DNA of 40,711 bases from positions 1 to 40,711 of the forward strand of contig WRNV01000014.1 in NCBI GenBank assembly GCA_009776445.1, written 5' to 3'. The stretch comes from Oscillospiraceae bacterium. Its GTDB lineage: Bacteria > Bacillota > Clostridia > Oscillospirales > Oscillospiraceae. Both the position numbers and the translations under genes were made by a program. Below, piece after piece: positions 1 through 40,711 of this stretch (within the stretch, counting starts at the first letter, position 1; each line of letters opens with the position of its first letter). Under the pieces are notes generated by a model, which saw only the letters and a list, made by a program, of their open reading frames with translations, was not told the DNA's origin and ran no database searches.

Positions 1-1618
1 TGGCAGGGAGTATGTACCTCCAAGAAATGATGTGGAAAAATTGCTTTGCAATGTCTTTGAGGATATTTTGGGTATAAGCCAAATCGGCGTGACAGATAAT
101 TTCTTCGAATTGGGCGGAGATTCCCTTAAAATAATGAGTGTTATTACAAAAATTAGGGATAAAGGTTACATGATTCATGTGAATGATATTATCCGCTTGA
201 AAAGTCCTGAAAATATAGCTCAAATAATAAATATAGCTTTGAAAGATCAATACACAATAACAAATGAATTGAAAAATAAAAGTGATGAACAAGAAAAGCT
301 AATTTTCAAAAGTATAAAATTTCGGAACATAAGAAGAAGCATAGACGGTCAAGTGAAGAAATTAAACGACCTGCTCATTTCTAATGAGGTTGTTCGAAGA
401 TATCCATTGTCATCCATGCAGAATGTTTTGTTGAATAAGAAGATTTTAACGAGCGGTACTGTACTAGAGTTTAATCATAGTGTTGACTCGGATAAACTAT
501 CAAAAATTATGAGAGATATAATTAATACTCAAAGTTTGTTCAGGTGCGCATTGATCAAAGCCAGGGGTAAATATGAATTAGAAGAACATCAAAAGGTTGG
601 TAATATAAATATACCTTTTATAGATATAAGCGAATACTCTCTAATCTCTAAAAATGAGTTTGATAAGGAGATGCTTAAGTGGGCATATGGTAGTAGAAAA
701 TGGGCCAAGATAAAAGATATGCTTGGCAATTTACTGTATGAATTTGTATTGGTTAAATACAGCGAATTACAATGGAAGTTATATATTCCGGTTTGCCATT
801 TAATATTTGACGGTATGAGCAGGGATATTCTGCAAAGTCTCATATTGAAGGCATATTATAATGACTTAACTATAACTAGTGACAGTGACAATGATTTTTT
901 GAGTTATTTAAACAACATTGACTACGGGCCAATAGTTGCGGAAGATGTAATTATTGAAAAATTTAAACTGGAGAAGTTTAGGAATTTGATCGCAAAAGAA
1001 TATGGAGGGGATAAATTCAAATTTGTCAATCATATATTTAAGGTAAAATCAAATCATTCTTTGCGAGCGTTGCAAGGGAAGGAACTGTGGAATATTTCTT
1101 ATAAGCTGTTCAACCAGATGGTGAGGAAAAATTTTGAAAGTAATGATATAGCGTTTGCTATCATGTTCGCGGACAGAAAATACAGAGACAGAGAAATGTA
1201 TAGTGTTATTGGCGCGTTACTGGATATTATTCCAGTGATAGATACAGGCAACGCGGATATTAATTATGGAGTGATAGAAGAATTAATTGATGAAAAGCAA
1301 AGGTTGAATATCAATTTTGCTAACCTGATGCATGAAGACACTCTAAAAGAAAAATACGCGCAAATCAGTCGCGTTTTGGGGGGGCTAAACATATGGAGCA
1401 AGGACATACCGGTTTTCAACTTCCTGGGCATTTATATGGACTATGAACAGGAAGAGAAAGAGGTTGAGGGCATAGTTGAATCGGAGGTTTTATCTATGAC
1501 GGTTGATATTACCTGCTCTGCTGACACGTTTATGATCTATGGTTTTTGCAAAAAAGGAGAAGAGAACATAATGTCAAAAAATCTACAGGATTGTTTTGAT
1601 AGTTTAAAGCTCTCTTGA
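1..1618 (+). CDS. NRPS C-terminal part (A-domain tail, carrier, terminal condensation-type domain), 5' truncated by window
   Basis: The reading frame is open from base 2 and begins with a typical adenylation-to-carrier linker (YVPPRNDVEKLL), so the true start lies outside the window; the GTG at 32 is internal. A peptidyl carrier domain follows with its phosphopantetheine site in ELGGDSL (serine coded near 120). After a linker comes a condensation/epimerisation superfamily domain starting at RRYPLSSMQ. Its HHxxxDG motif reads CHLIFDG near base 790: the second (catalytic) His and DG are kept and the first His is Cys. Late motifs (IGALLDIIPV and VFNFLGIYMD) fit this superfamily. No thioesterase domain follows, so this last domain may act in release, in epimerisation, or in hand-over to another protein. 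The gene is AT-rich and is followed closely by the ABC exporter. Membership of the NRPS family is clear; the domain's exact subtype is not. Confidence 0.88.
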   Translation, partial: GREYVPPRNDVEKLLCNVFEDILGISQIGVTDNFFELGGDSLKIMSVITKIRDKGYMIHVNDIIRLKSPENIAQIINIALKDQYTITNELKNKSDEQEKLIFKSIKFRNIRRSIDGQVKKLNDLLISNEVVRRYPLSSMQNVLLNKKILTSGTVLEFNHSVDSDKLSKIMRDIINTQSLFRCALIKARGKYELEEHQKVGNINIPFIDISEYSLISKNEFDKEMLKWAYGSRKWAKIKDMLGNLLYEFVLVKYSELQWKLYIPVCHLIFDGMSRDILQSLILKAYYNDLTITSDSDNDFLSYLNNIDYGPIVAEDVIIEKFKLEKFRNLIAKEYGGDKFKFVNHIFKVKSNHSLRALQGKELWNISYKLFNQMVRKNFESNDIAFAIMFADRKYRDREMYSVIGALLDIIPVIDTGNADINYGVIEELIDEKQRLNINFANLMHEDTLKEKYAQISRVLGGLNIWSKDIPVFNFLGIYMDYEQEEKEVEGIVESEVLSMTVDITCSADTFMIYGFCKKGEENIMSKNLQDCFDSLKLS

Positions 1619-1639
1619 AATTAGTCACATTTAATTATT

Positions 1640-1645
1640 GGGAGG
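1640..1645 (+). promoter_or_regulatory. Ribosome binding site GGGAGG for the ABC exporter
   Basis: GGGAGG ends 8 nt before the TTG at 1654. This selects TTG 1654 over an in-frame TTG at 1615 that overlaps the NRPS stop codon and has no good site upstream. Confidence 0.7.
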
Positions 1646-1653
1646 TTATATCT

Positions 1654-3411
1654 TTGAATAAATCGATCGAGTTTAGAAATTGTAAAAATACATTTATGGC
1701 GAAAAACAAACTCAATTTCGCTCTCACTGCCTTACTACAAATCTTAGTAACAGCAGTCACTATATCTTTAGCTTATGTTCTGATGGTTGTCGTACAATCG
1801 ATGGAACAAAAGGACACAGCGATGTTCTTTCAGTCGTTGATCTATATAGGTATCATAATGGTATCATTCTTATTATTCAGTACATTGCTGAAAACAATAA
1901 AGAATAATTATATTAAAAAGGCCCTTGCTCAATTCAAAAAATATATATTCAAAAAGATATTGGACAAATCAGTTGGCGAGTTTAGCGGAGAATTATCCGG
2001 GAAAATCATCAGCTTGTTTTCCAATGACTTGAATTCCATTGAATTGAATTATCTCAGTGGGACAATTATGATTATTAGCTACATTTTTATGTTTATAGTT
2101 ACAATAGCTGCGATGGCTCTTATAAATGTAACCATTATGCTGTGTGTTCTTGGGATATGCATAATACCAGTCCTAGCTTCTTTGGTTTTTGGTAAAAAAC
2201 TTATGAAAAAAGAAAAAGAGACTTCTATTGAAAATGAAGGATTTATCGAGCAGATCAGAGATTTGCTTGGAGGGTTCTATGTAATAAAGAGTTTTAAAGC
2301 GGAAAAAGAGGTGATTAATCTATTTGGCAATCAAAACTTCATTTTGGAGGAAGCCAAGAGAGGTCGAAGAGACGCTAATGATATTATGACTATGACTGCC
2401 CAATTATCTTCCGTCTTAGTGCTGGTGGTCATATTGATTCTTGGGATAATATTTATTTTTCAGGAGACCATGACAATAGCGACAGTTATCGCCTGTATTC
2501 AGCTTTCCAACCATGTGGTGGACCCAACCAAGTTCTTGTTACCTTTGATCACAAACAGGAGAGCGGCGAGTGTATTAATTAATAAAATAGCGGACGTTGT
2601 CGAATATCATGAGGATACGGGCGAAAAAACTAAGATCAGCCGTATTGACAATTCGATAAAACTTTCGGAATTAACAGTTAAGTATGAAAAAGATAAGGTT
2701 GCGCTGAAAAATGTTAATCTTGAGTTTAAAAAAGGTAAAAGCTATGCGTTGGTGGGCGGAAGCGGATCAGGAAAATCCACTTTGCTAAAACTGTTGATGG
2801 GATATTTTAACGATTATCAGGGGACAGCTAAATATGACGATAATGAAATTATCGATATTGACTTGGACAGCCTCTATGATGTAGTAGCAGTTGTTCAACA
2901 GAATGTGTTTCTCTTTGATAAAAGCATCAAAGATAATATTACTATGTTTAAAGAATTCACTGAAGAAGAAATTGACCAAGCTGTTTTAGTGTCTGGTTTG
3001 TCTTCTCTTATATCGGAAAAAGGCATGGAGTATACATGCGGTGAAAACGGGTGCAATCTGTCGGGAGGAGAAAAGCAGCGCGTTTCAATTGCAAGATGTT
3101 TGATCAAAGGGACACCAGTCTTGTTGATGGATGAGGCGACAGCTTCTTTAGACAATGCGACTGCGTTTCAGGTGGAAAACGACATTTTGGACATGGATAT
3201 GTTGACAAGGATTATCGTTACTCACCGTCTTCAAGAGCAGCTCTTAAATAAGTATGATGAAATTATTGTACTAAAAGATGGTGCTTTAGAAGAGCAAGGT
3301 GGATTTGACAATTTGATGAATGCGAAAGGTTATTTCTACTCCTTGTATAATGTTGCTAATGCTAATGCTAATGCCAATGATAATGCTCATTTGGCTAAAG
3401 AGGTGAAATAA
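1654..3411 (+). CDS. ABC exporter, fused membrane and ATPase domains
   Basis: Half-size exporter of the lipid/peptide/multidrug type that would work as a homodimer in the cytoplasmic membrane. The N-terminal ~320 residues carry about six hydrophobic segments. The ATPase half has Walker A GGSGSGKST (about residue 368), a Q-loop (VVQQNVFLFD), signature LSGGEKQR (about 469), Walker B VLLMDEATASLD (about 489) and an H-loop (VTHR). All catalytic motifs look intact. The TTG start follows GGGAGG. The C-terminus carries a short Ala-Asn repeat made by a hexanucleotide repeat. The stop codon overlaps the next start by one base (TAATG), so translation is probably coupled. Placed between the NRPS and precursor genes, it is a good candidate for export of the cluster product, but the substrate is an inference. 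Confidence 0.9.
   Translation: MNKSIEFRNCKNTFMAKNKLNFALTALLQILVTAVTISLAYVLMVVVQSMEQKDTAMFFQSLIYIGIIMVSFLLFSTLLKTIKNNYIKKALAQFKKYIFKKILDKSVGEFSGELSGKIISLFSNDLNSIELNYLSGTIMIISYIFMFIVTIAAMALINVTIMLCVLGICIIPVLASLVFGKKLMKKEKETSIENEGFIEQIRDLLGGFYVIKSFKAEKEVINLFGNQNFILEEAKRGRRDANDIMTMTAQLSSVLVLVVILILGIIFIFQETMTIATVIACIQLSNHVVDPTKFLLPLITNRRAASVLINKIADVVEYHEDTGEKTKISRIDNSIKLSELTVKYEKDKVALKNVNLEFKKGKSYALVGGSGSGKSTLLKLLMGYFNDYQGTAKYDDNEIIDIDLDSLYDVVAVVQQNVFLFDKSIKDNITMFKEFTEEEIDQAVLVSGLSSLISEKGMEYTCGENGCNLSGGEKQRVSIARCLIKGTPVLLMDEATASLDNATAFQVENDILDMDMLTRIIVTHRLQEQLLNKYDEIIVLKDGALEEQGGFDNLMNAKGYFYSLYNVANANANANDNAHLAKEVK
3355..3384 (+). repeat. In-frame hexanucleotide repeat (GCTAAT-type) at the exporter 3' end
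   Basis: Five consecutive hexamers (GCTAAT three times, then GCCAAT and GATAAT) encode Ala-Asn pairs ending in Asp-Asn. The unit is two codons long, so copy-number change would not shift the frame. Confidence 0.8.
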
Positions 3412-4163
3412 TGCCTATTATCTTTAAAAAAACTCCGTTGCTGACCGATGCCATACTGCACTATTGCCCCGGTTGCACACATGGCATTATACAAAGACTC
3501 GTAGCAGAAACCATTCAGGAAATGGGAATAGCCGATCGGGTAATCGGTGTCGCGTCGGTAGGTTGTGGCACCATGATCTATGAATACATAGACTGTGATT
3601 TTGTGCAGGCAGCTCATGGGCGCGCTCCAGCTGTTGCCACTGGTGTCAAACGATCGAGATCAGATGCGGTGGTGTTTACCTATCAAGGCGACGGCGACTT
3701 AGCCGCCATCGGCACAGCCGAAACCATACACGCTGCGGCGCGCGGTGAGAACATTACGGTAATATTTGTTAATAACGCCATTTATGGCATGACAGGTGGA
3801 CAAATGGCTCCAACCACAATGCCGGGACAGATCACCCAAACTTCACCCAATGGGAGAGATATAGGTACCACGGGCTTCCCTGTGCGAGTGTGCGAGCTGC
3901 TAGCCACAATCGACGGTGTTTCCTATATTGAGCGGGTGTCCGTCGATAGCGCTAAAAATGTTCATGTGGCTAAAAAAGCCATCCAGCGCGCCTTTAGGCG
4001 ACAGATTGTTTGCGGCGGCTTTTCGCTGGTAGAGGTGTTATCCACCTGCCCTACCAACTGGGGGATGGAACCGATTCAGGCACTGGAGTGGCTACGCGAT
4101 AAAATGATACGCTATTATCCTTTAGGCGTGTATAAGGACAAGATATCATCTGATGAAGGATAG
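3411..4163 (+). CDS. korB: 2-oxoacid:ferredoxin oxidoreductase, beta (TPP-binding) subunit
   Basis: This is the thiamine-diphosphate subunit of a KGOR/VOR-type oxidoreductase, which interconverts a 2-oxoacid plus CoA with acyl-CoA, CO2 and reduced ferredoxin. The protein has the usual ~250 residues. HYCPGCTHG supplies two cysteines for the [4Fe-4S] cluster, with further cysteines in SVGCGT and STCPTNWGM. The TPP/Mg motif starts at QGDGD and continues to FVNNAIYGMTGGQ. The ATG overlaps the exporter stop, with AGAGGTGA as ribosome binding site. The other three subunits are 17.7 kb downstream at 21878-23767, beyond the PKS genes. Base composition is visibly more GC-rich than the exporter before it. 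Substrate (2-oxoglutarate, branched-chain or aromatic oxoacid) cannot be told from sequence; the family is certain. Confidence 0.93.
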   Translation: MPIIFKKTPLLTDAILHYCPGCTHGIIQRLVAETIQEMGIADRVIGVASVGCGTMIYEYIDCDFVQAAHGRAPAVATGVKRSRSDAVVFTYQGDGDLAAIGTAETIHAAARGENITVIFVNNAIYGMTGGQMAPTTMPGQITQTSPNGRDIGTTGFPVRVCELLATIDGVSYIERVSVDSAKNVHVAKKAIQRAFRRQIVCGGFSLVEVLSTCPTNWGMEPIQALEWLRDKMIRYYPLGVYKDKISSDEG

Positions 4164-4164
4164 T

Positions 4165-4172
4165 AAAGGAGG
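4165..4172 (+). promoter_or_regulatory. Ribosome binding site AAAGGAGG for the acyl-CoA ligase
   Basis: A near-perfect Shine-Dalgarno sequence lies 10 nt before ATG 4183. It argues against the in-frame ATG at 4153, which is inside the korB reading frame. Confidence 0.75.
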
Positions 4173-4182
4173 AGTTGACGGT

Positions 4183-5904
4183 ATGAACGCTAAACAAGCT
4201 TTCAGAATTACCCAGTATAACTTAGCCAGTGACACACAAGATTTAAAAACTACGAAAGAATTAATGGAAATTACAATCGGAGATTTACTCAACGACGCGG
4301 CTGCGCGCTACCGGGACAGAAATTTTGCGGTATACAGTGATGTGCCTTTTCGTGTCACCTATTACGAATTTCTGAAGAAAGTCAACAAAATAGCGAAAGG
4401 TCTTATCAAGATTGGCGTAAAAAAGGGTGACCACATTGCCATATGGGCGACAAACTATCCTGAGTGGTTATTGACAATGTTCGCCAGCGCAAAGATAGGG
4501 GCAGTCCTTGTAACTGTAAATACCAATTATAAAACATCTGAAATAGAGTACATATTAAAGCAATCGGATACGTATACATTAGTTATGATAAACGGTATTA
4601 AGGAGCTAAACTACAATGAGATAATCCAAAAGATCGTTCCAGAACTCAAAGGAAGTAAGCCCGGTGAATGGAAATCAAAGAAACTGCCAGAATTAAGGAA
4701 TATCATAAATATAAACAATGAAAACATTGATGGAATCATTCCTTGGAATCAATTATACCAGCTGGCGGAAGATGTATCAGACGAAGAATTGGAACGACGC
4801 GAGCGAGCTGTAGATCCTCACGACATAGCAAGTATCCAGTACACTTCAGGAACGACGGGATTCCCTAAGGGTGCTATGCTTACGCACTATAACATTATAA
4901 ATAACGCTCTTTTGGTTGGAAACTGTATGAAGTTCTCAGAAGAAGATATCTTATGTGTCACCGTCCAATTTTTTCACTGCTTTGGTATCGTATGCTCTGT
5001 TTTGGCATGTGTCACGCATGGCTCAAGCATGGCGCCAGTAGAGCATTTTAACCCAAGAGCGGTCATTGACACGGTAATAAAAGAAAAATGTACTGCGTTA
5101 TACGGTGTACCAACGATGTTCATATCAATCCTCAGCCAACCAGACTTTAAAGAATATAATTTTTCATCTCTGCGGACCGGTATAATGGCTGGCTCAATCT
5201 GCCCCAGTAAACTTATGAGGCAGACTGTGGATGAGCTAAATATGAGAGAAATCACCATTGCCTATGGCCAAACTGAAGCCGGACCTGTCTGCACGCAGAC
5301 AACGACATCAGACTCCCAGGAATTACGCGTCTCCACCGTCGGACGCGCCTTACCCTTTGTGGAGTGTAAGATCGTAGATCCAAAAACAGGACTGGAATGT
5401 CCGCCAAACGTACCTGGTGAATTCATTGCAAAAGGATTTGGCGTTATGAAGGGTTATTATAATATGCCAGAAGCCACCGCTCGCACAATCAAACATGGTT
5501 GGTTACATACGGGCGATCTCGCCACTTGCGATGAGAACGGGTACTATATGATTACCGGTCGGATTAAGGACATGGTCATACGAGGCGGAGAGAACATATA
5601 CCCGAGAGAAATAGAAGAATTCCTATACACCCACCCAAAAATCTCTGAAGTACAGGTGGTCGGCGTCCCAAGCGAGAAATACGGGGAAGAATTATTCGCG
5701 TATATATTACCAGTGGACGGCGAAACCATTAGTGAAGATGAAGTGAGGGAGTTTGCTTCTCAAAACTTAGCCCAGTATAAAACTCCACGTTACATCAAAA
5801 CTATACAGCAGTTTCCAATGACAGCAAGCGGAAAGATCCAAAAGTATAAGCTACGCGAAATGGCCGCCATTGAGCTGGGATTGGTGATGGCAGATAGTAA
5901 ATAG
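4183..5904 (+). CDS. AMP-forming acyl-CoA ligase
   Basis: Stand-alone ANL-superfamily enzyme of about 573 residues, the usual size for medium/long-chain or aryl acyl-CoA synthetases. Visible motifs in order are the P-loop YTSGTTGFPKGA (about residue 220), the A5-type AYGQTEAGP, the A7/A8 region HTGDLA then GRIKDMVIRGGENIYP, and the catalytic A10 lysine in TASGKIQKYK. No carrier domain is attached, so CoA is the likely acceptor. It starts 20 nt after korB and is probably co-translated with it, which suggests the two act on the same acyl-CoA. It could activate a starter acid or feed acyl-CoA to the oxidoreductase running in reverse. The acid is not predictable from the motifs I can see. Confidence 0.9.
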   Translation: MNAKQAFRITQYNLASDTQDLKTTKELMEITIGDLLNDAAARYRDRNFAVYSDVPFRVTYYEFLKKVNKIAKGLIKIGVKKGDHIAIWATNYPEWLLTMFASAKIGAVLVTVNTNYKTSEIEYILKQSDTYTLVMINGIKELNYNEIIQKIVPELKGSKPGEWKSKKLPELRNIININNENIDGIIPWNQLYQLAEDVSDEELERRERAVDPHDIASIQYTSGTTGFPKGAMLTHYNIINNALLVGNCMKFSEEDILCVTVQFFHCFGIVCSVLACVTHGSSMAPVEHFNPRAVIDTVIKEKCTALYGVPTMFISILSQPDFKEYNFSSLRTGIMAGSICPSKLMRQTVDELNMREITIAYGQTEAGPVCTQTTTSDSQELRVSTVGRALPFVECKIVDPKTGLECPPNVPGEFIAKGFGVMKGYYNMPEATARTIKHGWLHTGDLATCDENGYYMITGRIKDMVIRGGENIYPREIEEFLYTHPKISEVQVVGVPSEKYGEELFAYILPVDGETISEDEVREFASQNLAQYKTPRYIKTIQQFPMTASGKIQKYKLREMAAIELGLVMADSK

Positions 5905-5933
5905 ATCAAGAGATGTCAATGATTCCATCTATG

Positions 5934-5940
5934 AAAGGGG
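5934..5940 (+). promoter_or_regulatory. Ribosome binding site AAAGGGG for the FtsX-type permease
   Basis: AAAGGGG is 8 nt before ATG 5949, which favours that start over the in-frame ATGs at 5913 and 5931. Confidence 0.65.
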
Positions 5941-5948
5941 ATTTTGCA

Positions 5949-8231
5949 ATGTGGCAAAAAAAAGTCATTCATAAGAAATGGCAGTTTCTTCTCATAGGAG
6001 TAATTTTCTTTGTAACAGCTATGATGTTTAGCTCATGTCTTGGGTTTGTTTTGGAGACATCGGAGTTCGCACAAACGGCTATCAACGAGGAAAATTGTCC
6101 TGACGCCTATATTCTAACAGTGGGGTCAACGGGTTTTTCAGACAACTTTCCGGATGCTTCATATGAGGCGGAAATCCTGAATGTTACGGCTTTAGCAGGG
6201 AAAACAATTACGGCTCCAATTCTGTATGAAGATAGGGATATCACCATGACGTTTGATATGTTGCTGGATGGGAGCAACTATAGAAAATGGGGTTATCTAG
6301 AACTGAGCCAAGGTGATGCATCCACTTCTGGCCCCCAAAATGGAGAAGTGTGGATTTCCGAAACTGTGGCTGTCCCCAGCAATATTGCGGTAGGTGATAC
6401 CATAATTTTGGATTATCCTGAAAGGTTGTCATTAGCGGTATCTGGAATCTATAAAACAACATGCTTCCCGAGAGCGCTGGGATACGCCCCAATGCTGGTG
6501 TCTCCGGATACCCTAATGTTTGCTGAAGATGGAGATGACTCGGCGTTATTCGCTGTGAATGTGAGAGATTACAGTAATGATAAGGTAAAGGGACTTTTTG
6601 AAGATTCGCCTTTCTGTGTCCTGGCCAAAACTAGGGATGACGTTAGGATGAGTTTGGAAGAATACTCTGGGACATTTGGGGCAATTGGAATAGTTGCGGT
6701 AGTCTTCATATTTTTGCTGACATTAATTATCATCAATTTCATTATATATAGCAATATAATGAAGGAGTATAGAAGTATTGGCATATACAAAAGCTTGGGG
6801 TATTCATTGAGAAAGATTTCTAGGTTTTATACAACCGGGTATTTTGTTCTTGGAATTACATTTTTCACACTTGGGGCGTTGGCTTCACTAATCATCATTC
6901 AGGCTTTGGGAAATATGTCTGCTGTATTTGTTGACCGGTTCTCCCTATCAAATGCTTCACTTATATCTATTATTGTGACAATAATCGTACTAATACTGCT
7001 TTTGATTATTGTGTTGACTACGGTGCTGCGGAAAATTAAAGTGATCACCCCTGTGGAAGCGATATCGATGGGGTTGGTTATGACTGATAAAAAAATGCCC
7101 GATTCAGTAATCAAAAACGCCGGTACACCGGCCAGTATGGCTATAAATGAAATATTCAAGTACAAAAAAACTACATTCCTAACCGCTTTGGTTATTGTGG
7201 TGTCTATGTTTTTGTCCATGCTGTTCGTTATGATATGCAACTCTTCCTTTAAAATGCTTGTGAATGCGAATTTGTGGTTTTGTCTTCCTAAAAGCGACCT
7301 ATATATAACGGGCAATATCAATGATACGTTGATCGATGATATATCAAAGTCGCAATATGTCAAAACGGCGGTGTACGGAGACTTTTCCTACAAGAGCCAG
7401 ATAAAGGTGGAGGGCTATGAGAGTATTATTAAATATCTTCGATTCGATGCTTATAGTGAACTGACAGAAAGTATAACCGGAATAAGGGTTTTATCAGGTA
7501 AAGCGCCTACTGGCAGTGATGAGGTGATGATAGGGAACGGTTTATCATCGTTGCTTGGCCTTCGTGCTGGAGATTCGATAAAGCTGACTTTGAACCATGT
7601 GACGAAAGATTATACGATCACCGCCGTATACGCCACGGTGGCTGATAATGGGACAAAGATTATTATGACGACGGACGCGTTGAGAAATAGTGTACCTGAT
7701 TATATTTACCAACGAGCGTTTATTTCCTTAAAAAACAACGATGATTTTGAGCTTTTTAAAGATGACATAGAGAGGAAGGCATTAGGAATTTCAGTAAGTA
7801 AACGCTGGTTTGCCGTGGAAACAACAGTTGCTTCTGTCCAGGCTATGCTGAATTCTATTTCTATTTTGTTAACGAGTTTATTCATTCTGTTTTCATTGCT
7901 TAATATTGTTATTGTGGTCAACATGGAGCATAAAAATCTTAGACGTACATTCGGTATAATGAAATCCCTGGGATTCACAAGTCGCTATATCATAAAGCGG
8001 GATCTGGTTAAATATTTAATCATATCTTCTGTATCAACAGTGATAGCGCTTGTTCTTCACTTGGCATTATCACAAAATCTGATGGCAGCAGTTTTTATTG
8101 ATGCATTTACAAACAGTTCGATAACGCTGGGGATGCTTACTGTTGGGTTTGTCGTCCTTGTGCTTTTGTTTGTATTATTATTATCTCAACCAGTGAAAAA
8201 AATATCACCGGTGGAATTGATGGAGGAATAG
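5949..8231 (+). CDS. ABC transporter permease with two FtsX-type domains
   Basis: Large membrane protein of about 760 residues in the MacB/LolC/FtsX permease family. From the start chosen here, a first TM helix (about residues 10-32) is followed by an extracellular domain of about 200 residues and three TM helices. A further TM near the middle, a second extracellular domain and three C-terminal TM helices then repeat the pattern, giving a tandem FtsX layout. Typical family signatures are the repeated 'YKSLGYSLRKI' and 'MKSLGFTSRYI' stretches and the 'TPVEAI'/'SPVELM' ends of each unit. Its ATPase follows 2 nt later. Such type VII ABC systems move molecules across or out of the membrane or confer peptide resistance. 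In this cluster it may export the product or protect the producer; this role is inferred. Confidence 0.88.
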   Translation: MWQKKVIHKKWQFLLIGVIFFVTAMMFSSCLGFVLETSEFAQTAINEENCPDAYILTVGSTGFSDNFPDASYEAEILNVTALAGKTITAPILYEDRDITMTFDMLLDGSNYRKWGYLELSQGDASTSGPQNGEVWISETVAVPSNIAVGDTIILDYPERLSLAVSGIYKTTCFPRALGYAPMLVSPDTLMFAEDGDDSALFAVNVRDYSNDKVKGLFEDSPFCVLAKTRDDVRMSLEEYSGTFGAIGIVAVVFIFLLTLIIINFIIYSNIMKEYRSIGIYKSLGYSLRKISRFYTTGYFVLGITFFTLGALASLIIIQALGNMSAVFVDRFSLSNASLISIIVTIIVLILLLIIVLTTVLRKIKVITPVEAISMGLVMTDKKMPDSVIKNAGTPASMAINEIFKYKKTTFLTALVIVVSMFLSMLFVMICNSSFKMLVNANLWFCLPKSDLYITGNINDTLIDDISKSQYVKTAVYGDFSYKSQIKVEGYESIIKYLRFDAYSELTESITGIRVLSGKAPTGSDEVMIGNGLSSLLGLRAGDSIKLTLNHVTKDYTITAVYATVADNGTKIIMTTDALRNSVPDYIYQRAFISLKNNDDFELFKDDIERKALGISVSKRWFAVETTVASVQAMLNSISILLTSLFILFSLLNIVIVVNMEHKNLRRTFGIMKSLGFTSRYIIKRDLVKYLIISSVSTVIALVLHLALSQNLMAAVFIDAFTNSSITLGMLTVGFVVLVLLFVLLLSQPVKKISPVELMEE

Positions 8232-8233
8232 TC

Positions 8234-8989
8234 ATGGCAAATGTAGTAATCAAAACGAGTAAACTAGTGAAAAAATTCAAAAGGGGCGAAACATATGAGG
8301 AGGTATTAAAGGGCATTGATCTTGAAATATTTGAAGGCGACTTTACAGTTATCATGGGAAGTAGCGGAAGTGGGAAGTCAACGTTGCTCTATGCAATAAG
8401 TTCGATGGATAGACCCTCAAGCGGCAGTGTTGAGATAGCGGGAAAAGATATCTCTAAAATGAGCGAAATAGAGATTTCTGAAATACGAAAAAGGGATGTT
8501 TCATTTGTTTTTCAAAACGTGAATCTGATCCCTGATTTGACCGCGTTTGAAAATATTGCATACCCTGCCTACTTAATTATGGGCAAGACAGAAGCAAATG
8601 AGCAGGCAGAAAAATTATTGAGAAGCTTCGATTTGATTGAACAGAGAAATAAGTATCCAAGCGAAATGTCCGGTGGTCAACAACAGAAAATCGCAATCGC
8701 GAGAGCTGTAATAGGCAATCCGAAAATTCTTTTTGGGGATGAGCCAACGGGTGCTTTAAACTCAAAAAGCGGGATACAAGTGTTGGATTTGTTTACAGAA
8801 ATCAACAAAAGTGGACAAACGATTGTTATGGTTACCCATGACATTAAGGCGGGAGCAAGGGGGAACAGGGTCCTGTATTTAAAAGATGGCGCAATTATCG
8901 ACGAACACAGGATAGAGCCGTATTCAAGTGGAAAACAAGTGCAGCGTGAGGCGCAGCTTTTTCAAATGCTGAATAAAAACAACTGGTAA
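8234..8989 (+). CDS. ABC transporter ATPase (MacB/LolD type)
   Basis: Cytoplasmic ATPase partner of the preceding permease, 251 residues. Walker A is GSSGSGKST, the Q-loop FVFQNVNLIPDLT is typical of the LolD/MacB group, the signature is MSGGQQQKIAIARA, Walker B is ILFGDEPTGALN and the H-loop is MVTHD. The ATG lies 2 nt after the permease stop codon, with GGAGG inside the end of that gene, so the pair is translationally coupled. All catalytic motifs are intact. Confidence 0.92.
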   Translation: MANVVIKTSKLVKKFKRGETYEEVLKGIDLEIFEGDFTVIMGSSGSGKSTLLYAISSMDRPSSGSVEIAGKDISKMSEIEISEIRKRDVSFVFQNVNLIPDLTAFENIAYPAYLIMGKTEANEQAEKLLRSFDLIEQRNKYPSEMSGGQQQKIAIARAVIGNPKILFGDEPTGALNSKSGIQVLDLFTEINKSGQTIVMVTHDIKAGARGNRVLYLKDGAIIDEHRIEPYSSGKQVQREAQLFQMLNKNNW

Positions 8990-9020
8990 TTCTGAGGTCT
9001 ATATTGAAGGATTATTGCAC

Positions 9021-9767
9021 ATGAATAATATGAAATTATTTTTTATTCCCTATGCAGGAGCATCATCTATGGCTTTTTATAAATTCCAAACACTGCTGTA
9101 TTTTGACGTGGTTCTTATGGAACTCGCAGGAAGGGGTCAACGAATTGATGAACCTTTTTATAACAGCATAGATGACGCGGCTGTGGATTTGTCCAATACT
9201 ATAGCATATGAGATATGCGAGAACGACGATTATTATATTTTTGGTCATAGTATGGGAGCATTGCTTGCTTTTGAAGTATATTACAAACTTCGTGAAAGAC
9301 GTATAAAACCACCTAAACACATATTTTTCTCAGGTAGGATCCCACCACAGATTCTATTCCGAGAACGGAATATCTACTTAAGTAGCGATGATGATGATGA
9401 TGATGCGTTTATTAATAGAGTTTCTCAATTCGGCGGAATCAGTGATGATTTTAAAAATGATGAAGTAAAAGCAATATTTTTGCCTATTTTACGCGCGGAT
9501 TTTAAAATACTTGATGCATATGTCTATCGTGAAAAGAAAGAAAAAATAGAATGTGACCTGTCTGTTTTATATGCGGATGATGATTTTAGCACACCTTATA
9601 CTGATCTTGAAAAATGGGTTGTTCATGCAGGGGGTAAAATGAAATTCTGTAAATTTCATGGTGGTCACTTTTTTGTGAATACTTCGCAAACTCGAATTTC
9701 TGAATACATATTAAATGTTGTGAAAGCAGATCGCAAGCAAAAGAGTCAGGAAAACATCTTAATATAA
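9021..9767 (+). CDS. Type II thioesterase (alpha/beta hydrolase)
   Basis: Stand-alone external thioesterase (GrsT/RifR type) that clears wrongly primed or stalled acyl groups from NRPS/PKS carrier domains. The N-terminus FFIPYAGASSMAFY is characteristic, the nucleophile is in GHSMGALLAFE (about Ser77), and the Asp and His of the triad fit YADDD and HGGHFFV near the C-terminus. Length (about 248 residues) is normal. ATG 9021 is preferred over TTG 9015 because GAAGGA lies 9 nt upstream of it. An unusual run of six Asp comes from a GAT repeat in the lid region. It directly precedes PKS 1 and fits an editing role in the same pathway. Confidence 0.92.
   Translation: MNNMKLFFIPYAGASSMAFYKFQTLLYFDVVLMELAGRGQRIDEPFYNSIDDAAVDLSNTIAYEICENDDYYIFGHSMGALLAFEVYYKLRERRIKPPKHIFFSGRIPPQILFRERNIYLSSDDDDDDAFINRVSQFGGISDDFKNDEVKAIFLPILRADFKILDAYVYREKKEKIECDLSVLYADDDFSTPYTDLEKWVVHAGGKMKFCKFHGGHFFVNTSQTRISEYILNVVKADRKQKSQENILI
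9387..9404 (+). repeat. (GAT)6 microsatellite in the thioesterase gene
   Basis: Six perfect GAT codons encode six aspartates in what should be the lid region of the thioesterase. Expansion or loss of units would stay in frame. Confidence 0.85.
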
Positions 9768-9796
9768 TATTTAATATTTTACAAGGGGGATTAACT

Positions 9797-12700
9797 ATGC
9801 AAAATCAAATTGATATATCAGAGAGACTAAGACTCGCGGCGGAACATAAAAATGGTATTACATTAATTGGGCAAGATGAAGATGTGTTTTTATCCTATAG
9901 TGAAGTTTGGAAAAGTGGATTGTTTTTGTCCAATCATCTAAAGAGTTTGGGGGTTAAGCCAGGAAATGAAATTGTCATACAGTGTAAAAAGCTTAAATAC
10001 CGAATATATGCTTTTTGGGCTTGTTTACTTGGAGGTTTTGTTGCTGTTCCGGTAGAAGTTGGAAATAACCAATACCAAGCGGAGGCAAACAACAAGATTT
10101 ATAAGATGCTTAATCAACCATATTTTCTTTTCGATACTACTGAAAATAATGAAACGAAGGATCCGATATTTTATAATCAGGCTCAGGCGCTCAATATATC
10201 GCTCCTGGACTATACGGGTACGACAGTGGAGACAGACATATATCAACCTTCTGTGGATGATATATCATATTTGCAGTACACTTCCGGTTCCACCGGTAGT
10301 CCAAAAGGATCGATACTGAAAACCTCGAACATAGCCGCCGATGTAAACGGGATTATTGAGCGTTACGAAATAGATGAGAGTGATTCAATCCTTTCATGGC
10401 AATCTTTGAACCACTGTTACGGGCTTGTGGCATATCACCTTGTCGGAGTTGCTTGTGGAATAAATCAGTACCTTATTCCAACAGAATTATACATGCACAA
10501 TCCCTTGATTTGGTTTGAAAAAGCAAATCAGTACAAAACAACGCGTCTGGGGACAATTCCATTCGCGATGAGACATTTCATAAATTTCCACGAAAAATCG
10601 ATGGAAACTAAGGATTGGGATTTATCCTTTGTAAAGTCCCTATTTGTTGGAGCAGAACTTGTAAAGGAAGAATTGTGCGACAAATTTGTGGAAGTAACAA
10701 AAAAGTATAATTTGCCTTGTGGCGTTGTCAAACCGATGTATGGATTATCTGAAGCAACGGCAGTCGTCACTGCAGTTGGTATGGAAAGGCCGTTTTCAAA
10801 ATACAAAATGAGGAGAGACTCGTTTAATATTGGAGATAAAGCTGTTTGGGACGATAATTTTGATACTAACAAAAGTATCACGTTTACTGGTGTTGGAAAA
10901 GTGCTTTCAGGTAGTAAAATCCGCATTGCCGATGATATGGGATCTCCTTTACCAGAACATACGATTGGAAATGTTTTGATAAGTGGGACCATTGTAACGG
11001 CAGGTTATTATAAGGCTCCAATAGAAACCCAAGAGTCTTTCGGAGAGGATGGATGGCTTAGAACTGGAGATATCGGCTTCCTGAATGACGGAGAGTTGGT
11101 AATTATAGGGCGAAACAAGGAAATTATTGTGGTCGCCGGAATGAAGTATACTTGTAATGTGATTGAAGATATGATTCATCAGAAAATTGAAGCGCATTAT
11201 GGGCAGCCAGTGGTTTGCAGTTGTGTGAACCCGAAAAGAAAGTCGGAGGGCGCAGTTGTTTTTATTCAGTGCAATCTGGACTTTGAAGATCCACAGGAAC
11301 TCCGTTCTTTTATCGAATATGGAAATGATATCCGTGACCTTGTGTACAAAGATGTCGGCTTTATAATTGATAACGTGGTTCCAGTCCAAGTAATACCAAA
11401 GACGGCGAGCGGAAAAGTGAGACGCAGATTGTTGGGCGATCAGTTTAACCGTGGAGAATTTGCTAAAGTTATTGAACTGCTAGATCAGGCTAAACAGCAG
11501 GAAAAACAAACTGAAAAGAGAGAGGGGAGTTCGTATTCCCGTGCGAGCATTGCTGACACAATGGTCAAAGTAATTCGCGAGATGTTTAGTCTCGAAATTG
11601 ACGACTATAATTTAGCTTTTCAGGACTTTGGAGTCGTATCAATCAATGTTCCACCTTTTATTAAGCGCATCAACCAGATTTTTAGTACAGATTTCCACAT
11701 TGCCTCCTTCTTTAACTATTCTAGTGTCAATAAGCTATCTGAATATATTTATAATGAGTTGACCAACAAAGAGAAGTATTTAGTTTCAGACAATTTATCC
11801 AGCAAAGTCGAACATGAAGATAGAGTTGCTATTATCGGCATGAGCTGTAGGTTCCCCGGCGGCGCCAATAGTGTTAAGGAATTTTGGGATGTCCTCGTAA
11901 ACGGAAAAGATGGAATTATCGAAGTTCCAGAAAACCGCTGGGATATGGGAAAATATTTCGACGAAGACGAAAATGCGCCCGGAAAAATGTATTGCCAAAA
12001 GGGAGGGTTTCTTACCAAAGCCATCGACGAATTCGATGCGCAGTTCTTCAATATATCCCCTAAAGAAGCAGCGGCGCTTGACCCTCAACAGAGAATGATG
12101 CTAGAATTGACTTGGGAAGCCTTTGAAAACGCAGGCCTTGATATTACAAAATTTAATGGATCAGATACAGGTGTATATTTGGGAATATCGACGAACGAGT
12201 ACATGATGGCTCATGTGCATTCGGGTGATCTTTCCAAAATTGACGCGTATTCTCTCACCGGAGCCTGTATAAGCACCGCTTGTGGGCGGATTTCATATAC
12301 CTTTGGGTTTGAAGGCCCGAGCCTTACCGTAGATACCGCTTGTTCTTCTTCGCTGACTGCTTTGCATGTGGCTTGTAAGGAGATGAAAGAGGGGGCTATG
12401 GAAATGGCTGTTGTCGGTGGGGTCAACCTCATGGTAACTCCTGCTCCAAACGTTGGGTTTTCCAAATTACGCGCGACTTCAAAAGATGGTCATAGTAAAT
12501 CATTTGATGCAAGCGCAAGCGGTTACGGTCGCGCGGAAGGCGCCGGAATAATCCTATTAAAAATGTTATCCAAAGCGCAGCGTGACAACGACATCATTTT
12601 GGGGGTTATTGATGGCACATGCATTAACCAGGATGGAAAAAGTAACGGATTGACCGCACCAAATGGAGTCGCACAAACCAAACTTATTGAAAAGGCATTA

Positions 12701-15700
12701 GCCTCAGCGCAATTGTCGTCCAATGACATTGATTATGTGGAAATGCATGGCACTGGTACACCGCTGGGCGATCCGATTGAGGTCAGCTCAGTCGTTGCCG
12801 CTTATTGTAAAAATAGAGATTCGTACAACCCGCTAAAAATAGGCTCGGTAAAATCCAACATAGGCCATACCGAAGCTGCGGCAGGGATGGCTTCGATAAT
12901 AAAAGTTTTGCTTTCTTTTAAGCATAACCTGATACCAGCAAATCTTCATTTTAAAAATCCCAACCCCCTAATCGACTGGAATAGCTTTCCAGTTGAGGTA
13001 GTCAAAGAACATGCCGCATGGAACGCCGATGGCAAACTTCGAAGGGCTGGAATTAACGGTTTTGGATTTGGCGGGTCAAATGCTCACGTGATTTTAGAAG
13101 ATTATCAGGAAACCCAAGCCACCGACCAAAAGACGGGAAACGGGATTAACTATATCTTGAAAATCTCAGCAAAAAAAGAAGTCTCTCTGCTGAAAAAAAT
13201 TGAACAGTATGAGGCGACTATTGCCGAATGCGCTGAGGGTTCATTTGGCGATTTTGTTTACAGCGCAAATAGGGGAAGGGCTGATATGGATTGCCGGTTC
13301 GCAGTGACAGGGGACTCCAAATCAGAAATACTTGAAAGAATAAGGACTTACCTTGCGGGGGGTAGCCCCGAAGGTGTTTACAGTAGCGCGGAAATCAATC
13401 CGGCTTCGTTGAAAAACAGAAAAATTGTATTTATGTTTACTGGACAGGGATCGCAGTACCTGGGAATGGGGAAGATGCTTTTTGAAACGCAGGAAGTGTT
13501 CAAGGAAGCCATAACCGAGTGTGACCGTATGTTCTACCCGTATATTCTGAGATCTGTAATAGAGCTGATATACGGGACTAATACTAGCGAAGAACTCATA
13601 GAAAACACGGCAAACGCGCAGTGCCTGATTTTCTCAATTGAATATGCGCTATGGAAACTGTGGAAGTCTTACGGGATTAATCCTGAAATTGTAATGGGCC
13701 ACAGCATAGGGGAATATCCAGCGGCTGTTGCGTCAGGTATGCTTTCGCTGGAAGACGCGGTAAAACTGGTTTCAATCCGGGGAAGGCTGATGGATTCAGC
13801 CCCTGGGAAAGGCGCGATGGGAACTATTTTTGAGGAAGAATCCAAAGTGGGGTCCATGCTTGAGGGATATCTGGATAAGGTGTCGATCGCGGCCTGTAAC
13901 GCTCGAGAAAACTTTGTGGTATCAGGTGATGCCGACGCCGTTGAAGAGATCCTGGAAAGATCACGTCAGCAGGGAATAAAAGCAAGAAAGCTTAAAGTGT
14001 CTCACGGATTCCATTCCAATTTGATGGAACCGATTCTTGGAGACTTTAAGCGGATCGCGGACAGTGCGGTGTATCAAAAGTCCAATATACGTTTTGTATC
14101 TTCGATGCACGCACGTGAAATCGACGAGAATGAAGTCTTAAATGCGGAGTATTGGACAAGCCATATTCGGAGCAAGGTGGACTTCTATAACGCTGTGATG
14201 AGTATCCCTAACCCTTCAGACTATATCTTTCTGGAAATTGGTTCCAAGAGAGTTTTGTCAGCATTGTGTACCCTGATTTTTGATGGGATCGGTGTCGTAG
14301 CCGCTAGCCTAAACCCGAAAAAATCGGACGAACGGCAACTAGCGGAGTCTATAGCTATGCTTTACTCTGCGGGCGTGGACTTGGATTGGGAACAAATAGA
14401 ATGCAAAGGTCAGAAAACCTGGACAAGAATTGAACTTCCAAACTATCATTTTGATAGGATCAAACACTGGAAAATGCCGGTGTACGACCGCGAAAACACA
14501 GGAGAGATCACCGAAAAAGGTTATCCTGTATTGGGACAAAAAATTGAGTCGCCTTTCCTGAACGGAACTACAGTTTTCCAGAGAAGGTTTAGCAGTAAAG
14601 AGCCATACTTTATGCGCGAGCACATTATTTTTGACACATATATATCGCCTGCCGCAGCGCATACTTCAATGTTACTTTCAGCAATGAAAGAGATTGCGAA
14701 CTCCAAGAATTGTAAGCTTGTTGAGGTTGAACTGCGTTCTCCACTTGCCATATACGGAGATGAAGAGCGTACGGTCCAGATTTGTGTTGAAAAAGACGTG
14801 TGGAGTGGGTCTGATTTCAGCATCATTAGCCGGAAAGTTGAAGGCGGCGATTGGGTGATTCACGCGAAGGGTAAAGTGGTTGCAAGGACGGAATTTGCTG
14901 AGACGGAAAACAAATTTGATTTGGAAGAAATCAAAGAATTGCCGTTTGAGATCGATCAGGGCATCTACGAAGTCATGCATGCCTCCGGGTTCCGTTTGGG
15001 AGACAGTTTTCGGAGGATTATGAAGGTATATTCCGAAGATGACCATGGAATCTGCTATATAGAACCTTTGCGTACGGTCCCCGAATTTGACGATTACGAA
15101 TTCTATCCTGGACTCATCGACTCCGTGCTACAAACGATGTTTTGTGTGGAACTGAGGAAATATCGCGAAGATGAGAACGTGATGCAGAGGAAAAAGACAA
15201 TTGTTCCATATTTTCTCGGTGAGATTTCATATAACTATGTAAAATCGGATAAATTATGGGTCAAGATTGATGTCAAAACAGAAAATGATATTGTGCAAGG
15301 GAATATGGATGTCTTCAATGAAAATGGTGAAACAGTTATGATACTTCGCGATATTCTAGCGAAGCTGACCGAACGAGAAACCCTTCTTGCCGATCTGGGT
15401 AAAGACCGATCCGATTTCTATTATCAGGTGGACTGGGTGGAAACTGAAAGGAATAAAAACGCCGAAACTCAAAAAAAGTATGTAATCATTGCCGATGATC
15501 AGACTGAAGCCTATGAACTTTGCCAATATCTGGACGTGGGAGAGGAAAATTGTTATTCTATCGACCTTTGTGATAATGAAGACAATGTTAAACTCCTTGA
15601 AAACATTCAGAAAGCTAAAAGGGAAATTGTATATCTCCCGGGAGCGGGCGAAGGAGCCGATCAAGATTTGGCGGCTGACGCGTTTTTTGGATTGAAGAAA

Positions 15701-17206
15701 CTCAAAGGGTTGTTTAACCTGACTCAGTCGTTGGACAAAAACGGCTTGATTGGTGAGTGCGTTATAAAGATAGTGACAAGAGGAGCACAGAGGGTTGCCG
15801 GTCAAGGCTCTGTCAATCCAGGGCAATCTTTGCTTTGGGGATTCGCAAAAACGCTACGCCTGGAATATCCGCATTTTTACGGTGGAATAATTGATATGGA
15901 AGTAGCGGATTTTAGTGGGCAGGCGGAGGTTCTCGCGTTGGAAATCGCTAATGAGATGAACGACGAGGTTTGCTTACGTGGTGGGAAAAGATACATCAGT
16001 ATGCTAGTTAATCAGGAGAGCCACACAAAAAATGAAAATGCGGGAAAAATTGAGATAAGTGATAACGCGACTTACATCATTACCGGGGGTACCGGTGCCT
16101 TGGGAATGAGTTACGCAAAGATATTGATAGAAAAAGGCGCCAGAGTTCTTGTTTTGGTGTGCAGACGCGAACCAAACGAAAAAGTAAGAGAAACCTGCGC
16201 TCAATGGAGCAAGATTGGGGTCAATATTAAATTTGCGTTTTTGGATGTCGTCGAAGAAAAACAAGATGCTTTAATGGAAATCTGCGCGCAACTTCCTCCG
16301 GTCAAGGGCATAATACATGCCGCTGGTACGCTCAATGACCGCGTAATCGCCGATCTGACATGGAAGGACTTTGAATTTGTGCTCAACCCCAAAATTCAAG
16401 GAGCCTGTAATATGTACAGATTGTTTGAGAAAGAGGAGCTTGATTTCTTCCTGATGACATCGTCCATAACTTCTGTGCTCGGCAACCTTGCTCAAAGTAA
16501 CTATGCGGCTGCGAACTCATTTATGAACAGCTTGGCGCAATGGATGAACGCTATTGGAAAACCCGGGTTCTCATATTGCTGGGGTCCATGGGAAACCGGC
16601 ATGGCAGGAGACGATATTATTAGGAAAAACATAGATCGCATGGGGATACACCCATTAACCACCGAGACGGCGGAAAAAATGATAAGTGATTTTTTTGAAA
16701 TGCCGTTCACCAATATCATAGGTGCGGATGTTGATTGGGAAAAATACGTCCGAATAGCCAGCGGCGAGACTCTAGGAGCGTTTTATTCCCAGGTCGTGGG
16801 GAAGGGCGCTACGCCGAAAGAAGATCAGACTACTAGTGCGGAGCATTCTATTCTCAGAGAACTCAAAAACTTGACACAAGATAAAAGGAAGAGTGTTTTA
16901 ATTGTCGAATTACAAAAGATATGCGGAAAGATATTGGGCTTTGAGAAGGATCAGCTGCCTCAGGCGGATAAATCCTTTAAGGAGCTAGGCGCTGATTCCT
17001 TAATGATCTTTTCAATACGCAGCTCTGTCAACAAACTATTGGAAATGGACCTGAAGGTGTCGGATTTTTATAATTTTCCCACGCTTATTAAGTTGGTGGA
17101 ACACTTAATTGATGATGTTTTGTTTGAGCAGGAAGAAGAAACGGAGATTTCTTATCTTGAAATCGACGAGTTGACTGATGAATTAGAAAGGATGATTTAT
17201 TCGTGA
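9797..17206 (+). CDS. PKS 1: fatty-acyl-AMP ligase - ACP - KS - AT - DH - KR - ACP
   Basis: Loading plus first extension module, 2469 residues. An N-terminal FAAL-like domain (1-550; YTSGSTGSPKGS about 161, MYGLSEATAV) adenylates a carboxylic acid. ACP1 (about 590-665) has its expected serine at about 615 in FGVVSIN. The ketosynthase (675-1100) has Cys849 in DTACSSSL, His984 in HGTGT and His1024 in SNIGH. The acyltransferase has Ser1303 in GHSIGEY and an HGFH motif, which points to malonyl-CoA. The dehydratase keeps His1609 and Asp1775 (DSVLQ), but the Gly of HxxxGxxxxP is Asp. The ketoreductase (GGTGALG about 2097, Ser2223, Tyr2236) has an LND motif, as in B-type enzymes. ACP2 has Ser2401 in LGADSL. 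No enoylreductase is present, so a 2-enoyl product is expected. The acidic C-terminal tail may dock to PKS 2, whose GTG start overlaps by 4 nt. Confidence 0.94.
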   Translation: MQNQIDISERLRLAAEHKNGITLIGQDEDVFLSYSEVWKSGLFLSNHLKSLGVKPGNEIVIQCKKLKYRIYAFWACLLGGFVAVPVEVGNNQYQAEANNKIYKMLNQPYFLFDTTENNETKDPIFYNQAQALNISLLDYTGTTVETDIYQPSVDDISYLQYTSGSTGSPKGSILKTSNIAADVNGIIERYEIDESDSILSWQSLNHCYGLVAYHLVGVACGINQYLIPTELYMHNPLIWFEKANQYKTTRLGTIPFAMRHFINFHEKSMETKDWDLSFVKSLFVGAELVKEELCDKFVEVTKKYNLPCGVVKPMYGLSEATAVVTAVGMERPFSKYKMRRDSFNIGDKAVWDDNFDTNKSITFTGVGKVLSGSKIRIADDMGSPLPEHTIGNVLISGTIVTAGYYKAPIETQESFGEDGWLRTGDIGFLNDGELVIIGRNKEIIVVAGMKYTCNVIEDMIHQKIEAHYGQPVVCSCVNPKRKSEGAVVFIQCNLDFEDPQELRSFIEYGNDIRDLVYKDVGFIIDNVVPVQVIPKTASGKVRRRLLGDQFNRGEFAKVIELLDQAKQQEKQTEKREGSSYSRASIADTMVKVIREMFSLEIDDYNLAFQDFGVVSINVPPFIKRINQIFSTDFHIASFFNYSSVNKLSEYIYNELTNKEKYLVSDNLSSKVEHEDRVAIIGMSCRFPGGANSVKEFWDVLVNGKDGIIEVPENRWDMGKYFDEDENAPGKMYCQKGGFLTKAIDEFDAQFFNISPKEAAALDPQQRMMLELTWEAFENAGLDITKFNGSDTGVYLGISTNEYMMAHVHSGDLSKIDAYSLTGACISTACGRISYTFGFEGPSLTVDTACSSSLTALHVACKEMKEGAMEMAVVGGVNLMVTPAPNVGFSKLRATSKDGHSKSFDASASGYGRAEGAGIILLKMLSKAQRDNDIILGVIDGTCINQDGKSNGLTAPNGVAQTKLIEKALASAQLSSNDIDYVEMHGTGTPLGDPIEVSSVVAAYCKNRDSYNPLKIGSVKSNIGHTEAAAGMASIIKVLLSFKHNLIPANLHFKNPNPLIDWNSFPVEVVKEHAAWNADGKLRRAGINGFGFGGSNAHVILEDYQETQATDQKTGNGINYILKISAKKEVSLLKKIEQYEATIAECAEGSFGDFVYSANRGRADMDCRFAVTGDSKSEILERIRTYLAGGSPEGVYSSAEINPASLKNRKIVFMFTGQGSQYLGMGKMLFETQEVFKEAITECDRMFYPYILRSVIELIYGTNTSEELIENTANAQCLIFSIEYALWKLWKSYGINPEIVMGHSIGEYPAAVASGMLSLEDAVKLVSIRGRLMDSAPGKGAMGTIFEEESKVGSMLEGYLDKVSIAACNARENFVVSGDADAVEEILERSRQQGIKARKLKVSHGFHSNLMEPILGDFKRIADSAVYQKSNIRFVSSMHAREIDENEVLNAEYWTSHIRSKVDFYNAVMSIPNPSDYIFLEIGSKRVLSALCTLIFDGIGVVAASLNPKKSDERQLAESIAMLYSAGVDLDWEQIECKGQKTWTRIELPNYHFDRIKHWKMPVYDRENTGEITEKGYPVLGQKIESPFLNGTTVFQRRFSSKEPYFMREHIIFDTYISPAAAHTSMLLSAMKEIANSKNCKLVEVELRSPLAIYGDEERTVQICVEKDVWSGSDFSIISRKVEGGDWVIHAKGKVVARTEFAETENKFDLEEIKELPFEIDQGIYEVMHASGFRLGDSFRRIMKVYSEDDHGICYIEPLRTVPEFDDYEFYPGLIDSVLQTMFCVELRKYREDENVMQRKKTIVPYFLGEISYNYVKSDKLWVKIDVKTENDIVQGNMDVFNENGETVMILRDILAKLTERETLLADLGKDRSDFYYQVDWVETERNKNAETQKKYVIIADDQTEAYELCQYLDVGEENCYSIDLCDNEDNVKLLENIQKAKREIVYLPGAGEGADQDLAADAFFGLKKLKGLFNLTQSLDKNGLIGECVIKIVTRGAQRVAGQGSVNPGQSLLWGFAKTLRLEYPHFYGGIIDMEVADFSGQAEVLALEIANEMNDEVCLRGGKRYISMLVNQESHTKNENAGKIEISDNATYIITGGTGALGMSYAKILIEKGARVLVLVCRREPNEKVRETCAQWSKIGVNIKFAFLDVVEEKQDALMEICAQLPPVKGIIHAAGTLNDRVIADLTWKDFEFVLNPKIQGACNMYRLFEKEELDFFLMTSSITSVLGNLAQSNYAAANSFMNSLAQWMNAIGKPGFSYCWGPWETGMAGDDIIRKNIDRMGIHPLTTETAEKMISDFFEMPFTNIIGADVDWEKYVRIASGETLGAFYSQVVGKGATPKEDQTTSAEHSILRELKNLTQDKRKSVLIVELQKICGKILGFEKDQLPQADKSFKELGADSLMIFSIRSSVNKLLEMDLKVSDFYNFPTLIKLVEHLIDDVLFEQEEETEISYLEIDELTDELERMIYS

Positions 17207-20200
17207 GCGAAGATAATAATCAGAAATATAAAGATGCTCTTAAAAAGTCGGTAAAAAAAATCAATGAACTCAGTGATCGTCTAAAACGGTCCGAAAACAA
17301 GCAAGAGATTGCGATCATTGGTTATGGATGCCGTTTTCCCGGGGGCGCAAACGATCCTGAAAAGTTTTGGGAATTGCTCAAACAAGGATTCGACGCATCT
17401 TCGGAGATACCAAATGACCGTTTTGACGTTGACAAGTATTATGACGGCGAAAAGGGTCCCGGGAAAACAACGACAAACCGCGCTTCATTTCTAGACTGCG
17501 ATATCAAAGGATTCGATAATCTTCATTTTGGAATTTCCGCAATAGAAGCTCCTTCCATCGACCCACAGCAAAGGCTGTTAATGGAAGTTTGCTGGGATAC
17601 GATTGAAGTGGCAGGTTTAAATATCGAGAAACTCAAAGGGAGTAATACCGGCGTATTTATCGCTATGGATTCTTTTGAATACGGTACAGCGGAACTCTTT
17701 TCCGGAGACACCATGGATATTAGCCCTTATTCAATTGTCGGAGTTTGCCAGCACTCAGCGGCAGGGCGACTGTCATACTTCTATGATTTTAAAGGCCCGG
17801 CTGTGCTTTGTAATACGGCTTGCTCGTCCTCGCTGTCGGCGATTGACATCGCTGTTGAAAGTCTTCGATCTGGGCAATGTGATCTGGCAGTTGTGGGGGG
17901 ATCGAGTCTCTTACTGACCCCAGAGGCCTTTGTTGGGCTCTCGCAGATGGAAGGGCTTTCCCCCGATGGACGCTGCAAATCCTTTTCTAGCGCTGCAGAC
18001 GGATTTGGGCGGGGAGAGGGATGCGGGGTCGTATTACTCAAAAGGATGGAGGACGCCAAGAGGGACGGCAACTTTGTAGAAGCAATCATAAAAGGGATAT
18101 GCATAGGGCAGGATGGTAGGTCAAACGGGTTTTTTGCGCCTAATGGTTTGTCAGAAGAAAAAGTAATGAAACGCGCGCTGGATTTTGCGGGACTTTCCGC
18201 AGACGAAGTGGACTTCATAGAGACACACGGAACAGGGACAACGCTGGGCGATCTCATGGAATCCCAGGCGATTGCCGGGGCATATAAAAACAGAAAAACT
18301 CCCATGAGAATTGGAGCGGTAAAATCCAATATTGGGCATCTTGAGGCGGCGGCTGGCATGGCAGGGCTAATCAAAGTGCTGTTGTCTATGCGTTATGATA
18401 AGATCCCTCCAAGTATAAATTGCGACACCCTCAACCCCATGATAGATTGGGAAAAAATTGAACTTGTAAGGGAACTTACGGATTGGGGGAAGCCGAAAGG
18501 AAAAAGAAGGGCTGGGATCAGCGCTTTTGGGATTAGTGGAGCGTTAGCGCACGTGATTATTGAGGAACCGGAGGAAATCGTTAAGCCTTCTGAAAAACTC
18601 CCTGTTCACCTGATGGCGCTTTCTGCCCAAAATGAGCAGGCGCTACGGAACAGCGTAGAAGATATGGCAGCTTTTATGCGGGATTCGCATGTTGAGCTGA
18701 GCGACGCCGCATACTCGTCAATAATGACTAAAAGCCAGTTTGATCATCGTTTTGCCATGGTCAGCAAGAACAGGGAAGAGTTAATCACATCCTTGCAGGA
18801 AGCTCTTGAGCAGGAAAGTGTTTACAGTTATCATTCAGGAACAACGCTCAGAGATAAAGACAAAATTGCGTTTCTGTTTACAGGGCAGGGGTCAATATAC
18901 AATGGAATCGCAACTCAATTCTATCATTCTTCGGAAGAATACCGGCGAGAGTTTGACCGCTGTGACCGACTTTTTCAGGATATTTTGGGGATATCGATTG
19001 TAAAGGCGGTTTTTGAAGGCGACGAAAAGACGCTTTCACGTCCACTCTATTCCCAACCGGTCATCTTTTCAGTAGAATATTCGCTGACAAAGCTTTGGGA
19101 TGCTATTGGAATTAAACCGTCTGTCGTTATCGGCCACAGTATAGGCGAATATGCGGCGGCTTGCTACGCTGGGTTGATGGATATAGAGACCGCCGCTCGC
19201 ATGATCGCTTGGCGCGCAAAGATTATGGAATCAGTCGAGCCAGATGGCAAAATGGTGGGGGTACTTGCCAATTATGGAATTGTTTTGGACGCGATTGCCG
19301 AGAGTGGTTGCAAAAACGTATCGGTTGCTGCCATTAACGCTCCTGATAACGCAACTATTTCCGGTCTCTGCCATGAGGTGGACCAAGTGGTATCAGTCAT
19401 ACAGAAAAAAACAAGGGTTTTCATAAATGATCTGAAAATAATCCATCCTTTTCATTCTGTCGTTATGGATCAATACGTAAAGGGATATTCTGAAAAACTA
19501 AAGGAAATTAAATTTTCAGAACCGAGGATACAAATCATCTCCTGTGTGAATGGGAAAACTTCTGGTGGCAAATACATGGGCAATAGTCGGTATTGGTCTA
19601 ACCATCTGAAAACGACTGTGAATTTTCAGGCGGCGATGGAAGAGGCGCAACGGCTGGGTGTCAATGTATTTATTGAAATCGGTGGAATCGCGACGCTTTG
19701 CGGACTTGCGGCTCAATGTATAGATCAGGAAGGCACCGCTTTTTTACCTTCGCTTAGAAAGGACTCAAATGACTATGAACAGTTTTTTGAATCGATAAAA
19801 CATCTCTACCTGCGTGGGTACCCTTTAGATTGGGTTGGATTTTATAAGAATTACGAAAGGAAGAAGATACTATTACCTGGATACCCGTTTCAAAAGAAGC
19901 ATTTTTGGCGCGAGTTCAAGAATCGCGCAGACTATTACAATTCAGAAACTTTAGGAATGTCCGATTGCGATGGAAAGCCTGAGAATAATGCGCTAGCCCC
20001 AGAGGGACTGCATATGCAGAAGAATTCTCCCGATTCTGACTATGCGCCGCAGAGCAGTGCGAAATCAAACCGGGAGGCCGTAGAATTATTAAAACACGGT
20101 CAAATACCCAAAAACATTGCTTATGCCCACTATAACGCTGGAGGCGCAACAATAGAGAGTATACAGACACTGTTTAATAATCAGCATAAAATCATAAGTG

Positions 20201-21792
20201 AGCAAAACCAGATAATTCGGGAGTTCTCAAGACTAAAACCAGTATCCAAGCCTATGAGTCAGCCTCCTGAAAAGTTTGTACAACAGGAGAAGGAGAAGGA
20301 GAAGGATAAGGAGAAGGATAAGGAGAAGGATAAGGAGAAGGATAAGGAGAAGGCAAAGGAGGAAGTAACCCAATCGAAAAAGGATTACTATGTTCCTTAC
20401 AAAAGATTTAAGGTGAGGGACAAGTCATCGCTGGAGGATTTGCAGTATCAATATTTGAAAAATATTGAAGCTAAATATGTTAAGATGACCAAGACTTCGA
20501 AGATCCGTACACAGCAATACAGAAGCGTTTACGCCAATGCTAGAAATACTGTTAATTTTAGCAAACTCTATAAAAATATGCTTTATCAGATTATTGGCGA
20601 ACGTAGCAAGGGATCTAGAATTACCGACGTTGACGGCAATGAGTTGATTGATATTGTTATGGGCTTTGGTGTGCATTTATTTGGGCACAGCCCTGAGTTT
20701 ATTAAGCGTGAGCTTATAGAAGAGCTTGATCGCGGAGCACCTCTGGGGCCAATGGGCCGGTTACCTGGAGAAGTTGCGCGGCAAATCTCAGAAATGACGG
20801 GTGTTGACAGGGCGTTTTTCTGTAACTCAGGCACCGAAGCAAACATGTTTGCTATGAGAATCGCTAGGGCTATTACCAGCAGGCCAAAAGTGGTGTGCTT
20901 TACGGGCGCTTATCATGGGACACTGGACGGGCTCCTTGGCATACAGACTTTTGACAAAAATGGGGAAATTACCAGCGCGCCACTGGCGCCAGGAATAACC
21001 GAAAACTCGGTCCGAGACCTCGTTCTCGTGCAATACGATAATGAGTCCTCACTGAAATATATTGAAGAACATGCTGGGGATATTGCTGCAGTATTGGTCG
21101 AAACAGTGCAGAGCAGACGCCCAGAGCTTCAACCAAAAGAATTCTTACAAAAGCTGCGTGAAATTACAGCCAAACTAGATATTGCGCTGATTTTTGACGA
21201 GATGATTACCGGATTCAGGATTAGCGAGGGAGGAGTGCAGCAGCACTTTGGAATACAGGCTGACATCGTGACATACGGGAAAATCATTGGGGGTGGTATG
21301 CCCATCGGAGTTGTTGCCGGAAAATCAAAATATCTGGACAGTATTGACGGAGGCATGTGGAATTTCGACGATGATTCAGTTCCTCCTTGTGATGAAAAAA
21401 GAACCTACGCAGCGGGAACTTTTTGCCAGCATCCTATGGCTATGGCTGCGGCAAATGCGGTTTTAAAGTATATACGCGCAAATAAAGATACAATATATCC
21501 CGAACTTAATAAAAAGTCGGACTATTTTGTACTCAAAGCAAATGAGTTCTTTCAAGGGGAAGACATTGACATGAAAGTCGTCAATTTCGGCTCGCTTTTC
21601 CGATTCTATTTTCCGCGCGAATGCGAAATCTTCTATTACGGTTTGTTAGAAAAAGGTGTTTATATATGGGAGGGGAGAAATTGCTTTTTCTCAACGGAGC
21701 ACTCCTATGCAGATATTGAATTGATTCTTGAGTCCGTCAAAAAGACAGCTCTGGAGATGAAGGAAGCTGGATATTTCGGGACTTCCTTGTAG
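17203..21792 (+). CDS. PKS 2: KS - AT - class III aminotransferase, no carrier domain visible
   Basis: Second extension module, 1529 residues. The N-terminal ~38 residues form a charged helix suited to docking. The ketosynthase has Cys207 (NTACSSSL), His342 (HGTGT) and His379 (SNIGH). The acyltransferase has Ser646 in GHSIGEY and an HPFH motif, so malonyl-CoA is likely. A post-AT linker (about 900-1100) contains a Glu/Lys/Asp repeat. The C-terminal ~420 residues are a PLP-dependent aminotransferase of the GSA-aminotransferase type fused to PKSs in iturin/mycosubtilin pathways: NSGTEANMF, Asp1332 in IFDEMITGFR, Lys1360 in YGKIIGGG. It would convert the beta-keto group to a beta-amine. I looked for an ACP between AT and aminotransferase and found none, which is abnormal because both domains need a carrier-bound substrate. 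No thioesterase or C domain follows. The GTG start overlaps PKS 1 by 4 nt. Confidence 0.93.
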   Translation: MSEDNNQKYKDALKKSVKKINELSDRLKRSENKQEIAIIGYGCRFPGGANDPEKFWELLKQGFDASSEIPNDRFDVDKYYDGEKGPGKTTTNRASFLDCDIKGFDNLHFGISAIEAPSIDPQQRLLMEVCWDTIEVAGLNIEKLKGSNTGVFIAMDSFEYGTAELFSGDTMDISPYSIVGVCQHSAAGRLSYFYDFKGPAVLCNTACSSSLSAIDIAVESLRSGQCDLAVVGGSSLLLTPEAFVGLSQMEGLSPDGRCKSFSSAADGFGRGEGCGVVLLKRMEDAKRDGNFVEAIIKGICIGQDGRSNGFFAPNGLSEEKVMKRALDFAGLSADEVDFIETHGTGTTLGDLMESQAIAGAYKNRKTPMRIGAVKSNIGHLEAAAGMAGLIKVLLSMRYDKIPPSINCDTLNPMIDWEKIELVRELTDWGKPKGKRRAGISAFGISGALAHVIIEEPEEIVKPSEKLPVHLMALSAQNEQALRNSVEDMAAFMRDSHVELSDAAYSSIMTKSQFDHRFAMVSKNREELITSLQEALEQESVYSYHSGTTLRDKDKIAFLFTGQGSIYNGIATQFYHSSEEYRREFDRCDRLFQDILGISIVKAVFEGDEKTLSRPLYSQPVIFSVEYSLTKLWDAIGIKPSVVIGHSIGEYAAACYAGLMDIETAARMIAWRAKIMESVEPDGKMVGVLANYGIVLDAIAESGCKNVSVAAINAPDNATISGLCHEVDQVVSVIQKKTRVFINDLKIIHPFHSVVMDQYVKGYSEKLKEIKFSEPRIQIISCVNGKTSGGKYMGNSRYWSNHLKTTVNFQAAMEEAQRLGVNVFIEIGGIATLCGLAAQCIDQEGTAFLPSLRKDSNDYEQFFESIKHLYLRGYPLDWVGFYKNYERKKILLPGYPFQKKHFWREFKNRADYYNSETLGMSDCDGKPENNALAPEGLHMQKNSPDSDYAPQSSAKSNREAVELLKHGQIPKNIAYAHYNAGGATIESIQTLFNNQHKIISEQNQIIREFSRLKPVSKPMSQPPEKFVQQEKEKEKDKEKDKEKDKEKDKEKAKEEVTQSKKDYYVPYKRFKVRDKSSLEDLQYQYLKNIEAKYVKMTKTSKIRTQQYRSVYANARNTVNFSKLYKNMLYQIIGERSKGSRITDVDGNELIDIVMGFGVHLFGHSPEFIKRELIEELDRGAPLGPMGRLPGEVARQISEMTGVDRAFFCNSGTEANMFAMRIARAITSRPKVVCFTGAYHGTLDGLLGIQTFDKNGEITSAPLAPGITENSVRDLVLVQYDNESSLKYIEEHAGDIAAVLVETVQSRRPELQPKEFLQKLREITAKLDIALIFDEMITGFRISEGGVQQHFGIQADIVTYGKIIGGGMPIGVVAGKSKYLDSIDGGMWNFDDDSVPPCDEKRTYAAGTFCQHPMAMAAANAVLKYIRANKDTIYPELNKKSDYFVLKANEFFQGEDIDMKVVNFGSLFRFYFPRECEIFYYGLLEKGVYIWEGRNCFFSTEHSYADIELILESVKKTALEMKEAGYFGTSL
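20287..20352 (+). repeat. 12-bp in-frame tandem repeat in the PKS 2 linker
   Basis: GAG AAG GAT AAG occurs four times in tandem (20299-20346), flanked by GAG AAG units, and encodes a Glu-Lys-Asp-Lys linker at about residues 1029-1050, between the AT and the aminotransferase. The repeat is a multiple of three, so slippage would change linker length without breaking the protein. Confidence 0.9.
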
Positions 21793-21877
21793 CTTGTCCA
21801 ATCATGAAAAGCACAGTAGAAATAACACAATGCCTGAGATTCTGCCAAAATAAAGAAACTGAAAGAGGGTTCATCCT

Positions 21878-22084
21878 ATGCCCCGAGTAACCATTAATTC
21901 CGAACGTTGTAAGAGCTGCGAGCTGTGTGTGGCGGCCTGTCCGAAAAAGATAATTTTTCTTGACAATACGCAGCTTAATGCCTTTGGTTATCATCCTGTC
22001 AGTGTCGTGGATCAAGATGCATGTATAGCATGCGCCTTTTGCGCGATAATGTGTCCAGACAGTGTTATTCAGATAGAAAAGTGA
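21878..22084 (+). CDS. korD: 2-oxoacid:ferredoxin oxidoreductase, ferredoxin (delta) subunit
   Basis: Small 68-residue protein with two [4Fe-4S] motifs, CKSCELCVAACPKK and CIACAFCAIMCPDS, each in the CxxCxxCxxxCP form. It passes electrons between the catalytic subunits and free ferredoxin. The ATG at 21878 follows an AAAGAGGG sequence. It lies 85 nt after PKS 2 and begins the second block of oxidoreductase subunit genes (ferredoxin, alpha, gamma). The order is that of common clostridial KGOR/VOR operons except that the beta gene, normally between alpha and gamma, is missing here. Confidence 0.92.
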   Translation: MPRVTINSERCKSCELCVAACPKKIIFLDNTQLNAFGYHPVSVVDQDACIACAFCAIMCPDSVIQIEK

Positions 22085-22130
22085 GACGCGTCGCGCGAAT
22101 CAATCTTGAACAACGAATCACATAATCCTG

Positions 22131-22137
22131 AAAGGGG
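22131..22137 (+). promoter_or_regulatory. Ribosome binding site AAAGGGG for korA
   Basis: AAAGGGG ends 7 nt before ATG 22145 and decides this start over an in-frame TTG at 22106. Confidence 0.7.
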
Positions 22138-22144
22138 TATCGAT

Positions 22145-23203
22145 ATGTCTGAAAAAGTCCTTATGAAGGGTAACGAAGCTATTGCCGAGGCTGCCATACG
22201 GTCCGGGTGTTTATATTACTTTGGTTATCCAATTACACCACAAAACGAGATAGCCACCTACATGTCCCGTCATATGCCCCAGGCTGGAGGTTTATTTCTA
22301 CAAGCTGAGAGTGAAATTGCCGCCATCAACATGGTGTTGGGCGCGTCGGCAGCAGGTGTGCGGGCTATGACATCCAGTTCCAGCCCCGGTATCTCCCTCA
22401 AAAGCGAGGGGCTGTCCTATATGGCCGGTTGTGATCTGCCGGCGGTAGTCGTCAACATACAACGCGGCGGGCCCGGATTGGGAGGTATACAGCCGTCGCA
22501 GGCCGATTATTTTCAGGCCACCAAAGGCATTGGCCACGGTGACTTTCACCTAATCGTGCTAGCTCCCAACAACCTCCAAGAGATGGTGGACTTGACCGTG
22601 CAGGCTTTTAATTTAGCCGACATGTATCGCATGACTGCTATGGTTTTAGCCGACGGCATACTGGGTCAAATGATGGAGCCAGTCGTTTTACCTGATGACA
22701 AGGGGCAGTTGCCTGTGGGTACTAAAGACTGGGCAGTTACTGGAACAGGTGGGACGCGTAAGCGCAATATTATTAATTCCCTCTACCTTCAACCAAAAGA
22801 ATTGGAAGCCCAAAATTTTATGCGCTATGAACGCTATGCGCAAATTGAAGCGTCTGAGCAGCGTTTTGAATCCTATATGATGGATGATGCTGACATTGTT
22901 GTCACCGCCTATGGCGCGTCGTCCCGTATTGCCAAAAATGCTATTCTGGAAGCCCGCGCCCAAGGCATCAAGGCCGGAATGCTTCGTCCAATCACACTAT
23001 GGCCCTTCCCAAAAACTGCTTTTGCTCAAGCGGCTGAGGTGGCGCTCGCCTTCGTTGTAGTGGAGATGAGCATGGGGCAGATGATTGAGGACGTAGAACT
23101 GGCTATACGATGTCGCCGTCCGGTATACCTGTGCAATCGTACTGGCGGCATGGTGCCAACACCAGAACACATTTTGGAATTGATTAAAAAGGCAGAGAAA
23201 TAA
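22145..23203 (+). CDS. korA: 2-oxoacid:ferredoxin oxidoreductase, alpha subunit (KorA/VorB type)
   Basis: Alpha subunit carrying the pyrimidine-binding and transketolase C-terminal-like domains, about 352 residues. The start [20 protein letters not shown] is characteristic, followed by [41 protein letters not shown] and QRGGPGLGG. The last third, around [17 protein letters not shown], is the C-terminal domain. It is not fused to the gamma domain, unlike some homologues. It lies 60 nt after korD and 24 nt before korC. Sequence style is closest to the 2-oxoisovalerate/2-oxoglutarate branch, but I cannot fix the substrate. It should pair with the distant beta subunit at 3411-4163. Confidence 0.93.
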
Positions 23204-23227
23204 GTCAAAAGACAAGGAGAGACCGAA

Positions 23228-23767
23228 ATGAACGCGAAAATGCTCATCGCCGGTTTTGGCGGACAAGGTGTTCTGTTTGCTGGAAAATTTTTAGTTTTCG
23301 CAGGCATGCTTATCGGAAAAGATATTTCATGGCTACCCGCATATGGTCCCGAAATGCGCGGCGGCACTGCCAACTGCAGTGTTATCCTAAGCGACGAGTC
23401 CATCGGCTCGCCTATTGTGGACAAGCCGGACATTCTAATTGCTTTAAATCTACCATCGTTGGATAAATTCGAGGACATGGTTGTCTCCGATGGACACATA
23501 TTCATCAACAGTTCCTTGATCAATCGCCTTTCACATAGAATCGACGCGGTTAGCTACTATTGCCCTGCTACACGCATCGCTGATGAAAATGGATTGCCTG
23601 GACTAGCCAATATGGTCATGCTGGGACATGTCGTTGCGCACTATAACCTGTATCCTATGGAAGTGTTGGCAGAATCTATGAAAAAGTTAATCACGGGACG
23701 TAAGAAGGAAATGTATGACAAGAATATGGAAGCTCTGAAGTTAGGAATGAAGTATCAGCCTCTTTGA
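23228..23767 (+). CDS. korC: 2-oxoacid:ferredoxin oxidoreductase, gamma subunit
   Basis: Gamma subunit of 179 residues with the usual N-terminus [15 protein letters not shown], which forms part of the CoA-side domain, and the conserved [23 protein letters not shown] 8 nt upstream supports ATG 23228. It completes the four-subunit enzyme with korB, korD and korA. The next gene (CorA-like) starts 34 nt downstream with no evident terminator between, so transcription may continue. Confidence 0.93.
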
Positions 23768-23801
23768 GATTTCCAATTTTGAAACATAAGGATGATATAG
23801 T

Positions 23802-24800
23802 ATGAAAATATATGATTTGAGTATGAAAAATCAAATGCAACGTGAGTTTTCCGACAATATATCCGAGGAGGGGTTGTTTATTCTTTGTAATACTAGTGAA
23901 GTTTATAAATTAGGTGAGCTGTTTGAGTGGGATGAAAGAACTATTGAAGAACGTATTAATTTCGCTGAAGCTGTACGGCACGAGTTTTTTCATGGTTATG
24001 ATATTATCAGTTTAGTCAATATGAAAATAGTAGATGATTCGATTATTAAACTGAAAATAGACATATTTGTTAGTAATCTATATTTTGTTATTATTATTCC
24101 TGAACAGCCAGATGAAAGGCTAGAAGAACTCGAAGCTATTTTGTGCTATTACCTCGAAAACTCCGATCCCAATCCATATAGAATTGAACGGTTATATCAT
24201 ATTGTATTGAGCAAATTAGCGGCGGATTTTTTTGACACATTGGAAAAGCTAGAAGACGACCTGGAATTATTATCAGAGATTGTATCAAAAAACCCGAGTG
24301 AACAGCATATTGATTTAGACAAGAAACTGCGTAAAGCGGCATTTTCTATCAAAAAGATTCTTCGAACGATTTCAAATATAAATGATGAGATTCTATTGAA
24401 TGAAAACGGTCTTTTACATAAGCAGCAGATACCACAGTTTAGAAGCATAAGCAACCGATTTAAGGAACTATATAGTTTTGCGGCAAACCTATACGACACA
24501 AGTGGTGAAATTCTAAGCATATATCAAAGCTATATTACATTAGAAATGAATGCAACCATAAACAGACTTACATCTACAACGGTGTTTTTGGCATTAATTT
24601 CTTTGATTACAGGAGTTTTTAATATAGAGTTCAGTTTTTTACCAGATATTGATACAATAATTGGATATCCATTAGCTATAGTTATTATAGCAGCAATTAG
24701 TGTATTGATTTTCCGTTCGTCAAATAAGAGTAATGGTATCCATAAAAAACAGATACTAAAAAAACATGAAAAACGTTTGCGAAAAAATTTCATCCATTAA
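23802..24800 (+). CDS. CorA-like divalent cation transporter with altered GMN motif
   Basis: Membrane protein of 332 residues with CorA architecture: a soluble alpha/beta N-terminal domain (about 1-120), a long helical region (about 125-260) that leads into the pore, and two C-terminal TM helices with a basic tail. The stretch before TM1, MNATINRLTSTTVFLALISL, matches the CorA pattern. The signature Gly-Met-Asn of the pore loop is replaced: the sequence after TM1 is ITGVFNIEFSF, so Gly and Asn survive with a different spacing. This suggests altered ion selectivity or a non-transport role. AAGGA precedes the ATG. It is probably not part of the biosynthetic pathway despite the short gap to korC. 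Confidence 0.75.
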   Translation: MKIYDLSMKNQMQREFSDNISEEGLFILCNTSEVYKLGELFEWDERTIEERINFAEAVRHEFFHGYDIISLVNMKIVDDSIIKLKIDIFVSNLYFVIIIPEQPDERLEELEAILCYYLENSDPNPYRIERLYHIVLSKLAADFFDTLEKLEDDLELLSEIVSKNPSEQHIDLDKKLRKAAFSIKKILRTISNINDEILLNENGLLHKQQIPQFRSISNRFKELYSFAANLYDTSGEILSIYQSYITLEMNATINRLTSTTVFLALISLITGVFNIEFSFLPDIDTIIGYPLAIVIIAAISVLIFRSSNKSNGIHKKQILKKHEKRLRKNFIH

Positions 24801-25025
24801 AGAGGGGCAATACCAAGCAGCAACTAACTTAAACATAATAGAGCATTTTCCCCGAACAAATGGAGCAATTGTTTTATAAACTTATTTTTTGGGTTTTTCA
24901 GTGTAGCGCGACTAACATAAAGCCACCTTTCCAACGTACACAAAACCCACTCAAGCAAGAGTATTTATGTATCAGAAAATTGAAATTATATCGAAATCTA
25001 TATGTGCATATGCATTACCCAGCGC

Positions 25026-25718
25026 CTACAGCAACAACGCCAGCTTAACTATCGCCGCTATTCGTTTTATGTCCTCATCGTACTCGGAGCGCAGGTATAG
25101 GGATTTTACGAGCTCTATCGCGTTTTTTTCAGCTATGGACTCGATCTTCTTAAGCTCGTCAGGCGACATTTCAAGAATCTTCTTTTCAATTCTTTCCCGC
25201 AAAATTTCAACATAAGGATTATCGTACTCAACAGGCGTTTCCGCTAACTTTTGCGCAAGCGCCTTTTCCCCAACGCCGTTGGCACCCTCCGTCGCGTTTC
25301 CTGCTTCTTTCAAAGGAACGTTGTCGGCGGAATTTGCGGCGCCGTTTGTTTCGTTCGGATCTGTTTCGCTTGGCTCAGGCGGATCAGGCGGTTTTACGTA
25401 ACCATTCTCGGTCAAGAACTGGTGGAGCAGTTCCTCGGAGTATTCTTTTGTAAAGTCGTCCGAGTCGCATGTGATGAAATATGGGTTTAAAGATAGCTCC
25501 ATAGCTAACGCCGCCGCGATCCTAAGCGTTATTTGCCCATCTTTGTATTTTTTATCAATGACATTCTTTCTAATTGAGTATTTTTCGTAAAATTCGGTTT
25601 CGTTCTCGCTCGCCAGGACTTTAGCCCATTGCTCCCGCAACCGCTTCATCGACATTTCGCAGTTTTTGCTTATGTTATTGGCGTTGTCTATATGATTGAA
25701 ATCAAGCGCTTCAAACAT
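25026..25718 (-). CDS. Hypothetical acidic protein, three-part layout
   Basis: I do not recognise this 230-residue protein. The N-terminal ~95 residues are helical with a segment (GQITLRIAAALAMELSLNP) that resembles a small helix-turn-helix-like or XRE-type fold, but this is weak. The middle (about 108-155) is a low-complexity Pro/Glu/Asn/Ala linker. The C-terminal ~70 residues are helical and charged (LRERIEKKILEMSPDELKKI). No signal peptide or TM helix is seen. AAGGGGGAG sits 7 nt upstream of the ATG at 25718, which makes the start convincing. A palindromic repeat ends about 20 nt upstream of the start. It is the last gene of the minus-strand group behind the ABC-2 transporter genes. Confidence 0.7.
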   Translation of the reverse strand: MFEALDFNHIDNANNISKNCEMSMKRLREQWAKVLASENETEFYEKYSIRKNVIDKKYKDGQITLRIAAALAMELSLNPYFITCDSDDFTKEYSEELLHQFLTENGYVKPPDPPEPSETDPNETNGAANSADNVPLKEAGNATEGANGVGEKALAQKLAETPVEYDNPYVEILRERIEKKILEMSPDELKKIESIAEKNAIELVKSLYLRSEYDEDIKRIAAIVKLALLL

Positions 25719-25738
25719 CCGTAAGCTCCCCCTTTATA

Positions 25739-25879
25739 TCTGTCCAGAGGGTATCCAAAAACTCGCAATGGTTACAGGCTCCGCACACAAGTTTAGTAAG
25801 TTTTACAAGTTTCCACCGCAGTACTAGTGCGTTGCCTGTAACCAACCTGTGTTTTTGGATGCCCTCTGAACAGGACACT
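25739..25879. repeat. Palindromic MITE-like repeat, copy A
   Basis: Imperfect palindrome of about 140 bp. The left arm starts with CAGAGGGTATCCAAAAAC and continues to TGGTTACAGGC. The right arm is its inverted match (GCCTGTAACCA to GTTTTTGGATGCCCTCTG). The interior is less symmetric. The 8-mer CCTTTATA flanks it on both sides (25731-25738 and 25880-25887) and could be a target-site duplication. A second copy in the same orientation is at 30182-30318. No transposase is encoded. It lies between the ABC-2 permease and the hypothetical gene and would form a long hairpin in their common transcript. Confidence 0.88.
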
Positions 25880-25900
25880 CCTTTATAATGTTTACGCCTG

Positions 25901-26740
25901 CTATATCCTTATATCGTTGCCCGAGTTGTCTATCTTCCTCGCGTTTTGAGCAAACAGCGCCAGGAAATATAGGATCACCATTATCACCAAGGCGACCAGG
26001 ACCGTCATAATCACATCAAGCGGATCGGTTGAGTAAAAGCCGGCCCTGCTCACGACGGAACCCGCGAACACATTTATAGTGAAAGGATTATATACGAGAT
26101 CAGATCCCAGCGCAACGAAAAGGCTTGGAAACAACAGCGCCGCGACAATGCATAACGTTGCGCTCAGCCCCGCTTTGCCCGTCGCGGTCCCAATAGTAAT
26201 ATGGGCGCAGGTATAGAACATGAGGCACACTCCAGTGAGCGCTCCGGCGATAAGGACGCCCAAGGGAGATATGTCATTATTCTGGAATACTGCTGCGGAA
26301 ACACCCCACGACGCGAATGTCGCCGCTAACGCTATCACAAACGCGGCTACCGGATAGATGACAAACTTCGGGAATACATAACTAAAGCTTCGGAGGCCGG
26401 CGCTTCGCGGTATCGTGATAGAGCGTTTTTTCTGCTCCCCGCCCGCGTTGCTGTTGATAACCAGCAAAAACACGATCAGCCCCGTTTGCGCTATATTTGA
26501 TACAGAACTTGAAACGCCTGACGACACGGTGGAGACAAGCGCTTCGGAGAGTTCGGAAACGTCCATGCCAAACTCGTTGTAAACATCGCTCATTGAGTCC
26601 ATAAGCGTGCCCAAGCCTAAAAACATAAGAGGGTTAATAACAGCCAGGCCAACAAGGACGAGGGCCAATATGAGAAACTTTTTTGTCCTGAAAAACGCGA
26701 GGAATTCCTTTTTCATGCTTGCTTTTGTCTGCAATTTCAT
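25901..26740 (-). CDS. ABC-2 type transporter permease
   Basis: Membrane component of an ABC-2 transporter, about 279 residues with six predicted TM helices. TM1 is at about residues 23-43 (KFLILALVLVGLAVINPLMF), an extracytoplasmic loop rich in Ser follows, and five hydrophobic segments fill the rest up to LVALVIMVILYFLALFA. The start at 26740 is chosen because GGAGGA is 5 nt upstream; the frame stays open a little further to 26761. The cognate ATPase is directly upstream on the same strand. The substrate is unknown; small-molecule or peptide export, or sensing of membrane stress, are all possible for this family. Confidence 0.88.
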   Translation of the reverse strand: MKLQTKASMKKEFLAFFRTKKFLILALVLVGLAVINPLMFLGLGTLMDSMSDVYNEFGMDVSELSEALVSTVSSGVSSSVSNIAQTGLIVFLLVINSNAGGEQKKRSITIPRSAGLRSFSYVFPKFVIYPVAAFVIALAATFASWGVSAAVFQNNDISPLGVLIAGALTGVCLMFYTCAHITIGTATGKAGLSATLCIVAALLFPSLFVALGSDLVYNPFTINVFAGSVVSRAGFYSTDPLDVIMTVLVALVIMVILYFLALFAQNARKIDNSGNDIRI

Positions 26741-26807
26741 GGTCGTCCTCCATAGTTCCAATCTTATACGGGCGCATTATCCGGCGCGTGTGAAGAGCCT
26801 AATCATC

Positions 26808-27731
26808 TCAGCCGTATACCGGCGTCGTCGGCCTGATCATGTCGTTATTTATGCCGATGTAAATCTGTTCCAACGTCAGTCGCCTAAAGCCGATATACTC
26901 TGGCAAGACGCTGTTTTCCGCAAGTGTCGTTATCACCTTATAGTATAGCTCCCCTTCGCTAACCCCAGGTTTTGCGTAAAGTGTAACGCCGCCATACCCA
27001 ATCTCGCTTCTTTCAACAAGGTCGATCATACAAAGCGGATCTGTTGCTACAGGCGCGTATCGCAACTGAACATAAAGAGCCATCGTTCCCCCGAACATTT
27101 TTATTATTTCGGGGAGCCTACCTTCCACGGCCATCACTCCATGCCGGATAATACCGACTTTGTTGGCCACCCGCTCCACATCAGGCAGAATGTGGGTACA
27201 TAGAATGATCGTTGAGCCGGCAGCTGCAAGGCGCCGTATGATTTCCATAACCTCGGCTCTGCCCTGCGGGTCAAGGGCGGACGTCGGCTCGTCAAGGATC
27301 AGCAGTTCGGGATTGGCGTAAATTGCGGCGGCTATCCCAATCCGCTGAGCCATGCCCCTCGAATATCCGCTAATTTGTCTTTGCGCGTCGTCAATCATTC
27401 CTGTCAAGTTCAAAACCTCAGAAGTGCGGGCTTTTATGTCGCCGCTATAATCGCAGCACGCCCCTATGTAATCGAGGTATTCAAAGCCGCTCATATACCC
27501 ATAAAGCGCCGGCATTTCCGGTAAATATCCAATTTTGACGTCGTTTTTTTGAAACTCTATACAACCATCATCCTTTGGGATGATATTGCAGATAATATTC
27601 ATGGTCGTGGTTTTCCCACAACCGTTAGTGCCAATTAGCCCATAGACGTCGCCTTTATCGATGCTCATATTGAGATTTCGAAGGACGCCAAGTCTTTTAT
27701 AGCTTTTCTTGAGCCCTGTAATTCTAAGCAT
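26808..27731 (-). CDS. ABC-2 type transporter ATPase
   Basis: ATPase of 307 residues that pairs with the permease at 25901-26740. Walker A is GTNGCGKTT, the signature is the variant ISGYSRGMAQRIGIA (SYSRGM class usual for ABC-2 systems), Walker B is LLILDEPTSALD and the H-loop is LCTHI. The C-terminal ~90 residues form the family's regulatory extension. The ATG at 27731 follows GAAAGGTAGGAAGG. The gap to the permease is about 67 nt. Confidence 0.93.
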   Translation of the reverse strand: MLRITGLKKSYKRLGVLRNLNMSIDKGDVYGLIGTNGCGKTTTMNIICNIIPKDDGCIEFQKNDVKIGYLPEMPALYGYMSGFEYLDYIGACCDYSGDIKARTSEVLNLTGMIDDAQRQISGYSRGMAQRIGIAAAIYANPELLILDEPTSALDPQGRAEVMEIIRRLAAAGSTIILCTHILPDVERVANKVGIIRHGVMAVEGRLPEIIKMFGGTMALYVQLRYAPVATDPLCMIDLVERSEIGYGGVTLYAKPGVSEGELYYKVITTLAENSVLPEYIGFRRLTLEQIYIGINNDMIRPTTPVYG

Positions 27732-27808
27732 ACCTTCCTACCTTTCTTCCTAGCCCACTTCGGTCTCGAAGGGGGTGCCGTCCGCAGACGGCGGTGTTGT
27801 AAGTTTTT
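27732..27808 (-). other. Intergenic hairpins between CPBP protease and ABC ATPase genes
   Basis: Two short inverted repeats stand side by side: GCCGTC / GACGGC around a 4-nt loop near 27778-27793, and CTTCG / CGAAG near 27758-27771. On the minus strand, the direction of both genes, no U-run follows, so this is not a classical terminator. It may be a processing or partial stop element. Confidence 0.35.
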
Positions 27809-28852
27809 TTATTCAAAGCTTCTAAACATCAGGAGAAACAATATATTGTTTAGGTGTTCGTTGACAGCCAGCGCCAGCATTATTATAACGGGCGCGGATA
27901 GAAAGAATAGTGCTGTTTTCTTGCCTGCGCTGACTTCGTTCCACGGGTTATGGATCTTATACTTTTTGATTGTAGGGATTCTCTTTATGAAGGCTATGAC
28001 ACCCAAAACTATCAAAATCATGAAACTTAAGGTGTATAAACTTTGGAACGTATTGACCAGCTTGCTTTGCTCGTTCGTTATTTCCTTGAGCGACGATAAA
28101 AGCAGCAACCCTCCGGAGACCGAGTTGAAAATCGAGTGGAGGATCGTTACCACAAACAGCGAGTCGGTGGCGTAGCGGATATAGGCGAGAGCAAAACCTA
28201 GCGCCGTGGTATAAAAGAGCATGAACATGCTCCCGTGCATAAGGCCGAATAAGATCGAGCTTAGTATTATCGCGATACCGCACCCGTATGGTTTCAGCGC
28301 GTCATATATGATCCCTCTGACCAGGAACTCCTCGCAAATGGGCGCCACGACCACGATCAAAAAAACCATTATAATAACGCTTGCTATATTTGTCGAAGGT
28401 TCCATGGTAGTTGGCCTGAACAATTCATCAATGAAGGTTTCACCGCCCGAAACACGGGAAATTAGCCTCAAAACTATAAGAGTCAGAATTGCCGTCCCAA
28501 ATCCGAGACCGTACATCGCGGGGAAATTGCCGAAAGCGCGGGCGAGCCGTCTTGGCTTTTTGTAGAGTTCGCGAAACTTCCCGTCATAGCGATCAAAGCT
28601 ATTAAAAAGAATCATCGCCATATAGATCGGTATCAAGTAGCAAAGTACCACCGCTATCACAGTGTGAAGCGAATATAGGGCTACGCTTCCCAGCGCGTCG
28701 GCGCGCGAATTGATCATGACCGCTACTAGCCCGTTGAGGATCCTGCATATGAAGTAAACGCACATTATGACGCCAAGCCTCGCGCAAACTGATTTATAAG
28801 AGGCAAGTGTTGTTTTTTTAATTAATTCGCCGTCTTCCATGAAAGGGTCCAT
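27809..28852 (-). CDS. CPBP-family intramembrane metalloprotease (Abi/Rce1 type)
   Basis: Polytopic membrane protein of up to 347 residues with about eight hydrophobic segments. The CPBP glutamate motif is CEEFLVRG (about residue 173), followed by the histidine motifs FGLMHGS and HSIFNSV, so all metal-binding residues of the family are present. These proteases process prenylated or peptide substrates, and in Bacillota some give immunity to bacteriocins. The start may be the ATG at 28852 or the in-frame ATG at 28840, which has better spacing from GAAGG. It lies between the pyrB-like gene and an ABC-2 transporter on the same strand. Confidence 0.9.
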   Translation of the reverse strand: MDPFMEDGELIKKTTLASYKSVCARLGVIMCVYFICRILNGLVAVMINSRADALGSVALYSLHTVIAVVLCYLIPIYMAMILFNSFDRYDGKFRELYKKPRRLARAFGNFPAMYGLGFGTAILTLIVLRLISRVSGGETFIDELFRPTTMEPSTNIASVIIMVFLIVVVAPICEEFLVRGIIYDALKPYGCGIAIILSSILFGLMHGSMFMLFYTTALGFALAYIRYATDSLFVVTILHSIFNSVSGGLLLLSSLKEITNEQSKLVNTFQSLYTLSFMILIVLGVIAFIKRIPTIKKYKIHNPWNEVSAGKKTALFFLSAPVIIMLALAVNEHLNNILFLLMFRSFE

Positions 28853-28882
28853 CCTTCGTGTCCTAATAAGGCGTAGCCTACT

Positions 28883-29962
28883 TTAAAGCGTCAACGCCGA
28901 TATCGGTTTATCGCAGTAACCGCAAATATTGGTGCTGTTTTTGGCAAGGAGCTGCGGGAGATATGTGTCCGACTGCGTCACACAGGCAGGGTTCCCGCAT
29001 ACGGCGGACGGCGGCCTGCATTCCACAGGCGGCGGAGCTTGCCTCGGCAAGTGCATAAACTCAAGTAGCAGCGCCATGCGGATGAACATACCGTACCTGG
29101 CTTGCTCGAAATATTTTGCGCGGTGATCGTTATCGACATCCGGCGAAATTTCGCCATATCTTGGCAGCGGATGCATGATCATCAAATCAGGCTTTGCGCT
29201 GTCAAGTGTTTTCATTGTCAGTATATAAACATTTTTGAGACGCCTGTACTCCGCCGCGTCGGCAAAACGTTCGCGCTGAACACGCGTCATGTATAGTATA
29301 TCCAGCTCGGATATGCAATCGGCGAGGCTCCGCGTTTCGGTATACTCCTGCCCATGCGCAGTCATCCCTTCGACTAAATAACCGGGTAAACGCAGCTCGC
29401 TTGGAGATATAAGCGTGAAGCTGATTCCTGGGAACATCGCTAGCGCCTCCACAAGCGAGTGAACGGTCCGGCCATTTTTTAAGTCTCCGCACAACCCTAT
29501 GCGAAAGTCGCTTATGTCTCCACGTTGCTGGGCGATTGTCGTCAAATCCGTAAGGGTTTGCGTAGGATGAAAATGGCTTCCATCGCCGGCGTTTATGACC
29601 GGAACATCCGAATACATCGCAGCTGCCGTCGCGGAACCTTCCTGCGGGCTTCTTATGACGATCGTGTCAGAATAAGATGCCACCATTCTTATTGTGTCCG
29701 CGAGCGTTTCGCCTTTTGAAACCGACGTGCCTATCGGATCGGAAAACCCAAAGACGCCGGCGCCAAGCCGCTGCGCCGCAGCTTGAAATGAAAAGTTAGT
29801 CCGTGTGCTTGGCTCATAAAACATCGTCACAAGAATCTTACCCCGGCACGAGTCGGCATAGACGCCGGGACGTGCGATAATGTCGCGACAACAGGTATAA
29901 AGGCTCTCCCACCATTGTTTTGTCATATCGTCAACACTTACAAGTTTTCGAACTTCCGCCAT
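28883..29962 (-). CDS. pyrB: Aspartate carbamoyltransferase fused to a PyrI-type zinc domain
   Basis: Catalytic chain for carbamoyl phosphate plus aspartate to carbamoylaspartate in pyrimidine synthesis. Carbamoyl-phosphate motifs STRTNF (about 54-59), SVSKGETL, HPTQTLTD and HPLPRYGE are all present, so it looks active. After the catalytic domain (ending near residue 305) a tail carries four cysteines, 322 and 327 in CGNPAC and 347 and 350 in CGYC. Their spacing (CxxxxC, then CxxC) matches the zinc domain of the regulatory chain PyrI, but the nucleotide-binding half of PyrI is absent. Fusions of PyrB with PyrI are known, for example in Thermotoga. ATG 29962 is preferred over GTG 29968 because GGAGGG lies 5 nt upstream. 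No other pyrimidine gene is nearby. It heads the minus-strand group. Confidence 0.92.
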   Translation of the reverse strand: MAEVRKLVSVDDMTKQWWESLYTCCRDIIARPGVYADSCRGKILVTMFYEPSTRTNFSFQAAAQRLGAGVFGFSDPIGTSVSKGETLADTIRMVASYSDTIVIRSPQEGSATAAAMYSDVPVINAGDGSHFHPTQTLTDLTTIAQQRGDISDFRIGLCGDLKNGRTVHSLVEALAMFPGISFTLISPSELRLPGYLVEGMTAHGQEYTETRSLADCISELDILYMTRVQRERFADAAEYRRLKNVYILTMKTLDSAKPDLMIMHPLPRYGEISPDVDNDHRAKYFEQARYGMFIRMALLLEFMHLPRQAPPPVECRPPSAVCGNPACVTQSDTYLPQLLAKNSTNICGYCDKPISALTL

Positions 29963-30181
29963 AATCACCCTCCATCTTAGGCGAACTTTTTTGTAAATTC
30001 TTTATGAACTGAGGCTTTACCGTATTGCATTTGTCCGGCATTCCACGTATATTAAGGAAAAATTCCACATGGAAAACATACCGAACGCAGCATTATTGAA
30101 TACCGTGTTTTATATTATCACAAGAAACAAAAATATGCTACATATTGTTGAAATGATATGTATACGGGGGAAAGGTTAGAA
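29963..30181. other. Divergent intergenic region between pyrB and moxR
   Basis: This AT-rich stretch of about 220 nt separates the pyrB gene (minus) from the Bat operon (plus) and should hold both promoters. I see AT-rich boxes such as TTGAAT and TATTAT near 30099-30117, but their spacing is too short for a convincing sigma-A promoter, so none is assigned. No coding sequence is supported. Confidence 0.5.
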
Positions 30182-30318
30182 ACTGTTCAGAGGGTATCCA
30201 AAAACTCGCAATGGTTACAGGCTCCGCACACAAGTTTTGGACAATAATACAAGTTTTCACTGCTGTACCAGTGCGTTGCCTGTAACCAACCTGTGTTTTT
30301 GGATGCCAGCTGAACAGT
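30182..30318. repeat. Palindromic MITE-like repeat, copy B
   Basis: Second copy of the palindrome at 25739-25879, in the same orientation and mostly identical along its arms; the middle differs. Outer ends ACTGTTCAG / CTGAACAGT form the terminal inverted repeat. AAAGGT occurs just outside both ends (30171-30176 and 30322-30327), which could be a target-site duplication, although the right one is also the moxR ribosome binding site. It ends 15 nt before the moxR start codon, so a moxR transcript started further upstream would carry a long hairpin in its leader. Confidence 0.88.
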
Positions 30319-30333
30319 AACAAAGGTAAAAAA

Positions 30334-31296
30334 ATGGATCAGATGTGGGAAGCAAAATGCCAACTTGAAATGGAAAAGGTGTCCGCGCTAAAAGGAGAAA
30401 TACGCAAAGCTATCATAGGCCAGGAATACATGATGGACAGAATACTCATCGGTTTGCTAGCCGGTGGGCATATACTGCTAGAAGGCGTGCCTGGGCTTGC
30501 GAAGTCGCTGGCTGTAAGCACAGTCGCGCGCGCGATCAGCGTCGATTTCAAGAGGATACAGTTTACCCCCGACCTGTTGCCGGCGGATATTCTGGGCACG
30601 GAAATCTATCAGCAGGGCACGGGCGAATTCATAATAAAAAAAGGTCCGATTTTCACCAATTTCATCCTTGCGGATGAAATCAACAGGGCACCGGCAAAAG
30701 TGCAGTCCGCGCTACTGGAAGCAATGCAGGAAAAACAGGTGACCATAGGGGAGTCTACATACCCGCTCGATAAGCCTTTCCTTGTCATCGCTACCCAAAA
30801 CCCGCTGGAACAGCAAGGGACGTATCAGCTGCCTGAAGCGCAGCAGGACAGATTCATGCTGAAACTGAAGATCCAGTACCCCAAAAAGGAAGAAGAGCGG
30901 GAAATCATCAGCCGTTACGCGTGGGAAACCGCCCCGGAGCCGGATGTTTCGCCGGTTGTGAACCGCGATGATATTTTTGAAATGCGTCAATTTGTAGATA
31001 GCATCTACATCGACGAAAAAGTAATCCAGTACGTGCTTGATATTGTGTTTAAAACAAGGGAAGCATCTCCCTATATCGCCTGCGGAGCATCGCCGCGCGC
31101 GTCGATAAACCTGGTCAAATCCGCCAAATGCAGGGCGTTTCTCGACGGCCGCGATTATGTCACACCCGACGATATCAAAGCAATGGTTTATGATGTAATG
31201 CGCCACCGCATCCTCATATCCTATGAAGCGGAAGCCGATGACATCTCCGCCGAAAACCTGATTGAGGACATCCTTGAAAAAACCAATTTGCCGTAG
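30334..31296 (+). CDS. MoxR-family AAA+ ATPase
   Basis: Cytoplasmic AAA+ ATPase of 320 residues, thought to act as a chaperone for VWA-domain partner proteins. Walker A is GVPGLAKS (about 51-58), Walker B is ILADEINRAPAKVQ, sensor 1 is ATQNPLEQQGTYQLPEAQ, and the lid domain has ACGASPRASI. AAAGG 7 nt before the ATG is only a moderate binding site. The gene opens a tightly packed operon with DUF58 and VWA genes, the usual MoxR/Bat context. Its leader contains palindrome copy B, so it may be under the influence of that hairpin. Confidence 0.95.
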   Translation: MDQMWEAKCQLEMEKVSALKGEIRKAIIGQEYMMDRILIGLLAGGHILLEGVPGLAKSLAVSTVARAISVDFKRIQFTPDLLPADILGTEIYQQGTGEFIIKKGPIFTNFILADEINRAPAKVQSALLEAMQEKQVTIGESTYPLDKPFLVIATQNPLEQQGTYQLPEAQQDRFMLKLKIQYPKKEEEREIISRYAWETAPEPDVSPVVNRDDIFEMRQFVDSIYIDEKVIQYVLDIVFKTREASPYIACGASPRASINLVKSAKCRAFLDGRDYVTPDDIKAMVYDVMRHRILISYEAEADDISAENLIEDILEKTNLP

Positions 31297-31326
31297 TACC
31301 ATTATTCGCAAAGGATAGGTGGCAGC

Positions 31327-32148
31327 ATGCAATCGAGCAAACTTGCCAAGAAAATACGAAGGATAGAGATAACGTCAAACAAGCTGGTTGACGAGATTTT
31401 TTCCGGAGAATACAGGTCGGGCTTTCGCGGAAAAGGCATAGAATTTGACAACATCCGTCAATACATACCAGGCGACGACGTGCGCAACATCGACTGGAAC
31501 GTCACTGCCAGGCACAACAAGACGTTTGTCAAGCAGTTTTGCGAAGAGCGGGAGATGAACATGTTCCTGCTTATCGATATGTCGCGATCTAACAGCTTTG
31601 GCAGGAAAAAAGAACTCATAACGGAAATCAGCGCGACGTTGGCGCTATCCGCCAATCGGAACAACGACAGGGTGGGAGTCATATTTTTCACGGAGACGGT
31701 CGAAAAAATGATTCCTTCCAAAAACGGCAAAAAGCACATTCTATCGATCATTGAAAGCATCTTGGAATTCGAGCCGCGCCAAACCGGAACCAGTATTTCC
31801 AACGCCCTGCGGTACTTTAGCCGGATCGAGAAAAAAAGAAGCGTCGTGTTTTTAATATCCGACTTTCTTGACGTTGGATATGAGAAAGAATTAAAAGCGT
31901 CGTCCAGTCGCAATGATCTGATCCAAATCCGGGTGATCGACAGAGCTGAGGAGCGCGTACCGGCAGGCGCGATTTTCACATTTGAAGATTTGGAGACCGG
32001 GGAAACCGTTGTGCTTGACAACATGAAGCGCGATTTGGAGATAAAACCGCCCGATGCCGGATATAGAAGGAATACTGTCACGATCTATACTGATGAAGAT
32101 TATGTCAAACCTTTGAGGCAGTTTTTCAAAAGAAGGGGAAGAGCATGA
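31327..32148 (+). CDS. DUF58 domain protein (VWA-like)
   Basis: Soluble 273-residue protein of the DUF58 family, which normally pairs with MoxR ATPases. The diagnostic block runs from YIPGDDVRNIDWNVTARHNK to FVKQFCEEREMN, followed by a VWA-like fold with a partial MIDAS motif (LLIDMSRSNSFG). The ATG has an AGGTGG sequence upstream and the stop overlaps the next start (ATGA). Its position right after moxR is the standard arrangement. Confidence 0.93.
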   Translation: MQSSKLAKKIRRIEITSNKLVDEIFSGEYRSGFRGKGIEFDNIRQYIPGDDVRNIDWNVTARHNKTFVKQFCEEREMNMFLLIDMSRSNSFGRKKELITEISATLALSANRNNDRVGVIFFTETVEKMIPSKNGKKHILSIIESILEFEPRQTGTSISNALRYFSRIEKKRSVVFLISDFLDVGYEKELKASSSRNDLIQIRVIDRAEERVPAGAIFTFEDLETGETVVLDNMKRDLEIKPPDAGYRRNTVTIYTDEDYVKPLRQFFKRRGRA

Positions 32149-33053
32149 GCAAAAGAGCGATCCCTTTTCTGTTACCTGCATTGCTCCTGTTGATTGCGAC
32201 AGTCGCATGGGTACTCGCGGAAACCGTCGGGGAAGCCAAAGAAAACCGGGATGACGCGCAAGACGCCAGGAACATTTATATAGGCGACATAGTTACGCTA
32301 AAGATCACCCCGACCTCGCGCCCCGTTAGTATGGAACAGATCGAGGAGGCATTCCAGGACTTTGAGATTGTTGAGATCAAAGATGAGCCGGACGGCTATT
32401 CACTTTCGGTGAGGACTTTTGAAGTTGGCGAGCGGAGAATAATGCTCGGAAACAAAGAAATCGTGATAAACGTAAGTTCAACGTTGGATGATATCGAGCG
32501 CGCGAGTTTATTCGAGGGAGATGCCTGGGTAATAGCGCCAGGGATACGGTTCCATTGGCGTGTGCTGTTTTATGGCACGGCAGTAGTATTTGCGCTTTCC
32601 GGCGCCTTCGTTATTGTTACAATTGTTAGAAAAAGAAAAGTGAAAACGCTATCACCCTTGCGATTGTTCATGAAGCGTTGCGCCGGCCTTTCAGTCGACG
32701 ATGATTTAAACGATTCCTATTTCGTCGATTTGACATTTTATTTCAAGCAATACCTCGCCGCCTGCCATCGGCATTGGGTTTCACCTGGGAGCGACGGCAA
32801 TACGCGTTTAACCGACGCCGAATACATAGGCAAAACATCCGCCGAAATAATGAACATGCTCGGAGATACGCGAACGCTTGATGATTTTCTTGTAGATATC
32901 CACGATTGGCTCACTGAGTGCGACAAAATGAAATTTACAGGCATGGAAGTTACCGCTGAAGCAAAAGAAACGCATTGCGCCAAATTGAAGCAATTAGTCG
33001 AAAGAATTGACCAGTGCCTGATGCGGCATGAGGTCACGTTGTATTCAAGGTAG
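32145..33053 (+). CDS. Two-TM protein of the Bat operon, DUF4381-like position
   Basis: 302-residue membrane protein. TM1 or an uncleaved signal (about residues 6-24, FLLPALLLLIATVAWVLA) is followed by an extracellular beta-rich region of about 110 residues (GDIVTLKITPTSRPVS resembles the start of BatD-type domains). TM2 is at about 142-160, and a cytoplasmic helical domain of about 140 residues follows. It holds the slot in which DUF4381 proteins occur in MoxR/Bat operons, but similarity is judged from layout only. Its ATG overlaps the DUF58 stop codon by 4 nt, so the two are coupled. Confidence 0.75.
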   Translation: MSKRAIPFLLPALLLLIATVAWVLAETVGEAKENRDDAQDARNIYIGDIVTLKITPTSRPVSMEQIEEAFQDFEIVEIKDEPDGYSLSVRTFEVGERRIMLGNKEIVINVSSTLDDIERASLFEGDAWVIAPGIRFHWRVLFYGTAVVFALSGAFVIVTIVRKRKVKTLSPLRLFMKRCAGLSVDDDLNDSYFVDLTFYFKQYLAACHRHWVSPGSDGNTRLTDAEYIGKTSAEIMNMLGDTRTLDDFLVDIHDWLTECDKMKFTGMEVTAEAKETHCAKLKQLVERIDQCLMRHEVTLYSR

Positions 33054-33062
33054 GGTAGAGGC

Positions 33063-34031
33063 ATGGTACGATTTGCGAATTGGTGGTTTCTTCTGTTAAT
33101 ACCCGTTGCGGCATACCTGTTCTGGCTTTCGAGGAGAAGGAGAGGGCTGAAGTTTTCCAGCGTAAAATTGCTCATTGGCGTCGGCGCCGGCAAGACCATA
33201 AAGGACAAAATTGGCAAAATGCTTATATTTTGCGGGATAATACTATCATTGGCAGCTATGGCAAGACCCCAATCTACAGAAAACATCGGATTCATATCGC
33301 AACGGGGCGTCGATATCGCTGTGATCCTTGATGTATCCGGCAGCATGCAATCGGTCGATTTTGAGCCAAACCGGATGGAAGTTGCGAGGAAAACCACTGA
33401 TAATTTCATATCCCAACGGGCCAGCGACAGGGTTTCTTTGATCATTTTCGCTGGGACGGCATATACCCGCGTCCCCTTGACTTTGGATCACAATATCGTA
33501 AGGGAATCACTTGCTCAAGTAACAACGGAATCGGTGAACACAGACGGCACGGCGATCGGTATGGCGATATCAGTCGGTATCAACCGATTAGAAAAAAGCG
33601 ACGCAGCGTCGCGGATAATGATATTGCTAACTGACGGAGACAACAATATGGGGGCTATCGATCCGTTAACGGCAAGCAAACTCGCGCAGGATCTGGGCAT
33701 TCGGATATATACGATTGGCGTCGGCAGCGACACGATGGTCATTCCCGTGCAGGTTTTTGGCATGACCCAATTCCAACAATATCCCGGAGGGTTCAACGAG
33801 GAGCTGCTTAAGCAGATAGCGGAAAACACGGGCGGCCAGTATTTTCGGGCTTTGGAACCTAAAGCTCTATCGCAAATATTCGATACGATCAACCAGCTTG
33901 AGAAAACAGAATTCAACAACGACAATTTTACCGAATATATCGAGTTGGCGTTCCCACTGATTAAGACGGCGCTGGTTTTGCTGATGGTTGGGATCATATT
34001 GGATAAGTTCTATTTTGTGCAGATACCCTGA
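33063..34031 (+). CDS. batA: VWA-domain membrane protein (BatA-like)
   Basis: 322 residues with N-terminal TM helices (about 6-20 and 54-72), a von Willebrand factor A domain in the middle and a C-terminal TM helix (about 300-316). The metal-ion adhesion site is complete: DVSGSM (about 90-95), a Thr in the loop NTDGTAIG, and Asp in LLTDGDNN. The VWA domain should face the periplasm or cell exterior and bind protein partners. The start follows a GGTAGAGGC stretch. It is followed after about 120 nt by a second VWA gene, the BatA-BatB pair of the aerotolerance-type operon. Confidence 0.92.
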   Translation: MVRFANWWFLLLIPVAAYLFWLSRRRRGLKFSSVKLLIGVGAGKTIKDKIGKMLIFCGIILSLAAMARPQSTENIGFISQRGVDIAVILDVSGSMQSVDFEPNRMEVARKTTDNFISQRASDRVSLIIFAGTAYTRVPLTLDHNIVRESLAQVTTESVNTDGTAIGMAISVGINRLEKSDAASRIMILLTDGDNNMGAIDPLTASKLAQDLGIRIYTIGVGSDTMVIPVQVFGMTQFQQYPGGFNEELLKQIAENTGGQYFRALEPKALSQIFDTINQLEKTEFNNDNFTEYIELAFPLIKTALVLLMVGIILDKFYFVQIP

Positions 34032-34079
34032 TGCGAGCGCTGCCCGTAACCCCAAAAATGTTTGAATGTACGCGCTCGC

Positions 34080-34124
34080 AGTGGCTAGTATCTAGTGGCT
34101 AGTGGCTAGTGGTTAGTGGTTAGG
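34080..34124. repeat. Heptanucleotide tandem repeat between batA and batB
   Basis: Six tandem 7-bp units plus a partial one: AGTGGCT, AGTATCT, AGTGGCT, AGTGGCT, AGTGGTT, AGTGGTT, AGG. They fill part of the only sizable gap (about 120 nt) inside an otherwise closely packed operon. Confidence 0.88.
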
Positions 34125-34177
34125 AGACGGGAGTTGCGGAGAGAAATAACTTGTTTTTTATGAAAGGCGGTGGGAGT

Positions 34178-35173
34178 TTGTTATCGGATTTTGAATTCAA
34201 GTATCCAATGAACGTGTTTTATTCGCTATTAGCTATAATTGCGCTTACGTTCTTCATCCTTGCTTTTTGGAAAAAGGAAAAAATCCTGGCGCTGTTGCGT
34301 TTGAGCGGCAAAATCCGCTTCAAGCTGCCACGTTCGCTGCTGCTTGGCGCGGGACTCGGATTGATCGCGTTTTCACTGCTTGGCCCTCAGGTTTTTGCGG
34401 GATACACGGAGGTTTCCAAAACAGGCATGGACATTTATATTCTCATCGACACATCAAAAAGCATGCTCGTCACCGACATAAAACCGGACAGGATGACAAT
34501 AGCTAAGAAAATCGTGGGGGACCTGCTTGATAACCTACAAGGCGACAGGATTGGTTTTATCCCGTTCGCGTCGGGCGCTTACATACAGATGCCGCTGACG
34601 GACGACTACCAGCTTGCCCGCATGTTCCTCGACGTGATGGACACGGATATGATAAGCGGCGGCGGGACGAATTTGGCTGCCGCGCTGAAACTAGCGTCAG
34701 ATTCTTTCAAAAGAGCCTCGGATGCGGATCGGGTCGTCATTATCCTCAGTGATGGTGAGGAAAACGACGGCGTCAGTTACAATACATTGATGGGTATCGA
34801 GGATACGCGCATAAAAATATACGCTATAGGCATTGGGACTGAAAAAGGCGGGCTTATACCCATATACAACGCCGCCGGGGACGCGGTCGTCGATTATATG
34901 AAAGACGATAGAGGAAATCCTGCCACCTCTCGCCTTGAGCCGGAGAATCTGCAAAAACTGGCGCGCGACGGAAACGGCTCATATTTCCAAGCGACTTTGC
35001 AAGGATATGAAACACAATCTTTAGTCGAGGAACTTTTGACACTGAAAAGGGATGTTTCAGAATCGGAACGGATAGAGCATTTTGAGCCGATGTTCCAGTA
35101 TTTTTTAGGGGCGGGCTTGCTGCTGTTTATAACCGCTTGGTTTTTCCCGGACAGGAGGAGGGCGCGGGCATGA
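34178..35173 (+). CDS. batB: VWA-domain membrane protein (BatB-like)
   Basis: About 331 residues with the same plan as BatA: TM helices near the N-terminus (about 10-28 and 48-64), a VWA domain with DTSKSM (about 91), a Thr in GGGTNLA and IILSDGEENDG, and a C-terminal TM helix (FLGAGLLLFITAWFF). TTG 34178 is preferred because AAAGG lies about 9 nt upstream; the in-frame ATG at 34160 is the alternative and lacks a well-spaced site. The end overlaps the TPR gene (ATGA). BatA and BatB are thought to form a complex in the membrane. Confidence 0.9.
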   Translation: MLSDFEFKYPMNVFYSLLAIIALTFFILAFWKKEKILALLRLSGKIRFKLPRSLLLGAGLGLIAFSLLGPQVFAGYTEVSKTGMDIYILIDTSKSMLVTDIKPDRMTIAKKIVGDLLDNLQGDRIGFIPFASGAYIQMPLTDDYQLARMFLDVMDTDMISGGGTNLAAALKLASDSFKRASDADRVVIILSDGEENDGVSYNTLMGIEDTRIKIYAIGIGTEKGGLIPIYNAAGDAVVDYMKDDRGNPATSRLEPENLQKLARDGNGSYFQATLQGYETQSLVEELLTLKRDVSESERIEHFEPMFQYFLGAGLLLFITAWFFPDRRRARA

Positions 35174-36069
35174 GAAAAATATTGCTGTTATCGGGACTAT
35201 TTACCGTTATATTACTTTCTATGTCGCTGACGGGATTTACAGACAAGGATGATTCTGTCAAGGAAGCGATGTGGCTTGGGAACCAGAAATATGAATTGGG
35301 TGCGTTTGATGAGGCATTGAAGTTGTATGAATCGGGACTTGAGATAAACCCTGACGATGGACCGCTTAACTTTAACGCTGCACAAGCTGCGTATTTGCTG
35401 GGGGAGTACAGCAAAGCCGAGGAGTATTACGGGAAATCCGGGGACAACATCGAGAGGTTTCTTAACGTCGGAAATATTTATGCCGCGCTGGGCGACAGTC
35501 TTGATGAAAACGAGCAGAAGTTGCAATGTTACCTTCAAGCGTTGAAATATTATCAAGAGGGCATAATTATGTTCCCTCAGAACGTGCCGCTCAAATTTAA
35601 CTACGAAATAGTAAAGGGGAAAGCTGACGACATTTCAAGCGATATGGATCAGCAGGACAGCGATAGCCAGGACAATGATGAAAGCGACAGTGACGATAGC
35701 CAGGAACAAAACGAGCAAGAGCAAGAAGGGCAGGAGCAAGACAACCAAGAGCAGGACGGACAGGAGCAGGACAGCCAGGAACAGGACAGCCAGGAACAGG
35801 ACAGTCAAGAGCAGGACGGCCAAGAACAAGAAGGGCAGGAGCAAGACAACCAGGAGCAGGAAGGGCAGGAACAAGAGCAAGCGCAGGGGCAAGAACAGGA
35901 AGAAGGCGAAGAAGACGGGCAGGATGCCAATAGTTTGGAGGAAAACGAGATCGACTTGGATATGGAAGCTATAGAGCGAATACTGAAAATGCTTGAAATC
36001 CAAGAAGAAGAGAGCCTGAAGAATAATCAGGAAGTTGTTGGAGGGAAAAATGGGAAAAATGGTTGGTAA
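35170..36069 (+). CDS. TPR protein with Gln/Glu/Asp-rich pentapeptide tail (BatC/BatE-like)
   Basis: 299 residues. A signal peptide or anchor (about residues 3-20) is followed by TPR repeats (AMWLGNQKYELGAFDEALKL and PLNFNAAQAAYLLGEYSKAE are clear) up to about 155. About 100 highly acidic low-complexity residues follow, built from a pentapeptide of the form QEQ(D/E)(S/G/N), and then a short helical end. The TPR part should bind the VWA partners. The ATG overlaps the BatB stop, with AGGAGGAG about 8 nt upstream, and the 3' end overlaps the BatD start. The position between batB and batD is where TPR proteins of Bat operons are found. Confidence 0.88.
   Translation: MRKILLLSGLFTVILLSMSLTGFTDKDDSVKEAMWLGNQKYELGAFDEALKLYESGLEINPDDGPLNFNAAQAAYLLGEYSKAEEYYGKSGDNIERFLNVGNIYAALGDSLDENEQKLQCYLQALKYYQEGIIMFPQNVPLKFNYEIVKGKADDISSDMDQQDSDSQDNDESDSDDSQEQNEQEQEGQEQDNQEQDGQEQDSQEQDSQEQDSQEQDGQEQEGQEQDNQEQEGQEQEQAQGQEQEEGEEDGQDANSLEENEIDLDMEAIERILKMLEIQEEESLKNNQEVVGGKNGKNGW
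35715..35904 (+). repeat. 15-bp tandem repeats coding the QEQ(D/E)-rich tail
   Basis: Imperfect 15-bp units around CAGGAGCAGGACAGC recur about a dozen times and encode a pentapeptide of Gln, Glu, Gln, Asp or Glu, and Ser, Gly or Asn. The unit keeps frame, so length variation among strains is plausible. Confidence 0.88.
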
Positions 36070-37807
36070 AGAGAGACGCAAAATAGTGCCAAGACTTTTC
36101 AATAGGCTTATGGTTATTCTATGTCTTGCGCTATTGGCAATATATGTTTTCCCCGCCATTCCCGCGCAAGCCGCGCCAGAACCGGAATTTCGGCTGGATA
36201 TGGACAGCCTGAACCTACAAAAAGGGGTAAGCTGTTCCCTGGTTATTACCATAACAAACGCGCAAGGTGCCCAGGTGTTGGATATAGAAGGGCTAAACAA
36301 CTTTGACTTGATTGCGCGTAATTCCAGTTCATCCACGACGATTACTGGCGGTAGCGCGTCCCATCAGGAAACGTATTACTATACGATCATGCCTAAAACA
36401 GCGGGGGATTTCAAGTTACAAGCCGCCATTTCGTATAATAATCGGGTTTTTGAGACAAACGAACTGCAAGTTACCGTCAGTGACAGTTCCGCCGACGGGG
36501 ACGAAAGCGCGCGGGATTTGTTCATAAAGACAACACTGTCGCGCGATGAAGCGTATTTGGGCGAGAAAATAGTCATGACGCATACACTTTACACAAGATA
36601 CAGCATAGAGAACTATGGGTTTTCCGATAGCATTGCGATCGATGGCGTGATAGTAAACAATATACCAAGCGACCAATTGAAAACTGATTATGAGTACCTT
36701 GATGGTGAAAGGTATCTTGTGGTCGAAGTGAACCAATCCACGATCGACCCCATCAGGTCGGGCGAATATACTATACCCTCTTTCAATTTTCGCGTGGATG
36801 TCATTACGGACAGCGATTGGGGCGGCGGGTTTAGCGGCGGATTCGGCGGGATGTTTCGCTCTACCACAACGGTCTACGCGCAAACTGAAGAAAAGGAACT
36901 AACAGTAAAACCATTGCCTGTAGCGGGGAAGCCAGCAGGTTTTTCAGGCATCGTGGGCCAGTTGAGAGCGGATGGGCGATACAGCCGAGAAAGTATGAAC
37001 TATGGCGAGTCCTTTGTCCTGAATGTAACATTGTCCGGAGAATGCAATTTGGATGGGACGAAAAATGTGATCGGCATGGCTACTCCGGGCTTCTCTGTAT
37101 ATGAAACCCTCAAAAACACCGTGGAATCTGTAGAAAATGATAGTTATCACATAGAAAAAACCTATGAAGTGATAATAGTGCCGGAAAGAACCGGCAAATT
37201 GAACATGCCGCCAATTCAAATATCATATTTCAACCCGGCGACGGAAAAATACGAGGTTGCTGAAATACCGGGAATTACTGTCGAGGTGCTCGGCGATATG
37301 CCGCAAATTGATGTTGGCGGCATAGACGGACAGACGCCTGCCTTTGAAACGATGAGTATCGCGCAGGTGAACTACGCGGGAGGGGACGAAGGATACTTCA
37401 AGTTGCGACTGAAAAAAGAGCTGGTTTATGGAGCCGTGGTTGGCCTTGCTTCCGCGTTGGTCGTTGCGTCCGTTTTGATTTGGTTTTTATCCGGAAGAAA
37501 AAAACGGGACGCGACATTGCGTTCGCTTTACAAGCGTATAATGGGCGAGAGCAACATAGACGAAATATACAGCTTGTTTAATTCAATGGTCAAGCATTGC
37601 TTCGACTTGAGCCTGAAAGCCAGTTCGAGGGCCATGATCCAAAGCAGTTTGCCGGACACCGATTTAGTCGCAGGGCTGACCGGTATTATGGACTATATGG
37701 AGACCGTAGGCGCCCGCGAAGCGGAAGGGCATAGATACTTGAAAGACAAGATCAAAGAGATATATAGCAAACTAACGGCAACCGCCAGACAGGCGGGTAA
37801 AGCATAA
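36050..37807 (+). CDS. batD: BatD-like protein
   Basis: About 585 residues. A signal peptide with a basic start and a hydrophobic core ends at an AQAA-type cleavage site (about residue 38-42). A long extracellular region of beta-sandwich repeats follows (SCSLVITITNAQGAQVLDIE is characteristic of BatD). One TM helix at about 455-475 (AVVGLASALVVASVLIWFL) leads to a cytoplasmic tail of about 110 residues. ATG 36050 with GGAGGG 4 nt upstream or ATG 36059 are both possible; both overlap the end of the TPR gene. It closes the Bat operon and probably works with the VWA proteins at the membrane surface. Confidence 0.9.
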   Translation: MGKMVGKERRKIVPRLFNRLMVILCLALLAIYVFPAIPAQAAPEPEFRLDMDSLNLQKGVSCSLVITITNAQGAQVLDIEGLNNFDLIARNSSSSTTITGGSASHQETYYYTIMPKTAGDFKLQAAISYNNRVFETNELQVTVSDSSADGDESARDLFIKTTLSRDEAYLGEKIVMTHTLYTRYSIENYGFSDSIAIDGVIVNNIPSDQLKTDYEYLDGERYLVVEVNQSTIDPIRSGEYTIPSFNFRVDVITDSDWGGGFSGGFGGMFRSTTTVYAQTEEKELTVKPLPVAGKPAGFSGIVGQLRADGRYSRESMNYGESFVLNVTLSGECNLDGTKNVIGMATPGFSVYETLKNTVESVENDSYHIEKTYEVIIVPERTGKLNMPPIQISYFNPATEKYEVAEIPGITVEVLGDMPQIDVGGIDGQTPAFETMSIAQVNYAGGDEGYFKLRLKKELVYGAVVGLASALVVASVLIWFLSGRKKRDATLRSLYKRIMGESNIDEIYSLFNSMVKHCFDLSLKASSRAMIQSSLPDTDLVAGLTGIMDYMETVGAREAEGHRYLKDKIKEIYSKLTATARQAGKA

Positions 37808-37826
37808 AAGGGGTGTGAACATATTA

Positions 37827-38861
37827 ATGGGTATAAAAAAGTATAGTTTTAGAAGCGACTATTGCGAGCTGGCACATCCGAAAGTTTTGGAAGCTCTGGC
37901 AAATGTCGGGCGCGCGCAGCTTGACAGCTACGGTCTGGACGAATTTTCGCTCAGAGCGGGGGAACTTGTCAAAACAAAAATAAACGCGCCTTCCGCCGAC
38001 GTGCATTTCATTGCCGGAGGAACGCTGACGAACCTGGTCTTGATATCCTCAGCCCTGCGCCCGTTCGAGGCGGTCGTCGCCCCGGAAAGCGGGCATATAT
38101 TCGTCCACGAAACAGGGGCGATAGAGGCGATCGGGCATAAGGTGTGCGTTATGAGGGGGGAAGGCGGCAAGCTGCGCGCGACCGATATCGAAGCTGTCGT
38201 AGTGGAACACTGCGACGAGCATATGGTAAAGCCCCGGCTCGTGTATATATCACTGTCGGCTGAGAGCGGGGCGATCTATACAAAAGAGGAGCTATTGGAA
38301 ATTTCGCGGTGTTGCCGGAAAAACAACCTGTATCTGTATATTGACGGGGCGAGGCTTGGCGCGGCAATGAACAGTCCGTTTGTCGATCTGAAATATGAAG
38401 ATATTGCGAATATGGCTGACGCTTTCTACGTGGGTGGAACAAAAAATGGAGCGCTGTTTGGTGAGGCGCTCGTCATTTTAAATAATGGGTTAAAAGCGGA
38501 TTTCCGTTTCCATCTAAAGCAAAAAGGCGCCCTACTGGCTAAAGGCGCGGCGATAGGCGTGCAATTTGAAGCGTTACTGCGCGACGGGCTGTACGACGAA
38601 CTGGCAAGCAACGCGGTCGCCATGGGGCTGAAGCTTGCGGATGGTATCGGCGAACTGGGCTACGGCTTTCTATATCCCCCCGTGACAAACCTGCTGATCC
38701 CGATATTCCCTTTGGGCGTCGCGGATAAGCTGCATATGATATACGATTTCTACGACTGGCAAAACCTTGGCGATATGACTGCAGCCAGGATGTTGACTTC
38801 CTGGGCGACGCCAGAGGAAATGATCGATGGGTTTATAGCAGATCTTAAAAATATCGGGTAG
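37827..38861 (+). CDS. Threonine aldolase-like PLP enzyme
   Basis: 344-residue fold-type I PLP enzyme of the beta-eliminating lyase/threonine aldolase family, which cleaves threonine or allo-threonine to glycine and acetaldehyde. The N-terminal FRSDYCELAHPKVLEAL, the motif HETGAIE, LYIDGARLGAAM (cofactor-binding Asp) and the Schiff-base lysine in GGTKNG are present. The start is uncertain: GTG 37815 has the AAAGGGG too close, while ATG 37827 has it 13 nt away. It is about 20 nt after batD and may be co-transcribed, with no evident functional link to it. Confidence 0.85.
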   Translation: MGIKKYSFRSDYCELAHPKVLEALANVGRAQLDSYGLDEFSLRAGELVKTKINAPSADVHFIAGGTLTNLVLISSALRPFEAVVAPESGHIFVHETGAIEAIGHKVCVMRGEGGKLRATDIEAVVVEHCDEHMVKPRLVYISLSAESGAIYTKEELLEISRCCRKNNLYLYIDGARLGAAMNSPFVDLKYEDIANMADAFYVGGTKNGALFGEALVILNNGLKADFRFHLKQKGALLAKGAAIGVQFEALLRDGLYDELASNAVAMGLKLADGIGELGYGFLYPPVTNLLIPIFPLGVADKLHMIYDFYDWQNLGDMTAARMLTSWATPEEMIDGFIADLKNIG

Positions 38862-38920
38862 AAAAGTTTAAAATTGATTAGGCGGACAATCATGGCAACG
38901 ATCGCGGTTGAGGGCGCTTA

Positions 38921-38952
38921 AAACAGACGTGGGGCAAGCCCCACGTCTGTTT
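38921..38952. terminator. Palindromic bidirectional terminator
   Basis: A perfect 15-bp inverted repeat with a two-base centre: AAACAGACGTGGGGC (38921-38935) and GCCCCACGTCTGTTT (38938-38952). The stem is GC-rich in the middle with A/T ends, so a U-run forms on either strand. It lies between the convergent aldolase and SLH genes and should end both transcripts. Confidence 0.9.
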
Positions 38953-38977
38953 CTCCCCGACGCGCGTAAGGTCAACC

Positions 38978-40711
38978 CTACGCCACTTCCTCTTCTGCTT
39001 CTTCTGCTTCTTCTTCTATTTCCTCTAGCTCTTCTTCCAGGTCTTCCTCTTCCTCCAGTTCTTCTTCTGTTTCTTCTTCGACTTCTGGCAGTACCCCTGA
39101 AAGGGAATCTAGATATCTTTGTATGACAGCCGCGAATTCGGAGCGCGTCGCGTTGCCTACTGGATCGAATATGTTATTCGGCCGTCCTTCCATGATACCC
39201 TGCATGACTATCTTGTCTACAGCAGTTCGCGCGTATTCGCTAATTTTGTCCCCGTCGGCGAATTCGCGAGTTCCGAGGACGTCGGGCGGTATTTTACCTG
39301 TATAGTCTTGATAGCGGTAGAGTATAGCTGCAAGCTGTTCCCTCGTTATATACTCGTCCGGGCCAAAACGGGTCTCGGTAAATCCAAGCACGATCCCATA
39401 TTCTGCGGCCCAGGTAATAGCGTTAGCGTACCATTTGTCCTCCGCCACATCGCCAAATGGATTTTCAAAGCCGGTTACGTCGGGCGAATCTTCCATGCGG
39501 TACAGGACGGTAACAACCATTCCGCGAGTCAGCGCCCCATTTGGATCGAAGAGCACTTCCGATATGCCGTTCATCAGCCCGTTTTCCCACATGTAGTATA
39601 CAGAGCCATAGAACCATTGCCCCTCGGTCACGTCAATAAACGGGAACATCGCCCCGCCAGGCTCTACAATATCAACAATTTCTTCTTCTTCTTCTCCGCT
39701 TGAAGTTCCAATAGCGCCACTACCGCGGTCAGTGCTTTGCACGGCTTCCCATTTTGCGTAAAGAGTGATATCTTCCTCAATTGGCGTATCAAAATCCCAT
39801 TCTTCGGAAAGATCCGCGTCAATATACCAGCCTTTAAATGTATAACCGCTCCTCGTCGGGGGACTAGGTTCATCTATTGGATCCAGGTAATCCACTTCTA
39901 CATAATCTACCGCTGAGCCGCCATTACTCTCGAAATTAACTACGAATATGGCTTTATTCCATTTTGCGTAAAGAGTTTTATCTTCTTTGATTGGTTCATC
40001 AATATCCCATTCTTCAGAAAGGTCCTCATCTGTATAGCAGCCGTCAAACTTATATCCATACTGATAAGGGGGGTAGCCGTATGAATCTTCTAAAGTCTCT
40101 TCATCGATGACCGCTATAGGATCGGGCTCGCCGCCGACCTCGCCGACGTACTCAATCGTCACAGTCCAGCCCCATTTAGCGGTTAATTTCATATTAGCGA
40201 TGACTACATCCTCATCGAAGTCCCAAAGCGCGTCGTCATTCGTATACCATCCTACTAAGGTGGAGTAAGTAGGATGCTCCAGCTCCGCAAATACCTCTGG
40301 TACTGCTACCGTTTTGCCTTCTATTACATCTATTACATCAAAAGTATCGTCTTCACCATTGTCTGGGTCGAACGTTACGATATACTTTGGAAGCTCTACC
40401 CATCTGGCTATCAACTTAATATCGTCTTCGACTACATCCGTGTCAAATTCCCATTTGATCCATTCGTCTTCAACTTTATCTGCATCATATATATACCAGC
40501 CGTCAAACTTATATCCATATGGAACCGGTTCCGGGTCGTCTTGCGGCTCTATCTTTTCCCCATTGATAATCGGCAAACTATTTATCTCTTCGTCGTCATC
40601 CATAAACGTCACGGTCCAGCCCCATTTGGCGGTTAATGTTAGGTCCTCTGTGACAGTATCCTCTTCGAAGTCCCAAAGCGCGCCATCGTCCGTATACCAT
40701 CCCACTAAGGT
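38978..40711 (-). CDS. SLH-domain surface protein with InlB-type B-repeats, 5' truncated by window
   Basis: The frame is open to the right window edge, so the N-terminus is missing; the GTG at 40705 lies inside a repeat. The visible part starts with several B-repeat (Listeria-Bacteroides) units of the GWY...LTAKW type, up to about residue 325 of the visible frame, then a short linker. Three SLH motifs follow (FIDVTEGQWFYGSVYYMWEN, FGDVAEDKWYANAITWAAEY, FADGDKISEYARTAVDKIV), which bind secondary cell-wall polymers. A tail of about 40 almost only acidic residues ends the protein. SLH domains are usually terminal anchors, so the acidic tail is unusual. It is probably exported and S-layer-anchored; it may bind host or matrix. 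Confidence 0.9.
   Translation of the reverse strand, partial: TLVGWYTDDGALWDFEEDTVTEDLTLTAKWGWTVTFMDDDEEINSLPIINGEKIEPQDDPEPVPYGYKFDGWYIYDADKVEDEWIKWEFDTDVVEDDIKLIARWVELPKYIVTFDPDNGEDDTFDVIDVIEGKTVAVPEVFAELEHPTYSTLVGWYTNDDALWDFDEDVVIANMKLTAKWGWTVTIEYVGEVGGEPDPIAVIDEETLEDSYGYPPYQYGYKFDGCYTDEDLSEEWDIDEPIKEDKTLYAKWNKAIFVVNFESNGGSAVDYVEVDYLDPIDEPSPPTRSGYTFKGWYIDADLSEEWDFDTPIEEDITLYAKWEAVQSTDRGSGAIGTSSGEEEEEIVDIVEPGGAMFPFIDVTEGQWFYGSVYYMWENGLMNGISEVLFDPNGALTRGMVVTVLYRMEDSPDVTGFENPFGDVAEDKWYANAITWAAEYGIVLGFTETRFGPDEYITREQLAAILYRYQDYTGKIPPDVLGTREFADGDKISEYARTAVDKIVMQGIMEGRPNNIFDPVGNATRSEFAAVIQRYLDSLSGVLPEVEEETEEELEEEEDLEEELEEIEEEAEEAEEEVA
40161..40261 (-). repeat. Direct repeat in the SLH protein gene (second copy at 40611-40711)
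   Basis: About 100 bp here are closely repeated 450 bp further at 40611-40711, where the window ends. The period equals 150 codons, so a larger unit of B-repeats has been duplicated in frame and probably continues outside the window. Confidence 0.85.

Follow-up and report, generated by a model that had tools for sequence, protein, structure and literature searches.

A VorB-type 2-oxoacid:ferredoxin oxidoreductase with subunit genes split around a PKS gene cluster in an Oscillospiraceae genome

Described systems and the layout of the locus

The synthetases of beta-amino-acyl lipopeptides of the iturin/mycosubtilin and puwainaphycin type are organized, according to the available part of PMC4219810, as a fatty acyl-AMP ligase (FAAL), a PKS, an aminotransferase and then an NRPS. 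In the four-subunit VorB-type 2-oxoacid:ferredoxin oxidoreductases (NF005507), the genes usually lie together as ferredoxin-alpha-beta-gamma. At the locus described here, in the left part of the window (the whole stretch of DNA analysed, 40,711 nucleotides), components of both systems occur in one run (Table 1). Like the lipopeptide synthetases, the run has a loading ligase, PKS extension and a class III aminotransferase, together with the end of an NRPS; unlike them, it has no detected carrier ahead of the aminotransferase, its loading domain is closer to StsA/McyG than to FAALs among solved structures, and it includes oxidoreductase genes. As in the VorB-type enzymes, four subunits are present, each with its characteristic domain and together retaining almost every conserved column, but the order is broken and the set lies inside a PKS-NRPS cluster.

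A third comparison is provided by a cluster (locus L139) in genome G620, in which PKS 1 is collinear at 45%, KS-AT matches at 55% and the aminotransferase at 56-59%, although its KS-AT and ACP-aminotransferase are separate genes and its NRPS lies downstream. Where the window has the oxidoreductase (Kor) genes, L139 has an acyl-CoA module directly before PKS 1, composed of 3-hydroxyacyl-CoA dehydrogenase, acyl-CoA dehydrogenase, and ETF beta and alpha; no Kor genes were found on its 37-kb contig, which weighs against the explanation favoured below.

Table 1. Genes of the run in window coordinates, with domain matches (E) and GC content where given
Feature	Coordinates	Strand	Domain evidence and GC
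C-terminal NRPS end, truncated by contig start	2..1618	+	PP-binding 3.9e-11, Condensation 5.1e-08
ABC exporter (membrane + ATPase)	1615..3411	+	ABC_membrane 4.3e-25, ABC_tran 1.6e-29; GC 36%
Beta (TPP) subunit of 2-oxoacid:ferredoxin oxidoreductase, 250 aa	3411..4163	+	TPP_enzyme_C 7.7e-20
AMP-forming acyl-CoA ligase, 573 aa from ATG 4183	4183..5904	+	AMP-binding 3.4e-92
FtsX/MacB-type ABC permease	5913..8231	+	FtsX 1.9e-14, MacB_PCD 2.2e-09
ABC transporter ATPase	8234..8989	+	ABC_tran 1.4e-35
Type II thioesterase-like protein	9015..9767	+	Thioesterase 7.7e-27
PKS 1: FAAL-like loading domain - (carrier, alignment only) - KS - AT - DH - KR - ACP	9797..17206	+	Pfam
PKS 2: KS - AT - class III aminotransferase	17203..21792	+	Pfam
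Delta (ferredoxin) subunit, 68 aa, eight Cys	21878..22084	+	
Alpha subunit, VorB subfamily; best start ATG 22145	22145..23203	+	POR_N 2.1e-50, PFOR_II 2.3e-24
Gamma subunit	23228..23767	+	POR 3.2e-35
CorA-like transporter, final co-directional gene of run	23802..24800	+	CorA 1.5e-25; GC 32%

The presence, order and common direction of these genes are direct observations, and they confirm the split proposed in the sequence-only reading: the end of beta and the start of ferredoxin are 17.7 kb apart, with beta and ferredoxin-alpha-gamma co-directional. The overlap of beta with the exporter stop, also claimed there, amounts to one shared base in TAATG. One correction is needed, in that the acyl-CoA ligase, the FtsX/MacB-type permease, the ABC ATPase and the thioesterase, and not the PKS genes alone, separate beta from ferredoxin. 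The frame of the ligase is open already from 4153. From the exporter through CorA no intergenic gap exceeds 85 bases, and the 24 bases between alpha and gamma are too few for any remnant of a beta gene.

Identity of the oxidoreductase

Alpha passes the NCBIfam VorB model NF005507 (538 bits, cut-off 399). The other subunits score under the cut-offs of their models: beta has 118 bits with PorB_KorB TIGR02177 (262), gamma 60 bits with PorC_KorC TIGR02175 (81), and ferredoxin 41 bits with PorD_KorD TIGR02179 (60). By sequence, the closest solved relative of beta is 8ys5, a 2-oxoglutarate:ferredoxin oxidoreductase beta subunit. Cys residues at positions 11, 14, 17, 21, 49, 52, 55 and 59 of the ferredoxin identify it as a 2[4Fe-4S] subunit, and C19, C22, C52 and C213 of beta are conserved. 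The locus therefore has the hallmarks of all four Kor/Vor subunits (alpha, beta, gamma, ferredoxin) but not a contiguous operon. Retention of conserved columns (82/84 in beta, 98/98 in alpha, 28/29 in gamma) argues for a working enzyme, and the separated subunits probably still form one enzyme together; the contiguous ferredoxin-alpha-beta-gamma order is a genomic habit rather than an enzymatic requirement. The Kor branches are long in all three trees, which fits a new function or relaxed constraint.

Subunit order and the displacement of beta

How firmly that habit is kept was surveyed in 109 layouts, comprising the best 80 of at least 588 confirmed named loci and the 29 best-matching loci of the family. 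Among these best 80 of at least 588, all 77 loci with room to tell have alpha immediately ahead of beta, ferredoxin precedes alpha in 76 of 76, and gamma is directly downstream of beta in 76 of 77, so that the usual order assumed in the sequence-only reading is upheld; in the lone exception (L037), two genes intervene between beta and gamma. In the family loci, gamma is next in all 27 with room and alpha directly upstream in 27 of 28, the 28th (L008) having alpha 484 bases upstream of beta by coordinates.

The split arrangement of the window was absent from all 109 layouts. Searches with beta in 300 and 19 genomes, and with PKS 2 in sets of 400, 391, 22 and 398 genomes (E limits between 1e-120 and 1e-170; own genome mostly counted), likewise brought up no second case among the loci whose layout was read. 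The proposed check for the same split with a PKS in relatives thus came back empty, while the intact operons without a PKS that were also to be looked for are the rule among the loci read. As no second genome among those covered shows the split, conservation cannot argue for selection. No relative of beta turned up among viral contigs, and plasmid records matched it at no more than 64%.

Had DNA simply been inserted between alpha and beta, ferredoxin-alpha would lie on one side of it and beta-gamma on the other, so beta must have changed place, just as the sequence-only reading had reasoned. That reading left two routes, a move or a separate recruitment. Trees of beta and of alpha give the same sister, L037 (support 99/94 and 99/87), with which gamma pairs weakly (61/81); at least these two parts of the oxidoreductase, alpha and beta, are on this evidence descendants of one ancestral gene set. 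Beta and alpha also have a GC content of 50-51%, against 32-45% in the remaining genes, among them ferredoxin and gamma. The shared sister points to a beta that moved and not to one from a foreign source. Recruitment of beta from another organism or operon, to work with some other alpha and gamma or to do something else altogether, would account for its standing alone beside the exporter, but the well-supported common sister of alpha and beta, as well as a second set in the genome that already has its own beta from another clade, make it very improbable.

This second alpha-beta-gamma set lies on contig C30 of the same metagenome-assembled genome (MAG), its beta 55-56% identical, in the order alpha-beta-gamma, branched-chain aminotransferase, isopropylmalate synthase-like gene, TIM-ligase. 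A second beta beside an alpha had been named in advance as a finding that would overturn the split reading; the pair exists, but since it belongs to another clade the reading stands. The window-type beta was not found in the 18 other genomes of the genus (best match 58%), and this, together with the other Vor-type set on C30, marks the window set as accessory.

The explanation towards which we lean, with modest confidence, is that the left 24.8 kb of the contig form a PKS-NRPS island of mosaic make-up, which was probably acquired in part or in whole and which took in a Vor-type oxidoreductase, now rearranged but complete, to supply building blocks. The operon would ancestrally have been ferredoxin-alpha-beta-gamma; beta would have come to lie on the 5' side, between exporter and ligase, with ferredoxin-alpha-gamma after PKS 2. 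Either beta was transposed as a single gene, or a duplication was followed by complementary loss.

The ligase neighbourhood

A different account, which we consider rather unlikely, makes the layout a by-product of insertion: a PKS-NRPS island would have hit or adjoined a catabolic or assimilatory ligase-Kor locus, with Kor unrelated to the natural product and still engaged in ordinary branched-chain or aryl acid metabolism. Ligases and Kor are indeed neighbours in many family genomes; in family genomes with a listed KorB, 32 of 78 rows of similar ligases have a Kor beta no more than 20 kb away, 30 of the 32 on the same strand, and this proximity speaks for the island explanation as well. The fetched Kor loci also have no PKS alignment, save a weak 24% match in L086, and the Kor pieces of the window are inside the host composition range. 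The window ligase scores 742 bits with its best NCBIfam model, NF009233, under the cut-off of 832, and is 47-57% identical to family ligases, the top value of 57% being a partial match; in the two family ligases whose whole length was read, the ligase is joined to a TIM barrel. As the window ligase is at best 57% identical, over a partial match, and unfused, any common origin with Kor is conjectural. Against the by-product account, a plain insertion leaves the position of beta before the ligase unexplained, and it fits poorly with the absence of the window-type beta from 18 of 18 other genus genomes, with the retention of another Vor-type set on C30, and with tight gaps and an overlapping start that suggest a single transcription unit.

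Composition and integrity of the contig

The reference for composition was a set of 19 further stretches of the MAG, each 20 kb long, one all-N stretch being left out. The deviation of positions 1-24800 is 0.25; one of the 19 is higher (0.37) and two are at 0.21-0.22. Among shorter pieces only 1-3410 falls outside the 95% range of pieces of the same length, and composition is thus a weak sign of acquisition. Among the relatives searched, PKS 2 has an ortholog-level match in G620 alone, and the window-type beta has none in the 18 other genomes of the genus; both fit acquisition.

An assembly or binning error, by which the contig would fuse pieces not adjacent in the cell, is improbable, but the source invites the question, as it is a single MAG of 279 contigs with 6.35% contamination. 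GC steps are sharp at the exporter/beta and gamma/CorA borders, a short imperfect AATGCT-type repeat lies at the 3' end of the exporter, and MoxR, also encoded on the contig, reaches no more than 44% identity with matches in 40 genomes, its own included. Yet the exporter/beta junction is a clean TAATG with a ribosome-binding site and both frames intact, the genes at either end of ferredoxin-alpha-gamma are preceded by ribosome-binding-site-like sequence, and no family of repeats of at least 22 bases, which might have driven a rearrangement, connects the junctions. The right half of the contig matches the host in composition, and the single-copy pyrB it carries shows 62-74% identity in every one of the 18 other genomes of the genus, so that the contig fits the genus. 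Mis-binning of the contig (C14), raised by MoxR, was set aside given pyrB and the right-half composition. An empty site near pyrB was sought in 18 genus-mate stretches, where the insertion point was not readable; of the genes flanking in the window, besides pyrB only the one at 37815-38861 recurred, in two of these stretches and in a different arrangement.

The assembly line and the possible role of the oxidoreductase

The closest solved structures to the loading domain of PKS 1 are StsA and McyG, FAALs coming next. By the residue rule in the available part of PMC11253843, it has Cys207 where the amino-binding Asp sits, and Gly-Leu takes the place of the Pro of amino-acid domains. A putative carrier behind it has no Pfam match, but the McyG alignment spans the region, with the Ser at GVVSI; the one PP-binding stretch found by Pfam in PKS 1 is at 2372-2437. 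Dehydratases usually have the motif HxxxGxxxxP, which in PKS 1 reads HxxxDxxxxP. Neither Pfam nor comparison with the L139 homologue, in which a carrier domain precedes the aminotransferase, detected a carrier between AT and aminotransferase in PKS 2. Of the iturin-type features, a FAAL-like loading domain is thus present, and a KS-AT-carrier-aminotransferase module was not detected. Given the altered motif and the lack of a detectable carrier in PKS 2, the assembly line may be impaired. The NRPS end at the contig edge consists of a carrier and a condensation-like domain, beyond which the MAG yielded no other condensation domain at E <= 0.001.

In the mosaic-island explanation, all oxidoreductase parts would be co-produced and would assemble in trans into a normal enzyme interconverting a 2-oxoacid, probably branched-chain or aryl, and its acyl-CoA. 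Together with the acyl-CoA ligase it could deliver acyl-CoA or, run reductively, convert acid and CO2 to the 2-oxoacid. Either product might be the starter that the FAAL-like loading domain takes up, or might be transaminated to provide the NRPS with an amino acid; the chain built by the PKS part would be of beta-amino acyl type and joined to peptide. This role in building-block supply is inferred from the layout, and a domain that loads free acids would not take acyl-CoA directly, which counts against this explanation.

According to the available parts of PMC3250452 and PMC5686105, strict anaerobes have yielded few known polyketides. In a partial coverage of the literature, by titles and the openings of abstracts, no pairing of such an oxidoreductase with a polyketide or NRPS pathway appeared. 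That an anaerobic PKS-NRPS cluster has its own ferredoxin-dependent 2-oxoacid oxidoreductase and ligase, possibly CO2-fixing, for making a 2-oxoacid or acyl starter is a tentative proposal, about which we are more doubtful than confident. If true, it would be an anaerobic counterpart of supply by branched-chain keto acid dehydrogenase, with the enzyme genes interwoven with the cluster, and a dedicated ferredoxin-linked enzyme would connect the chemistry of assembly lines with low-potential electrons and perhaps with CO2 fixation. The contrast with L139 suggests that related PKS cores may pair with exchangeable anaerobic acyl-supply modules.

Counts of promoter-like sites are uninformative on the transcription of the run (61 against 49.8 expected in 1-20000; 23 against 19.0 in 20001-30500), and terminator-like sites number 13 against 14.5 and 4 against 10.6 expected in the same two intervals. 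The gap between the thioesterase and PKS 1 contains one promoter-like site (9 of 12), which speaks against the island explanation, though such sites occur in about the number expected by chance.

Dispersed Kor genes in the PKS-NRPS gene run

The window is one complete contig, C14, of a metagenome-assembled genome (MAG). From its cut left end, the plus strand carries in order an NRPS end, an ABC exporter, the beta (TPP) subunit of a four-subunit 2-oxoacid:ferredoxin oxidoreductase (Kor), an AMP-forming acyl-CoA ligase, an FtsX/MacB permease, an ABC ATPase, a thioesterase, PKS 1, PKS 2, the Kor ferredoxin, alpha and gamma subunits, and CorA. The positions that the sequence-only reading had assigned to the split Kor genes are correct in this layout. 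The genes are tightly packed: the beta ATG and the exporter TAA have one base in common, and the largest intergenic gap from exporter to CorA, between PKS 2 and ferredoxin, is 85 bases.

Coordinates of features in the window and in loci of other genomes
Feature	Sequence	Coordinates	Strand	Remark
Kor beta (TPP)	window	3411-4163	+	
acyl-CoA ligase	window	4183-5904	+	ATG at 4183, 19 bases 3' of beta; AAAGGAGG upstream of ATG
PKS 1	window	9797-17206	+	
PKS 2	window	17203-21792	+	
AT-aminotransferase linker of PKS 2	window	19921-20620	+	12-base tandem repeat
Kor ferredoxin	window	21878-22084	+	
Kor alpha	window	22145-23203	+	
Kor gamma	window	23228-23767	+	
direct repeats	window	25740-25873 and 30183-30317		two pairs
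aspartate carbamoyltransferase	window	28883-29968		
15-base tandem repeats	window	35680-35906		
Listeria-Bacteroides repeat/SLH protein	window	38978-40705		right contig end
Kor locus	L037	4238-7003		
ligase fusion	L055	5508-8024		
ligase fusion	L202	6239-8743		
PKS cluster	L139	7293-19601		

In relatives, the order is ferredoxin-alpha-beta-gamma nearly throughout. Among named relatives (the best 80 of at least 588 confirmed loci matched by the window beta), alpha lies immediately 5' of beta in 77 of 77 loci with room, ferredoxin immediately 5' of alpha in 76 of 76, and gamma immediately 3' of beta in 76 of 77. The exception, locus L037, shows another departure from the usual order: ferredoxin-alpha-beta is separated from gamma by genes for a phosphoesterase and a GNAT protein. 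Among the matches listed, the window beta (75%) and alpha (69%) also have their closest relatives in this locus. Of 29 further loci, the best matches from a 300-genome family search, 28 leave room for alpha, which directly adjoins beta on the upstream side in 27 and lies 484 bases upstream in the other, L008; gamma is 3' of beta in 27 of 27. Conservation of the split, for which a search of related genomes had been proposed, was not found: none of the layouts of these best 80 of at least 588 named and 29 family loci is split as in the window. This rearrangement of the operon of a known enzyme is genuine, so far without a second case, and lies inside a rare anaerobic PKS-NRPS cluster.

Origin of the separate beta gene

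Of 104 rows in which all three subunits are present, the trees cover 77, including the window, and omit the 27 from the family search. The window and L037 are sisters in the beta (support 99/94) and alpha (99/87) trees and form a weakly supported pair in the gamma tree (61/81), with the cautions that the beta tree has a long end branch for the window and the gamma tree one for L037, and that bootstraps are unsettled in both. GC content is 50.3% in beta and 50.7% in alpha; ferredoxin (44.4%) and gamma (45.4%) are near the PKS genes (43-45%), and the exporter, thioesterase and CorA stand at 35.7, 34.5 and 31.6%. Since alpha and beta have a common sister and matching GC, both would most simply derive from one ancestral operon from which beta was later relocated. 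The sequence-only reading had allowed that beta was moved or recruited separately; for alpha and beta, these trees and compositions make movement a well supported history and speak against separate recruitment. The alpha-gamma spacing is just 24 bases, so that no beta remnant is left there. Beta could have travelled by single-gene transposition or by operon duplication with complementary loss, and the data fit either.

A further Kor set in the MAG

On another contig of this MAG, C30, alpha, beta and gamma stand in the usual order, at identities to the window subunits of 50, 55-56 and 39%, respectively; upstream of alpha the contig extends for only about 100 bases, placing any ferredoxin there outside the visible sequence. 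A second korB beside korA, which the sequence-only reading had named as a finding that would refute it, thus exists, but it belongs to a set of another clade and leaves the split intact. The C30 alpha is of the VorB type as well (469 bits, cut-off 399). Downstream lie first a branched-chain amino acid aminotransferase, which scores 454 bits with NF009897 (cut-off 307), then a protein resembling isopropylmalate synthase, whose best model gives 338 bits against a cut-off of 532, and last a TIM-barrel/acyl-CoA ligase fusion; these neighbors suggest branched-chain acids for the C30 set. Matches to PF01558 on contigs C3 and C93 represent more superfamily members in the MAG. At E <= 1e-60, 15 of the 18 further genomes of the genus contain a KorB, with no more than 58% identity to the window beta, and three contain none; the window Kor set is therefore accessory.

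Among columns at least 98% conserved in 103 relatives, the window retains 82 of 84 in beta (including C19, C22, C52 and C213), 98 of 98 in alpha and 28 of 29 in gamma, and its ferredoxin has eight Cys. In each of the three trees, the end branch of the window exceeds the median (0.64 vs 0.13, 0.49 vs 0.21, 0.69 vs 0.23). The window enzyme is probably functional.

Contig membership and composition

The MAG comprises 3.53 Mb in 279 contigs and is 88.96% complete, with 6.35% contamination. The window MoxR is at most 44% identical to matches in 40 genomes, its own included, which raises doubt whether the contig belongs to the MAG. This doubt is countered by aspartate carbamoyltransferase, of which the MAG has one copy and all 18 other genomes of the genus have a match at 62-74%, and by the composition of 24801-40711, so that a foreign contig was rejected. 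That the split is an artefact of assembly or binning is unlikely. Measured against 19 other stretches of the MAG, the tetranucleotide distance of 24801-40711 is 0.097; 16 of those stretches themselves lie at 0.08-0.15 and three at 0.21, 0.22 and 0.37. The distance of 1-24800 (0.25) is high, yet inside the span of these odd stretches. Compared with pieces of equal length, only one short piece, the NRPS end with the exporter, falls beyond the 95% range (0.458 vs 0.329); permease to thioesterase (0.36 vs 0.375), PKS (0.235 vs 0.268) and both Kor pieces (0.263 vs 0.354; 0.25 vs 0.43) fall inside. Because most pieces are within range, composition by itself is weak evidence for acquisition, which is better argued from how seldom relatives have the PKS and the window Kor type.

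Several repeats occur in the right part of the contig. Direct repeats of 55 bases (98%) and 70 bases (91%), one pair of each with copies 4.4 kb apart, enclose a block of ABC, CAAX protease and pyrB genes. Tandem repeats of 15 bases, reported as 11 overlapping 77-base copies, lie inside a gene of the MoxR-VWA-BatD block, and the contig closes with a protein bearing Listeria-Bacteroides repeats and SLH domains.

The acyl-CoA ligase

Comparable ligases (47-57% identity) occur in 94 of 300 family genomes, the window's own included. For 78 of the 94 ligase rows besides the window's, the genome has a KorB on the list of 88 KorB rows; in 32 of those 78 the ligase lies within 20 kb of KorB on one contig, 30 of the 32 on the same strand (18 downstream, 14 upstream). 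Likewise, 23 of the 80 named loci (best 80 of at least 588) have a ligase above 40% identity on the stretch. A ligase-Kor neighborhood is therefore common in the family. The two relatives' ligases examined at full length, in L055 and L202, are fused to a xylose-isomerase-like TIM barrel, and most others in the family have open frames of fusion length, whereas the window ligase is unfused and without TIM barrel; descent from a Kor-linked ligase is thus only a candidate origin.

PKS architecture and a possible pathway

PKS 1 consists of a loading ligase and KS-AT-DH-KR-carrier, with a first carrier behind the loading ligase visible in the McyG alignment only and giving no Pfam match; PKS 2 is KS-AT-aminotransferase. 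The best solved relatives of the loading domain are StsA (6ulw, 6ulx) and McyG (4r0m), followed by FAALs. In the alignment, Cys207 occupies the amino-binding Asp position, and Gly-Leu, as in FAALs, stands where amino-acid domains carry Pro, the residue rule being that of a review (PMC11253843). These residues point to a substrate that is likely a carboxylic acid other than an amino acid, possibly a 2-oxoacid. The PKS 1 dehydratase motif is HxxxDxxxxP, the usual one being HxxxGxxxxP.

Kor-type enzymes interconvert 2-oxoacid plus CoA and acyl-CoA plus CO2, with ferredoxin. Reductive carboxylation of succinyl-CoA by Kor enzymes is described in PMC11304471. Ligase and Kor might together supply an acyl-CoA or 2-oxoacid to the PKS 1 loading domain or, alternatively, an amino acid precursor to the NRPS; the chain would then gain a reduced unit from PKS 1, a beta-amino unit from PKS 2 and a peptide from the NRPS. 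A role for Kor in this polyketide/NRPS pathway is plausible and is one that we infer, as we do its direction, substrate and tie to the product.

Relatives of PKS 2 are rare at the thresholds used: 400 family genomes gave only its own and a 34% match in genome G266, 398 phylum genomes none besides its own, and 391 class genomes six including its own, with only G620 above 50% in both parts; 21 other genomes of G620's family gave none. In the homologous G620 cluster (L139), PKS 1 is 45% identical to that of the window along its whole length, and KS-AT is 55% identical. In that cluster a carrier domain precedes the aminotransferase within its gene, whereas the window PKS 2 has none between AT and aminotransferase, and in its place the linker repeat encodes KEKD; perhaps the window assembly line is impaired, or a carrier serves it in trans. 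G620's whole 37-kb contig (L139/L140) contains no Kor genes; immediately 5' of PKS 1 and co-directional with it are instead a 3-hydroxyacyl-CoA dehydrogenase, an acyl-CoA dehydrogenase and both ETF subunits. Beyond this acyl-CoA dehydrogenase/ETF module lies a DDE_3 transposase-like frame of 159 aa.
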